From Mameliella sp. MMSF_3455 (GTDB lineage Bacteria > Pseudomonadota > Alphaproteobacteria > Rhodobacterales > Rhodobacteraceae), in the NCBI RefSeq assembly GCF_030733205.1, contig NZ_JASHJL010000034.1, forward strand, positions 1 to 55,104: a DNA stretch of 55,104 nucleotides, read 5' to 3'. The translations under genes and the position numbers were made by a program. The notes under the pieces were generated by a model that worked only from the letters and a program-made list of their open reading frames with translations, did not search any database and was not told where the DNA came from. How positions within the stretch are numbered: the stretch's first letter is position 1; the number at the start of each line of letters is the position of its first letter. Shown here piece by piece: positions 1-55,104 of the stretch.

Positions 1-147
1 CGAGTTGATGAAATCCTGGCTCACCTTCGCCTTGTCGTGACCGTAGGGCAGCAGGTGCTCACCCGGAATGTTCAGCGAATCACCAATCTCCTGGATCGGC
101 TTCTTGTTCGCCTCGCGGGCTATTTCGATATCCGTTTTATGTGCCAT
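1..147 (-). CDS. fhs: Formate--tetrahydrofolate ligase, N-terminal fragment cut by window edge
   Basis: The first 49 codons are visible, reading leftward off the window. The protein begins [10 protein letters not shown] and continues with [12 protein letters not shown] and [12 protein letters not shown], which is the characteristic N-terminus of formate--tetrahydrofolate ligase. The enzyme uses ATP to attach formate to tetrahydrofolate, giving 10-formyl-THF in the cytoplasm. The ATG lies only 28 bp beyond the fdsA stop, so it is probably the third gene of the formate operon. That pairing lets formate be either oxidised to CO2 or assimilated into the folate pool. The P-loop and active site lie outside the window. 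Confidence 0.9.
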
Positions 148-175
148 GATAAGTCCCTGTGGGTTGGAGCTTGGG

Positions 176-2953
176 TTACTCGGCTGCGGTTTTTGCCAAG
201 GCCTCGACCCTCACGGCCGAGAACTTGAACTCCGGGATCTTGCCGTAGGGGTCGATCGCCGGGTTGGTCAGGACGTTCGCCGCCGCCTCGACGAAGGCGA
301 AGGGGACGAAAACCATATCCTCGGACACGGCCCGGTCGGCCCGCGCCATGATCTCGATGCTGCCGCGCCGTGTGGTCAGGCGGATCATCTCTCCGGGCGT
401 GACGCCAAGCGTGCGCAGCGTTTTCGGATGCAGCGAACAGTTCGCTTCGGGTTCCACCGCGTCCAGGACGCTGGCCCGGCGCGTCATCGACCCGGTGTGC
501 CAGTGTTCCAACTGCCGGCCCGTGGTCATGATCATCGGGTAGGCCTCGTCCGGTGCCTCGTCCGGCGGGATGACGGCAGCGGGCGTGAACTTCGCGCGAC
601 CTTCCGGGCGCGGGAACCCGTCGCCGAAGACCACCGCCTGCCCGGGATCGGTCGGGCTGAGCGAGGGATAGGTCACGGTTTCGGTTTCCAGCCGGTCCCA
701 GGTGATGTTGTCCAGCGACTTCATCACCAGTTTCATCTCGGCAAAGACCTCGGAGACATCCGAATAGTCCCAGGGCAGGCCAAGGCGCTGCGCCAGGTCG
801 ACGGTGATCGCCCAATCCTCGCGGGCCTCTCCCGGCGGCGCGACGGCCGGGCGCACGCGCTGCACCTGGCGGTTGGTGTTGCTGACGGTGCCGTTCTTTT
901 CGTAGAGCGCGGAGGCAGGCAGGATCACGTCAGCGTAGTTCGCCGTCTCGGTCAGGAAGATGTCCTGCACCACCAGGTGTTCCAGCTTGGCAAAGGCCTC
1001 GCGGGCGTGGTCCACGTCCGGGTCGGACATGGCCGGGTTTTCGCCCTGGATATACATGCCCTTGATATTGCCCGCATAGACCTGATCGACGATCTCGGTG
1101 ACGGTCAGGCCCTTCTTGTCGGACCAGTCCTCGTCCCGCCCCCAGACGCCGAAGATGTCCTCGCGCACCGCGGCATCCTCGACCGAACGGTAGTCAGGCA
1201 CGAACATCGGGATCAGACCGGCGTCCGACGCCCCCTGGACATTGTTCTGGCCACGCAACGGGTGCAGACCGGTTCCCGGACGGCCGACATGCCCGGTCAT
1301 CAGGGCAAGGCTGATGAGGCAGCGCGAGTTGTCGGTGCCGTGGATGTGCTGGCTGACACCCATACCCCAGAAAATCATGCCTGCCTTGGCGCCTGCGAAG
1401 GTGCGCGCCACGTCGCGGATCACGTCGGGCGCAATCCCGCAGATCGGTTCCATCGCCTCGGGCGTGAAGGCCTTGAGGTGTTCCTTCTCCGCCTCCCAGT
1501 TCTCGGTGAAGGCTTCGATGTACTGTTGATCGTAGAGCCCCTCTTCGACGATCACGTTCATGATCGCGTTAAGCAGGCTTACGTCCGCGCCCGGGCGGAA
1601 CTGCACCATCTGGTAGGCATGGCGTTTCAGCCCCTGCCCCCGCGGATCCATCACGATCAGCTTGCCGCCGCGCTTGGCGAACTGCTTGAAATAGGTCGCG
1701 GCAACGGGGTGGTTTTCCAGCGGGTTGGCCCCGATGATGATCGCCACGTCCGCGTTCTCGACCTCGTTGAAAGTGGCGGTCACCGCGCCGGACCCGACGT
1801 TCTCGATCAGCGCCGAAACCGACGACGCATGGCAAAGCCGCGTGCAGTGGTCGACGTTGTTGTGCTTGAAACCCTGGCGGATCAGTTTCTGGAACAGATA
1901 GGCCTCTTCGTTGGTGCACTTGGCACTGCCAAAGCCCGCCACCGACTGCCCGCCATGCGCCTGGCGCAACTTGGCCAGACCACCGGCGGCGGCCTGCATC
2001 GCCTCTTCCCACGAGGCTTCGCGGAAGTGGGTCATCAGGTTGCCGGGATCGACGTTCAGACCCTTGGGCGGCGCGTCGTCACGGCGGATCAGCGGTTTCG
2101 TCAGGCGGTGCGGGTGGTGGATATAGTCAAACCCGAAGCGACCCTTGACGCAGAGGCGCCCCTCGTTTGCCGGGCCATTGATCCCCTCGACATATTTGAC
2201 CTTGCCGTCCTTGACCTTGAGCGAAACCTTGCAGCCGACGCCGCAGAAGGGACAGACGCTTTCGGTTTCGCTGTCGAAATCCGCGCTGTCGCCCTGCTGC
2301 GCCTCGTCGACGACGGTAGAGGGCATTAGCGCACCCGTCGGGCAGGCCTGAACGCATTCACCGCAGGCAACGCAGGTAGAAGCGCCCATCGGGTCGGCGA
2401 AATCGAAGGTCGGATAGGCATCGTGGCCACGACCGGCCATGCCGATCACGTCGTTGACCTGAACCTCGCGGCAGGCCCGCACGCACAGGCCGCACTGGAT
2501 GCAGGCATCGAGGTTCACGCTCATCGCGACGTGGCTGTCGTCCAGCAGCGGGATTCGGCCCTCCTCCAGTTTGGGAAAGCGGCTGGTATCGATGCCGTTT
2601 TCATCGGCCATGTCCCAGAGGTGCGAGGACCGGTCATGCGCGACTTCGCGCTCCGGCTGGTCCGCGACAAGCAGTTCCATGACCATGTTGCGCGCGGCCT
2701 TGGCGCGGTTGGTCGCGGTGTTGACGACCATGCCCTCGGACGGCTCACGAATGCAGGAGGCGGCGAGAGTGCGCTCGCCCTCGATCTCGACCATGCAGGC
2801 GCGGCAGTTGCCATCGGGGCGATAGCCCGGCGCCGGCTTGTGGCAGAGGTGCGGGATCTTGAGGCCGCGGCCATTGGCCACTTCCCAGATCGTCATCCCC
2901 TTTTCGGCGGTGACGTCCTGGCCGTCCAGCTTGAAGGTGATTGTCTCGCTCAT
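176..2953 (-). CDS. fdsA: NAD-dependent formate dehydrogenase, molybdopterin catalytic subunit alpha
   Basis: The 925-aa protein oxidises formate to CO2 at a bis-molybdopterin guanine dinucleotide centre and passes electrons through Fe-S clusters to the diaphorase subunit. In order it shows an N-terminal [2Fe-2S] domain (Cys37, Cys50, Cys53, Cys67) and two [4Fe-4S] ferredoxin motifs (Cys151/154/157/161 and Cys194/197/200/204). A further [4Fe-4S] site follows (Cys234/237/241 and Cys268), then the molybdopterin oxidoreductase body. The motif [10 protein letters not shown] places the Mo-ligating residue at Cys374, followed by the catalytic His; it is cysteine, not selenocysteine. No twin-arginine signal is present, so it is cytoplasmic. 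It starts 3 bp after the fused beta/gamma gene. The accessory genes fdsC and fdsD, often next to fdsA, are not between fdsA and fhs. Confidence 0.95.
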
Positions 2954-2956
2954 CGC

Positions 2957-4645
<1,689 letters not shown>

Positions 4646-5200
4646 CGATCCTCTCGGTTTTAGACCTTCAATACTTTCCCAATAATCAATTTATTTTACC
4701 CACGGTCAACACCAAATTTTGGCTTTGGAGGGAATCGGGCATCGCTGACGGAGACCGAACGGCGCCCTTTGCGCCGTTGATCCGTTCGTGCGGCGGCGCC
4801 GCGTCAAAACGGATCTCGCGGCCGAGAGGATCAGAATTAGACGCTTGAAATCAGTCTATTGAGATCAAAGGAACGCCAAGGCACCCCCCCACGTTGCACG
4901 CACATTGACAGTCTTCGCACGACAGGCCCGGTCGCCAAGGCCCCTTGCCTGCCATTGGCAATCGGCCGACGTGAAGCGCTTTGCCGACAATGCCAGTGAA
5001 ATTCTTTCGCAAGCCCCGCGGCCTTGGCCTCATCCCGTCCATACCGCAAGGATTGGCGGCCTTAGCAGCCTGCCCATAGCAGGAAACGCCCTGCTGTTCT
5101 CAGCCTGACAGCGGCGGGAATCAGGCTAGAGAATCGCCCCAACGGCGAAGGCGCGCGCAGCGCCGGGTGGGCCTGTCTCAGGGCCTGAGCCGTGTTGGGG
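4646..5200. other. Intergenic region upstream of the formate operon, no supported gene
   Basis: This 555-bp stretch separates the fds operon from the end of pabC. Short reading frames here do not resemble proteins. The part next to the fds start (about 4665-4710) is AT-rich against a GC-rich background. On the minus strand it contains TTGACC at 4704-4709, a possible -35 box; the matching -10 (ATTATT at 4681-4686, 17-bp spacer) is weak. No terminator, RNA or repeat was recognised in the rest. Confidence 0.4.
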
Positions 5201-5848
5201 TCAGCCGGGCCAGTCCACCAATTCCGCCTCGATCTGGCCGCGCAAGGCATTGCACATCCGCAATCCGGTGGCTGTCCGCAGGTCATCTGGCGTCACACTG
5301 CCAACCCGCAGCTCTCCGCTCGCCAAGAGATGCGCTCGCATGACCCCGGGCAAGACCCCGTCCGACAGGGGCGGCGTCACCCACTGCCCCTCCTGTCGGA
5401 CCAGCAAGTTGGTGATCGTCCCCTCGCAGACATGACCTTTCTCATTCACAAAGATCGCCTCATCCACACCGTCGGGAAGCGCGGCGCGCGTGTCATCGTA
5501 AAGCCGTCGACGGGTGGATTTCACCCGCAGCCAGGGGTCCGTCGAAGCCAGCCGTACCGGCGCGATGGCAACGCGCCAGACGCCTGCAGGGGACGGCATG
5601 GGCGCGGTTGTCGTCTCGATCCGCCCATTGCTGTGCAACACGGTGCGCACCCGCAGCGGTTCCGTGCCCGCAATCCCTTCCAAGGCGTCGTCAAAAGCCC
5701 AGGGATCAAAGGGGAAGCCAAGCTTGCGGGCCGAGAGGCAAAGCCTGTCGCGGTGCCGACGCGCCAGGATCACGCCCCGCCCCGGCTGCCACTGCATCGT
5801 TTCGATCAGGCTGGTTCCTGCTGGAACGTCGCGAAACGGCTCTTCCAC
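5201..5848 (-). CDS. pabC: Aminodeoxychorismate lyase (class IV aminotransferase fold)
   Basis: The 215-aa protein is a PLP-dependent fold-type IV enzyme expected to convert 4-amino-4-deoxychorismate to p-aminobenzoate plus pyruvate for folate synthesis. The PLP-binding lysine is probably Lys110, in LRVKSTRRRLYD. The family signature EGTITNLLV and the downstream SDGVLPGVMR are present. The length is near the short end for the family, typically 210-290 aa. Its start overlaps the last 43 bp of pabB, indicating translational coupling. A branched-chain aminotransferase-like role is possible from fold alone but is made unlikely by the pabB linkage. Confidence 0.87.
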   Translation of the reverse strand: MEEPFRDVPAGTSLIETMQWQPGRGVILARRHRDRLCLSARKLGFPFDPWAFDDALEGIAGTEPLRVRTVLHSNGRIETTTAPMPSPAGVWRVAIAPVRLASTDPWLRVKSTRRRLYDDTRAALPDGVDEAIFVNEKGHVCEGTITNLLVRQEGQWVTPPLSDGVLPGVMRAHLLASGELRVGSVTPDDLRTATGLRMCNALRGQIEAELVDWPG

Positions 5849-6927
5849 AGCGCCTCCTCATATTCGCTCTCAGCGCGGCTGTCCCAGACGAGACCGCCGC
5901 CGACATTCAGCACCGCCGTGCCATTCTCGACCAGCAGCGTCCGGATCGCCACGTTGAATTCCGATCGACCGTCAGGCGCCGCCCAGCCGATGGCCCCGCA
6001 ATAGGCTTCGCGCGGGGCCGTCTCCAGGTCGTTGATGACTTCCATCGCGCGGATCTTGGGGGCACCGGTGATCGACCCGCAGGGAAACAGGGCCCGAAAG
6101 ATGTCGGAGAGTTCGGTGCCGGGAGCCAGGCGCGCCTCGATCTGGCTGACCATCTGGTGCACGGTTTCATAGGTCTCTACCTTGAACAGTTCCGGCACAC
6201 GGACGGTTCCCGGCGTCGCGACCCGCGAAAGATCGTTGCGCAGGAGATCAACGATCATGAGATTTTCGGCCAGGGTCTTTTCATCGCCGAGCAACCAGCT
6301 GCGCAGATCCGCGTCCTCTTGCGCCGTTCGCCCCCGAGGCGCGGTTCCCTTCATCGGACGCGTCGCGATGCGGCCATGTCCGTCGACGCGAAAGAACAGT
6401 TCAGGCGAGCGCGACAGGATGGCCGGGCCGTCATTCTGCATGACCAGCGCACCATGCGACACAGGTTGGCGAGCGGTGAGCGCCCCGTAGAGAGCCCGAA
6501 GATCACCAGAGAACGGCGCACGAAGCGGAAAGGTCAGGTTTGCCTGGTAGATGTCCCCGGAACCTATCCAGTCGTGAACCTGGGTGAAGGCGCTGCCGTA
6601 GCGTGAAGCGTCCCAATCGGGCCGGAAGGCCCCCAGAGTGAAACCGCCTGTCGAAGGCGCTGTCGCGGATCGGGGCTCGGCATAGACGCCAAAGCACAAA
6701 AGCGGCATGCGCCGCGCGACCGGCATCCGTTCGGCAAGGCGCGGTTCCAGCGCATAGCCGAGTTCATAGCTGGCATAGCCGGCAATCCACTGCCCAGCCT
6801 TGCGCGCCGCATCCATGTCTGCGAGCGCCGCCGGCACATCCACTGCCCTGTCTGCACGGATCAGGCGCGACGGGCGCGCAAAGTCTGCCGCTGCGCCGCC
6901 GGGGCCGAAATCGAACCGTATTTCCAT
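5806..6927 (-). CDS. pabB: Aminodeoxychorismate synthase component I
   Basis: The 373-aa chorismate-binding enzyme makes 4-amino-4-deoxychorismate from chorismate using ammonia from a PabA glutaminase, which is not in this window. Diagnostic motifs are RPMKGTAPRG, AENLMIVDLLRNDLSR and PCGSITGAPKIRAMEVI, plus the C-terminal GGGLVWDSRAESEYEE. The first Met of the open frame is at 6981. I choose the ATG at 6927 (MEIRFDFGPG) because a promoter-like sequence ends at 6967 and would lie inside the longer gene. The N-terminus is shorter than E. coli PabB, which is normal for alphaproteobacterial forms. pabC overlaps its end. Confidence 0.9.
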   Translation of the reverse strand: MEIRFDFGPGGAAADFARPSRLIRADRAVDVPAALADMDAARKAGQWIAGYASYELGYALEPRLAERMPVARRMPLLCFGVYAEPRSATAPSTGGFTLGAFRPDWDASRYGSAFTQVHDWIGSGDIYQANLTFPLRAPFSGDLRALYGALTARQPVSHGALVMQNDGPAILSRSPELFFRVDGHGRIATRPMKGTAPRGRTAQEDADLRSWLLGDEKTLAENLMIVDLLRNDLSRVATPGTVRVPELFKVETYETVHQMVSQIEARLAPGTELSDIFRALFPCGSITGAPKIRAMEVINDLETAPREAYCGAIGWAAPDGRSEFNVAIRTLLVENGTAVLNVGGGLVWDSRAESEYEEALWKSRFATFQQEPA

Positions 6928-6966
6928 GCTGCGCCCTGCCCAGAAGACCCGTTTCCAGACTCGGGA

Positions 6967-6995
6967 GCGATACAGCAGCACAGTGCTTGGTTCAA
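6967..6995 (-). promoter_or_regulatory. Candidate sigma70 promoter of pabBC
   Basis: Read on the minus strand, TTGAAC (6990-6995) and TATCGC (6967-6972) are separated by exactly 17 bp, about 40 bp upstream of the chosen pabB start. The spacer holds a small dyad, AGCAC-A-GTGCT (6978-6988), that could be an operator. The -35 matches 4 of 6 consensus bases and the -10 matches 3 of 6, so support is modest. Between this site and the regulator promoter at 7267 no gene was recognised. Confidence 0.38.
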
Positions 6996-7266
6996 TTTAT
7001 TTCACCAAAGGGAAATTCACCCGATGCCGGAGCAGCTCTGCCTCATGCGCTCGATCCCTTCGGCACATGGCCGTGCTTCAGAGAAGTTCGGGCAGGCTCT
7101 CCCGGGGCGGTCAGGCTGTCCCCTATGCCGCGACAGGACCGCGCCACTCATCAACGCGCCGGCGCCATTGATCTTGAAAGGCCCCGGCCAAAGAGCGCGC
7201 GTTTGGTCATGCGCTCGCGTCATCCAGCCAGTTGCCACGCCACAGGCAGACCTCTGTTGGCGACTC

Positions 7267-7300
7267 CACTTTTGGATACACTCTTAAAGTGTGATATTAT
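7267..7300 (+). promoter_or_regulatory. Candidate promoter and dyad operator of the BTAD regulator gene
   Basis: TTGGAT (7272-7277) and TATTAT (7295-7300) are 17 bp apart. The -10 matches 5 of 6 consensus bases. Overlapping them is an inverted repeat, CACTTT (7267-7272) and AAAGTG (7286-7291), in a suitable place for repression or autoregulation. The predicted transcript starts near 7307, about 56 bp before the chosen start codon. Confidence 0.45.
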
Positions 7301-7362
7301 CGCGCTGCGTGCAGAAGGTCTGCGCCACATGCTGCCATTTTCATATTTTTCGGATAATGTTC

Positions 7363-8151
7363 ATGGTCCATGTTCTCACCCTTGGTATTTTTTCGATCCA
7401 GTCCGACCGCGAGAATTTGCCGGTCCGGCTTGGACGTGAAGCCAGTGATTTCGCAGCGTTTTTGTTCACCCACCCTCACAAGCTCCTGCGGCGCGAACGG
7501 CTGCTCGACATGTTCTGGGGCGAGTTGTCGGAAGGTCGCGCGCGCAAGGCAATGAGTCATGCTCTTTGGCAACTGCGCGCTCGGATCGAGGCCGCGAATC
7601 AACCAAAAGGCGACAAACGTATCGAGAGCGATCATACGCATGTCGTTCTCACGCTGGGCGACGAGGATTTCATCGATTGCCAGGCTTTCTCGCAAGGCAT
7701 CACCGAGGCATTGGACCTGGCCTGCGAAGACAGGGCGATGGCGCAGCTTGATCAGGCGCTTCGCCTGTACAAGGGCGAATTTCTGGAACACCTCAGCGAC
7801 GCATGGGCCGTCGAGATCAGGGAACGGCTGCAAGCGCTGTACGTGCGTGGGATGACCTGCAAGATCGCAGCCTATGCGCGCCGGTCCCAGTACGAAGAGG
7901 CAATCGAATGCTCGCGCAGCGTGCTTGCCGTGGATCCCATCCGGGAGACGATGCAGCGGAACCTGATGCGCCTGCACGTCCTTTCGGGCAACCGGGCACA
8001 TGCGATCTGCGCATTTCAAAGCTGCGCCGACATGCTACGGCGTGACTACGGCATCGACCCGATGCCAGAGACCATTGCGCTTTACCAGCGTATCCGCAGT
8101 GGAGATGTCTTTGGGTCAATCGAGGATGAGCGGCGGCATCTGATAGGCTAG
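7363..8151 (+). CDS. SARP/BTAD-domain transcriptional regulator next to the eCIS operon
   Basis: The 262-aa protein has an N-terminal winged-helix segment (HKLLRRERLLDMFWGEL, then KAMSHALWQLR). A bacterial transcriptional activator domain of TPR-like helices follows (LYKGEFLEHL, AVEIRERLQALY, then IECSRSVLAVDPIRE and LRRDYGIDPMPET). These are hallmarks of SARP/AfsR-type activators. I prefer the ATG at 7363 over 7291 and 7357 because GGA lies 8 bp upstream and the N-terminus MVHVLTLGIF fits the family start. No ATPase or extended sensor domain is present, so the inducing signal is not evident. A terminator follows at 8188. Its position and the phased repeats before the injection-system operon suggest it is the dedicated activator (inference). 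Confidence 0.8.
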   Translation: MVHVLTLGIFSIQSDRENLPVRLGREASDFAAFLFTHPHKLLRRERLLDMFWGELSEGRARKAMSHALWQLRARIEAANQPKGDKRIESDHTHVVLTLGDEDFIDCQAFSQGITEALDLACEDRAMAQLDQALRLYKGEFLEHLSDAWAVEIRERLQALYVRGMTCKIAAYARRSQYEEAIECSRSVLAVDPIRETMQRNLMRLHVLSGNRAHAICAFQSCADMLRRDYGIDPMPETIALYQRIRSGDVFGSIEDERRHLIG

Positions 8152-8187
8152 CCGCGCACAAATCCGGTCAGATCCACGACGACGCCG

Positions 8188-8209
8188 CCGGCCTTGCGCC
8201 GGTTTTTTT
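8188..8209 (+). terminator. Rho-independent terminator after the BTAD regulator
   Basis: The stem CCGGC (8188-8192) pairs with GCCGG (8198-8202) across a 5-base loop and is followed by seven T residues (8203-8209). It lies 36 bp after the regulator stop codon. It should isolate regulator transcription from the injection-system operon, which implies that operon has its own promoter between 8210 and 8388. Confidence 0.72.
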
Positions 8210-8229
8210 CTGCGCCCAGCTGCGCCGTG

Positions 8230-8328
8230 GAAATTTCCGAGAGATCCCTGAGAGAATTGCGCGTCTTCCCGGCAATCACGGTTCGTCAACGCCAAGAAAT
8301 CTCCGGCGGGTCGTGGCGAAAATTCCGT
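8230..8328 (+). promoter_or_regulatory. Phased direct repeats, candidate operator array of the eCIS operon
   Basis: Five decamers resembling GARAWYYCCG occur in the same orientation. They are GAAATTTCCG (8230), GAGATCCCTG (8241), GAGAATTGCG (8252), GAAATCTCCG (8296) and GAAAATTCCG (8318). Start-to-start distances are 11, 11, 44 and 22 bp, so all lie on one face of the helix. SARP-family activators are known to bind direct repeats spaced by 11 or 22 bp just upstream of a weak -10. A weak -10 candidate, TGACAT (8337-8342), begins 10 bp after the last copy. Copies at 8230, 8296 and 8318 are strong; 8241 and 8252 match less well. Confidence 0.5.
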
Positions 8329-8387
8329 GAACCCTCTGACATCGGCGCGCGACCGGCGCGAGAGTGCAGCCCTCTAGGCTGCCTGCC

Positions 8388-8651
8388 ATGACCGACGATG
8401 AACGCCCTCGCAGTGATCCGATGAGCGACGATCTGGCCCGGCTGGATCTGGACGCCGATGCGGATGCCTTTCTGGTTATCCGGGCCTGGCACGAAACCGA
8501 TGGCGGGAAATCCTCGGATGAGCACTGGCGAGGGCAGATCAGCCACGGCCAGACCACCAGCAAATTCGTCGGGATCTCCATGCTGTTCGACAGGATCTCG
8601 ACACTGCTTGCCGGATTGGCGCCGCCAACGCGGCCGGAGGACAGGGAATGA
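8388..8651 (+). CDS. Small hypothetical protein, first gene of the eCIS operon
   Basis: The 87-aa acidic protein has no signal peptide or membrane segment. After a charged N-terminus it contains AFLVIRAWHE and HWRGQISHGQT, a short beta-rich core. Similar small proteins with a W-R-G-x-(I/V)-x-H core occur beside injection-system genes, as far as I recall, but no function is known to me. The ATG at 8388 is chosen over the upstream in-frame ATG at 8364 because the latter is followed by non-conserved sequence. It lies 18 bp upstream of the DUF4255 gene and reads in the same direction. Confidence 0.55.
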   Translation: MTDDERPRSDPMSDDLARLDLDADADAFLVIRAWHETDGGKSSDEHWRGQISHGQTTSKFVGISMLFDRISTLLAGLAPPTRPEDRE

Positions 8652-8669
8652 CGTGCGCGAGGTGCCCCA

Positions 8670-9308
8670 ATGGCTGATACCCGTGCCATCATGGCGGTCG
8701 GCGAAGCGATCGCGAACCTGCTGCGCGCCGCCTACGACCCGGCGGATTTTCCGACTCCTCTGGATTTGACCACGACGACAACCGAGCAGATCCGCAATGG
8801 CGCTCCGAATGCCGGAGTGACCCTGTTGATCTATCGGGTCACGCCGTCAGGAACCCATCGCTCCCCCGTCGGGCGCACGGATACGAACGGGCGGCGGTTT
8901 CGCACGCAATTGCCGGTTGATGTTCATATCCTGATGACGGTCTGGGGCACCGAACCCACGTTGCAGCACGCGATTGCCGGTTGGGCAATGCGCACGCTGG
9001 AAGATACGCCCTTGCTGCCGTCCGGCGCCTTGAACGCCGCCGTTGGTGGGTCTTTCCGCGCCGAAGAGGCAGTCGAGCTTGGCCTTGCGGAACTGTCCAA
9101 CGAGGACATGTTCCGGATCTGGGAGGTCCTGAACCTCAACATCTACCAGCTTTCGATTCCCTATGTGGCGCGCACGGTGCGCATCGAGTCGGTCGAATAC
9201 CTGTCCGAGCGCGGAGGCCCGCCAGTGCAGGAGCGACGCCAGGACATCGGCGTTCTGGAGCCCGTCGACGCCTTCAACCCGCCCGCGGACGGGGGGCAAA
9301 GGCCATGA
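8670..9308 (+). CDS. DUF4255 (Pvc16-like) tube cap/terminator protein
   Basis: The 212-aa protein matches the DUF4255/Pvc16 N-terminal family. It opens with a helix (MAVGEAIANLLRAAY), continues with VTLLIYRVTPSGTHR and PVDVHILMTVWG, and has the family-like segment SNEDMFRIWEVL followed by YQLSIPYVARTVRIES. In Afp and PVC particles the Pvc16 protein caps the end of tube and sheath distal to the baseplate. Cap genes often sit at one end of eCIS operons, as here. Its stop overlaps the next start by ATGA, indicating coupling. Confidence 0.85.
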   Translation: MADTRAIMAVGEAIANLLRAAYDPADFPTPLDLTTTTTEQIRNGAPNAGVTLLIYRVTPSGTHRSPVGRTDTNGRRFRTQLPVDVHILMTVWGTEPTLQHAIAGWAMRTLEDTPLLPSGALNAAVGGSFRAEEAVELGLAELSNEDMFRIWEVLNLNIYQLSIPYVARTVRIESVEYLSERGGPPVQERRQDIGVLEPVDAFNPPADGGQRP

Positions 9309-10192
9309 ACGTGCGCATCCTCGAGAGGCTTTCGACGCATTCTGCCCTGGGCATTCGGTTCTGGGACGAGGATTTCGAGCGCCCGGTCGAGGACGCGGTA
9401 ATCGCCACCGCCCGGCCTTGGGGGCAACAAAACCGGCGCGCCGTCATCGCGCAGCGCACGTTTTCCGGGGCGCTGGTCTTCCAGGGGCTGCCCGGGATGC
9501 GAGGTTTCGAACACGACGGACCGCCGGATGCCAATGCCTCGCCCCCCTCACCGCCGACGCAGCGGTTCCTGATCGAGGTCACGGACACCAAGGCGCGCTA
9601 TGCGCCGGCTGCCTTCGGGGTCGACCTGCCCCTGCCCTACGATGGACCCTATCTGGGTGCGGTGCTGCCGTCCCCTGCCCCACCGGGCTTCATCCTGATC
9701 GGTGGGCCGGATCGCCCGCGCGATCCGTCACTGGCCCGCGTCACCGCGACGCTGGCGCGGGCCGCGACCGGAGAACCCGCCGCCTGGGCGCGGATGATCG
9801 TCGTCGATCCCGAAGGCCGGTCCTGGCACGGGATCGCGGGGCCGGACGGCCGATGTTCGGTACAACTTCCCTGGCCGGTGCTGGCCGAGGTTGTGCCGGG
9901 CTCGCCCCCGACGGGGGACGCGTCCTCGCTGCTAAGCCGCAACTGGCCCCTGACCATTGCCGTAGAGGCCGCCGCCGCCCCCCTGCCCCCGATCACGGCG
10001 AGCGAAATACCCGATTACGGCCAGATCCTGTCCCAGCCAAACGCCCAGATCTGGCCCGAGCCGCCGGACGCCTCACCAACGCCGGTGCCGACCCCGACCA
10101 CAACCGCAACGCTCCATTTCGGCGAGACGCTCACGCTGCGCAGCGGCGCTCGTGCCTCCCGCCTCTTCGTGGGCCCAGGCCCATCACCTTAA
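9305..10192 (+). CDS. Uncharacterised eCIS-operon protein, 295 aa
   Basis: Translation begins at the ATG in the ATGA overlap with the DUF4255 gene; the longer open frame upstream is a shadow of that gene. I do not recognise the family. The first ~190 residues look beta-rich (SALGIRFWDEDF, RTFSGALVFQGLPGM, RFLIEVTDTKARYAPAAF, then GFILIGGPDRP). An alanine/proline-rich region follows with TPVPTPTTTATLHFG near the end. A sheath or cap accessory protein, or a surface-exposed particle protein, is plausible from position only. It ends 42 bp before the main sheath gene, where a strong ribosome-binding site begins. Confidence 0.6.
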   Translation: MNVRILERLSTHSALGIRFWDEDFERPVEDAVIATARPWGQQNRRAVIAQRTFSGALVFQGLPGMRGFEHDGPPDANASPPSPPTQRFLIEVTDTKARYAPAAFGVDLPLPYDGPYLGAVLPSPAPPGFILIGGPDRPRDPSLARVTATLARAATGEPAAWARMIVVDPEGRSWHGIAGPDGRCSVQLPWPVLAEVVPGSPPTGDASSLLSRNWPLTIAVEAAAAPLPPITASEIPDYGQILSQPNAQIWPEPPDASPTPVPTPTTTATLHFGETLTLRSGARASRLFVGPGPSP

Positions 10193-10234
10193 CGGAAACG
10201 CAAAGAAATCAAGTTTGATCAGGAGGTCTCATCC

Positions 10235-12208
10235 ATGCCCGAATACCTGGCTCCAGGTGTCTTCGTTGAAGAGGTCAGTTTCCGTCAAAAGACCATCGAA
10301 GGCGTCAGCACCTCCACCACCGGCTTTGTCGGCCCGGCCCGTTTCGGCCCGACCGAGGGCGAACCGCCGCTCTTGACCAGCTTCTCGGACTTCGAGCGTA
10401 TCTACGGGGGGCTTGATGCAATCCGCCCGGACGGAACCGAGGTCCCCAACTATCTGGCTCATGCGGTGCGGTCCTATTTTGATGAGGGCGGCAGGCGGCT
10501 CTACGTGTCGCGGATCTACAACGAGCCGGCTGCCGACAGCCCGCCAACCCATTCGGGCGGTCGGGCGATCTGGCCGGCGCCCGATGCTTCGCCTGCCAAC
10601 CCGGGCTTCACGCTGATGGCGCGCCACCCCGGGCGCGCCGGGAACATGCGGGTGCAAGTGACGATGCGGGTTGGTCAGAACGTGCTGGCGACCGGCGCCA
10701 ACGGGCCAGAGCTGCGCGGCATCCGCCCGTTTGACACGGTGATTGCCGTGAACCTGGCATCGCCACCCCCTGCTTCGCCGGGCACGGTCAACGCCGAATT
10801 CTACTGGGCAGACCGCTTTCGCGACGAGAACACGGGGCGCGAAACCTTTCGCTTGCGTCAGGACAGCGCCGGCACCGAGCCCGGCCCGGGTTCGCCATCG
10901 TGGGTCGATCTGGCGAACGTCTCGGACGTCCGTCTGGTCACCCTGTCGGTTGCCACTTTGCCGCCCGGACGCTTTGCGGACGAGATGGTGTTTGAACGCG
11001 TCGCCTTTCATTCCGAGCATCCGGGCGCGGCAGAGACCGTTTTTGCCCATCACTCCGACAGCCGGGCGACCGAGCTGTTCACGCCGCTGGTGCTGCAGAC
11101 CACAACCGACAACGGCGCCGCTTTGGCTGCGGCCTTTGCCTCGCTCTCCAATGAGGCCGGGCACTCGCTCTTCGAAGTGCTCTCTGCGACGATCGGCGGA
11201 TTGCCGATGCCTGCCGAGCTCGAAGCAGCCAATGCATCGCCAGCACGCACACCTGTCGTGCGCCTGCCCACGGACGCCGAACTGACCGCAACGCTGGTGT
11301 TGCAGGGCGGTTCGGACGGGGGACCACTGGGCAATATCCAGTATCAGGGCGATGAGGACGACCCGAAGTCGGGGCTCGCCGCCTTGGAAGACCTCGAGGA
11401 TATCTCGATCGTCGCCGCCCCGGGTTCGTCGGCCGATGAAGAGGTCAGCCGCGCGGTCATGGGCAGCCTGATCACCCATTGCGAGCGCATGCGCTATCGG
11501 GTGGCGGTGCTGGATGCCGAAGCCGGGATGACACCCGGCGAGGTGCGCGAATTGCGCGGAACGCTCGACAGCACGCGCGCTGCGCTTTACTATCCTTGGG
11601 TCACGGTCGACGACCCGCTGGCCATCGGCGCCCCGATGGAGCTGTCGCTGCCGCCGTCCGGCTTCATGGCCGGGATCTACGCGCGCAACGACGTCGAGCG
11701 TGGGGTCCACAAGGCGCCCGCAAACGAAGTCTTGCGATCCGCGCTGAACTTCGAATTCCTGATCAACACCCGCCAGCAGGAGGCGCTGAACCCCGAGGGG
11801 ATCAACTGTCTGCGCTTCTTCGAGGGGCGGGGGTTCCGGGTTTGGGGCGCGCGCACCGTTTCGTCGGACCCCGAGTGGAAATATCTCAATGTTCGAAGGC
11901 ATTTCGCCTATCTTGAACGGTCGATCGAACGCGGCACGCAATGGGCGGTGTTCGAACCGAACGGTCACCGGCTCTGGTCCAACGTCCAGCGCACGATCGA
12001 GGATTTCCTCTACAACGAATTCGTGTCCGGACGGCTGGCGGGGCGGACCCCGCAGCAGGCCTATTTCGTACGCTGCGACGAAACCACGATGAGCCAGAAC
12101 GACCGGGACAACGGTCGGCTTGTCTGCCTCATAGGGGTCGCGCCGCTCTACCCGGCCGAGTTCGTCATTTTCCGCATCGGACAGAAGACAGCCGACGCGC
12201 GATCCTGA
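10235..12208 (+). CDS. Contractile sheath protein 1 (Afp2-type)
   Basis: The 657-aa protein is the major sheath candidate. It starts with the sheath N-terminus YLAPGVFVEEVS and STTGFVGPARFGPTEGE. Its C-terminal domain has NFEFLINTRQQEALNPEGIN and ends with CLIGVAPLYPAEFVIFRIGQ, the conserved sheath hand-shake end. Compared with compact sheaths of about 350-450 aa it carries roughly 200 extra residues, centred near 95-330, likely an outward-facing domain. A strong Shine-Dalgarno AGGAGG (10221-10226) lies 8 bp before the ATG, consistent with a protein made in many copies. It contracts to drive the inner tube outward. Confidence 0.93.
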   Translation: MPEYLAPGVFVEEVSFRQKTIEGVSTSTTGFVGPARFGPTEGEPPLLTSFSDFERIYGGLDAIRPDGTEVPNYLAHAVRSYFDEGGRRLYVSRIYNEPAADSPPTHSGGRAIWPAPDASPANPGFTLMARHPGRAGNMRVQVTMRVGQNVLATGANGPELRGIRPFDTVIAVNLASPPPASPGTVNAEFYWADRFRDENTGRETFRLRQDSAGTEPGPGSPSWVDLANVSDVRLVTLSVATLPPGRFADEMVFERVAFHSEHPGAAETVFAHHSDSRATELFTPLVLQTTTDNGAALAAAFASLSNEAGHSLFEVLSATIGGLPMPAELEAANASPARTPVVRLPTDAELTATLVLQGGSDGGPLGNIQYQGDEDDPKSGLAALEDLEDISIVAAPGSSADEEVSRAVMGSLITHCERMRYRVAVLDAEAGMTPGEVRELRGTLDSTRAALYYPWVTVDDPLAIGAPMELSLPPSGFMAGIYARNDVERGVHKAPANEVLRSALNFEFLINTRQQEALNPEGINCLRFFEGRGFRVWGARTVSSDPEWKYLNVRRHFAYLERSIERGTQWAVFEPNGHRLWSNVQRTIEDFLYNEFVSGRLAGRTPQQAYFVRCDETTMSQNDRDNGRLVCLIGVAPLYPAEFVIFRIGQKTADARS

Positions 12209-12242
12209 TCGTGCGCTCCAGAAGACGTCATAGGAGACAATC

Positions 12243-12698
12243 ATGGCGACAGAACGCGAAGCGCTTCCCTACAGCCAGTTCAACTTTCTCGTCACGATCG
12301 GAGACGACCAGCCGGACCGGGCCCAGGCCGGTTTCCAGGAAATCTCCGGGATCGGGATGGAGATCAACGTTGCCGAATATCGCGCGGGCAACACCAACGA
12401 CAACACGCCGATCAAGGTCACCGGCACCTACAAGGTCCCCGACATCACGCTGAAACGCGGGCTCATGGGCTACCTGGACCTCTACGGCTGGCTCGACAAT
12501 GTCAGGAACGGCCAGCAGGACGACCTGCGCACGGTGAAGATCGACCTGTTGAGCGAGGATCGCGGCACCGTGGCGATGACCTGGAAGCTCTTGATGGCGC
12601 GGCCGATCAAATACACCGGTCCGTCGCTCAACGGCAAGGGCACCGATGTGGCCGTCGAAGAGCTGGTCCTCGCCGCGCAGCGGATCGAGGTGAGCTAA
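12243..12698 (+). CDS. Inner tube protein 1 (gp19/Hcp-like, Afp1-type)
   Basis: The 151-aa tube protein has the typical order of the phage tail tube family: QFNFLVTIG at the N-terminus, AGFQEISGIGMEINVAEYR, then DITLKRGLMGYLDLYGWL, ending VAVEELVLAAQRIEV. Such subunits stack as hexameric rings inside the sheath to form the lumen through which cargo travels. It follows sheath 1 by 34 bp with AGGAGA upstream of the ATG. Size and motifs agree with Afp1/Pvc1-like major tube subunits. Confidence 0.93.
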   Translation: MATEREALPYSQFNFLVTIGDDQPDRAQAGFQEISGIGMEINVAEYRAGNTNDNTPIKVTGTYKVPDITLKRGLMGYLDLYGWLDNVRNGQQDDLRTVKIDLLSEDRGTVAMTWKLLMARPIKYTGPSLNGKGTDVAVEELVLAAQRIEVS

Positions 12699-12702
12699 GC
12701 CG

Positions 12703-15531
12703 ATGAACCTGCCGCTTGCCAGACGCGCTCCCAGGCTGCCCGGCGTCTATGTCGAAACCGGGCGTCCCCAGCGTGCGGACGCTTTGCCCCGGATGGACGT
12801 GGCAGGCTTTGTCGGCTTTGCGGCGTCAGGGCCGGTGGACGTACCGGTCCCGGTCGAGGATCTGTCGCGCTTCCGCGACATATTCGGGCCGGACGTCGTG
12901 CTGGCGCGCGACCTGGAGAGGCAGACCGATCAGACGAGCCTGCTGGGCCCGGCGGTCGAGGCCTTCTTCGCAAATGGCGGAAGGCGGGCTTTCGTGGTGC
13001 GGGTGGCAGAGCCGGAAGGGCCGCAAACGCTGTCGCTCGCCATTCCGCAACTTGTCGATACATCGCGCATCGGCGCGGTTGCGCTGGCCCGTTCGCCCGG
13101 ACGCTGGATCGCACCGCTTGGAGCTGACACGCGGCTCGTACGGCGGAGATTGCTCCCGTTGATGGGGGGAGGGCTTGTACGGACCAGCGAAGTCCTCTCG
13201 ATCCGGGTCACCCAGGCCGGCGACGCGCCGGTTCCGGGCGATTTGATTGAAGCAACCTTCAACGACGCCGAACTGCTCGCGCTGCTGGTGGTCGACCGGG
13301 TCGAGGGGACCCGGGTCATCGCCCGCGACGACCGGGTCTTCTGGTACCAGCGCCCCGCCTCACCCCCGCCCGAGGGGGCGATTGGCATGGGTGACGACGG
13401 GCTCTTTCCCGCGCCGGATGCAAACGTCGATGCGCTCTTTGCGAGCCCGCCGGAGCCGCAACCGGACAGTCTCAGCGTCCTGACCTTTGACCTTGTCCTC
13501 TGGGAAGGCGCGAGGATCAGCCGCCGTCTGGACGGGCTTGGCTTTGCCGCCGCCCATCCGCGCTACTGGGCGGCCCTGCCCGATGACGCGGCGCATTTTG
13601 GTCCCGCATTCGGGCGCCCGGTGCCGAGCCTTTCTCCGGGCCGTGCGCGGTTCCTGTCCGAGGCTTCGGTCCCGCGGTTTCCCCTGGCAGGACCGGCAGC
13701 CGACCCGAACGGTGTCTGGTTGCCGCATGCCATGAAAACCTATGTCGATCGCGAACGGTGCGCCTTCGCGACCCTGCCCCCGGGCCCCCGGCTGGAGACG
13801 GAGGGGCTGGAGCACTTTTCCAGCGAGATTTTCCTCGACCCGCGTTTTGCGGCGATCCAGACCCATGCACTGTCCGCCGAGCTTGCGGCGCGTCACTCGA
13901 TGGAACTGACCGAGGGCGGGCGACCGCTTCGCGGGCTCCATGCGCTTTACCCGGTGGACGAGGTCGCGATGATCGCGCTGCCGGACGCGGGGCATCGCCC
14001 CTGGAACCGGCGGCTGGTCGCAGCGCCCGCGCCATTGGGTGCGCCCCGTCTCGGCGTGCTGCCGAATGCGCTGGATGCCTTCGACCGGATCGCACTCAGT
14101 TGGACCCCGGTGCATGGCGCGACGCGCTACAGGGTCGAGCTTTCCCCCGATGACAGCTTTGACCCACCCGAGGTCCACATCGTCGAAGCGCCAGAGGCCT
14201 TCGTCCCCCGCGCCCCGGATTGCCCCGCGATTGTCTTCGCGCGGGTGCGCGCCGAAACCGCCAGCGAGATCGGCCCCTGGTCGAATGAGCGCGCCTCGAT
14301 GATCCCCGAGGAAGATTTCGAACCTTGCGCCTACACCGACCCGGACCTGCTGTCGCTTCTGCCAACGCTTGATATCGGCGCGAGCCCCGGCCCGCGTCTA
14401 ACCTGGACGTTCGAAAGCGGCGCGCTCGCACCGGGCGACGTCTTTGAGGTACAGACCGGCCAGGCCCCGACTCTCGGGGACGCAAGAACCACCCTGCTGG
14501 ACCCCGGCACTGTCGACTTCTTCCCTGCCCCGGCCATCGACCGCCCGAGCTACATGCGGGTGCGCGTGCTCCGGGACGAAGTCCGTGGACCCTGGTCGAT
14601 CACGCTGCGGCTTGACCCGGACGCGGTTTCGGCCTTCACCGTGGATCCGAAAGAGGAATACGCCACCGTCGGGACCGCGCCCGAAAGCGGCGAAGAGATC
14701 CTGACCGCCGTCCACCGCGCCGCGATCCGGTTTGCGGCGGCGCGCGCCGATGCGGTCGCACTTCTGTCGATGCCGCGCCACTTCCGCGCGGACGAGGCGA
14801 AGGCACACCTCGCCCGGCTTTCGCCGCTGTTCGAGGATCTGGAGGGCGATCCCGGCCCCGCCGGTATGCTGCGCGTTCCCGCCCTGCGCTTTGGAGAAGA
14901 GACGGCGCTTTCCTATGCTGCGCTGCTCCATGGCTGGATTTCGACGGGCAGCGCCTTCCACCCGCCAGATGGCGCCGCTGCGGGGCTGATCGCGCGGCAG
15001 GCCAATGGGCCGGGGGTCTGGATCGCCTCCGCGAACCTGCCTGTCACGGATGCGCTGGCCCTCACGCCGCACCTCGAGGACGCGACCCTTGCCGATCTGA
15101 TCGCTCATCAGATCAACCCGATCCGCGACAATCCCCGAGGCTTTCTTTTCCTGAATGCCGAGACCCTGTCGGCAAGCGCCGAGCTTAGCCCCCTGCCCGT
15201 GCGCCTTCTCATGATCCTGCTACGCCGCCTCGCCGTGCGTGAAGGCATGGCCTATACGTTCGAACCGAACTCCCCCGATTTCCGTGCCCAGGTGCAGCGT
15301 CGGTTTGAACGCGTGCTCTCGCTGATCCACCAACGCGGCGGATTCGCAGGGGCACGGCCCGTCGAAAGCTTTCGGGTTGTCACCGACAGGAGCGTAAACC
15401 CGCCCGGTGCGATCGAGCTTGGGCGCTTTACCGTCGAACTGCGCGTCGCCCCCTCGCGTCCCATGCGGTTTCTGAACGTGCGCCTGCTGCGCACCGGCGC
15501 TCGGGATCTGGCCGTGGAGGAGGCGACATGA
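12703..15531 (+). CDS. Large second sheath-family protein with inserted Fn3-like domains
   Basis: The 942-aa protein begins RLPGVYVETGRP and ADALPRMDVAGFVGFAASGP, which is a sheath N-terminus. It ends with a sheath C-terminal domain from about residue 670 (AFFANGGRRAF-type motifs earlier, PPGAIELGRFTVELRVAPS near the end). Residues about 445-530 look like a fibronectin type III or related beta-sandwich (RIALSWTPVHGATRYRVELS, then SEIGPWSNE). A second beta domain spans about 555-660. It is roughly twice the size of Afp3/Afp4. As a minor sheath ring near baseplate or cap, its insertions would project outward. Its stop overlaps the second tube gene by ATGA. Confidence 0.85.
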   Translation: MNLPLARRAPRLPGVYVETGRPQRADALPRMDVAGFVGFAASGPVDVPVPVEDLSRFRDIFGPDVVLARDLERQTDQTSLLGPAVEAFFANGGRRAFVVRVAEPEGPQTLSLAIPQLVDTSRIGAVALARSPGRWIAPLGADTRLVRRRLLPLMGGGLVRTSEVLSIRVTQAGDAPVPGDLIEATFNDAELLALLVVDRVEGTRVIARDDRVFWYQRPASPPPEGAIGMGDDGLFPAPDANVDALFASPPEPQPDSLSVLTFDLVLWEGARISRRLDGLGFAAAHPRYWAALPDDAAHFGPAFGRPVPSLSPGRARFLSEASVPRFPLAGPAADPNGVWLPHAMKTYVDRERCAFATLPPGPRLETEGLEHFSSEIFLDPRFAAIQTHALSAELAARHSMELTEGGRPLRGLHALYPVDEVAMIALPDAGHRPWNRRLVAAPAPLGAPRLGVLPNALDAFDRIALSWTPVHGATRYRVELSPDDSFDPPEVHIVEAPEAFVPRAPDCPAIVFARVRAETASEIGPWSNERASMIPEEDFEPCAYTDPDLLSLLPTLDIGASPGPRLTWTFESGALAPGDVFEVQTGQAPTLGDARTTLLDPGTVDFFPAPAIDRPSYMRVRVLRDEVRGPWSITLRLDPDAVSAFTVDPKEEYATVGTAPESGEEILTAVHRAAIRFAAARADAVALLSMPRHFRADEAKAHLARLSPLFEDLEGDPGPAGMLRVPALRFGEETALSYAALLHGWISTGSAFHPPDGAAAGLIARQANGPGVWIASANLPVTDALALTPHLEDATLADLIAHQINPIRDNPRGFLFLNAETLSASAELSPLPVRLLMILLRRLAVREGMAYTFEPNSPDFRAQVQRRFERVLSLIHQRGGFAGARPVESFRVVTDRSVNPPGAIELGRFTVELRVAPSRPMRFLNVRLLRTGARDLAVEEAT

Positions 15532-15983
15532 CCACTCCCTTCACCGCCTTCAATTTCAAGGTCCGCCTCGAGCTTGAGGGCGAAGACGGCATCATCTGCG
15601 ACGGCGCCTTCTCTGAGGTCTCGGGTCTGGAAGCCACGCTGGAGACCGAGACCATCCGCGAAGGCGGCAACAATGCGCGCCAGATCCACCTGGCAGGCGT
15701 CACCAGTTATGGCGAGATCACCTTGAAGCGCGGGATGGCCAAGGGGCTTGGTCTCTGGGCCTGGTTCCGCGCGGTGCAGGAGCGCCGCGAGGCGCGCGCC
15801 CATGGCGAAATCGCGATGCTGTCGGCTGACCGTGAACGCGAGGTGGTGCGCTTCAAGCTCACGGGCTGTCTGCCCGTAAAGCTGAAGGCGCCGGCGTTGA
15901 ATGCCTCGGACGGGCTGATCGCCATCGAAGAAGCCCAGATCGCCTTTGAAACGCTGGATGCGGAGGAGGTGACCGATGCCTGA
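15528..15983 (+). CDS. Inner tube protein 2 (Afp5-type)
   Basis: The second tube-family protein is also 151 aa. It carries FTAFNFKVRLELEGEDGI, FSEVSGLEATLETETIREG, then GEITLKRGMAKGLGLWAWF, paralogous to tube 1 but clearly diverged. In Afp, Afp5 forms the tube-initiating ring that joins the hub to the main tube. Its place directly before the LysM adaptor and hub supports that role. The start lies in an ATGA overlap with sheath 2, and its end overlaps the LysM gene by 8 bp. Confidence 0.9.
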   Translation: MTTPFTAFNFKVRLELEGEDGIICDGAFSEVSGLEATLETETIREGGNNARQIHLAGVTSYGEITLKRGMAKGLGLWAWFRAVQERREARAHGEIAMLSADREREVVRFKLTGCLPVKLKAPALNASDGLIAIEEAQIAFETLDAEEVTDA

Positions 15984-16707
15984 GCCGCAAGCCCTGCTGA
16001 AAGCCCAGATTCAGCCGGTGACCTGGGACGAACAGCAGACCGTGTCGGAGACCGGCGATCCGATCAGCGTCCAGTTCAACCCCGAAACCCTGAAGGTCGC
16101 CTATTCCAACAAGAGCGCAGGCGGCGACCAGCGGGGCGGCTCGGCGATCCAGTTCGTCGGCTCGGGGACGACAAAGCTGACGCTGGACCTTTGGTTCGAC
16201 GTGACGGCCCCGGCGCCCGATCGCCCGGAATCCGAAGGCGAAACCGTCGACGACGTGCGCCGACTGACCCAGCAGGTGGTGCGCTTCATCCAGCCCGAGC
16301 CGAGCGACGAGGAAGGCAAGTTCACGCCGCCCGGAATCCGCTTCCTTTGGGGCACCTTCCTGTTCGAGGGCGTGGTGGACTCGATCAACGAAGAGCTTTT
16401 GCTGTTCTCGGAAGATGGCAAACCGCTGCGCGCGAAAATCGCGCTGGCGCTGTCCAAGCAGGAAATCCAGTTCCAGTTCGGCAATCAGGGCGGCGCCGGG
16501 CTTGGCGGAACGGGGCGTGGCAGCACGCCCCCCACCGCGTCGCAACCCGCCCCCGCCACCCGCGAGGGCGAGAGCGTGCAGGAGGCCGCCGCGCGCGAAG
16601 GCCGCCAGGATGACTGGCAGGACATCGCCCGCCAGAACAACATCGACAACCCGCGCAACCTGCCCGCAGGCACGCCGCTTGACCTTAGCCGACCAGGGAG
16701 ACGCTGA
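15976..16707 (+). CDS. LysM-domain baseplate adaptor (Afp7-type)
   Basis: The 243-aa protein has the CIS LysM-adaptor layout. The N-terminal domain (SVQFNPETLKVAYSNK, then TTKLTLDLWFDV) and the segment FLWGTFLFEGVVDSINEE precede a proline/threonine linker (TPPTASQPAPAT). A C-terminal LysM-like motif follows (GESVQEAAAREGRQ, DWQDIARQNNIDNPRNLPAG). In characterised particles this protein wraps the hub at the tube-baseplate junction. It has no signal peptide, so its LysM is structural rather than for cell-wall targeting. It overlaps both neighbours, with an 8-bp overlap upstream and a shared base (TGATG) downstream. Confidence 0.88.
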   Translation: MPEPQALLKAQIQPVTWDEQQTVSETGDPISVQFNPETLKVAYSNKSAGGDQRGGSAIQFVGSGTTKLTLDLWFDVTAPAPDRPESEGETVDDVRRLTQQVVRFIQPEPSDEEGKFTPPGIRFLWGTFLFEGVVDSINEELLLFSEDGKPLRAKIALALSKQEIQFQFGNQGGAGLGGTGRGSTPPTASQPAPATREGESVQEAAAREGRQDDWQDIARQNNIDNPRNLPAGTPLDLSRPGRR

Positions 16708-16892
16708 TGCCCGTGATCATCAACGACCTCGAGATCATCCTTGAAACCCGGGCCGAGCCCCCCGCCCAGACCGCCAGCGATGGCGGGGCCGGTGCAGAGG
16801 CCGATGCGACGGGGCGCGCCATCGCGCCGACCACCCTGGCCCGGGTCGAGACGCATCTGCGTGAACGTGCGGCGCGACTGCGCGGCCACTGA
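16707..16892 (+). CDS. Small hypothetical protein between LysM adaptor and hub
   Basis: The 61-aa protein starts in the TGATG overlap after the LysM gene and ends 9 bp before the hub gene, so context supports translation. It begins PVIINDLEIILETR, a short beta-hairpin-like segment. An alanine-rich linker follows, then a basic C-terminal helix, TLARVETHLRERAARLRG. Small genes at this position exist in other injection systems as I recall, but no function is assigned. It is short and low in sequence complexity. Confidence 0.6.
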   Translation: MPVIINDLEIILETRAEPPAQTASDGGAGAEADATGRAIAPTTLARVETHLRERAARLRGH

Positions 16893-16901
16893 GGACCAAT
16901 C

Positions 16902-17981
16902 ATGCCCGACCTTGGAACCGTTCCCCTTCTCTACAATGCCCGGCCCAGGCTGACGGTTGACGGCGCTGCGCAGCCCGACCTCGACGCCGGGCTGATGGCG
17001 CTGACCATCGAAGAAGACTTCGACGGCATGGCGCGCTGCGAAGCGACATTCGGGAACTGGGGGACGGCCTCGGGCGGGATCGGGTTCCTGTACTTCGACC
17101 GGGCGCTTCTGGACTTCGGCACGCCGTTGCGCATCGCCATCGGCGGCGGCCAGGGCGCGGGTGCGGTGTTTGAAGGGCGGATTTCCGGAATCGAGGGGCG
17201 TTTCCCGAAATCGCGCCCTCCCGAGGTGCTGGTCCTGGCCGAAGACCGCCTGCAGGACTTGCGCAAGACACGGCGCACCCGGGTCTTCGAAGAGGCCAGT
17301 GCCGAAGACGTCATCCGCGCAGTCGCACAGGATCACGGGCTGACCCCGAACACCGATATCGAAGGTCCGACCATGCCGATCGTGGCGCAGTTGAACCAGT
17401 CGGATTTGGCGTTCCTGAGGACCGTTGCGGCAAACGTCGGTGCCGAGATCTGGGTGCGCGGCGACAGCCTTTTTGCGCAATCCCGTGCCAACCGCCCCAC
17501 CGATCCGATCGTGCTGACCTATGGCCAGGGCCTGCACGAGATGCGGCTGTGCGCCGACCTCGCGCACCAATGTTCGAAACTGGTTGTCGGCGGCTGGGAC
17601 CCAGGCGCCAAGGAGGCCGTGGAAAGCGAAGCGGGGCCAGACAGTCTCTCGGGCGAAAGCGAGGGCGACACCGGCAGCAGCGTCCTTGACGCGGCAATCG
17701 GCGAAAAGGTCGAGCGCGTGGTTCACCCGCTGCCGATCAGCACCGCCGAGGGCGACGCGCTTGCGGGTGCCGAATATCGCCGCAGGGCACGCCGCTTCGT
17801 TTCCGGCGACGGCATCGCCGAAGGCGACAGCCGGATCTCGGTGGGCTCGGCGCTGACCTTCCAGGGCCTCGGGCCGATGTTCGACGGTGACTTCACGGTC
17901 ACCGCGGTGCGCCACGTCTTCGACCTGGAACGGGGCTATCAGACCGAATTCTCGGTCGAACGCCCATGGATCGGATCATGA
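16902..17981 (+). CDS. Baseplate hub protein (gpD/VgrG N-terminal half)
   Basis: The 359-aa protein resembles the phage late control gene D family, the hub half of VgrG. Recognisable parts are GTPLRIAIGGG, EGRISGIEGRFP, the segment SAEDVIRAVAQDHGLTPN, and LNQSDLAFLRTVAANVGAEIWV. The C-terminal YQTEFSVERPW resembles the end of the hub fold. It should trimerise below the tube to adapt sixfold to threefold symmetry. In Afp one protein (Afp8) contains both hub and spike; here the spike is the separate next gene, 13 bp downstream. Confidence 0.88.
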   Translation: MPDLGTVPLLYNARPRLTVDGAAQPDLDAGLMALTIEEDFDGMARCEATFGNWGTASGGIGFLYFDRALLDFGTPLRIAIGGGQGAGAVFEGRISGIEGRFPKSRPPEVLVLAEDRLQDLRKTRRTRVFEEASAEDVIRAVAQDHGLTPNTDIEGPTMPIVAQLNQSDLAFLRTVAANVGAEIWVRGDSLFAQSRANRPTDPIVLTYGQGLHEMRLCADLAHQCSKLVVGGWDPGAKEAVESEAGPDSLSGESEGDTGSSVLDAAIGEKVERVVHPLPISTAEGDALAGAEYRRRARRFVSGDGIAEGDSRISVGSALTFQGLGPMFDGDFTVTAVRHVFDLERGYQTEFSVERPWIGS

Positions 17982-17994
17982 GGGAGCGAACCTG

Positions 17995-18705
17995 ATGTCA
18001 CCCTTTGACCTTCACCCGCTTGCGGACACCCGGCTGCCCACCGGGCTGGGCGGGCTGTTTTATGGCGTCTATCCGGCGATCGTGACCGATCTTGCCGACG
18101 AGGACGGCCAGGGACGGGTGCGGGTGCGCCTGCCCTGGGCGATCGACGCGGACGGCGGGCACGAGGCCTGGGCACGGATGTCGACGCTCTTTGCCGGTCC
18201 TGACCGGGGCAGTTGGTTCATGCCGGATGTAGACGACGAGGTGCTCGTTGCCTTCGGCGGCGGAGACCCGCGCCACGCCTTCATCATCGGCGGCCTCTGG
18301 AACGGCCAGGACACACCGCACGAGGAAATGGACAGCAGTTCCGAGAACAACATCAAGTCGATCCGCACCCGCAACGGGGTCAAGGTCACGCTCGACGACA
18401 GCTCGGGCTCGGAAGAAATGATCCTGGAGACCCCGGCGGGCCAGAAGATCACCCTGCACGACAGCGAGGCAGGGATCACTCTGGAAGACTCCAACGGCAA
18501 CACGGTGACGATGGAGGCCGCGGGCGTGTCGATCGATGCGTCCTCAAAGGTCTCGATCAGCGCAAGCCAGGTCGAGGTTTCGGCGGGGATGGTCACGGTC
18601 GATGCGGGGATGTCGAAATTCTCGGGTGTGGTCAAAGCCGACACGGTGATCTCGAACTCGGTGATCTCATCCTCCTACACGCCAGGGGCGGGCAACATAT
18701 GGTAG
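17995..18705 (+). CDS. Central spike protein (gpV/VgrG C-terminal half)
   Basis: The 236-aa protein starts at the ATG at 17995, 13 bp after the hub stop; upstream in-frame sequence is a hub shadow. Its OB-fold-like N-terminal half has the gp5/gpV motif DGQGRVRVRLPWA and PDVDDEVLVAFGGGDPRHAF, then IIGGLWNGQDTPH. The C-terminal half consists of short valine/threonine beta repeats (KITLHDSEAGITLEDS, VSIDASSKVSISASQVEVS) typical of a triple-stranded beta-helix needle. No PAAR tip gene was found nearby. It overlaps the next gene at 18699-18705. Confidence 0.88.
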   Translation: MSPFDLHPLADTRLPTGLGGLFYGVYPAIVTDLADEDGQGRVRVRLPWAIDADGGHEAWARMSTLFAGPDRGSWFMPDVDDEVLVAFGGGDPRHAFIIGGLWNGQDTPHEEMDSSSENNIKSIRTRNGVKVTLDDSSGSEEMILETPAGQKITLHDSEAGITLEDSNGNTVTMEAAGVSIDASSKVSISASQVEVSAGMVTVDAGMSKFSGVVKADTVISNSVISSSYTPGAGNIW

Positions 18706-20729
18706 CGCAGGATCGGCACGAAAACCTGCGCTGGATGGCGCCTCACCCGATGTGGCTGAACACCTCGCCGGGGTTGAACGGCGAGGCCCGACGCCCGGCG
18801 ATCCTGCGCTTTGCAAGCGAAGACTTCATGGAAGAACTGGCGGCGCTGACCGCGACGCGGCCAGAAGCGTTGCCAGCCTGGTTGGCGGTGCCCGAGACCT
18901 GGCGCGAACCGGCGCCCACGCCTCCGAAAGAGGGCCTGGCGACCGCGGCGCCGTTGTCGGCGGCACGCGCGCGGGCGACGGCGCTGGCGCGCAAGAAGGG
19001 GCTCGTTGGCGGGGCAGCGGCAAAGCCCGTGCCCCAGGTTCAGGCGGATCTAAAACTTTTTCAGCCCGCGCAGGACCGGTTCTACATGGTGGCGGCCCAA
19101 CTCGTCTGCCCGCGCCCGGGACTGCCGGACCGGACCATCAGCTCTGCCAAGCAAGAGCGCCCCCGCTTCGTCCTGCGCCAATTGGTGCAGAAAGTTGCAA
19201 GCGAGGGCGAATTCGACCCCGAAGGCAAGGATGCGAACGGTCTGGACGAAGTCGACGAATACGCCTTCATCCCGCACGGCGAAGACGGCGGCCACTGGCG
19301 GCTCCTGGCGCCCGAAGAGCGCGGGCGCCTGATACCGGATGAAGAGCGCCACGGCCTTTTCCCTACCACCTACCACACCGACGGGCGCAGGCGCCGATTG
19401 CTGCTGGGCGCCCTGCCGATTGCCCGGCGCGAGACCTATGTCGGCGCCACCCGGTCAAACGAGACGCCCGATCCTGAAATCACCCTGGATGAGTCTCCGC
19501 AGGACCCTGTTGCGCTGCTCTGGCATGCAGAGGTGACCGCCCCCTGGACCGTGCTGATTGACCAGGCTGCCATTGTGCAGGAGCAGATCGCGGATCGCCC
19601 CGGCGAACCCAGTATGTCCATAGCCAGCGACGGCCACCCGGAGCGGTTCGCTGCTGCCGAGAAGCTGCTGTTCGATTATCGCGCGGGGGCGGTCCAGATT
19701 GGCTGGCTGATCCTCGCGGACGCGCGGCGCTTCCTGCAAACTCACCTGCCGGTGCTTTGGGACAATCTGCAAGGGCTACCCACTCCGCGCAGCCTGACCG
19801 CTCCCGAAACCATGGTGAAGGGTCTCTTGCAGAGCATCACGATCCACAACCTGCTGGTCAGTGAGATCGGGACCGAGCACGGCGGTTCCGCCGGCCCGGT
19901 CAAGGCCGGTTTCGTCGAGGCGCTGCTGGCGCTCAGCGATGACGATGTCCTGGAGCTTGAAAAAGCTGCGACACCATTCGACTGGGATAACCCGCCGAGC
20001 CGCCCCGCGTTCCTCTGGATCCCGGCACACCCGCCGGTCAACCCCTCCGCGGTGACAGCCACGGACACCTGGAACAACTGGCCAAGTCGCGCGGGCACAT
20101 CGAGCGAGACGGTGGCAGAGCTTCAGGCTCTGATCGAGGTCGCGCTGGTCGAAAACGCCGCGACCGAAGGCCGGGCTGGTCCGGTCCCCGATTTGCGCCC
20201 GCCCCGCGACGTCAGCCGTCGCGAGGACACTTGGTTCACGGTGCGCTGCGTCTTCGAGAGGCCCAATTGCGTTGGCTTTGCCGCCCCGGTGGTCTCGACA
20301 CCGACGGCACCGTTCCAGATGGCGTCCTTCTTCGACCCCGATGCACCCGCGCGCGACATCAGGATCCCCATGCCGATTGATCTCTCACCCGCGGGGCTTC
20401 GGAAATTCCGCAAGAGCGCGGGGTTTGCCGTTTCCGACATGTTCTGCGGGGAAACGAACCGCTTCAAGAAGGTGACACTCGGCGATCTGATCCGATCGGT
20501 CCTGCCCTGGCCGCTGCACAAGGACCTGCCCTCGGCTGACAGCGCGGCCTGCAAGACCGCCGGGGGGAGCGCTTTCGGGCTGATGATTTCGCTGTCGATC
20601 CCGATCGTCACGATCTGTGCGTTCATCCTGATGATGATCATGGTCACGCTGCTGGACATGATCTTCAAGTGGCTGCCGTACCTCATGACCGTGATCCCCA
20701 TCCGACTCAGGAAGGGGGCCAAGGAATGA
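18699..20729 (+). CDS. Conserved eCIS protein of unknown function with hydrophobic C-terminus
   Basis: The 676-aa protein starts at the ATG at 18699, overlapping the spike stop. Its N-terminal part contains LKLFQPAQDRFYMVAAQLVC, EERHGLFPTTY and RRLLLGALPIARRETYVG. I recognise these as features of an uncharacterised protein recurring in eCIS loci, without a known role. Residues about 627-668 are strongly hydrophobic (LMISLSIPIVTICAFILMM, then LPYLMTVI) and end in a basic tail, RLRKGAKE. This indicates one long or two transmembrane helices, unusual for a soluble particle. A role in anchoring the baseplate to a membrane is inference. It overlaps gp25 by ATGA. Confidence 0.75.
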   Translation: MVAQDRHENLRWMAPHPMWLNTSPGLNGEARRPAILRFASEDFMEELAALTATRPEALPAWLAVPETWREPAPTPPKEGLATAAPLSAARARATALARKKGLVGGAAAKPVPQVQADLKLFQPAQDRFYMVAAQLVCPRPGLPDRTISSAKQERPRFVLRQLVQKVASEGEFDPEGKDANGLDEVDEYAFIPHGEDGGHWRLLAPEERGRLIPDEERHGLFPTTYHTDGRRRRLLLGALPIARRETYVGATRSNETPDPEITLDESPQDPVALLWHAEVTAPWTVLIDQAAIVQEQIADRPGEPSMSIASDGHPERFAAAEKLLFDYRAGAVQIGWLILADARRFLQTHLPVLWDNLQGLPTPRSLTAPETMVKGLLQSITIHNLLVSEIGTEHGGSAGPVKAGFVEALLALSDDDVLELEKAATPFDWDNPPSRPAFLWIPAHPPVNPSAVTATDTWNNWPSRAGTSSETVAELQALIEVALVENAATEGRAGPVPDLRPPRDVSRREDTWFTVRCVFERPNCVGFAAPVVSTPTAPFQMASFFDPDAPARDIRIPMPIDLSPAGLRKFRKSAGFAVSDMFCGETNRFKKVTLGDLIRSVLPWPLHKDLPSADSAACKTAGGSAFGLMISLSIPIVTICAFILMMIMVTLLDMIFKWLPYLMTVIPIRLRKGAKE

Positions 20730-21118
20730 GCATGGGCGAAAAGAGCCTGGGTCGCGGATTCGCCTTTCCCCCGGGGATCGGGCCGGATGGTCGTTGGGCC
20801 TGGTCGACGGGCGTCGACAACATCCACCAGTCGATCGAGCTGATCCTGAGAACCGATCGAGGCGAGCGCCTTATGCGCCCGGCTTTCGGCGGCGGGCTGT
20901 CCCGCTTCCTGTTCCAGCCCAACACAGCCGCCACGCACCGGCTGATCGAAGAGGTCGTTACCCAGTCGCTCGGCCGGTTCGAGCCCCGCATACGCCTCCA
21001 GTCCGTCGATGTCGGACCGGACCCCGATGAAGCCGACGCGGCGCGCGCCCTGGTGCGCTACCGCGTCATCCGCACCGGCGCCGCGGACAGCGTCGCCCTG
21101 CGTGTCCAACTGAGGTGA
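20726..21118 (+). CDS. Baseplate wedge protein gp25-like (Afp9-type)
   Basis: The 130-aa protein belongs to the GPW/gp25 family. Signature parts are NIHQSIELILRTDRGERLMRPAFGGGL (only the core RTDRGERLMRP is diagnostic) and then RFEPRIRL. In T4 and Afp, gp25 nucleates sheath assembly through a domain shared with the sheath C-terminus. The start at 20726 lies in an ATGA overlap with the preceding gene, and the longer open frame upstream is a shadow. The baseplate J gene follows 9 bp later. Confidence 0.92.
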   Translation: MSMGEKSLGRGFAFPPGIGPDGRWAWSTGVDNIHQSIELILRTDRGERLMRPAFGGGLSRFLFQPNTAATHRLIEEVVTQSLGRFEPRIRLQSVDVGPDPDEADAARALVRYRVIRTGAADSVALRVQLR

Positions 21119-21127
21119 TCAAAGGCC

Positions 21128-23347
21128 ATGCCCCTGCCACCGCCTGCAATTGACACCCGCACCTGGCGCGAGCTGATGGAAGAGGCCCTGCGCCGCAACG
21201 CGGTGCATACGCCCGAATGGACCAACCAGTCGGACGCCGACCCGGGCGTCACGCTGTTGCAGCTCTTCGCCTATATGAGCGAGAGCATTATCTACCGCAC
21301 AAACGCGATCCCCGAGCGCAACCGCCGCGCCTTCCTGCGTCTTCTGGGACTTGCCCTGCGCCCGGCAGGAGTGGCCCGGGGGCTCGTGGCTTTCGAGAAA
21401 TCCTCGGGCGCGGTCGAGGCACAGACGCTTGACGCAGGCGCCGACCTGCGCGCCGGACAAACGCCGTTCAAGGTCACGCGCGGGCTCGATGTGCTGCCGG
21501 TCGTTGCCTCGGTCTTCTACAAGCGCCGCCTGGCGGGGGTCGCCCTTGAAAACGCGCGCGAGTCCTACGGCGCACTTTATGCCAGCTTCACCGATCCTCC
21601 AGGGAGTGCGGCAGCGGTGAACGCGCTTGATTTCTACAAGACCGTGGAATTCGAACCACCGCACCCGGGCGACATCGGACCAGGCTTGGACGTCGGGGCA
21701 GAGACGATAGACGGCCTCTGGATCGCGCTATTTGCGCAGCGTGAGAACAAGGTCGTGGAGGCACGGGACGCGCTGCGCGGCAAGTCTCTGAGCCTTGGAG
21801 TGATGCCGGCGCTGGACGAAGAAGGGCTGTCGCATCTGCCGATCGACAGCGATCCCGAAACCCTGCGTGCGCTGGTCGTTGAAACGCCGAATCCCGCCGC
21901 CCCCGGCGCAGGCGCCAACTACCGCGCGCTCACCGCCACGCCGGATGCGAACCCGCTGACGATGCCCGCGCTTCTCGAGGTCTCGCTTGGGGACGCGGAA
22001 CTCACCACCTGGGACAATCTCGAACCATTGGAACCGGGCACCGGGGCCTACCCGCCGGATCTCGAGGACGACCCGCGGGCCGCGCGGCTGGTCTCCTGGC
22101 TTCGTGTCCGGTTGAGGAACGACGGGAATGCCGTGGCGGCGGGCGGGCAGATGTCCTTCAAACTGTCCTGGATCGGGATCAACGCCAGCCGCGTGGAGCA
22201 ACGCGCGCATGTCACCGGAGAACTCCTGGGCCGGGGCAACGGCGCTCCGGACCAGGCGGCGCGGCTGACCAACACGCCGGTCATCGCTGATAGCCTGGAG
22301 CTGCGCATCAACGGCCAGCTTTGGCAGCCGATCGACGATATCCTCGCGGCCCCCGCCGAGGCGGGAGCGCGCGGCGGCGACAGCGAGGCCGACGGGACCG
22401 AGGCGATGGTCTATGCGCTCGACCCCGCCACGGGCGAGATCGCCTTTGGAGATGGTCTGCACGGTGCGCGCCCTGCCCAGGGCGCGGTGATCCTGGCAAG
22501 CTACGATCACGGCGGCGGGCCCGCGGGGCTCGTCAGCATCGGAGCGATCAAGTCCGGATCCGGGCTGCCGAGCGGGCTGAAGGTTACCAATCCGGTTCCG
22601 ACCTGGGGCGGCAGCGCGGGCGAAACCGTCGCCGAGGCCGAGCGCCGCGCACCCACTGTCCTGGCCAACCGCGACCGCCTGGTGACCGAAGAGGATTTTT
22701 CGACCATCGCCGCCGGAACGCCCGGGGTCGACATGGGCCGGGTCGAGGTTCTGGGGCTGGTGCGCCCCGCGAACCCGGCGCTTGTCGCGCCGGGTGCCGT
22801 CACGGTCATGGTGATCCCCGCCAACGATGCGCTGACCCCGCGCGCGCCCAACCCCGATCGACTGTTCCTGCAGGCGGTTTGCGAGCACATGGCCCCGCGC
22901 CGCCTGATAACGACCGAGCTTCACGTTCACGGCCCGGTCTACGTCGATGTCTGGGTCTCGATCTCGATCGAGGTGACGCCCGGGCGCGACACACCAACGG
23001 TGCGCAACGCGGTCACCGCCGCCATCGAGACTTTCCTTTCGGCGCTCGAAGGCGGCTTTGCGGGGCGCGGCTGGCCATTGGAAACCGCCGTGGACCCGGC
23101 CGAAATCCTGGTGCAGGCGGCGCAGGCCGAGGGCGTGCGCCGGGTCGATCAACTGATCGTCGGAGGTGCTTCGGGCCCCTTCACCACGCCCATGGCCCTG
23201 AGCGGACTGGAACTGCCGCGCCTCGCGGGCGTGTCGGTGGTCGCCGGAGGAGACCCGATCCCGCTTGATGAGCTACAGGGCCAGGCCCCGCCAGTCGATA
23301 CGGTTGTCGCGGCGACGCCGGTGCCCGTGATCCCGGACGAATGCTGA
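21128..23347 (+). CDS. Baseplate J-like wedge protein (gp6/Afp11-type)
   Basis: The 739-aa protein matches the putative baseplate assembly family. The N-terminus has DPGVTLLQLFAYMSESIIYR and NRRAFLRLLGLALRPAG, a clear signature. The C-terminal gpJ-like half has GEIAFGDGLHGARPAQGA, RLVTEEDFSTIAAGTPGV, and a final PVYVDVWVSISIEVTPG. Such proteins form the inner baseplate ring that couples hub movement to sheath contraction. It lies between gp25 and the gpI-like protein, the canonical order gp25-gpJ-gpI. Confidence 0.92.
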   Translation: MPLPPPAIDTRTWRELMEEALRRNAVHTPEWTNQSDADPGVTLLQLFAYMSESIIYRTNAIPERNRRAFLRLLGLALRPAGVARGLVAFEKSSGAVEAQTLDAGADLRAGQTPFKVTRGLDVLPVVASVFYKRRLAGVALENARESYGALYASFTDPPGSAAAVNALDFYKTVEFEPPHPGDIGPGLDVGAETIDGLWIALFAQRENKVVEARDALRGKSLSLGVMPALDEEGLSHLPIDSDPETLRALVVETPNPAAPGAGANYRALTATPDANPLTMPALLEVSLGDAELTTWDNLEPLEPGTGAYPPDLEDDPRAARLVSWLRVRLRNDGNAVAAGGQMSFKLSWIGINASRVEQRAHVTGELLGRGNGAPDQAARLTNTPVIADSLELRINGQLWQPIDDILAAPAEAGARGGDSEADGTEAMVYALDPATGEIAFGDGLHGARPAQGAVILASYDHGGGPAGLVSIGAIKSGSGLPSGLKVTNPVPTWGGSAGETVAEAERRAPTVLANRDRLVTEEDFSTIAAGTPGVDMGRVEVLGLVRPANPALVAPGAVTVMVIPANDALTPRAPNPDRLFLQAVCEHMAPRRLITTELHVHGPVYVDVWVSISIEVTPGRDTPTVRNAVTAAIETFLSALEGGFAGRGWPLETAVDPAEILVQAAQAEGVRRVDQLIVGGASGPFTTPMALSGLELPRLAGVSVVAGGDPIPLDELQGQAPPVDTVVAATPVPVIPDEC

Positions 23348-23354
23348 GGGCGAC

Positions 23355-26165
23355 ATGAAAGACGCAAACGGCACCTCCTTTCATCTGATGCTCGGGCGCC
23401 GGGACTGGCAGGCCGCGCTCACCCACGAGGCGCCGTCCTCGGTCATCTGGGACCAGACCGCGGGCGCCGCAGTTCTGCGCCCCGAGGCCAAGCACTTCCC
23501 ACCGCGCGTGGGTGCGGTACGCCTGTCCCCGGAGGACCGGCGTGGGGCGGATCGCGACGGTTTCGGAAATTGGTATTGGATCACCGAGGACCGGCGCGGG
23601 ATCCGGACCTGGAGGATTGGTGGCAGCGCCGCAGATTTCTTCGACGCAAGCACGCTGGAGCAAACCGTCTGCCCGCCGAAGGACGGCAGCTTTGCAGATA
23701 GCGCCCCGCCCGAGCCTGCCTTCGCCGATCTGACGCTCTCGGGCCTGTCGGTCAGCTGCCGCCATTTCCTGCTGGTCGGTACGCTCTCCCCGAACGGTTT
23801 CCTTCTGTTCGACCTCCACAGTGGCGGCACGCCGACGTTCCAGCCCTGGAGCACCCCGGCAGAGATCGCGGTGCGAGACCTTGCGCGGGCGCACGACGGC
23901 GGGACCTGGATCCTCGACCGAACGGGACCAGCGGATGCCGGGCGGGTCTGGAAGCTCGACGAGCGTTTCTGCCTTGAAGGTTTCGCCGGGACCACCGCGC
24001 TCCCCCTGCCGGCACCGCCCGACTTCACCCCCGAAGGCGCGCCGCCCGAGCCCGTCGTCGCTTCGGAATTCCCCAGGGCGCTGGATCTCGGTGCATCTGG
24101 CCCCACGGGCGTGCCCGGCGCCGCCGCCCCGGTTTCGGTTGCCAGCCTGCCGGACGAGACGTTTCTGATCCTCGACGCGCCCGAGGGCGTGCCCTCGCGC
24201 ATCATCCGCTATTCGCCCGATGGTCCGGCGGCCGAGGTCACGCTGGACCAGGACAAGCTGAGGGAGTTCGAAGACCCGCCGCTCGCCTACCGAGGTCACG
24301 ACATCGCCTTTGTCGCCAATTTCAAGGCCCCCCCGGGCCGTCTCGAGGGTGCCCTGCTGATCGTCGATGACCACGGGGACAAGGCGCTGCACTTCGACCT
24401 CACGGCGGATAGTTGGGCGCCCGAGGCGCCCGCGGTGTCCGAGCTATCGCTAACGCTTGCCCCCGATTACCTGCCGATGCGCCATTTCGCGGGCCGGGCC
24501 CTGGTCGAGGCGGGGGGCAAGACCCACTACGACCTTGGCGAGACCTGGATCGCGCTGGCCCCACACCCGCGTCAGAACAGGGTGACCGAGGGGACGATCC
24601 GGCCCGCCGTCTTCGATTCAGGCCGACCCGGGACCGTTTGGCACCGGATCATCTTCGACGGCTGCGTGGCGCCGGGAACCTCGGTGACGCTTTCGGTGCG
24701 GGCCGCCGATAGCCCGGACGCGCTTCTCGGGACCGAGTGGTCGGTCCTGCCCCGCCCCTACAAGCGCGGCGACGGGGCCGAGACCCCGCATTGGAGCCCC
24801 TTCCCCGATGCCGACCCCGAAAGCGCGGCGGGCAGCTATGAAACGCTGATCCAGTCGGCAGAGGGCCGTTTCCTGCAACTGGGGATCGACCTCACCGGCA
24901 ATGGCAGCACCACGCCGCGCCTGCGCGCGCTGCGCATCTACATGCCCCGGTTCAGCTATCTCGACCGTTACCTGCCCGCGGTCTACCGCGAGGACGAAGT
25001 CTCGGGAGACTTCCTGGAGCGCTTCCTGGCCAACGTCGAGGGGCTCTTCACCACGATGGAAGACCGGGTCGCCACGGCGCATGGGCTCTGGGATACGCGG
25101 ATTGCACCGCCAGAGGCGCTGGACTGGCTTGCAACCTGGATGGGTGCGGCACTGGAGACCGACTGGGACGACGCGCGGAGACGTCTCTTCATCGACCATG
25201 TCGAGCTTCTGTTTCGCTGGCGGGGCACGCCCGCCGGGCTGAAGGCAATGATCGACATCGCGACGGATCCCTGCCCGGATGAATGCCTCTTCGACGGCTT
25301 GAAGAGCGGCAACCCGCCCGAGCCCGACGGCGCGCGGCAGGGGGTGCGGCTGTCAGAGACCCATGCGCTGCGCGCTTTCAAGAGCGTCACGCCAGACCCT
25401 ATGGAGACGCTGGTGGGCTGGACCTACGAGGACGGCGCCGAGGCGTTGCACCAGGCTTTCGCGGCCTTCGCCCTCGACCGGCGCGGGGCGACGGTGGCCG
25501 AGCTGTCGACGATTTGGGGCGAAAGCCCGGCGTTGCAGTCGCAAAACGAGATCCGCTTTGCACCTCTGGTGCCCGCCAACCCCGCCAAGGCCGAGGATTG
25601 GCGGGCCTTTGCCGCCGGTCCGATCGGGTTCACCTATGCGGCGGCCACGGCGGCCGACACGATCCATTGGCAGGCCTACCTGACCCGCCGCCATGGCGCG
25701 CCGGATCGCGTCGCGGCAGCCCATGGGCTGACCAGCGCCGACCCTCATCCCCTGTCCCTTCCCGCAAGCCTGCCCCCGGGGGGACCTCGGCTCGAAGACT
25801 GGATCGCCTTCGTCTCGGCCATCCTGCCGGTCGAGCGCGACGCGCATCGTTTCACCGTACTGGCCCCGGTTTACCCGGGCGAAGACCGCCAGCGTCGCGA
25901 CGACCGCATCGGGCAGATCGCCCGCGTGGTCGAGCGCGAGCGCCCGCTTCACACCGCATACGAGGTGCGCCCCTACTGGGCGCTCTTCCAAACCGGCTCG
26001 GCCCGACTGGGCCTCGATACCGCGTTGAGCGAGGGCGCGCGGTTCACGGCGATCGAACTCGGTCGCAGCGCGCTCAGCGAGGGATTCATCGGCTACGGCC
26101 ACCCATTTGCCGTTCGGGACCGCACCGTGGTCGGACGCGACGCAGCAGGAGAGGTAAGACTATGA
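23355..26165 (+). CDS. P2 gpI-like baseplate protein with large N-terminal beta domain (Afp12-type)
   Basis: The 936-aa protein has a P2 tail protein I-like region at about residues 533-640 (FSYLDRYLPAVYRED, then LERFLANVEGLFTTMEDR, DWLATWMGAAL and LLFRWRGTPAGLKAMID). Before it are about 530 residues of beta-rich sequence with repeats such as DGFGNWYWITEDRRG, DGGTWILDRTGP and DETFLILDAPEG, suggesting a beta-propeller. P2 gpI alone is under 200 aa, so the N-terminal domain is a large addition. The protein likely forms the outer baseplate wedge and a platform for fibres. Its end overlaps the next gene by ATGA. Confidence 0.87.
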   Translation: MKDANGTSFHLMLGRRDWQAALTHEAPSSVIWDQTAGAAVLRPEAKHFPPRVGAVRLSPEDRRGADRDGFGNWYWITEDRRGIRTWRIGGSAADFFDASTLEQTVCPPKDGSFADSAPPEPAFADLTLSGLSVSCRHFLLVGTLSPNGFLLFDLHSGGTPTFQPWSTPAEIAVRDLARAHDGGTWILDRTGPADAGRVWKLDERFCLEGFAGTTALPLPAPPDFTPEGAPPEPVVASEFPRALDLGASGPTGVPGAAAPVSVASLPDETFLILDAPEGVPSRIIRYSPDGPAAEVTLDQDKLREFEDPPLAYRGHDIAFVANFKAPPGRLEGALLIVDDHGDKALHFDLTADSWAPEAPAVSELSLTLAPDYLPMRHFAGRALVEAGGKTHYDLGETWIALAPHPRQNRVTEGTIRPAVFDSGRPGTVWHRIIFDGCVAPGTSVTLSVRAADSPDALLGTEWSVLPRPYKRGDGAETPHWSPFPDADPESAAGSYETLIQSAEGRFLQLGIDLTGNGSTTPRLRALRIYMPRFSYLDRYLPAVYREDEVSGDFLERFLANVEGLFTTMEDRVATAHGLWDTRIAPPEALDWLATWMGAALETDWDDARRRLFIDHVELLFRWRGTPAGLKAMIDIATDPCPDECLFDGLKSGNPPEPDGARQGVRLSETHALRAFKSVTPDPMETLVGWTYEDGAEALHQAFAAFALDRRGATVAELSTIWGESPALQSQNEIRFAPLVPANPAKAEDWRAFAAGPIGFTYAAATAADTIHWQAYLTRRHGAPDRVAAAHGLTSADPHPLSLPASLPPGGPRLEDWIAFVSAILPVERDAHRFTVLAPVYPGEDRQRRDDRIGQIARVVERERPLHTAYEVRPYWALFQTGSARLGLDTALSEGARFTAIELGRSALSEGFIGYGHPFAVRDRTVVGRDAAGEVRL

Positions 26166-28357
26166 CTTGCGAAACAGGATGCGGATGCCACGGCGCCTGT
26201 ACGCCTTCTCTGACGCTCGATCCGCACAAGCGGGTGCACTACTCTCAAGGCCAGGTGCTGGGCGTGGATGAGTTCGTGCAGGAGGAGTACTACTTCCTCG
26301 AAGGCGCGCGCAGGCACCATCGGACCTTGCACGGTTATGGCACGGTCTGCGGTCTTGGGGTGTCGGCATCGGACAAGGGCAACGAGGTCGAGATCCGGGT
26401 CGCGCCCGGCCACGGCATCGACACCCACGGCCGCGAGTTGCACGTCACCACCGCGCAATGCGCAAGCCTTGACGCCTGGATCGCGGGCCAGGCGGCCAGT
26501 TCGCCGCCTCTTGCCCTGCCCTCACCGGCCGAGCTCGATGTCTGGGTCGTGCTCTGCTACCGCGAGTGCCTGACCGATCAGGAACCGATCCCGAGCGGCC
26601 CTTGCCGCACCCCTGAGGAATCGATGACGCCCACGCGTGTCACCGAAAGCTTCTCGATCCGTTTTGACCTGCAGCGCCCCGATATGGCGCGCTTCGATGC
26701 GATCCGCGCCTTTGCTGCGCTGATCGGGCGGCTGGATCCCATGCCTGGCGGCTCTCCCGCGATGTCGATCGACGATTTCCTGGACGAAGTCGAAGCGATC
26801 GGGACCTTCACGGGCTCGCCCCCGAGCCCCGCCTCTCCGGCAACCGGGCCGATCGAGGTGCCCGAGGACCAGATGGGGGAGTACCTTGCGGCAGCTTTCC
26901 ACGCCTGGGTCACCGTGGTGCGGCCCGCGCTTCTGCCGGATGGCACCAATTGCGCGGGCAGCCCGGGTGGCGATGGCTGCATCGCCCTGGCCCGGCTTCG
27001 GGTGCCGGTAACGGACGCGGGCGGCGGCGCGGTCGCGCTTGCCGGCAACGCGGCGGCGATCACCGTGGAGGATGTCGATCGTCCGCTGCTCCTATCGACC
27101 CAGCTGATCCAGGAATTGCTGATCCCCGCTTCGGATGACGGCGGTGTGATCGACCATGACGCTCTCAACGGATTGGCGGATGACGACCACCTTCAATACC
27201 TCCTGATCCAGCCACGCACCGGGGCCGGGCCAAGCACCCTGGTCGAGCACCTCTCGGGCAATGGCACATTCAGACTGCAAGACATTCCACAGGCCGCCGT
27301 GCCAGGCGACGCGATGCCATGGGGCCAGGGCGCCGGCGGCGACCTGACCGACAACTACCCGACCCCCACAGTCAAAGGGCTGCACGGGCTCGACATCCCG
27401 GCCCCTGACGACACTGGTGCCAACGACGGCATGCACCTGACCGTCGAAAACAATGGGACCCAACTGGTATGGGCCGCAGCCGCGGCCCCTGGCCCCGGAG
27501 ACGGGGCCGGCGAGGAAAACCTGGTACGCCTTCAGGCGCTGTCCTGGCTGCATGGGGGGGCAAGCGATCTTCGGTTTGACCTGCAGTTCCTGGGGGGCGC
27601 CGTCGAAACCCTTCCGGGAATCGCGGTGGCCTTCTGGAACGAACAGGTCGGGGACTCCGTGGTCGAGCTTGGCGTCGATGGTGAGAGAAATCTGGATCTC
27701 GGTTCGCTCGACGCCAACAGTTTCCGGATCTACGCGGAGGTTCCCGACGATCGCCTTGGCGCGTCTTTCGCAGAAACCCAACCAAGGGCAAGGCTTCGTC
27801 TGCCCCCGGTCGCCCTGATCCCGATCAAACCCGACGTTGCAGTTGGACAGACCCTGTTCGGCTCGGGCTCGCAAATGGACACGAACCTTGCACCGGGCGC
27901 CTTCCTGCGCATCGACGACAACACGCATGCCGAGATCGTGGATCGACAGCTCAAGATCTGGGTCGAGCTGGACGGCGATCATGTCCGGGCTTTCACCGAC
28001 AGTGTGGACCCCGACATTACGCGTGCGGTGGATACGGAATTCCTGCGCTCGCGCCTGCCAACAGGGGATCGCCCGGAAGGCGCGAAACGCGGCACGCAAG
28101 GGGGACTGTTCTCGAGCTGGATCAACTTCGCCGACACCGACGGCATTTCCGCCGGGTGGGTCAACGTAAACGAAGCGGACGCCAGCGTTCTCAGCGCGCT
28201 CGGGATCGCGAACACTTCCATCGAAGCCTTCCTGCAGCGGCGACGTGCGCTCGGACGGTTCTCCACCTTCGACGAGATCAACGCGATCAACGGGATCAGC
28301 GACCGCGCGCGCCGCGTGCTGACCAACCCCGATCACATCATCCTGGGAGCGAGGTAG
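26162..28357 (+). CDS. Fibre-like baseplate protein with C-terminal helix-hairpin-helix
   Basis: The 731-aa protein starts with a cysteine cluster (CETGCGCHGAC), then a platform-type domain: VHYSQGQVLGVDEF, YYFLEGARRHHRTLHGYG, TVCGLGV, APGHGIDTHGRELHV. The middle contains phage tail-fibre signatures, DALNGLADDDHLQYL and GGDLTDNYPTPTVKGLHG. The last ~65 residues (VNVNEADASVLSALGI, LGRFSTFDEINAINGI) match the ComEA/T2SK-type helix-hairpin-helix pattern, unusual in a tail protein. It probably forms a fibre or receptor-binding appendage attached to the baseplate (inference from motifs and position). The start at 26162 is set by the ATGA overlap. Confidence 0.75.
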   Translation: MTCETGCGCHGACTPSLTLDPHKRVHYSQGQVLGVDEFVQEEYYFLEGARRHHRTLHGYGTVCGLGVSASDKGNEVEIRVAPGHGIDTHGRELHVTTAQCASLDAWIAGQAASSPPLALPSPAELDVWVVLCYRECLTDQEPIPSGPCRTPEESMTPTRVTESFSIRFDLQRPDMARFDAIRAFAALIGRLDPMPGGSPAMSIDDFLDEVEAIGTFTGSPPSPASPATGPIEVPEDQMGEYLAAAFHAWVTVVRPALLPDGTNCAGSPGGDGCIALARLRVPVTDAGGGAVALAGNAAAITVEDVDRPLLLSTQLIQELLIPASDDGGVIDHDALNGLADDDHLQYLLIQPRTGAGPSTLVEHLSGNGTFRLQDIPQAAVPGDAMPWGQGAGGDLTDNYPTPTVKGLHGLDIPAPDDTGANDGMHLTVENNGTQLVWAAAAAPGPGDGAGEENLVRLQALSWLHGGASDLRFDLQFLGGAVETLPGIAVAFWNEQVGDSVVELGVDGERNLDLGSLDANSFRIYAEVPDDRLGASFAETQPRARLRLPPVALIPIKPDVAVGQTLFGSGSQMDTNLAPGAFLRIDDNTHAEIVDRQLKIWVELDGDHVRAFTDSVDPDITRAVDTEFLRSRLPTGDRPEGAKRGTQGGLFSSWINFADTDGISAGWVNVNEADASVLSALGIANTSIEAFLQRRRALGRFSTFDEINAINGISDRARRVLTNPDHIILGAR

Positions 28358-28361
28358 CGCG

Positions 28362-29984
28362 ATGGCCATCGAACTCGAACAAGCTGTCTTGGATGGCGGC
28401 CGGCGTTTCGTCAACTTCTTCGAGGGCCGTATCCTGACAGGCCGCGACCTGCGTGACGAACAGGGCGCCGCGCGACAGGGGCGCACCGCGCTTGGGCGCG
28501 CGATCGGTCACGGCATCGTCGAAGGGCTTGAGGTGCGCGATGTCACCCCCTCGGGCGCAGGACAAGTCGCGACGGTCGAAGTCACCGCCGGGTTGGCGGT
28601 CAGCCGCACCGGCCAGACGCTTGATCTGGCAGAGACACGCAGCGTGCGCCTTAGTGTCCTGGACGAGGACAGCCCGAACCGGGATGCCGGGGCCTTTGAC
28701 ATCTGCCTAGATCAACCTCCGCCGTCAGAGTCGTCGACGGCGGAAGGCTTTCACATCCTGACCCTGACCACGGCCTCGGGATACGAGGAGGAAGCTCCGA
28801 AATCAGGGCTGGAGGACGGCGGGATCGCAGCAGGGTGCGGACGGCGCTACGCGACACTCGGTCTGCAGTTCCGCCTGGTCCGCTTTGACCCCGCGTTGAT
28901 CGCAGGGGACATGGGGGGCACCGAGATCGGAAATCTCGCGCTTGGATCGAGCGACCAGCAAAGCTCACGCCTGCGAAACCGTGTTGCGCATCTCGGGCTT
29001 GGCACGGCGCCGCGCGCGCCTTTCCCTCTGGACCCGTTCGCCGAGACGCCCTCTGGCGCTTCGGCCTGGGCGGACTGGGAACTGGAAACCACTCTTGGTC
29101 AGGGCAGCCCGCCGAAACTCATGTCTTGCGAGGTTCCGCTGGCGGTGCTGCGCCTGCAGGGCGGGCAGATCACCTTTGTCGACATGTGGTCAGTGCGCCG
29201 CCGCCCACGCACGGACGCGCGTGCCAGCGATTGGCCGCTGATCGCGGCCAATGCGCGACACGCGAGCGACGCGGCCACCCTCTACCAGTTTCAGGAACAG
29301 CTCGACTGGCTCTTTGACGGGATCACGGTCCCGGCCAGCACGGCGGCGGTGGACTACTTCGATATCCTGCCACCGGTCGGCTTCCTGCCGATGCCCTCGG
29401 CCAGCACATTCCTGCCCGCCGCACCGCCCCCGGTCGACCTCGCACCGGGGCGGCTTATCCCCCTTGTGGAAGAGGCCATGCGCTACCCTGCGGTGGACCT
29501 CACCGCCTCGCCGGCGCCGGGGTTCGTGATCTATCGCGTCGATCCCTCCGCGGACTGGCTCTTGTTCGTCTCCGACATCGTACCATCGCCCGAGCTGGAA
29601 GCGATCAAATGCGCCGAGCTCGAAGACAGGATCGAGGAACTCGAGGACATCCTGAACACGCCCGGAACGATCACGGGGACGGTCGCCATAATCTACCTCT
29701 TCGGCACCGGTCCAATAGAACAGGTGGTCCCCGGCGCAATCGTGACGGCAACCCTGACCGGATCCCCAGCCGGATCCCCGGCAGACACTTTTGCCGCGAC
29801 CACCGACGCGAACGGCGAGTACATTCTGACCCTGCCCGCCGGAGACTACGAGTTTGTCGTCTCCTTTCCCGGATCGGCGCAGAACTTCGCAAGCAGCATG
29901 GTCACGGTTGAACGGGCCACGCCTGCGACGGTGGATTTCAAGCGCAACATCGGGAACTTCATGACGATGATCCTGAACACGTAA
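28362..29984 (+). CDS. Second platform/fibre-like protein with carboxypeptidase-regulatory-like end
   Basis: The 540-aa protein begins RRFVNFFEGRILTGRDL, RTALGRAIGHGIVEGLEV and VTAGLAVSRTGQTLDL, parallel to the N-terminal domain of the preceding gene. The two are therefore probably paralogous at that domain. The middle (residues about 130-420) is not recognised. A short acidic coiled-coil-like helix (LEDRIEELEDIL) is followed by a C-terminal beta-sandwich (ATLTGSPAG, TTDANGEYILTLPAGDYEF), typical of carboxypeptidase-regulatory-like domains often found on cell-surface proteins. It likely decorates the baseplate. Its TAATG overlap couples it to the next gene. Confidence 0.7.
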   Translation: MAIELEQAVLDGGRRFVNFFEGRILTGRDLRDEQGAARQGRTALGRAIGHGIVEGLEVRDVTPSGAGQVATVEVTAGLAVSRTGQTLDLAETRSVRLSVLDEDSPNRDAGAFDICLDQPPPSESSTAEGFHILTLTTASGYEEEAPKSGLEDGGIAAGCGRRYATLGLQFRLVRFDPALIAGDMGGTEIGNLALGSSDQQSSRLRNRVAHLGLGTAPRAPFPLDPFAETPSGASAWADWELETTLGQGSPPKLMSCEVPLAVLRLQGGQITFVDMWSVRRRPRTDARASDWPLIAANARHASDAATLYQFQEQLDWLFDGITVPASTAAVDYFDILPPVGFLPMPSASTFLPAAPPPVDLAPGRLIPLVEEAMRYPAVDLTASPAPGFVIYRVDPSADWLLFVSDIVPSPELEAIKCAELEDRIEELEDILNTPGTITGTVAIIYLFGTGPIEQVVPGAIVTATLTGSPAGSPADTFAATTDANGEYILTLPAGDYEFVVSFPGSAQNFASSMVTVERATPATVDFKRNIGNFMTMILNT

Positions 29985-31600
29985 TGACCGAGCTGACACT
30001 AGATAAGGTGCATTTGCACGCAAGCCGGGCGGCGGCTCCAAAGCGCCGGGCGCTGAGGCGGCTCGAACGTGCCTCCCCCACCCAGCCCGGGGCGCCCTCC
30101 GAGGTCCTGATCCTGCGCCGTCTTGCGGATCCTGCACCGGGTGCGCTTGGCCGCGCTCTGGGCGAAAACGGGCTGGGGGATTGGGACCGGGCGCTGACCG
30201 GGGCGCTTGAAAGGGCCCGGGCGCGGGCACTCAGGCCCACCCCAGGGGTATCGCTGTCCAATGCCGAAGCGGTTGTCTTCGCCGATGAGGCGGAAATGTA
30301 CGCTTGCCTGGTCGAATGCCTTGCAGGCACCGCAGAGCAGGCCTGGTGGACGAAGGCGCTCTTGCGCCGGGTTCCGACGGGATCCGGCCCCGAGGCGGTG
30401 CTGCGCCAGCAGTTCCACCTGCTGCCCGCGATCACCGAGGTGCTGGTCTCGCGCAATAGCGCAAGCAGCGTGTTCTCGGCCCTGCCGCCCGCGGCGGCAG
30501 AGGCACTGGCCCGCGACCTCGGGCCATTCGGTGCGGGGCGCCACTCAGGGCCGTCGGACAATGACCAAACCGTTGACACGGGCGATCCATCAGATGACTG
30601 CGGTGAGAGCCCCGTAGCCGTAGACGCCCCGCCCGCCTTGAAAAATTCACTCGCCACGCTGTTGCCCCCCCAGGCACGGCTATTGGCAATCGCGTGGGTG
30701 CGTCGCAAACGCCCCGACCTTGCGGGGGCTCTGCTGACCGAAGCGGCCGAAACCTTGATGCGCACCGCCCGTGGACACCGTGTTCCCGACGAACCGGCCA
30801 CAACACGCAAGATGGATCAATCGCAGAGCATCCAGGACAGGTTTGACAGGGGAGCCTTGCCCACGCCCGATGGTTCCGATCCCCAGTCACGCGACCTTGA
30901 CGCCGAAATCGGAACGGACGGCGCCGACCCCACCGATCAAGGCGGCAGGTCTTCGAAAGTTCCGCCATCCTTGGAACCCGCCCCGCCGCTTGCAGGCGCG
31001 CCCTTGGCACAGTCACCGGACCCCGCGGTGGGCCTCGGGCCGGAGGTGTCCCAAGACCGCTCGCCCGCAACAGACGCGGAAACCGCGCCGGTGACTGACC
31101 TTGGCGGGATTTTCTTTCTGATCAACGTCTTCTCGACCGATTTTGCCCTGCGAGCCAGGTCATTTGCCAAAGCACTGAAAACGTCCAAGCTGCCAGAAGA
31201 CGGCCCTTGGGCACGGCTCGAAAGACTGGCGCGGGCGACGTTGGATGAGACCGCCCCCCATGTCGACCCGATCTGGGGGCTTCTTGCGACGCTCGACGGA
31301 CGCCTGGTCGACACACCGGCCCGTCCTGCCGAACTCGACCGGATCGCGGCCCAAGAACTATGCGCCTGGATCGGCCGTGTGGCCTGGGGTCCGGACGGGC
31401 CATCCGAGGGACAGAGCCCGTCAGGCCTCCTTCGTCGTCGCGCCCGGATCTTCGTGGCGCCGATGCACATCGATGTGGTCTTTCCTGCTTCCGCCCAGAG
31501 TCTGCCGGTGCGTCGGGCCGGGCTCGATCTTGATCCCGGCTGGCACCCTGCCTTCGGCCGCATCGTCGCCTTTCACTACCGCGAACATGAGGTGATCTGA
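29984..31600 (+). CDS. Uncharacterised eCIS protein in the tape-measure position
   Basis: The 538-aa protein sits directly before the AAA+ gene, where Afp14 (tape measure) sits in Afp. The sequence is not a long coiled coil. The N-terminal third is helical and arginine-rich (RRLERASPTQ, WTKALLRRVP). A long disordered acidic linker runs from about 265 to 370. The C-terminus (GGIFFLINVFSTDFALR, IDVVFPASAQSLPVRRAGLDL, GWHPAFGRIVAFHY) resembles a conserved domain of unknown function in other eCIS loci, as I recall it. It could be a length-control or assembly factor, but the sequence does not show this. TAATG and TGATG overlaps tie it to both neighbours. Confidence 0.6.
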   Translation: MTELTLDKVHLHASRAAAPKRRALRRLERASPTQPGAPSEVLILRRLADPAPGALGRALGENGLGDWDRALTGALERARARALRPTPGVSLSNAEAVVFADEAEMYACLVECLAGTAEQAWWTKALLRRVPTGSGPEAVLRQQFHLLPAITEVLVSRNSASSVFSALPPAAAEALARDLGPFGAGRHSGPSDNDQTVDTGDPSDDCGESPVAVDAPPALKNSLATLLPPQARLLAIAWVRRKRPDLAGALLTEAAETLMRTARGHRVPDEPATTRKMDQSQSIQDRFDRGALPTPDGSDPQSRDLDAEIGTDGADPTDQGGRSSKVPPSLEPAPPLAGAPLAQSPDPAVGLGPEVSQDRSPATDAETAPVTDLGGIFFLINVFSTDFALRARSFAKALKTSKLPEDGPWARLERLARATLDETAPHVDPIWGLLATLDGRLVDTPARPAELDRIAAQELCAWIGRVAWGPDGPSEGQSPSGLLRRRARIFVAPMHIDVVFPASAQSLPVRRAGLDLDPGWHPAFGRIVAFHYREHEVI

Positions 31601-33726
31601 TGAGGAATCCCCCCCCTCCCCCCGATGCCTTCGCGCGGTCCCGACGTGTTACGCCGCCAGCAGCGATGTCACTCCTGCCGCAGGACCCAGCCACGCAGAT
31701 GTCGCTTTGGTTGACCGCAGCCGCCCTGCGGATCTGCGACTGGGTGGCGCGGGAGCATCCCGCGCTTGGCCTCCACCACCCGTTCCTCGAAGGATATCGC
31801 GCCGCCGCCGAGGCCGCTTTGCCAGGCGTTGCGACCACCGCCTGGCCGGCACATTTGATCAGCCGCGAAACCCACGCGCTTCCCTTTGCCCGGACCGCCG
31901 ACACTCTGGCCTTGACCGACACGCAACGCCTGGCCTTTGCGCTGGTTGCCTTGGCCGAAGAAGACGCGCGCGTCGGCGCATTTCTGGTCGAAGCGCAGGG
32001 AGGCGGCGCGCCCTACCCCTCGATCGAGACGCTGGCGCGGGTTCTGTCCGATGGTCCCCCCGTGCTCGGAGCGGGCTGGGATCTCGCAGCGCCGTTGATC
32101 GCGGCGGGTCTCTTGATACCAACCGAAAAGACCGGACCACGGGCGCGACAGACACTTGCCCCAGAGCCCCTTGCCTGGGACCTGATACGTGGGGCGGCGC
32201 TGCCGGCCTGGCCAAGAGGGGTCCGTCTGAGCACCAAGTCGACAGCGAGGAAATGCGATGGCCTGGCTTACAACCAGTCATTCCGGGACCAGCTGACGCG
32301 GGTGCCAGCCGCAATTGCCGCGATCAATGCGCCCCTGATCGTCTTGCGCCACATGCCCGGTGCGGACATCGAAGAGATCTCGGCGAGCCTCGCCCTGGCA
32401 ATGGACCGCAACCTGCTGATTGCCGGGGCTGCAAACAATGAAAATGCCCATGCCAGGACGATCGGCGCTGCGGCGATCCTATGCGACGCGATCCCGCTGT
32501 TGAGTTGCGATCTGGGACCCGGCGAAACGCTGGAGCCGCCCGAACTTGGGCGCTGGATCGGCCCGGTGATCCTGTCGATGGGTCAATCAGGGGGCCTTGA
32601 CCCGTTATCCGCCGCACGGGCGATCACCCTCGCGGTGCCATTCCCGCGTGCCACGGACCGGGCGCGCGCCTGGCTTGAGGCCTTCGAAGAACGCCCTGTC
32701 ACGGGAATGGAGGAAATCCGCGACGGTTTCCAATTGCCCTTGGGCTATGTGCGACGCGCGGGCCGCGCCGCGGCCTCGGCGGCGACACTTGCCGGGCGCG
32801 CCACGATAACCCCAAGCGACGTCCAGGTCGCGGCACGCGCGCTTGGCCGCGAGCAGCTTGACGGGCTGGCCGAATTCATGCCCGCCAGCGACGGATGGGG
32901 AGAGTTGATCGCCCCCGGACAGACAAAGACGCTGCTCGACGAACTCTGCGCCCGTTGCAAGAACCGCGAAAGGCTGCCGCGCCACCTTGGCACCGCGCGG
33001 GATGGCTCTGCCGGGCGCGGTGTCCGCGCGCTCTTCACCGGGGCCAGCGGCACCGGCAAGACACTGGCCGCACGGCTTCTGGGGGGCGCGGTGGGGACGG
33101 ATGTCTACCGGCTGAACCTCGCCGCTGTCGTCGACAAGTTTGTGGGCGAGACCGAAAAGCGGATGGACCAGATCCTGGCGCAGGCCGAGGCGCTGGACGT
33201 GATCCTTTTGGCGGATGAAGGCGACGGTCTCTTGGCGCAGCGCACCGACGTGCGTTCTTCCAACGACCGCTTTGCAAATCTCGAAACGAACTTTCTCCTG
33301 CAACGCCTTGAAAGCCACGAGGGCATCGTCGTCGTCACCACCAACGCCCCGGACAATATCGACAGCGCCTTCCAGCGCCGTATGGACGTGGTGGTGCCCT
33401 TCCCGCGCCCCTCGGCCGAGGCGCGTCTTGCACTTTGGGAACTGCACCTGCCCGATAACCACGCCGTCGATCCCGCCCGTCTGCGCGATTTCTCGACACA
33501 GGCCGCGCTCACGGGCGGCCAGATCCGCAACGCGGTGCGCGCCGCCGCCAGCATCGCGCTGAGCGAAGGTGGCCCGATCGACGCCGAAGCCTTGCGCCGT
33601 GGGCTCGAACGCGAGTTGCAAAAGGCGGGCGCAATGGGCGGGCTCGCCCCGGGCAGGGGTGGGAGCGGCGCGCAGACCACACGCCTCTCCGCCTTTGCGA
33701 AGGCCCTGAACGGAGAAGGATCATGA
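31600..33726 (+). CDS. AAA+ ATPase of the injection system (Afp15-type)
   Basis: The 708-aa protein has a C-terminal AAA+ module. It shows Walker A GASGTGKT (481-488), Walker B VILLADEG with Asp539-Glu540, a sensor/arginine-finger segment TTNAPDNIDSAFQRRMD, and the lid helices GGQIRNAVRAAASIAL. The N-terminal half also contains a degenerate AAA-like region (ISASLALAMDRNLLIAG, LDPLSAARAITLAVPFPR) without a Walker A motif. Afp15/Cis15 ATPases are needed for particle assembly, probably remodelling components or loading cargo. It is the ATPase typical of eCIS loci and argues against an R-type pyocin or phage origin. An ATGA overlap joins it to the DUF4157 gene. Confidence 0.92.
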   Translation: MRNPPPPPDAFARSRRVTPPAAMSLLPQDPATQMSLWLTAAALRICDWVAREHPALGLHHPFLEGYRAAAEAALPGVATTAWPAHLISRETHALPFARTADTLALTDTQRLAFALVALAEEDARVGAFLVEAQGGGAPYPSIETLARVLSDGPPVLGAGWDLAAPLIAAGLLIPTEKTGPRARQTLAPEPLAWDLIRGAALPAWPRGVRLSTKSTARKCDGLAYNQSFRDQLTRVPAAIAAINAPLIVLRHMPGADIEEISASLALAMDRNLLIAGAANNENAHARTIGAAAILCDAIPLLSCDLGPGETLEPPELGRWIGPVILSMGQSGGLDPLSAARAITLAVPFPRATDRARAWLEAFEERPVTGMEEIRDGFQLPLGYVRRAGRAAASAATLAGRATITPSDVQVAARALGREQLDGLAEFMPASDGWGELIAPGQTKTLLDELCARCKNRERLPRHLGTARDGSAGRGVRALFTGASGTGKTLAARLLGGAVGTDVYRLNLAAVVDKFVGETEKRMDQILAQAEALDVILLADEGDGLLAQRTDVRSSNDRFANLETNFLLQRLESHEGIVVVTTNAPDNIDSAFQRRMDVVVPFPRPSAEARLALWELHLPDNHAVDPARLRDFSTQAALTGGQIRNAVRAAASIALSEGGPIDAEALRRGLERELQKAGAMGGLAPGRGGSGAQTTRLSAFAKALNGEGS

Positions 33727-36700
33727 CTCACAAGTCTCGGCGCCCGGCCCGAAAAGTCACTTCTAGCCCTGCACCTTCCAAGGGATCATCCCCCTCCAAG
33801 CCTGCAAAAAGCGGCGCCATTGCCACCCAAGGCCCGGCCTTCGCGATCCCGGGTGTTCAGACCAAGCTCGCCGTCGGAAAGGCCGACAGCCCCTTTGAAC
33901 GCGAAGCCGACCGGGTGGCGGACAAGGTGATCCAGGGCGGCAAGGCTCCGGGCATTACCCCCCTGCCTGCGGACGGTCTCGGCGCGCATGCGCAGCGGGC
34001 CAGCAACAAGGAGGAAACCGAAACCGAGGAAACCGACAAGGCGGAAGAAGAACAGGACACCCAGGCCAAGAAGACCAGCGAAGAAGAGGAAAAGCCCGAC
34101 GAGGAACCGGCCCAAACCAAGATGGCGGGTGGAGAGGAAGAGGAAGAGGCGGCACAGGAGAAATCCGGGGAAGGTGAAGAAAAGGAGGAGGAAGAGGAGG
34201 CCGCACAGCCCAAGTCCGTCGAGGGCGAAGAGGAAGAAAAAACCGCCCAGCCCAAGGTCCAGGATGAGGGCGAACAGGAGACCGCCCAGAAAAAGACTGC
34301 CGGCGCTGAACGCGATCGCTCGGTCGCGCAGGAGGCGGTCCGGACCCCAGGTCGGGGCGACGAACTTGCAAGCGAGGTCCGCGGTCCGATCGAACGCTCG
34401 ACCGGCGCCGACCTGAGCGATGTGCAGGTGCACCAGGACGGCCGCGCAGCCCGCGCCGCAGAAAGCATCGGCGCCCGCGCCTTTACCCACGGGCGCGACA
34501 TCTGGCTTGGCGCTTCGGAAAGCGCGCGTGACACGCGGCTCATGGCCCATGAGGCCGCACATGTGATCCAGCAGACCGGGACCAAGGCAAAAAGCGGCGC
34601 GGCCCGTGCCCGACAAGGCCCCTCGACCCCGGGGCCTTCGATGGCGCCAGCCATGGGTCGGGCAGGCCCAGCCCCGCTTCAGCGCGCCAAGAAGAGCGCC
34701 GCTGCCCCCCCAGCTGCCCCGGCAGGTCCCCCCACCGGTCCCGCAACGGTGACTGCTGGCGGACATTCCGCCACGCTGGCCACTAGCGCCGAGAAATCCG
34801 CGCTGACCGTCAAGGACATCCGCCTGCCCGCCGAAGCGAACAAGCAGTCGGTGTCCGGCCCACTGAAAGCGAAGCGCGAAAAACGGACCTCGGCAGAAAG
34901 CAAGCAACGTTCTATCTGGAAGAGCAAAATCAAGGTCGACGCCAACAAGATAAAGCTCAACCAAGACGAGGGCGTCGAATCCAAGAACGGAACAAAGCGC
35001 TTTTTTCTGAAAGTCGCCAACCAAAAATCCTACGTCATCGGCACCCCCGATCAGATCGCGGCACAATCGCTCATCCCCAACTGGGCCAAGACCGGCAAGA
35101 ACGAGATCTTTGAGGTCGACCACATCCACGAGGTCCAGCTGTCGGGCGACGCCAGCGCGATGAGCAATTTTCAACTGCTGGACCCGGCCACGAACGGTGC
35201 TTCGGGCTCTGCCATACAGGCCGAGATACGCAAGAAGATCGCGGCCGCCGCAACAAAGCTGAAGGCCAAGGCCACGGCGGACGGTGTCCACCCCGCCTTG
35301 ATCAAGCAGCTCGACATGGATGCGGGCGACCTGAAGTCCACGTTCAAGGACGTCACTTTCCAGACTGTCTCCGCCTCGCCCCTGAAGCTTTCGAAATCGC
35401 GCAACAACTTCTGGCTTGTGAGCGAAATCCAGGACGCAAAGCACATCAACACGCTGAAACAGCTGACCAAGGCGGAGGCAAACAAAGCCGATCTGGTCGG
35501 CAGCAACACCAACATCCTGGTCATGCTCGGACGCGGCGCAGGCAAACCGCGACGGATCAACCTTCCAGGCGGACTGGAAAGCCTGCCGACGGGCAAGCCC
35601 AGCTTCAAGAACCCCAAGGGGCTCAACATTACCGGCGTTCAGGGCACCAAAGACGGGATCACGAGCTTCTCGGTCGATCCACACGGCAAAGCCCCGAAGA
35701 TCGACTCGAAAACGACACAGGCCACGCCCTCGATGCTGGGCGGAGACCCCTTCTCCTATTCCCTGATCGATCTGAGCGCCGCGCTGAAGAACAACGTCAA
35801 GATGGTCGGCATGAGCCCGATCGACGTCAAGGAATCCGCGATCGAAAATGACCGGCTGGTGACGCGGGCGGTCCTGTTGCCGACATCGAAGATTTTTCGT
35901 GACGGGCTCGGGATCGACTTGGCGATCAACGGACACCGGCTTGAGCTGTCCAAGACATTCTCGGGCGGGGATTTCGACCTGCCGGGACCGATCAATGTGA
36001 CTGGCAGCGAATTGACGCTGACTGCTGGCGCCGGTGCGGGCGGTGCGTCGCTTTCGGCCACGGGCAAGCTCGACTTCGAGGTCGAGCGTGTCGGCAAGGG
36101 TTATCTTGAAGGCATGGGCCGGATCGGGGCCGAGGCCGGGTTCTCGGTCAAGGGCGGGTTCGAATTCGACCCCGCGCTCTTCAAGGGGGCCAACGCAAAG
36201 ATCGACGTGGCGTATGCCAATGACAAGTTTACCGGGAAAGGCACGCTGAAAATCGGGTCCGATCAAATCAAGGGCATCCAGTCCGCGACCCTCAACGTCA
36301 CCGTCGAAGATGAGACCTGGGAGGCGGCGGGAACGGTCGTGCCCAAGGTTCCGGGTGTCTCCGAAGGTTCGCTTTCAATGAAGTTCGACCCCAAGGGCGG
36401 GTTCGAGATCGCGGGCGAATTGACCCTTGGCAAGGGGATACCAAGGCTGAAAAGCGGCAAGCTCAAGGCCAAGCTGGTCAAGGAAAGCGAGGCCTACAAG
36501 CTGTCGGGAAGCGGCGATGCCGAGCTTGATATCCCCGGCGTCGCCGCCAAGCTTTCGGCCTCTTACGATGATGGCAAGTTCAAGGCCGAGGCCAGTGCCG
36601 GCTATGCGCGCGGGATTGCATCGGGCAAGGTCACCGTCGGCGCGACGAACATGCCCGTCGACCCGGAAACCGGCAAGGTTTCGGACGGCGACCCGGGCGA

Positions 36701-37517
36701 TGCCATAACCATCTTCGGCTCGGGTTCGGTCACGATCAAGTTCACCCCCTGGCTGCAGGGCACCGCAGGATTGAAGATCAAGGCAGACGGCTCGATGGAG
36801 GTCAAGGGCAAGGTCGAACTGCCCGACAGCATCGAGGTCTTCCCCGAGAAGAAGCTGGAGAAGGAGCTTCTGTCGGTCAGCGCCGATATTCCGATCGTCG
36901 GGGTCGCGGTCGCGGGCCAGCGGATCGGAATTTTCCTCAACATCACGGGCGGGCTCACCGCCAAGGCCTCGATCGGCCCGGGCGAGTTGAAAAACGTCTC
37001 GGTCGAAGTGACCTACAACCCCGAAGACGAAAGCTCTGCCAAGATCACCGGATCGGCGCGGTTCGAGGTGCCGGCCGAAGCGGGCCTGAGGCTGACCATC
37101 CAGGGTGCCCTTGGGGCCGGTATTCCGGTGGTTTCGGCCCGCGCCGGTCTGGAACTGGGCGCCGAACTTGGGGTCAAGGGGCTGGCCTCGGCCAATGCCG
37201 AGGTCGAATGGACGCCATCGACCGGCATCTCGATGGAGGCAGACGTGGGCGTCAAGGCCTCGCCCCAGTTCACCTTTGACGTCACGGGCTTTGCCGATGT
37301 GAAGGCAGACCTCTGGCTGACCACGATCGAACTCTATTCCAAGAGATGGAAGCTGGCCTCCTTCACCTATGGCTCCGGCATGGAGGTCGGCGCCAAGCTC
37401 AAGGTGAAGGTCGAAAACAACGAGGTGAAGCCGATCTCGATGAACGACGTCGAAATTACCAAACCCGATATCGACCCCATGCAACTCGCCAAGGGCGTGA
37501 TCAAGCAGGTCGTGTGA
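33723..37517 (+). CDS. DUF4157 eCIS cargo candidate with HNH-nuclease-like core
   Basis: The 1264-aa protein has five parts. Residues 38-72 carry the DUF4157-associated lead VQTKLAVGKADSPFE and EADRVADKVI. Residues 95-190 are glutamate-rich and disordered. Residues 218-285 form DUF4157 with HEAAHVIQQ (HExxH at 276-280). Residues about 395-600 include FEVDHIHEVQL, MSNFQLLDP and ATNGASG. These match the HNH pattern with candidate residues Asp466, His467, Asn482 and Asn491. The remainder, from about 740, is beta-rich repeats (GSGSVTIKFTPWLQG, KVELPDSIEVFPEK). DUF4157 is a known marker of eCIS-loaded toxins. I infer a nuclease effector; cleavage activity and target are not shown by sequence. No immunity gene was recognised next to it. 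Confidence 0.82.
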   Translation: MTHKSRRPARKVTSSPAPSKGSSPSKPAKSGAIATQGPAFAIPGVQTKLAVGKADSPFEREADRVADKVIQGGKAPGITPLPADGLGAHAQRASNKEETETEETDKAEEEQDTQAKKTSEEEEKPDEEPAQTKMAGGEEEEEAAQEKSGEGEEKEEEEEAAQPKSVEGEEEEKTAQPKVQDEGEQETAQKKTAGAERDRSVAQEAVRTPGRGDELASEVRGPIERSTGADLSDVQVHQDGRAARAAESIGARAFTHGRDIWLGASESARDTRLMAHEAAHVIQQTGTKAKSGAARARQGPSTPGPSMAPAMGRAGPAPLQRAKKSAAAPPAAPAGPPTGPATVTAGGHSATLATSAEKSALTVKDIRLPAEANKQSVSGPLKAKREKRTSAESKQRSIWKSKIKVDANKIKLNQDEGVESKNGTKRFFLKVANQKSYVIGTPDQIAAQSLIPNWAKTGKNEIFEVDHIHEVQLSGDASAMSNFQLLDPATNGASGSAIQAEIRKKIAAAATKLKAKATADGVHPALIKQLDMDAGDLKSTFKDVTFQTVSASPLKLSKSRNNFWLVSEIQDAKHINTLKQLTKAEANKADLVGSNTNILVMLGRGAGKPRRINLPGGLESLPTGKPSFKNPKGLNITGVQGTKDGITSFSVDPHGKAPKIDSKTTQATPSMLGGDPFSYSLIDLSAALKNNVKMVGMSPIDVKESAIENDRLVTRAVLLPTSKIFRDGLGIDLAINGHRLELSKTFSGGDFDLPGPINVTGSELTLTAGAGAGGASLSATGKLDFEVERVGKGYLEGMGRIGAEAGFSVKGGFEFDPALFKGANAKIDVAYANDKFTGKGTLKIGSDQIKGIQSATLNVTVEDETWEAAGTVVPKVPGVSEGSLSMKFDPKGGFEIAGELTLGKGIPRLKSGKLKAKLVKESEAYKLSGSGDAELDIPGVAAKLSASYDDGKFKAEASAGYARGIASGKVTVGATNMPVDPETGKVSDGDPGDAITIFGSGSVTIKFTPWLQGTAGLKIKADGSMEVKGKVELPDSIEVFPEKKLEKELLSVSADIPIVGVAVAGQRIGIFLNITGGLTAKASIGPGELKNVSVEVTYNPEDESSAKITGSARFEVPAEAGLRLTIQGALGAGIPVVSARAGLELGAELGVKGLASANAEVEWTPSTGISMEADVGVKASPQFTFDVTGFADVKADLWLTTIELYSKRWKLASFTYGSGMEVGAKLKVKVENNEVKPISMNDVEITKPDIDPMQLAKGVIKQVV
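34005..34292 (+). repeat. Glutamate-rich low-complexity coding segment inside the DUF4157 gene
   Basis: Codons 95-190 of the DUF4157 gene are dominated by GAG, GAA and AAG, giving repeated acidic blocks punctuated by AQPK, AQKK and TAQ triplets (for example EEAAQPKSVEGEEEE). The strand is strongly purine-biased here. The segment is predicted disordered and separates the lead peptide from DUF4157. Similar acidic Q/E linkers occur in other DUF4157 proteins as I recall. Confidence 0.75.
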
Positions 37518-37531
37518 TGGAGGATCAACAA

Positions 37532-38524
37532 ATGAGCGAACCACAATCCGCAATCGACCGCAGCCGCCAGTTCAACAATGCCGCAGCGATGCTGCACATG
37601 AACGGCGAGGCCGAGGCAGCGCGTGCGCAATACGAAGCCGCGCTGGAAGCCGACCCGGAAAACGCCTCGGCGCTGAACAACCTTGGCTTCCTGCTGGCGC
37701 AGGAGGGGCAGATCGACGAGGCGATCGAAGCCTATGACTCCGCGCTCCGGCTCGATCCCGAGAACGTCACATGCCTCACCAACCTTGCCTCGGCCCGGGC
37801 CACACAGGGCGATCTGGAGATGGGCATGACGCTATTGGCGCGTGCCCTGGACATTGCGCCCGATGACCAGCAGGCCTGGGCCAACCTTGGCCGCCTGTCG
37901 CTGGCTGCGGGCGCGTTGGAGCAGAGCGAGAACGCCTTTCGCAACGCGATCTCTCTGTCCGAGCCAAACGTCGACCACCTGGTTCAGCTTGGCGCGGTGA
38001 TCGCGGCCCGGGGCCGGTACGCCGAGGCGATCGAGGTGCTGGAGGCCGCCTGCGCGCTCGACCCGGCCGACGCGGATGCCTGGCGCCAGCTTGGCGTTGT
38101 GCGTTTCGTGCGCCACGATTTCGGCTCGGCCCTCGAGGCGCTCGAGACCGCGCGACGTCTTGCGCCCGAGGACGCCGAGGTGCTGCGCCACCTCCATCTC
38201 ACCAACATCGCCTGCGGAAAGCGGATTGAGGCCGAGGCCGCGCTGAACACGCTGTTGAGGATCGCGCCCCACAGCGCGGGGCCGCTGACCGATCTCGCGA
38301 TCATGCGCCTTGACCAGGGTGCCTTTTCGGCGGCCGTCGAACTGCTGACATCTGCTGCCAGCAAGAATGATGCCGGAGCGCGGACGCGCTTCTACCTGGG
38401 GCTTGCGCAACTCCTTGGTGACCAGCGCACCGAGGGTACCGCAACACTGAAGGCGCTTGCGGCAGAGGGCGGTTCCTACGGCGAAAGGGCGCTGCAACAG
38501 CTTGACGATTTCGGGGCGGCATGA
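37532..38524 (+). CDS. Tetratricopeptide-repeat protein at the end of the eCIS operon
   Basis: The 330-aa protein is made of about nine TPR units, for example AARAQYEAALEADPENASAL, EAIEAYDSALRLDPENVTCL and EAIEVLEAACALDPADADAW. There is no signal peptide, so it is probably a cytoplasmic scaffold or chaperone. I choose the ATG at 37532 because GGAGG lies 8 bp upstream; the alternative ATG at 37517 lacks spacing for a ribosome-binding site. It follows the cargo candidate by 14 bp and overlaps the glycosyltransferase-like gene by ATGA. A role in cargo folding or in supporting the downstream enzyme is inference. Confidence 0.82.
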   Translation: MSEPQSAIDRSRQFNNAAAMLHMNGEAEAARAQYEAALEADPENASALNNLGFLLAQEGQIDEAIEAYDSALRLDPENVTCLTNLASARATQGDLEMGMTLLARALDIAPDDQQAWANLGRLSLAAGALEQSENAFRNAISLSEPNVDHLVQLGAVIAARGRYAEAIEVLEAACALDPADADAWRQLGVVRFVRHDFGSALEALETARRLAPEDAEVLRHLHLTNIACGKRIEAEAALNTLLRIAPHSAGPLTDLAIMRLDQGAFSAAVELLTSAASKNDAGARTRFYLGLAQLLGDQRTEGTATLKALAAEGGSYGERALQQLDDFGAA

Positions 38525-40983
38525 CGGCGAAGCACGACATCAGGGCCTGGCGCAATTGCCACGCGGGTGAAACGATCCTCGTCTGCGGCTGTGGCACCTC
38601 GCTAACGGACCTCACGAGCAAGCCCGAGATCACGACGATCGGCGTGAACGACATCGGGCGGCACTTTGATCCGGACTATCTTGTCGTGCTGAACCCCAAG
38701 TCACAGTTCAAGCCCGAACGGTTCACCGCAATCGAGGCCACGCGCGCGCGCGCAGTCTTCTCGTCCGTCGCCGGCTTCAGCTTGCCGGGGGTGGAGGTTG
38801 TGCCGCTGCGCCTTGGCAAGCGCGGAGGGACCGAGGTGTCTGCCGATGGGCGCATCCCCTACACCCGGAACTCGCCCTACGTCGCACTGACGCTTGCGCT
38901 GTTCTTCGGAGCGAAGCGCGTAGGCCTCCTTGGGGTCGATTTCACCGAAGATCATTTCTTTGGCAAGACCGGCCCCCATCCGCTCGCCCGCGAATTGCGC
39001 GCGATCGACAAGGAGTACCGCAGGCTCTTCGAATTGGCCGCGCAGAATGGCGTCGAGATCGTGAACCTCTCGCGCCGAAGCCGCCTGAGTGCTCTTCCCA
39101 AGGCCGACCTCGCGGGTTTCGTGGCGCCCCGCAGAACGCCGACGCGGGTCCTGCACATCGCTTCGACCAATTGCGCCGGGGCGATCTGGAACCTGCACCA
39201 ACTGATGCAGGCCGACCCGCGTTTCGAAAGCAGGGTTGCGACCGCCTCACCCGTGACCCGTGGGCGGTCCAAGCCACGGACCTTTCCCCATGATCTGCTT
39301 TGGAGCCAGAAGTCCGCCGTGCAGGCCGAGATCGAACGTGCCGACATTTTGCATTTCCACAACTTCGTCGATGCAAAAAGCCCGACTTTGTCGCAGTTCG
39401 CGGGCGCAATGCGCGGCAAGCGCGCGGTGCTGCAGGTCCACAGCGAGCCCGCTGTGCTCGCCCCGCATTTTCGGGGGCGCGACCCGGTCACACGCACGGA
39501 CATTCCGGTTCTGGTCATTGCCCAGAAACACGCGCGCTTCTACCCGCGGGCGACGCCGGTGCTGAACGCGATGGATCCGGCGCGCTTTACCCCGCAGGGG
39601 GCGAACAACGGTTTTGGCGGCGCCCTGCCCCGCGTCGTCTTCACGCCTTCTGACCTTCACGACTATCCGCAGACCCCGCCAACCTGCCGTGGCAAGGGCT
39701 ATCGGGCCACGCGCGCAATCCTCGAGCGGTTGGCCCGATCGGGTAAGATCCAGCCGGTCATCGGCTTCGATCTCAGCCATAGAGAGGCGCTGGCCCTGTC
39801 GGCAGGCGCCGCGGCCAAGATCGACGAGTGCGTGACCGGGGGTTACCACCTGACCTCGCTGGAAGCGCTGTCTCAAGGCTTGGCAACCTTCGCCTGGCTC
39901 GACGAGGCCACCCGCCAGCTCCTTGCCAGGATGACAGGATCCAACGAGACCGCGCTGCCCTGGGTATCCGTCAAACTCGACGCGCTGGAGGCCAAGTTGA
40001 CCGAGATGGCGCATGCGCCCGAGAGCTTTGCCAAGGCCGGCGAGGCCGGTCGTGCCTGGATGCTGCGGCACTGGACACCGAATGCGGTCCTCGACCCGAT
40101 CCTCAAGGTGTATGAAACGGAGGCGTGCAGGGGCGTGCGCCCGGTTCGGTCACCGCCTCGCGCCCCGGTCTGTGCGACCGGTCCCGCCCCGGATACGCCC
40201 GGCGCCGACGGGGCCGTGCGGGGCCATGTCAAGGGATCGAAACACCCCAGACGGTCTGAAGACTTTGAGCAGCGTGTCTACCTTTCCGCCAAGCTGCTTG
40301 CCGCCCGCGGAACGGCGCAAGGCCGCGTCGCTCATGTGTTGGGCAACGGGCCTTCGCTTGCAGACATAGATCTGGCACCCCTGCGGGGGGACATCGTGAT
40401 CGGTGTCAACGCCGCGCAGATCCTGGCGTCGCGCCTTGGGCGCGCGTTTGATTACTACTGCGTGTCTGACCGCCGCTTTCTGGCAACCTCTGAGGGTCAC
40501 GAAATGGCCAGGGCCGCGAAGAACGCAACCCGGGTCTTTGCGGGCTATTGCGCGGGTTTCCTGAAGGACGAGGCCGAGATCAACTATGTCCGTATCCTGC
40601 CCGGAGATGGCGCCTCAGACGATCTTGCCAGCGGGCTCCACCACGGCTGTTCGGTCGCGCTGTTTGCGGCCCAACTCGCGGCCTGGCTCGGGGCCGATGA
40701 GATCCGCCTGCACGGGATGGAGTGCAACTACGATGCCGGGCGTTTCTATTCAGGTGCCGGGTCCAAGGCCCGCAGGCCCGACCCCGGAACCTACCCGCGC
40801 GTGGCCCGGTCGGCGGAAGCCCTGGCCGCCCTCCTGGCCCGAAGTGGGCGGGTTCTGAGCGTTTCCGGCCCGTCCCGCCTCACCGGGTCTTTCGGCTCCC
40901 CCGCGGTCCAGGGCATCAAGGCCGTTCCGGTGGTGCACAGTAGGGCGCACCCGAAGGTCGCCCAAGCGCTCGGGGAGGATTGA
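38521..40983 (+). CDS. Three-domain glycosyltransferase-like protein, last gene of the eCIS operon
   Basis: The 820-aa protein contains two similar Rossmann-like domains flanking a GT-B domain. The N-terminal domain has LVCGCGTSLTDL and TIGVNDIGRHFDPDYLVVLN. The C-terminal domain has HVLGNGPSLADIDL and VIGVNAAQILASRLG. Both carry a G-x-G-x-S-L motif like DUF115/sialyltransferase-type enzymes. The central part (about 210-540) resembles GT4 transferases: LHIASTNCAGAIWNL, ILHFHNFVD, PVLNAMDPARFTP, and the GGYHLTSLEALSQGLATF region. Its ATGA overlap with the TPR gene and the common direction place it in the operon. Glycosylation of fibres or cargo is speculative; a surface-polysaccharide role unrelated to the particle is the main alternative. 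Confidence 0.72.
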   Translation: MTAKHDIRAWRNCHAGETILVCGCGTSLTDLTSKPEITTIGVNDIGRHFDPDYLVVLNPKSQFKPERFTAIEATRARAVFSSVAGFSLPGVEVVPLRLGKRGGTEVSADGRIPYTRNSPYVALTLALFFGAKRVGLLGVDFTEDHFFGKTGPHPLARELRAIDKEYRRLFELAAQNGVEIVNLSRRSRLSALPKADLAGFVAPRRTPTRVLHIASTNCAGAIWNLHQLMQADPRFESRVATASPVTRGRSKPRTFPHDLLWSQKSAVQAEIERADILHFHNFVDAKSPTLSQFAGAMRGKRAVLQVHSEPAVLAPHFRGRDPVTRTDIPVLVIAQKHARFYPRATPVLNAMDPARFTPQGANNGFGGALPRVVFTPSDLHDYPQTPPTCRGKGYRATRAILERLARSGKIQPVIGFDLSHREALALSAGAAAKIDECVTGGYHLTSLEALSQGLATFAWLDEATRQLLARMTGSNETALPWVSVKLDALEAKLTEMAHAPESFAKAGEAGRAWMLRHWTPNAVLDPILKVYETEACRGVRPVRSPPRAPVCATGPAPDTPGADGAVRGHVKGSKHPRRSEDFEQRVYLSAKLLAARGTAQGRVAHVLGNGPSLADIDLAPLRGDIVIGVNAAQILASRLGRAFDYYCVSDRRFLATSEGHEMARAAKNATRVFAGYCAGFLKDEAEINYVRILPGDGASDDLASGLHHGCSVALFAAQLAAWLGADEIRLHGMECNYDAGRFYSGAGSKARRPDPGTYPRVARSAEALAALLARSGRVLSVSGPSRLTGSFGSPAVQGIKAVPVVHSRAHPKVAQALGED

Positions 40984-41244
40984 GCGTGGCCGGGAACATG
41001 GCCCTATCGCGCACCCTACCTAGCCGGCCCGATGCACAAGCATTGCTCGGCGGAAGAGAAGTTCAGGACCGGGCCGGTAACCCGGCTTGACCAAGAGGAC
41101 ATTGCGGTTTTTTTGCTGCAGTAGCTGCATGGGCGCGGGCATGTCTTGCAACTGATCAAAGCATTCCTTTGCAGTGGGCAAGCAACGCCTTGGCCGCGGA
41201 TACAGCCTCACTGCAAAGACCTTCGGAAAAGGTTGTACGCCTGA

Positions 41245-42126
41245 TCAATCGACACTCGACAGGAACCTGGCGAAATCTTCGACATGCTTGCGAATGGGGC
41301 GGCCCGAACGATGCACGAGGAAGTACCCTTTACCCGTCACGTCGCGGTCTTCGCCAAGCGGCATGAGCGCCCCTGACGTTATCTCGTCTTTCAGCAGCGC
41401 GGAACTTGCCAGGGCGATACCGTCGCCCGCGATCGCCCGGCCGATGGACTGGCTGTAGGTCTGGCAGACCTCTCGTCGCAGCTTCGACAGAACGGATGTG
41501 TCGTGACGCTTGAGCCAGACCTCCCAGTTGATCCAGTCCGGTGCGATGCGGTGATAATCCAGCAGGCTCAGCCTTTGCGGGTCGGCCTTGAAGGCGTCGA
41601 AACGGGCCGGGGACAGCACGGGTGTCAACGCCTCTTCCATGAGCCTCGCGCCCTGCCAGCCATCGGGCGGCGCGCTGGCATAGATGATCGCAAGGTCGTG
41701 ATCGTCGGAGAGCAGGGTCGCCGGGTCATCCGACACGACGGTCTCGACCGGGCAGGACGTTTCGCTGATGGCAAAGGCCTTGATCCGGGGGAACAGCCAG
41801 AAGACCGAGACCGCGTTATTGGCCGCAATCCGAACGGCAGGGTTGGCGGGCGACCTCACCCCATCCAGAGATGCGTTGAGATAATCGAGCGCCATCGCCA
41901 CCGGCTCGGCCAGCTTTGCGCCGGTTGGCGTGGCTGTCAGGCTGCGCGCGCCGCGCTCGAACAAGGGGGTGCCAAGCCAATCCTCAAGTTGCTTGATCCG
42001 TTTCGAGACAGCCGCCTGCGAGACATAGAGCTCGGACGAGGCGGCGGTGAACCCTCCGTTGCGCATGACCGCGTCGAAGAAGACCAGCGTATCCAGAGGC
42101 GGCAGAGATTTTCGGGACCGTTCCAT
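41245..42126 (-). CDS. LysR-family transcriptional regulator, divergent from the DddP-like gene
   Basis: The 293-aa protein has the LysR winged helix at about residues 10-69 (GGFTAASSELYVSQAAVSKR, then LEDWLGTPLFERGARSLTAT). An effector-binding domain of the GcvA-like type follows (AVRIAANNAVSVFWLFPRI, AIAGDGIALASSALL). It is divergently oriented from the M24 gene at 42219 with a 92-bp gap, the usual arrangement for a LysR regulator and its target. The 261-bp gap on its other side (40984-41244) holds no recognised gene. The ligand is unknown. Confidence 0.88.
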   Translation of the reverse strand: MERSRKSLPPLDTLVFFDAVMRNGGFTAASSELYVSQAAVSKRIKQLEDWLGTPLFERGARSLTATPTGAKLAEPVAMALDYLNASLDGVRSPANPAVRIAANNAVSVFWLFPRIKAFAISETSCPVETVVSDDPATLLSDDHDLAIIYASAPPDGWQGARLMEEALTPVLSPARFDAFKADPQRLSLLDYHRIAPDWINWEVWLKRHDTSVLSKLRREVCQTYSQSIGRAIAGDGIALASSALLKDEITSGALMPLGEDRDVTGKGYFLVHRSGRPIRKHVEDFARFLSSVD

Positions 42127-42218
42127 TCCTTTTGGTTATCCAGATGCACGATTTTTTCAAGCGTTTACCGAGACTCTGAGTTAGCAGAGGTTGCGCTGAA
42201 AACGCAGGAGATCACGAC

Positions 42219-43475
42219 ATGGCGAATCTTGATTGGCACGCGGAGCGCAGCGATCTGTCCGGTATTGCACTTCTCGATCGCGCCCCCGAAAGCGAAGGCA
42301 TCGACCTGCGGGCCGTGCGTCTCTACAGGCAAGCGCGGGTACGCCAAGAGATGGCGCGATACGGCGTCGACGCGGTGATCCTGTCGGACCCGGTCAACAT
42401 CCGCTACGCGACCGGTGCGCGCAACATGCAGGTCTTTTCCCAGCGCAACGCCCCTTCGCGCTACTTGCTCATGACAGAGCACAAATCCATCCTCTTCGAG
42501 TTCACCGGCTGCCTGCACCTGGGCGAAGGCTTTGAGACGATCGACGAGGTACGCCCGTCCAGGACCGCCAGTTTCGTCGCGGCGGGGCCGGAGATCGCGG
42601 CACGCGAAAAGACCTGGGCGATCGAAATGACCGCCCTCATCACCGAGCTTGTCGGTGCCGGGGCCACCGTTGGGCTGGAGCGTCTGAACGCGGGTACGGC
42701 AATTGCGCTGAAAGCCTGCGGTTTGAACATCGTCGATGCGCAACAGCCCGTGGAAATGGCCCGCGCGATCAAGTCGGACGAAGAAATGAAATGCGTGAAC
42801 GCCTCGCTCCGCGCGACGGAAAACGGAGTGGCGAAGCTGCGCGCCGCCATCCGTCCCGGCATGACCGAGAATGAACTTTGGTCCGTGCTGCATCAGTCGG
42901 TCATCGCGCAGAACGCCGATTACTGCGAGACGCGCCTGCTGAACGCCGGGGCGCGTTCGAACCCGTGGTTCCAAGAAAGCTCCAGCAATGTGATTGGCGA
43001 AAACGAGCTTATTGCGCTCGATACAGACGTCGTCGGTTGCCACGGCTATTACTCGGATTTCTCGCGGACGTTTCATTCCGGCCCGGGCAGACCCACCGAC
43101 ACGCAGTGCGAACTTTACAAGGTCGCGCATGAGCAGGTGCATCACAACATGGGCATCCTAAGACCCGGGATGAGCTTTCGAGACTACGCCGACCGGGCCT
43201 GGGATATCCCGGAGAAATATTACGCGAACCGCTATTACCTGTCGGCCCACGGCTGCGGCATGACGGGTGAATACCCCTATCTCTACCACCGCGGCGACTT
43301 TCCCGATGCCGGCTATGACGGCGAGATCCTGCCCGGCATGACGCTCTGCGTCGAAAGCTATATCGGGGTCGAGGGCGGCAAGGAGGGTGTCAAGCTGGAG
43401 CAGCAGGTTCTTGTCACGGAAACCGGGATCGAGCTTTTGTCGCGTTTTCCCTTCGAGGATGATTTGCTGCGGTAA
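42219..43475 (+). CDS. M24-family DddP-like protein with altered catalytic residue
   Basis: The 418-aa protein has the pita-bread creatinase/M24 fold. It resembles the DMSP lyase DddP along its length (NIRYATGARNMQV, ARSNPWFQE, LDTDVVGCHGYYSDFSRTF, MTLCVESYIGVEGGKEGVK). All six metal ligands are present: Asp268, Asp270, Asp280, His344, Glu379 and Glu394. Compared with published DddP numbering as I recall it, each is offset by exactly 27, implying a gap-free alignment. Tyr339 matches the active-site Tyr366. Gly350 stands where DddP has Asp377, reported as catalytic. DMSP lyase activity is therefore doubtful; a peptidase or a related C-S/C-N lyase is possible. A good Shine-Dalgarno (AGGAG) precedes the ATG. 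Confidence 0.85.
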   Translation: MANLDWHAERSDLSGIALLDRAPESEGIDLRAVRLYRQARVRQEMARYGVDAVILSDPVNIRYATGARNMQVFSQRNAPSRYLLMTEHKSILFEFTGCLHLGEGFETIDEVRPSRTASFVAAGPEIAAREKTWAIEMTALITELVGAGATVGLERLNAGTAIALKACGLNIVDAQQPVEMARAIKSDEEMKCVNASLRATENGVAKLRAAIRPGMTENELWSVLHQSVIAQNADYCETRLLNAGARSNPWFQESSSNVIGENELIALDTDVVGCHGYYSDFSRTFHSGPGRPTDTQCELYKVAHEQVHHNMGILRPGMSFRDYADRAWDIPEKYYANRYYLSAHGCGMTGEYPYLYHRGDFPDAGYDGEILPGMTLCVESYIGVEGGKEGVKLEQQVLVTETGIELLSRFPFEDDLLR

Positions 43476-43629
43476 GAGACCGCGGGGCGGAGGCCAGTTC
43501 CTGCAAATATCCCGGGTCACCGGTCATCGACCGGTTCGCAAAGGTGGCCAATCCCCGAATTGGCGCTTGCAACGAATGGCCGGAAAGACGGGCCGCAACA
43601 CGGCGTACATGCCCATTGGTGGACGGCAC

Positions 43630-44160
43630 ATTTGCTTGTTTCTCGATGGCTTGAGCGATTGTCAGGCCACTCTCAAGCTCGACGCTGAGGTATCTGGCGG
43701 TGCTGTCCTTCTTCGGATGGCCAAGGGCAACTGAACCTTCCTGCGCCGCATCCAGTGGGTGCCATTGGCGCTGGCCTTCAGACCGGTCGAGGTGACCCAG
43801 TCGCGGACAATCCGCGTATAGTGGCAGATCGGGATGTGCAGCCACCCGTGCAATCGGCCCGGTCAAAGAGTCTCCGTCCCTATCATCAGCGATTCACGCA
43901 TCCATCGTTTGAGCATCGTTTGGACGCGCTTCGAGATCTTGAAGGCTACCGGCTTGCGGATCTTGCGTTGCAGTACCGAAGCGCCTGCCTTGATCTGGCC
44001 CGACGCCATGACATCGACGGTTTTCATTTTCCCAAGACCATAGCCATGCTGCTTGCTGTCGATGGACAGATTGGACAAGGCCAAATCGCGATGGTTTTCG
44101 GCCAACTCGAGTCAAAACCAGATCGCCCAAACGTGCTTGGGCTTGAGCGGTCGACTCTGA
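43630..44160 (-). pseudogene. Decayed tyrosine-recombinase integrase (small alphaproteobacterial type)
   Basis: Pieces of one integrase lie in order on the minus strand in different frames. They are RPLKPKHVWAI (about 44121-44156), ENHRDLALSNLSIDSK and ASVLQRKIRKPVAFKI (44105 leftward), and HYTRIVRDWVTSTGLKASA with THWMRR (about 43740-43850). Last is GHPKKDSTARYLSVELE (about 43670-43720). Intact relatives read RDLALFNLAIDSK, STVRYLGVE and GTHSMRRTK in one frame. Here there are at least two frameshifts and an apparent deletion of about a dozen codons after THWMRR. The segment fills most of the 858-bp gap from 43476 to 44333, and I see no other gene there. Confidence 0.8.
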
Positions 44161-44333
44161 CCAACGGAACTGGCCCTGTGTCGTGTCTTTCGCAGCATCG
44201 TCAAGTCGACCGAATTGCGGACCGCGAGCAAATCTCTCATCGGCTGGTTGGCAGATCTCCAAAGAAGTTCGGATTTCGGCGACGAATTTCCGAGCTTGCC
44301 GCGTTTAACACAGGCGAACAAAAGGATTGCCTC

Positions 44334-44975
44334 ATGAAACGCACCACCGCCCCGTCTTTGATACTATTGATCTCCACATCCGCCCTCTCTGCCGAGACCT
44401 TTTCCGCTGACGTCTGGGCAGACAACTGGTTCGCGATGCGGATCAACGGGGCCCAAGTCGCCGAAGACAGCGTGCCCATCACAACCGAGCGGTCCTTCAA
44501 TGCCGAAAGCTTTGATTTCGAAGCAGAGCGCCCCTTCGTGATCGGGCTTGTCGCCAAGGACTTCAAGGAAAATGACACCGGTCTGGAATACATTGGCACC
44601 CGTCGCCAGCAGATGGGTGATGGGGGCCTGATCGCGCAGATCAAGGATGCGACAGGCGCAACGGTCGCGGTCAGCAATTCCGACTGGCAGTGCCTGGTCA
44701 TCCACACCGCGCCGCTGGACAAATCCTGCGAAGGCGCCGCAAACCCCGTCGCGGGCGAAGGGGCCTGTGCCTTCGAGGTGATGGATGAACCGGATGGCTG
44801 GGATCAGGCGGGTTTCGATGCCTCGCACTGGCCGCAGGCCAGCATCTTTTCCGAACGCGAGGTCACCCCCAAGGATGGCTATGACCGGATCGACTGGGTG
44901 TCGGAGGCCCAACTGATCTGGGGTCCCGACCTTGAGCAAAGCAATACGGTCCTGTGCCGCCTGACGGTCAGGTAA
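44334..44975 (+). CDS. Secreted protein of unknown function upstream of YHYH gene
   Basis: The 213-aa protein has a clear signal peptide: KRTT, a hydrophobic stretch APSLILLISTSALS, then cleavage near SAETFS. The mature part is beta-rich (ADVWADNWFAMRINGAQV, PFVIGLVAKDF, GGLIAQIKDATGATVAV). It ends with HWPQASIFSEREVTPK and AQLIWGPDLEQSNTVLCRL, suggestive of a galactose-binding-like jelly roll, with four cysteines that could form disulfides. The ATG at 44334 is chosen from the signal peptide; the longer open frame upstream crosses the integrase remnant. It ends 24 bp before the YHYH gene, so the pair is likely co-transcribed and exported to the periplasm. Confidence 0.8.
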   Translation: MKRTTAPSLILLISTSALSAETFSADVWADNWFAMRINGAQVAEDSVPITTERSFNAESFDFEAERPFVIGLVAKDFKENDTGLEYIGTRRQQMGDGGLIAQIKDATGATVAVSNSDWQCLVIHTAPLDKSCEGAANPVAGEGACAFEVMDEPDGWDQAGFDASHWPQASIFSEREVTPKDGYDRIDWVSEAQLIWGPDLEQSNTVLCRLTVR

Positions 44976-44999
44976 GGCGCATTGAAGGTATCCCACAAC

Positions 45000-45962
45000 A
45001 TGACACGCCTCCTCGCCGTTTCGATCACCACCTCAATGGCGATTGCCACCGCCTCTGCGGTCTTGGCCCATGACGATCATTGCACAGCCGTCAAGGACTC
45101 CGTGACCGACGCGGGCTTTGACGACAGCGTCACCGTCACCTGCACCGACAGCCACGCGATCATCCAGTCCGATACCTACCCCGACCATGAAAAGATGACC
45201 GGGATCATCGGCACGAACGAGCAGGTTCCTGTGCCGGGCGACTATGCCGCGCCGATCCTGCTGTCTCCGACGCTTGGCACCAGCCCGCTGACCCGGGATG
45301 CCGCCTTGGGCGTCGCCGTGAACGGGGTGCCGATCTACGACTACACGGCGGGCGGTGAGATGACCGAGGCCGACCTGGCCCATCATCAGGCCCGTCACGA
45401 CACGCTGCAGACACATCAGCTCGATGTTTGCGGCGGCCATGCCGGTCGTGGTGACGACTATCACTACCACGCCAAGCCGACCTGCATGATCGATCAGATG
45501 AAAAATGCGGGCGACAGCGCAATCATCGGCTGGGCCTTCGACGGTTTCCCGATCTACGGCGACAACAATCCCGACGGATCGGTGATTGCCGCAGGCGATC
45601 TGGACGTCTGCAACGGTCAGGCCGACGAGACCTTTGGCTATCGCTACCACACCTCGGAAGACGCGCCCTATATCGTGCAATGTCTGATGGGCGTCGTGGC
45701 AGATTTCGACCGGCTCCCCCGTGTGTCGCCGCTTGTCGCCGCCGATGGAGGTGGCGCCGCGCCGGGCAGGCCACCGCAAGGTGGTGTTCAAAACCTCGTC
45801 TTTACCGAAAACCCGGATGGAAGCCGAAGCATGGATTACACCTACGAGGGAGAGGATCACTATATCCGCTACACCCCCTCCGGGACGGCCGGCTGTTACG
45901 ACTTCACGACCCAAACCGTGACCAACGGCGGCAAGGTTGTTACCGGCGAATTTTGCCGGTAG
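45000..45962 (+). CDS. Secreted YHYH-domain protein
   Basis: The 320-aa protein has a signal peptide (RLLAVSITTSMAIATA, then SAVLAHDDH). The YHYH signature occurs at GRGDDYHYHAKPTC, followed by GWAFDGFPIYGDN and FGYRYHTSEDAPYIVQCLMG, matching the conserved YHYH family core. The several His and Cys residues suggest metal binding, but the family has no established biochemical function known to me. I choose the ATG at 45000 over the TTG at 44982 because the signal peptide starts there and AAGG lies upstream. It follows the 213-aa secreted protein by 24 bp. Confidence 0.85.
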   Translation: MTRLLAVSITTSMAIATASAVLAHDDHCTAVKDSVTDAGFDDSVTVTCTDSHAIIQSDTYPDHEKMTGIIGTNEQVPVPGDYAAPILLSPTLGTSPLTRDAALGVAVNGVPIYDYTAGGEMTEADLAHHQARHDTLQTHQLDVCGGHAGRGDDYHYHAKPTCMIDQMKNAGDSAIIGWAFDGFPIYGDNNPDGSVIAAGDLDVCNGQADETFGYRYHTSEDAPYIVQCLMGVVADFDRLPRVSPLVAADGGGAAPGRPPQGGVQNLVFTENPDGSRSMDYTYEGEDHYIRYTPSGTAGCYDFTTQTVTNGGKVVTGEFCR

Positions 45963-46381
45963 CACCGCCCCATCCGGGTCGGATCAGCGTTTCGTGACGG
46001 AACCGAAAACGTGGATTGCGACCGTCTGAGTGTTGCGAGGGTCAACCGTTCTGGCCGCAGTTTTGCAACCCGCCGACTGATCGGTTGCGAGACCGCAGCG
46101 AAAGTCTCCTTTGACGGGCCACATCGCAAAATCCGGTTCCCGATGTGAAAGGCAGCCTAGCGCCGACCTTACCCGCGCGGCTTCGCCTGCGGTTGCGATT
46201 TCCGCAACTGCATGTTCGGCAAGGTGGGTTCGCTTACCCGCGCCATCTACAGTGCAGCCCCCGAAGCTGTCTCTCGCGTCGGGCTTGCAGCGAGGCGCAA
46301 TCAGCGAGCACCAAAGTCGGCGCTGGTCCCGTGGTCGCCCGAAAGGCAGCGTTCCTCGTCCTGGAACTCATCCGTAGTCGG
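45963..46381. other. Intergenic region, no supported gene
   Basis: This 419-bp gap lies between the convergent ends of the YHYH gene and the LysR gene at 46382. Open frames here on both strands lack recognisable protein features. The stretch around 46090-46150 resembles common Rhodobacterales intergenic sequence in style, but I cannot assign it a function. No T-tailed hairpin was seen on either strand. Confidence 0.4.
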
Positions 46382-47344
46382 TCAGCGAGCGCCGGTGACC
46401 AGAGAGGCTCCTGCCCACTTGGAACAGGATACCAACTCCAGAGCCGCATCGCGGGTCAAGTCAACAACAACGTTGCGGGCCTTGTCGGGCGGAAGCCGTT
46501 TGGAGGAAGCCAGACAGACAGTTCGCTGGATGGGCGGATCGACGATTTCCGCGGCACGGATCGATCCGCCAAGCACCTCATGCGCGATGGCTGCCTTGGA
46601 CACGATCGAATAGCACGAACCTTCCGAGGCGAGTCTGACCAGGACCGACGGTGCGTCTGCCTCGAACCGGAAGTTCAAAGTGATGCCGGCGTCGCTCGAC
46701 CATCGTTCCAGGACGAGCCGCAACCCGTGCGGCGGTCGCGTGCCGACCAACGGCACGTCGGCAAGCTGACGCGCGCCCACCGTCTCGCCCTGAACAAGAG
46801 GTGCGTACGCCGCGCCGATGAGATGCAATCGCTCGGTCAATAGGGCTTCGGACGTGTAATCCTCGGTTTCCTGTACGTTGAACAGCACCGCGATATCCGC
46901 ACGACCCTCGCGCAGGTACTCTGCCAGATCGCCGCTCATGAGCTCGAATATCTGTAGCCGCACTCCCGGATATTTCTGCGCCGCAGCGAGCATCAGCGGC
47001 GGTGCCAGCACCGGACAGACCGACCCGGGCAAGCCCAGCCGGATCTCGCCGGTTATCTCATCGGCGCCGCGGCGATAGCGTCGCTCCGCCCGGTCGACAA
47101 GCGTCAGGATCTGGCGCGCATGGGTGCTGAAATCCCGCCCGTTCGCGGTCGCCGAAACACCGTGCGCGCTGCGGTCCAGCAGCCGTGTTCCCAGCGCGTC
47201 CTCCAACTTTCGCACATGCTGGCTGAGCGCGGGCTGCGCGATGTTGAGCGACTTTGCCGCCTTCGAGAAACTGCCAAGGTCCAGAACGCGCAGGAAGCTT
47301 CGAATATGTTTGTTCTCGATCACGAGGCCATAATGTTTCGGCAT
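46382..47344 (-). CDS. LysR-family regulator divergent from the TTT transporter operon
   Basis: The 320-aa protein begins at the ATG at 47344 (MPKHYGLVIENKHIRS). The 52 upstream in-frame residues are not LysR-like and would cross the operator-like dyad. The helix-turn-helix is LGSFSKAAKSLNIAQPALSQH, of which the core AAKSLNIAQPALS is diagnostic, then LEDALGTRLLDRSAHG. The effector domain (GEIRLGLPGSVCPVLAPPL, REGRADIAVLFN) is of the Nac/TTT-associated kind. It is divergent from tctC with a 95-bp gap and probably controls that operon. Confidence 0.87.
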   Translation of the reverse strand: MPKHYGLVIENKHIRSFLRVLDLGSFSKAAKSLNIAQPALSQHVRKLEDALGTRLLDRSAHGVSATANGRDFSTHARQILTLVDRAERRYRRGADEITGEIRLGLPGSVCPVLAPPLMLAAAQKYPGVRLQIFELMSGDLAEYLREGRADIAVLFNVQETEDYTSEALLTERLHLIGAAYAPLVQGETVGARQLADVPLVGTRPPHGLRLVLERWSSDAGITLNFRFEADAPSVLVRLASEGSCYSIVSKAAIAHEVLGGSIRAAEIVDPPIQRTVCLASSKRLPPDKARNVVVDLTRDAALELVSCSKWAGASLVTGAR

Positions 47345-47366
47345 ACTATAAATATCAATATTGTAT
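47343..47366. promoter_or_regulatory. Imperfect dyad, candidate LysR operator between regulator and TctC genes
   Basis: ATACTATA (47343-47350) and TATTGTAT (47359-47366) form a 7-of-8 inverted repeat around an AT-rich centre, in an otherwise GC-rich region. It begins at the LysR start codon and lies about 75-95 bp upstream of the TctC ATG. Position and symmetry fit autoregulation and control of the divergent transporter operon. Confidence 0.42.
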
Positions 47367-47439
47367 TTCTGTATTACTCTGCAGTCACCTACGATGTGGG
47401 CAAGGCACGTGCTCTGCGTGCGATTTGGGAGGAGCCAAC

Positions 47440-48378
47440 ATGAAACATTCACAGACCCTCGCGTTTGCCGCTGCCATAATGGCGTCTGCCGCACCGGCAT
47501 GGGCCGATTTCCCGGAAAAGCCCGTCAATCTCGTGGTTGGCTTTCGCGCGGGCGGGGGCAGCGACACCGCAGCGCGTATCCTGGCGACCGAGATGGAAGC
47601 CGCGCTGGGACAGAAAATCATCGTCGAAAACCGAGGTGGCGCCGGCGGTGCGGTCGCGACAGAATACGTCCGCGCGCAAGACCCTGACGGCTACACCATC
47701 GGGTTTGCAGTGGCGACGACGTTCTCGTTCACTCCGCTCACCGGCAGCGTCGCCTACACGCCGGAAGACGTGACCTTCATCGCCACGACGCATGGCTATC
47801 GGACCGTGATGGCCGCGCCGGCGGATGCCCCTTTCGACGACTGGGCCGGTATGCTGGACACCGCTAGGGAACGCGGCTGGATCAATTACGCGTCGATCAT
47901 CCCGCTGGACCGCGCGATCATGCAGTATGTCGGCAAGAAGGAAGACATCGCCGTCAACATCGTGCCGACCCGGGGCGGTGCCGGTGCGCGGCAGGCCGTG
48001 CTGGGCGGTCACGTGGACCTGGCGTTCTCAGGCTCGAACGCGCTGCCGATGATGGAAGACGGCGCCCTGAAGATCGTCGCGGCCCTGAACCCGGAGGGGA
48101 TCGAGGAACATCCCGACATTCCGACGCTGGACGGGCTTGGCTATGGCGTCAGCGCTGCCGAGGCCGCCGTGTTCTTCGGACCGGACGACATGGATGCCGA
48201 CGCCTTGGCGATGCTCGAATCCGCGCTGGCGAAAGCCGTGCAATCCGACAGGTTCAAGGACTTCGTGAACAACAAGTTTCGCGGTTTCGAGACCTTCAAG
48301 ACCGGGTCCGAAACCGCCGAGGGCATCACATTGGACGCCGAGGCCTACCGCGACCTGCTCGACTTCATCTCGGAGTAA
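47440..48378 (+). CDS. TTT periplasmic substrate-binding protein (TctC/Bug family)
   Basis: The 312-aa protein has a signal peptide (MKHSQTLAFAAAIMASAAP, then AWADFPEKPV). The Bug fold follows, with the family lead PVNLVVGFRAGGGSDTAARI and QKIIVENRGGAGG. It binds a carboxylate in the periplasm and delivers it to TctAB. A strong ribosome-binding site, GGGAGGAG, precedes the ATG at 47440. Bug proteins bind varied dicarboxylates and tricarboxylates, so ligand identity cannot be read directly. It leads the operon tctC-tctB-tctA-CoA-transferase-lyase. Confidence 0.9.
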   Translation: MKHSQTLAFAAAIMASAAPAWADFPEKPVNLVVGFRAGGGSDTAARILATEMEAALGQKIIVENRGGAGGAVATEYVRAQDPDGYTIGFAVATTFSFTPLTGSVAYTPEDVTFIATTHGYRTVMAAPADAPFDDWAGMLDTARERGWINYASIIPLDRAIMQYVGKKEDIAVNIVPTRGGAGARQAVLGGHVDLAFSGSNALPMMEDGALKIVAALNPEGIEEHPDIPTLDGLGYGVSAAEAAVFFGPDDMDADALAMLESALAKAVQSDRFKDFVNNKFRGFETFKTGSETAEGITLDAEAYRDLLDFISE

Positions 48379-48384
48379 GGCGCG

Positions 48385-48891
48385 ATGTCGCATTTTTCCA
48401 AAGGGCCCGGCGACGCCGCGGGCCCTGCGACCGACCTGATCCTCGGGATCGTGATTGTCCTGTTCAGCCTGTTGCTGCTGTTCTGGATCATCCCGGCACA
48501 GGTGAATGACGCGGGGGCCTTCGGACTTCCGCCCAGCCTTGCCCCCCGCGCGCTGGCCTGGCTCATGGCCGGACTTGGCGCCGTGCTGATTGCCGGGAAC
48601 CTGCAGCACGGTGGGGATGACCCGCTGGCCGGCAAACTGACATGGCAGGATACCGGGCACCTCGCGCTTTGCATCCTTGCGGTCGTGCTGATGCTGATCG
48701 TGATGGGGGTGGTCGGAGACGTGATCGGAAGGCCCTATTCGGGGTTCTGGATCGGCGCTCCCTTGGGATTGATCGCATTCACGCTGATCCACACCCGCGC
48801 CCCGCTTTGGGCCTATGCATTCAATGCACTGGCCGCGCCTGCCGTGATCTATGCCGGGTTCTGGTGGGGCCTGGAACTGCCTTTGCCCTGA
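48385..48891 (+). CDS. TTT small membrane subunit (TctB family)
   Basis: The 168-aa protein has about four hydrophobic helices: ILGIVIVLFSLLLLFWIIP, ALAWLMAGLGAVLIAG, LALCILAVVLMLIVMGVV and an end segment around APAVIYAGFWWGLELPL. Size and layout match TctB, the poorly conserved small permease partner. It starts 6 bp after tctC and ends 13 bp before tctA. Identification rests on topology and the tctC-tctA context rather than on a catalytic motif. Confidence 0.87.
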   Translation: MSHFSKGPGDAAGPATDLILGIVIVLFSLLLLFWIIPAQVNDAGAFGLPPSLAPRALAWLMAGLGAVLIAGNLQHGGDDPLAGKLTWQDTGHLALCILAVVLMLIVMGVVGDVIGRPYSGFWIGAPLGLIAFTLIHTRAPLWAYAFNALAAPAVIYAGFWWGLELPLP

Positions 48892-48904
48892 CAGGAGGCA
48901 TGAC

Positions 48905-50395
48905 ATGGATATCATTTTCGCAGCCATGCTCGACGCGCTGTCGCTGACGACGTTTCTGTCGGTTGTGCTCGGCGTCATGATCGGGATCGTGATCGGCGCG
49001 GTGCCGGGGCTGAATGCCCCCATGGCGATCGCGGTGGCCATCCCGCTGACGTTCACCATGGCTCCGCTCGCGGCGATCGGCATGCTGGTGGGCGTGATGA
49101 AGGGCGGCGGTTTCGGCGGTGCGATCGGGGCCATCCTGCTCAACACGCCGGGTGAGCCGCACTCGGCCGCGACGACCCTCGACGGTCATCCCCTTGCCCG
49201 GGGTGGCAAACCGCGCAAGGCGTTGCAGACGGCGTTATATTCGTCTGTCGCGGGGGACAGTTGCTCGGACCTCGTGCTGATCCTGCTGGCGCCAACGCTT
49301 GCCGTATTCGCCCTTCGGGCCGGACCGGTCGAGCTTGCGGCAATCCTCGTGATCTCGCTTACGCTGATTGCTTCTCTGTCGGGCCGGTCGCTGACCAAGG
49401 GGATTTTTGCCGCGGCCCTTGGCGCTTTCCTGGCCACGGTCGGGGTCGACCCGGAAACCGCCTCGCCGCGCTTTACTTTCGGGCAGGTCGAACTCTTCGA
49501 CGGACTTCCCCTCGCAGCGGTTGCCATTGGCGTTCTCGCGGTGCCCGAAATCATTCTGAGGTTGCAGGAGGGCCGCCGCCACCGCCCCGAGGCCACCAGC
49601 GTCGTCACACCAAGCGAAGGCGATGACCGCCTGCCGTTCCGCGAATTCCTGACCCTGAGACGCACGGTCTTCCGCGGCGCGGGCATCGGCACGGCCATCG
49701 GCGCCCTGCCCGGCCTCGGCACGACGCTCGCCGCTTTCCTGAGCTACGCCGCCACCAAGCGCTTCTCGACAGCGCCCGAGAAACTGGGAACCGGCGCGAC
49801 CGAAGGCATTGCGGCGACCGAAAGCGCGAACTCGGCCGTCTCCGGCGCAAACCTGATCCCCCTTCTGACGCTGGGCATTCCGGGCAACCTCACCGCCGCC
49901 CTTCTGGTCGGCGCCTTCCTGATCCATGGCGTGACGCCGGGCCCCTTGATCTTCCAGCGCGACACGTCGCTGGTCTACGGGCTCTTCGCGGCGATGATCA
50001 TGGCCAATGTCATGGTGCTGATCATCGGCAGCCTCGGGCTGCGCGTCTTTGCGCTGATCGTGAAGGTCCCGCCCTTCGTCATCTATCCGATCGTGCTGCT
50101 GCTCTGCGTTGTGGGCATCTACGTGAGCCAGGGCGGGTTCTTTGCCGTCGGGGTAATGCTGACCTTCGCAGTGCTGGGCTTCTTCATGCTGAAGCTGGAG
50201 ATCTCCATCGTCTGCTTCATCATCGGGCTCGTGCTCGGCCCGATGATCGAACTGTCGATCCGGCAATCCGTGATCCTGCTCAGCCGCAACCCCGCTGCCA
50301 TCTTCGATCATCCCTTCGCGCTGGTCCTGTTTGCCGCATCGCCCTTCGTGGCGTGGCTGTTGATCCGCGACCGAAACCGCCTGTCCGACGGCTAA
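48905..50395 (+). CDS. TTT large membrane subunit (TctA family)
   Basis: The 496-aa protein has the TctA hallmarks. It is largely hydrophobic with 10-12 predicted helices, and carries GAVPGLNAPMAIAVAIPLTF near the N-terminus with the related GALPGLGTTLAAFLSYAATK in the middle (the inverted-repeat halves of the fold). A third signature is SGANLIPLLTLGIPGNLTAA. It forms the sodium- or proton-coupled carboxylate path with TctB. The ATG at 48905 is preceded by AGGAGG; the longer frame upstream overlaps tctB. Confidence 0.93.
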   Translation: MDIIFAAMLDALSLTTFLSVVLGVMIGIVIGAVPGLNAPMAIAVAIPLTFTMAPLAAIGMLVGVMKGGGFGGAIGAILLNTPGEPHSAATTLDGHPLARGGKPRKALQTALYSSVAGDSCSDLVLILLAPTLAVFALRAGPVELAAILVISLTLIASLSGRSLTKGIFAAALGAFLATVGVDPETASPRFTFGQVELFDGLPLAAVAIGVLAVPEIILRLQEGRRHRPEATSVVTPSEGDDRLPFREFLTLRRTVFRGAGIGTAIGALPGLGTTLAAFLSYAATKRFSTAPEKLGTGATEGIAATESANSAVSGANLIPLLTLGIPGNLTAALLVGAFLIHGVTPGPLIFQRDTSLVYGLFAAMIMANVMVLIIGSLGLRVFALIVKVPPFVIYPIVLLLCVVGIYVSQGGFFAVGVMLTFAVLGFFMLKLEISIVCFIIGLVLGPMIELSIRQSVILLSRNPAAIFDHPFALVLFAASPFVAWLLIRDRNRLSDG

Positions 50396-50409
50396 AGGAA
50401 AGGAATTTC

Positions 50410-51609
50410 ATGAAGACCCCTTACGCACCTGATGCCCAAGGCCCGCTCGACGGCCTGCGGGTCGTCGACATGACGCGACTCGCCGCTGGCAACATGATGA
50501 CCCACATGCTGGCCGATTTCGGCGCCGACGTGATCAAGATCGAACGCCCCGGCAAAGGCGATGACCTGCGCCGCTTCGGTGAGGCCGAAAGCTGGTGGAA
50601 GGTCTATGCCCGTTCCAAGCGGAGCATGGAGCTTGATTTTCGCTCGGAAGCGGGGCGGGCCGTGCTCGACAAGCTGATCGCCAGCGCCGACATCCTCTGT
50701 GAGAACTTCGTTCCCGGCACGCTGGAAAAATGGGGGATGGGGCCGGAGGAGCTTTGGCAAGCCAATGAAAACCTGATCATCGTGCGGGTGTCGGGGTGGG
50801 GGCAGACCGGACCGTACAAGGACAAGCCGGGTTTTGGCAGCCTGATTGAAGGCATGTCCGGCTTCGCCGCGATGACGGGCTGGGAAGACAAGCCGCCGCT
50901 TCTCCCGCCGCTCGCCCTGGCCGACATGGTTGCCGGGCTTGCCGGCTTCGGCGGAGTTCTGTCCGCCGTGATTGCCCGCGACAAGGGCCAGACGAAAGGC
51001 CAGGTCGTGGACCTTTCGCTCTTCGAACCGCTGTTCGGCATCCTCGGTCCCTGGGCGGCGGCCTACGAGGCGACAGGCAAGGTGCCGCAGCGTATGGGCA
51101 ACTCCAGCGAAGTCGCGGCCCCGCGCGGCCTCTACCCTACGAAGGACGGCAAATTTATTGCCATGTCGGCCTCCATGCAGTCGATGTGGGAAAAGCTCGC
51201 CGCCGCCATCGGACGGCCCGAGTTGAACGACGATCCACGGTACGCGACCTCGCGCGCGCGGGTCGAGCATGCGGCAGAGCTTGATGCCATCATTGCCGAG
51301 AACATGAAGACCCGGACGCTCGACGAGAACCTCGCCTATTTCGAAGCGCAAGGCGTCACCGTCGGCCCGATCTGCGACATCTCGGACCTTGTCGATCATC
51401 CCTATATCCGTGGCCGCGGCGTGTTGCAGGATTTCGAATACAAGGGCATGGAGCGTCTGCCGATGCACCAGACCTTTCCGCGTCTGAGCGCCACCCCGGG
51501 CGCCGTACGCGCCCCCGCGCCAAGGCTGGGCGAGCACACCGCGGAGATCCTGGCCGAGCTTGGCATCGAAGATCCGGGCAAAGCCTGCTCCGCCAAGGAA
51601 GGCGCGTGA
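50410..51609 (+). CDS. CaiB/BaiF-type (class III) CoA-transferase
   Basis: The 399-aa protein is a class III CoA-transferase. It starts with PLDGLRVVDMTRLAAGN, then HMLADFGADVIKIERPGKGD. The catalytic aspartate is probably Asp172, in LALADMVAGLAG. It transfers CoA between acids, here presumably onto the imported carboxylate, with a donor such as succinyl-CoA or acetyl-CoA. It follows tctA by 14 bp and precedes the lyase, which supports one catabolic operon. The exact acceptor cannot be read from the sequence. Confidence 0.9.
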   Translation: MKTPYAPDAQGPLDGLRVVDMTRLAAGNMMTHMLADFGADVIKIERPGKGDDLRRFGEAESWWKVYARSKRSMELDFRSEAGRAVLDKLIASADILCENFVPGTLEKWGMGPEELWQANENLIIVRVSGWGQTGPYKDKPGFGSLIEGMSGFAAMTGWEDKPPLLPPLALADMVAGLAGFGGVLSAVIARDKGQTKGQVVDLSLFEPLFGILGPWAAAYEATGKVPQRMGNSSEVAAPRGLYPTKDGKFIAMSASMQSMWEKLAAAIGRPELNDDPRYATSRARVEHAAELDAIIAENMKTRTLDENLAYFEAQGVTVGPICDISDLVDHPYIRGRGVLQDFEYKGMERLPMHQTFPRLSATPGAVRAPAPRLGEHTAEILAELGIEDPGKACSAKEGA

Positions 51610-51611
51610 CC

Positions 51612-52466
51612 ATGTGGCGCTCCCTCCTGTTCGTACCGGTTCTGGAAGAGAAGTTCCTCGCCAAGGCCGCGAGCCGCGGCGCCGATGCCATCGTGCTCGA
51701 TCTCGAAGCCAGCGTTGACCCCGCCCGCAAGGACGAGGCGCGGGCCGCGCTGCCGGGCGCGGTCTCGCGTCTGGCGTCGCAAGTCGCTGTGACGGTGCGC
51801 ATCAACGCGCTTTGGGCGCAGGCTTTCCGCGACCTCGAAGCGAGCGTGATCGAAGGCGTCTCGGCGATCCATCTGCCGCTTTGCGAGAGCGCAGCCCAGG
51901 TTCGTGCCGTCTGTGCGATGATCGGCGAGTTGGAACAGGAACGCGGCCTTCCGCAAGGACAAATCCGTCTCGTCACCTTGCTTGAATCGGCCGGCGCGGT
52001 GCTGAATGCGCCGCAGATCGCGACCGCGTCCCCACGGCTTGTCGCCATGACGGTCGGCGTCGAAGACTACGCGACGTCGATGGGCGTCGCCGCCACGCCT
52101 GACGTCCTGAAGCCCGCTGTGCAACAGGTCAACCAGGCCGCGCGGGCGGCCTCGGTCGCCTCACTCTCCATCGCCACGAGCATGTCCGATTTTCGGGATA
52201 TCGATGGCTTACGGGCCGCTGCCACATACGCCCGCGCCATCGGGTCCACCGGTGGCTACGCGGTGCATCCAGCACAGGTGGCGGTTCTCAACGAGGTCTT
52301 TTCGCCCACCGCGGCAGAGCTTGACTGGGCGCGGCGTGTCGTCGAGGCCGCCGAGATCGCCGCGAGGCAGGGTCAAGGCATAACCCAGGTCGACGGCCGG
52401 ATGATCGATTTGCCGCTGGTGTCCCGCGCCCGGTCCATCATCGCGCGCGGACAGGCGTCTGGCTGA
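51612..52466 (+). CDS. CitE-like HpcH/HpaI family lyase (citramalyl-/malyl-CoA lyase type)
   Basis: The 284-aa protein starts MWRSLLFVPV, the usual CitE-like N-terminus. It has AIVLDLEASVDPARKDEAR, the metal-binding Glu in LVTLLESAGAV, and the Asp in AMTVGVEDYATSMG. It ends with GYAVHPAQVAVLNEVFSP. These lyases split beta-hydroxyacyl-CoA such as citramalyl-CoA or malyl-CoA into acetyl-CoA plus pyruvate or glyoxylate. I choose the ATG at 51612 over the GTG at 51606 because AAGGAAGG lies at proper spacing. The gene closes the TTT operon. The hydratase of an itaconate-type pathway is absent. Confidence 0.85.
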   Translation: MWRSLLFVPVLEEKFLAKAASRGADAIVLDLEASVDPARKDEARAALPGAVSRLASQVAVTVRINALWAQAFRDLEASVIEGVSAIHLPLCESAAQVRAVCAMIGELEQERGLPQGQIRLVTLLESAGAVLNAPQIATASPRLVAMTVGVEDYATSMGVAATPDVLKPAVQQVNQAARAASVASLSIATSMSDFRDIDGLRAAATYARAIGSTGGYAVHPAQVAVLNEVFSPTAAELDWARRVVEAAEIAARQGQGITQVDGRMIDLPLVSRARSIIARGQASG

Positions 52467-52916
52467 TCTATCGGACACACAGCACCGAACTGCGCCCGCG
52501 ACCAGCGACATCCAAGACGCCAAACAATCGCAACCACAAGGCTGCACACCTAAGGGGTTCCCCGCTTACACCATGCGAGGTTTCCCAATGCGGATTGATC
52601 GGACACCAACACAGTCCACACGATGTAACCTGTATCCGGAATTTGACCGCTACACTCAGATCCAATGGTGCTGCGAATGGCGATAATCTCTGGCTGTGCC
52701 GCAGCACACTTGGTCAATGGAGGACGACGACCCTGGACCGAAAGGCCACGAGCATCGAAACATCTGTCGACGGACAAGCATCGGTCGATGGGATCAGCTC
52801 TCAAGTCCAACACGGGACGTGGCAGAGGGCGGCTGCCCTGGTAGTTTTTATGCCGATAAGCAGCGAGGCAGGAAATCAATCTTCCGCTTGCGACGCACTC
52901 GTGGCAAAAGGGTGCC
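52467..52916. other. Intergenic region, no supported gene
   Basis: This 450-bp gap separates the lyase from the small secreted protein at 52917. Short frames on both strands lack homology-like features. No T-tailed hairpin follows the lyase. I cannot exclude an old transposon scar here, because base composition is slightly more AT-rich around 52560-52700 than in the flanking genes. Confidence 0.35.
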
Positions 52917-53264
52917 ATGCGAAACAGGGCGGCTCTTGTGGCGATCTTGGCCCTCGGCGTGCTCATGGCATTGTCGAGCGTGATTTCTGCTGCGCGGATG
53001 GCGCCGGATCGCACGACTGTCCAATTCGAGACACACGCCTTGCTTTTTGGAAGCTCGGCTGCCGATTTGTGCGGCACGGAAACTGGTCACGACCATCACT
53101 GTCCGCTCTGCCACGGCCTCCCCGAAGCACCGGTGAGCGCCCACTGCGGCCAGCTTTTCCTGCTCGATCCGCATGATGCTTGGTATCGCCGCGACGATCT
53201 TTACCGGGCCGCACAGGCCCGCAATCTCTGTCATTCACCAAGAGCGCCGCCGGTCCAGGCCTGA
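52917..53264 (+). CDS. Small exported protein with His/Cys-rich motif (DUF2946-like)
   Basis: The 115-aa protein has a hydrophobic N-terminus, RAALVAILALGVLMALS, that is a signal peptide or anchor. The motif HDHHCPLCHGLP follows at about residue 58, with further Cys residues at LCGTE, AHCGQ and NLCHS. Small proteins of this kind occur beside PepSY membrane proteins and are thought to handle metal, probably copper or iron, in the periplasm (family knowledge from memory). AAGGG lies about 6 bp before the ATG. The PepSY gene starts 98 bp downstream in the same direction. Confidence 0.7.
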   Translation: MRNRAALVAILALGVLMALSSVISAARMAPDRTTVQFETHALLFGSSAADLCGTETGHDHHCPLCHGLPEAPVSAHCGQLFLLDPHDAWYRRDDLYRAAQARNLCHSPRAPPVQA

Positions 53265-53362
53265 CCGCCCTGCCCCGACTTAACGGACCCACTCCTCGAC
53301 GAACCTTCGGCCGAGGCGCTTTTCCCATGCCCGGCGTTCTGCCGGCCAATTGGACATTCGAA

Positions 53363-54712
53363 ATGACAGAAAAAACTCCACGCGCTGCTTCCGCAGCGCT
53401 CTATCGCGCCGTTTGGCGCTGGCACTTCATCGCAGGGCTGATGATCCTGCCCTTCGTGCTGATCCTCGCAGTCACCGGCGGCATCTATCTCTTCAAGGAC
53501 GAGATCAACGACGTCGCCTATTCCAAGCTGCGCTTCGTCGAACCAGCTTCCTCGCAACTTGCCCCGTCGACCCTCGTTGCCGCGGCTCTTGGCGCCCATC
53601 CCGGCTCGCTGACGGCCTACACCCCGCCCGCTGCCGAAACCCGCACCGCCGAGATCGACATCTTGGGCAAAGACGGTCTCAAGGACACGGTGTTCGTGAA
53701 CCCCTACACCGGCGACGTGCTGGGAACGCTCTGGGATAGCGGCCCGGCCGGCAGCCCCGCGATGTACGTGGTGCGCAAGCTGCACTCGCTGGAATATGTC
53801 GGCTGGATCGGCAACCGCCTGATCGAGATGGCCGCAGGCTGGATGGTGCTGCTGGTTGCTAGCGGCGTCTACCTGTGGTGGCCCCGGGGCAAAGGCCTCG
53901 GCACCACGACCATCAAGGCTCGGCGCGGGCGCCCCTGGTGGCGTGACCTTCACGCGGTCACCGGGATCTACACCGGACTTTTCATCGTCTTCCTCGCGCT
54001 GACCGGTCTGCCCTGGTCGGCCGTCTGGGGCGGAAAATTCTATGATACCGCCAATGCGCTCGGTCTTGGCATGCCAGAAGGCTACTGGTCCGACCTGCCG
54101 GCATCGACACAGCCCTTGTCCGAGGCCACCGATCGGGCGCCCTGGATCATCGAAAAGCAGCCGGTGCCGCTTTCCGGTGCCGCACAAGGCGTGCCGCAGA
54201 CGCTCGACCAGATTGTCGCAACAGTAGAAGAGATGGGCATCGTGCCGGGCTATTCGGTTTCGATGCCGAAGGGGCCCGAGGGTGTATTCACGGCGTCGAT
54301 CTATCCGGACGATATCACCTACGAGCGAGTGATCCACTTGGACCAGTACAGCGGCGCCGTGCTCTACGACGCGGGTTTGGCAGATCTCGGGACACTCGGT
54401 CGCTGGGCCGAGTGGGGCATCTCGGTCCACATGGGACAGGAATGGGGGCTGGCAAACCAGATCGGGCTGCTGCTCGCCTGCCTCGCCATGGTCGGGCTCT
54501 GCGTCTCGGCTGCCGCCATGTGGTGGAAGCGCCGGCCATCCGGGGCACTCGGTGTGCCGACGGTGCCGGCCGACTGGCGTATTCCCCGCACCCTGCTTGT
54601 GATGGCCGTGGCAGCAGGCCTGTTCTTTCCGCTGGTTGGCCTTTCGATGCTGGTACTGGCTGCGGTCGAGGTGGCGGTCCATTTGAAAGGACGGGAAAAG
54701 AGACTGGCTTGA
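53363..54712 (+). CDS. PepSY-associated membrane protein (PiuB/iron-uptake type)
   Basis: The 449-aa protein has at least four membrane segments in the PepSY_TM arrangement. They are HFIAGLMILPFVLILAVTGG (about 30), MAAGWMVLLVASGVYLWWP (about 160), YTGLFIVFLALTGLPW and a C-terminal pair (LLLACLAMVGLCVSAAAMWW, LLVMAVAAGLFFPLVGL). PepSY-like periplasmic domains lie between them (YTGDVLGTLWD, GAVLYDAG). The conserved histidines in RWHFIAG, KLHSLEY, DLHAVTG and SVHMGQE could bind haem or metal. I choose the ATG at 53363 (MTEKTPRAAS) because the upstream frame is not conserved-looking. Such proteins often assist siderophore-iron reduction. Confidence 0.85.
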   Translation: MTEKTPRAASAALYRAVWRWHFIAGLMILPFVLILAVTGGIYLFKDEINDVAYSKLRFVEPASSQLAPSTLVAAALGAHPGSLTAYTPPAAETRTAEIDILGKDGLKDTVFVNPYTGDVLGTLWDSGPAGSPAMYVVRKLHSLEYVGWIGNRLIEMAAGWMVLLVASGVYLWWPRGKGLGTTTIKARRGRPWWRDLHAVTGIYTGLFIVFLALTGLPWSAVWGGKFYDTANALGLGMPEGYWSDLPASTQPLSEATDRAPWIIEKQPVPLSGAAQGVPQTLDQIVATVEEMGIVPGYSVSMPKGPEGVFTASIYPDDITYERVIHLDQYSGAVLYDAGLADLGTLGRWAEWGISVHMGQEWGLANQIGLLLACLAMVGLCVSAAAMWWKRRPSGALGVPTVPADWRIPRTLLVMAVAAGLFFPLVGLSMLVLAAVEVAVHLKGREKRLA

Positions 54713-54719
54713 TCACGCG

Positions 54720-54745
54720 CAGGCGCTCGCGACTGCGGGCGCCTG
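54720..54745 (+). terminator. Possible terminator hairpin after the PepSY gene
   Basis: A perfect 7-bp stem, CAGGCGC (54720-54726) and GCGCCTG (54739-54745), lies 8 bp after the PepSY stop. The loop is 12 bases and only two T residues follow. It may be a weak or Rho-assisted terminator. The rest of the 392-bp 3' end of the window holds no recognised gene. Confidence 0.35.
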
Positions 54746-55004
54746 TTCAACCGCGGCCCGACGCTTGCAGTCCCAACCGGTTTGTTGCCCTCTCGGATTT
54801 GTTTCACCGGACTTCGATCTGTCTCGCACCGCTTCGGCTGATATTCCGGGGGACTCGCAACCGCGGCGGGTACTCTCTTTTCACCCGCGAAGGCCTTTGA
54901 CCTGCCGGAACATGAGGCAGGGCGATCCCCGCAAGATCACCCGTTTGGTGCATGAGGACGCGCGGCAAGTCGTTCCGGACACGGCCAAGACCTCCAACTT
55001 GTGA

Positions 55005-55104
55005 ACAGGCGTGCAATTTTGACCCTGTAGAGGGGTTATCGGCGTCCAAAAATGACCCCCTTACACTGATGTGGATGATGCCCCCGAGGTCATCGGGGAG
55101 CACA
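55005..55104 (+). mobile_element. Possible end of an IS21-family insertion sequence, cut by window edge
   Basis: The last ~100 bp contain two short related blocks, CAATTTTGACCC (55013-55024) and CAAAAATGACCCCC (55048-55061). These resemble the repeated terminal sequences seen at IS21-family ends. An open frame could begin just beyond, but no transposase codons are visible. The identification is from pattern memory only. Confidence 0.35.

Follow-up and report, generated by a model that had tools for sequence, protein, structure and literature searches.

Judged by its component genes, their order, and their conservation in relatives, the block of 22 consecutive plus-strand genes at positions 8388 to 40983 of the window (the whole 55,104-nucleotide stretch analyzed here, from Mameliella sp. 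MMSF_3455) is the operon of a complete contractile injection system (CIS) of a widespread, little-studied lineage of extracellular CISs (eCISs). We regard it as roughly an even bet that in this injection system a spike-end protein (g12) inserts into a membrane, with that of a target slightly favored, and that a glycosyltransferase-like protein (g22), together with g21, glycosylates the particle. Much more tentatively, we propose that a multi-phylum class of CISs may have replaced the PAAR tip with a membrane-inserting g12 family and that some of its members may be self-glycosylated by an operon-encoded g22.

The single-direction, 22-gene operon described in an earlier note on this DNA is real: the open reading frames (ORFs), with their coordinates and translations, meet at 21 junctions of -8 to +42 bp (ATGA, TGATG, and TAATG overlaps among them), and coding sequence makes up 99.7% of the block. 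The components named there (cap, sheath, tubes, adaptor, hub, spike, gp25, J, I, AAA+ ATPase, and DUF4157 protein) likewise have Pfam matches. An 87-amino-acid (aa) protein with no Pfam or PHROG match (g1; 8388 to 8651) precedes the DUF4255/Pvc16 tail-terminator cap (g2; 8670 to 9308; Pfam Pvc16_N/DUF4255, PF14065, E value 2.9e-27) and a component adjoining the cap (g3; 9305 to 10192) for which the family scans gave no match; matches to g3 adjoin the sheath in IMG/VR contigs L182, L189, L190, and L191. The main contractile sheath (g4; 10235 to 12208) carries sheath N and C domains (PF04984, 6.3e-24; PF17482, 2.5e-12). Two gp19-type tube proteins, g5 (tube protein 1; 12243 to 12698; PF06841, 4e-33) and g7 (tube protein 2, a probable tube initiator; 15528 to 15983; PF06841, 4.6e-32), enclose a second, larger sheath (g6; 12703 to 15531), for which the PHROGs match is firm (phrog_23, 9.2e-26) and the Pfam match weak (PF04984, 6.9e-05; 23.2 bits against a cut-off of 31.4). 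The LysM-type adaptor (g8; 15976 to 16707; CIS_tube, PF19266, 1.2e-25) takes its label from the annotation of homologues, g8 itself having no LysM domain match. It is followed by a 61-aa protein (g9; 16707 to 16892) that is conserved in position, with a sequence match in 2 of 80 related loci and unnamed small genes at the adaptor in L069 to L071. The baseplate hub (g10; GPD; 16902 to 17981; PF05954, 4.7e-13), the gpV-type spike (g11; gpV OB; 17995 to 18705; PF04717, 1.9e-25), and g12 (18699 to 20729) come next.

Downstream of g12 lie the gp25 baseplate wedge (g13; 20726 to 21118; PF04965, 8.9e-21), Baseplate J/Cis11 (g14; 21128 to 23347; PF04865, 4e-07; PDB 9gtp, 3.9e-43), and a Tail_P2_I/Cis12-like wedge (g15; 23355 to 26165; PF09684, 8.2e-06; PDB 9gtp_E, 1.7e-4). 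Two Cis13-like proteins follow: g16 (26162 to 28357), a putative fiber or baseplate periphery protein (NCBIfam CIS13_fam, 3.8e-09, 36 bits against a 370-bit cut-off), and g17 (28362 to 29984; CIS13_fam, 3.4e-08, 33 bits against the 370-bit cut-off), which has a CarboxypepD_reg domain (PF13620, 2e-08). A helix-hairpin-helix (HhH) C terminus is possible in g16, and the label "HhH fiber" used in the earlier note is unproven, given an HHH_3 score of 19.1 bits against the curated 27. By position, the variable-length protein g18 (29984 to 31600) may correspond to Afp14 (tape measure); its homologues directly precede the ATPase gene and have a conserved C terminus, and among 16 family members GETHR repeats were matched in one and a tape-measure family in none. 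The AAA+ ATPase (g19; Afp15/Pvc15 type; 31600 to 33726; PF00004, 2.5e-20) is followed by the DUF4157/eCIS_core protein g20 (33723 to 37517; PF13699, 3.1e-22), a probable cargo that has a linker rich in Glu and Lys, a possible HNH-like motif, and a C terminus of repetitive sequence. Pfam and NCBIfam scans of g20 returned no family besides PF13699, and with no nuclease family among the matches its description as an HNH-like cargo is likewise unproven. A TPR protein (g21; 37517 to 38524; PF13414, 2.5e-34) and g22 (38521 to 40983) complete the operon.

As known here from its genes, the block is a genuine eCIS-type operon, and the reading of it as an eCIS and not a prophage stands on the full set of core domains, the lack of head genes, the CIS-type relatives of the sheath, and the preserved core order. 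Sheath, tube, adaptor, hub, spike, gp25, J, and I occur together in one operon, and the hallmark eCIS set of AAA+ ATPase, DUF4255 cap, and DUF4157/eCIS_core protein is present. PAAR, which is not a strict eCIS criterion, had no Pfam match in any operon gene; a PAAR tip is a usual part of the eCIS core that is missing in some systems, S. coelicolor lacking Cis10 (PMC10066040). A degenerate prophage or R-tailocin would share tail ancestry with an eCIS, and 185 deposited phage records match the sheath, all at less than 60% identity and each over less than 80% of its length. We nevertheless consider this origin extremely improbable, since the three hallmark proteins are present, the 38 genes called in the window gave no Pfam match to a head, terminase, lysis, or integrase family (an absence that the earlier note had claimed for the block), and the 14 nominally viral IMG/VR contigs with a g12 match all bear the eCIS core. 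The genes flanking the operon belong to ordinary cellular families, and in the whole genome Phage_sheath_1 matches are confined to two operon genes. The best solved relatives of g4 (PDB 8bky, 3.7e-105; 9ezm, 7.1e-104) are CIS-type sheaths, in structure entries titled merely "phage tail sheath."

The comparison of protein order that the earlier note had proposed revealed that the core order recurs in relatives, across a set of 80 loci that spans 12 phyla. In 60 of the 80 every one of adaptor, hub, spike, gp25, J, and I was matched, at least two sheath-type ORFs were found in 49, and plasmids of Rhodococcus, Roseomonas, and Cereibacter have the same order. Because this order recurs so widely, "undescribed subtype" is too strong a term for the gene order itself; the odd parts cited in its favor, a membrane-segment protein and a glycosyltransferase-like gene, are real and recurrent. 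Types of eCIS were reportedly defined in Chen 2019. Among the closest known systems, an uncharacterized eCIS of uncultured Tateyamaria (L073/L164-L165) shares the sheath-to-AAA+ order, including g12, and a terminal g22 homologue, with 47% identity over the best segment of J; it differs in having another gene after the ATPase and no match to the TPR protein g21. The likewise uncharacterized IMG/VR contig 3300000362_000008 (L182) has the same order from the cap to g16, where its stretch stops, and a g12 that is 56% identical. The Rhodococcus opacus plasmid eCIS (NZ_CP095404, L069) likewise has a cap, two sheaths, and split hub and spike, and the 552-aa protein in its spike/gp25 slot has a strong hydrophobic segment (2.88) and aligns to g12 in a single comparison (E = 6e-07). 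Unlike the operon described here, it has DUF4157 genes inside the cluster after sheath 2, a J protein 33.5% identical, and no glycosyltransferase among the genes listed in its stretch. In the S. davawensis CIS group, a long DUF4157 tape-measure-like effector lies upstream of the baseplate genes and the tip is PAAR-like, whereas here the DUF4157 gene is downstream of the AAA+ gene and PAAR is absent.

The membrane-segment protein is g12, and it belongs to a conserved but unnamed family whose members have a single C-terminal segment that is very hydrophobic, as recognized from a slot and hydropathy survey, a family alignment (A2), and an AlphaFold model. The segment has a mean hydropathy of 2.74 across 19 residues on a simple scale, a value reached by 5 of 2,000 residue shuffles, and no other operon gene encodes a strong hydrophobic segment. 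The model (pLDDT 79.9) predicts a folded body and a single long hydrophobic C-terminal helix of 32 residues (model residues 634 to 665), and neither sequence nor fold matched a known family. Of 73 assessable relatives, 67 (65 of them firm cases) have a segment at or above the survey threshold of 2.4 between spike and gp25. It belongs to the longest slot ORF in 56 relatives, to another, g12-matching ORF in 9, and to some other ORF in the remaining 2 (L147 and L148); among ORFs matched to the other components, none reached 2.4. At 18 of the 67 slots homology is by position alone, because phmmer found no g12 match there. In 11 loci a further, longer ORF also occupies the slot, and in 7 of these it matches g20. 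The six slots without a segment include clear cases in L110 (1.19) and L119 (1.63), with L112 at 1.96. Across 86 scored rows the trait requires at least seven changes; it is missing in all 12 outside rows (6 of them hand-set from annotation) and in 6 inside rows, 3 of which fall just below threshold. The segment occurs in the slot across nine phyla and recognizable g12 sequence in six, with carriers that include named Caulobacter, Sphingomonas, and Novosphingobium strains. In the outside loci examined, the slot is either empty or occupied by PAAR (as in Rhodococcus WB1 and Haloferax larsenii), by a PAAR-like protein, or by a small protein. No PAAR or DUF4150 match was found in the 80 loci, in a search whose control gave two independent positives (G144 and Cereibacter).

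By analogy with known eCISs, sheath and tube would assemble on the gp25/J/I baseplate, the DUF4255 protein would cap them, and the AAA+ ATPase would load g20. From gene order we infer that g12, whose gene takes the place of the PAAR tip gene of other lineages, sits at the end of the spike; we know of no exact precedent for a large folded protein at the needle tip. On docking or firing, its single C-terminal helix may be driven into a membrane, as its position and sequence suggest. The membrane entered would be that of the target, slightly favored over the producer's own inner membrane, on which the Streptomyces, haloarchaeal, and thylakoid CISs dock, because g16 and g17 look Cis13-like and because of a charge bias: the C-flank of the segment is more positive than the N-flank in 43 of 52 cases (mean net charges, +0.33 and -1.50), which is consistent with entry from outside and a C-terminal tail that ends up in the cytoplasm so entered.

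An intracellular particle that is not released as a true eCIS and that docks through g12 on the producer's own inner membrane, in a cytoplasmic or type VI secretion system (T6SS)-like manner, is a serious but somewhat less probable possibility. Membrane proteins are already known in CIS clusters (CisA, tCIS Cis13, and Hbor_38620). Furthermore, the best solved sequence relatives of the sheath (8bky and 9gtp) and of J (9gtp) would be those of the cytoplasmic Streptomyces coelicolor CIS (subtype IId), if, as we presume with the help of the subunit numbers in PMC12237407, these entries are that system. Against this reading, the flank charges are opposite to the expectation of the positive-inside rule for a large cytoplasmic N-terminal body, and g16 and g17 weakly resemble fiber-position proteins. 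The known tethers, as described, also differ from g12 in place and build. The gene for CisA follows the baseplate genes, and in the protein a conserved domain comes after the membrane segment (PMC12237407). The solved S. coelicolor-type structure has a single sheath (Cis2) and a single VgrG-like spike protein (Cis8), unlike the two sheaths (g4 and g6), separate GPD hub and gpV spike, and g12 between spike and gp25 found here, a feature that we take from the literature and an S. clavuligerus locus of assumed subtype and that may not define all of IId. The thylakoid-anchored CIS of Anabaena also has a component with a C-terminal membrane helix, there Cis13; g16 and g17, despite weakly matching the family of that component, have no membrane segment (hydropathy maxima, 1.26 and 1.35). 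The haloarchaeal CIS/T6SS (clade IIa) similarly has a putative membrane anchor, and this protein, Hbor_38620, differs from g12 in its six predicted helices and upstream position (PMC11566945). We judge it improbable that g12 is instead a nonstructural cargo, a membrane-inserting and possibly pore-forming effector that is fixed to the spike and stays behind in the target. The C-terminal hydrophobic helix would suit such a role, and tape-measure-related CIS effectors with transmembrane helices (Tme and Sle1) are published; however, from phylum to phylum g12 occupies one constant slot next to the baseplate genes, whereas cargo varies, and its N-terminal motifs are conserved too. Whether a CIS acts to kill neighbors, to enter hosts, or to kill the cell that made it depends on how it engages a membrane. 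CisA, Cis13, and Hbor_38620 are, in the accounts cited here, each confined to one lineage, whereas the g12 slot candidate spans nine phyla.

The glycosyltransferase-like assignment of g22 is backed by the domains of its homologues, which carry GT1, GT2, Capsule_synth, and methyltransferase domains. The protein itself matches a PHROG sialyltransferase family (phrog_4603, 7.2e-12) and, below the curated cut-off, MptE-like (9e-06; 26 bits against 34.6); its structural model (pLDDT 36) was too poor for use. Six of the 31 lineage genomes have strong homologues, in every case within the eCIS locus at the operon end, and one more lies likewise at the end of an eCIS operon on a metagenome contig. Other genomes of the family gave only weak, short matches (8 of 294; best E, 5.5e-6). 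The probable role of g22, acting with g21, is to glycosylate the particle, with fibers or cargo as the likeliest substrates. An injected glycosyltransferase effector is a less probable alternative: g22 lies downstream of the post-ATPase gene or genes in seven relatives, with a DUF4157 match in between in four and a large unmatched gene in three, and genes adjoining DUF4157 are often effectors (PMC8213781). Against it, the homologues are multi-enzyme chains of up to 2,000 aa and more, which look like glycan building; two have GT2 plus methyltransferase domains, and eCIS_core was found in none of six scanned. Glycosylation of the particle by g22 would suggest an added, putative layer in CIS biology and, to our knowledge, make this the first CIS known with a dedicated glycosylation enzyme. 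If the roles proposed here are true, g12 and g22 would be an independent solution for membrane recognition or entry by CISs. Both could also be useful sequence markers by which to sort CIS clusters.

Upstream of the operon, a plus-strand BTAD-domain transcriptional regulator (g0; 7357 to 8151; PF03704, 3.9e-23) is the likely operon regulator. A terminator-like hairpin with a T-run lies in the intervening gap (8187 to 8203, plus strand), in a consensus scan that found one such element against 1.2 expected by chance. BTAD is an eCIS "shell" domain in PMC8213781, and the Rhodococcus and S. clavuligerus loci are also adjoined by BTAD genes.

The window carries a CIS variant that encodes a putative membrane protein in its spike slot and also has a recurrent glycosyltransferase-like gene; it is directly testable in culturable relatives, which include laboratory strains of Caulobacter, Sphingomonas, and Novosphingobium (L086, L098-L100). 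In a source genome of 5.71 Mb (111 contigs), a block of 22 genes (8388-40983) lies entirely on the plus strand; neighboring genes are spaced by -8 to +42 bp, and coding sequence makes up 99.7% of the block. A BTAD regulator gene (7357-8151; PF03704, 3.9e-23) lies directly upstream of the operon, and the terminator-like hairpin after it does not exceed chance expectation. The flanking genes come from ordinary families (molybdopterin and NADH-binding oxidoreductase subunits, a chorismate-binding enzyme, an aminotransferase, LysR, M24 peptidase, TctABC, CoA-transferase, and PepSY), and the only two Phage_sheath_1 matches in the source genome both fall inside the operon. Pfam matches within it cover DUF4255, sheath, two tubes, CIS_tube, hub, spike, gp25, J, I, AAA, and eCIS_core. 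The 942-aa g6 product is a second sheath (PHROGs phrog_23, 9.2e-26), g16 and g17 both match CIS13_fam far under the family cutoff, and g3, the gene beside the cap, had no family match in the PHROG, NCBIfam, and Pfam scans. The closest solved structures are 8bky, 9ezm, and 8bl4 for the sheath (3.7e-105 to 1.3e-102) and 9gtp for the J protein. We take 8bky and 9gtp to represent the Streptomyces coelicolor CIS; their subunit counts fit PMC12237407. The eCIS core of the window is ordinary-looking and belongs to a widespread, little-studied lineage.

Scanning named genomes with a J alignment found 252 relatives, the best 80 of which were retained with flanks clipped at 10 kb. These best 80 span 12 phyla, namely, Pseudomonadota (31), Actinomycetota (22), Acidobacteriota (10), Chloroflexota (7), Myxococcota (2), Gemmatimonadota (2), and six further phyla with one each. 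Within the 10-kb flanks, adaptor, hub, spike, gp25, J, and I were all matched in 60 of the 80 loci, and 49 of the 80 had at least two sheath-type open reading frames (ORFs). In a J tree of 95 proteins, built by a quick method and with long rows, so that deeper conclusions from it are limited, an uncultured Tateyamaria pairs with the window (support of 98) within a 43-row clade (99). A 35-row group holds most other relatives and the Rhodococcus opacus plasmid; outside both groups are the Deinococcus, Haloferax, Oscillatoria, S. clavuligerus, Rhodococcus WB1, Cereibacter, and Roseomonas plasmid references. Chloroflexota lie next to the window in this tree, a placement that suggests horizontal transfer.

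Within the window's own family, a sheath match was found in 39 of 295 sampled genomes, including the source genome, and the best match among the others had 50% identity over part of the sheath. Loci were fetched from 15 of the sheath-positive genomes, some of which keep the core order; in these stretches, several of which end at contig ends, g12, g21, and g22 had no match. Six same-family loci (G035, G153, G213, G230, G250, and G071) each showed one sheath match and two to three DUF4157-type matches in the fetched stretches.

The spike/gp25 slot of the window is occupied by g12 (18699-20729, plus strand), which had no match in Pfam, PHROG, or NCBIfam and nothing better than an E value of 0.3 by sequence against the PDB. 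Its AlphaFold model (pLDDT 79.9, pTM 0.61) comprises a body rich in strands, a helical insert, and a C-terminal helix of 32 residues, and a fold search with it returned no match. A 52-row alignment of the family contains the conserved blocks LKL.QP..R.Y, FFDPDAP.R.IRI.LP, and S.SIPI.TI.A.IL, located in the body as well as the helix; a second alignment (A2) retains the window and 44 of 51 collected locus rows. A hydrophobic segment was defined as a 19-residue window of hydropathy of at least 2.4. Of the 80 loci, 53 gave a phmmer match to g12, and 51 of these 53 carried the segment (median, 3.01); no ORF matched to any other component reached 2.4. g12 belongs to a conserved, apparently unnamed family of putative spike-slot membrane proteins.

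By position alone, taking the most hydrophobic ORF in any plus-strand frame, the slot contained such a segment in 67 of 73 assessable loci (7 were not assessable). Restricting the count to the longest ORF left 56 loci; in 9 further loci, the g12-matching ORF has the segment alongside another, longer ORF, and of the remaining positives, L147 is doubtful, and L148 counts only through a second long ORF. A g12 sequence match was present in 49 of the 67 positive slots and absent in 18, and nine phyla have the slot segment, six of them with recognizable g12 sequence. The six slots lacking a segment reached 1.19 (L110), 1.96 (L112), 2.23 (L115), 1.63 (L119), 2.38 (L122), and 2.24 (L124). Scoring of the segment as a trait on the J tree (86 rows scored and 9 unscored, six outside states being set by hand) requires at least 7 changes, with the trait present in 68 rows and absent in 18 (12 outside, 6 inside). 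Ten actinobacterial loci (L129, L130, L132-L134, L137, L143, L147, L148, and L150) have an additional longer ORF in the slot beside the hydrophobic protein, which in 7 of the 10 matches the DUF4157 protein g20. In IMG/VR, g12 was matched in 14 contigs (spanning 25 residues only in L195), all 14 of which also have matches to sheath, tube, hub, spike, and gp25, arranged in eCIS order. Virus collections thus appear to contain misfiled CIS loci, as these contigs (L182-L195) are filed as viruses.

Other systems fill the slot in other ways. The occupant is PAAR in Haloferax, Rhodococcus WB1, and the genome G144, and in G105, G226, G132, and Cereibacter it is presumably a PAAR-like DUF4150 protein, so labeled by its motif, with a partner. 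Roseomonas (L070, 18845-19603) and G126 have a different protein of ~250 aa, weakly to mildly hydrophobic, that is perhaps a third solution, and S. clavuligerus has no gene in the slot. Five single-sequence phmmer queries for PAAR/DUF4150 matched none of the 80 loci, against a modest control in which three of the five come from loci that they match and the only independent positives are G144 and Cereibacter.

Judging by position, conservation, and hydrophobicity, g12 would be placed at the spike end and insert in a membrane. The flank charges argue against a simple tail anchor in the producer's inner membrane; they point instead to entry from outside or to a hairpin, because the C-terminal flank of the segment is more positive than the N-terminal flank in 43 of 52 cases (less in 2, equal in 7). 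The membrane parts described in published CIS work are CisA (PMC12237407), Cis13 of tCIS, and Hbor_38620 (PMC11566945), from which g12 is set apart, by their descriptions, in both place and build. According to a 2026 paper on the Chloroflexota/Deinococcota clade, Roseiflexus is without close cisA homologues and its mechanism may differ; g12-type proteins could supply one such alternative.

The last operon gene, g22 (38521-40983, plus strand), had a match to a sialyltransferase family in PHROGs and a weak one to MptE-like. The gene also occurs in Solimonas soli. Among 31 lineage genomes of those behind the 80 loci, six had strong homologues (7.4e-53 to 1.8e-78), five of them downstream of the AAA+ gene on the same contig and the sixth on a contig that starts with homologues of g18 and of the ATPase gene g19. 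The order g17-g19-g20-g22 is repeated on one IMG/VR contig. Between ATPase and g22, four of seven loci have a DUF4157-type match and three a large unmatched gene; the TPR gene g21 was unmatched in all six loci with a g22 homologue. In 294 other same-family genomes, g22 had eight matches, all short (best, 5.5e-6). Glycan-type domains (Glycos_transf_1-type, Glycos_transf_2, and Capsule_synth) occur in five of six scanned homologues, two of which additionally have methyltransferase domains, and the sixth (L167) had no Pfam match. At the end of an acidobacterial eCIS locus (L172:14001-20000), a frame of >2,000 aa chains methyltransferase, g22-type, and GT2 domains. Because of size and multi-enzyme build, we would favor a modifying enzyme over cargo as the role of g22. 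Its N-terminal domain also stands alone (~170 to 290 aa) in 38 other IMG/VR contigs (L197-L234), two of them >300 kb, with eCIS matches absent from the fetched flanks; deposited phages and plasmids gave no match to it at an E value of 1e-5. Large phages are a possible source of the eCIS g22 enzyme. The repetitive C-terminal part of g20 (33723-37517; residues ~736 to 1257) has 26 to 28% identity with proteins of distant same-family eCIS in G105 and G132.
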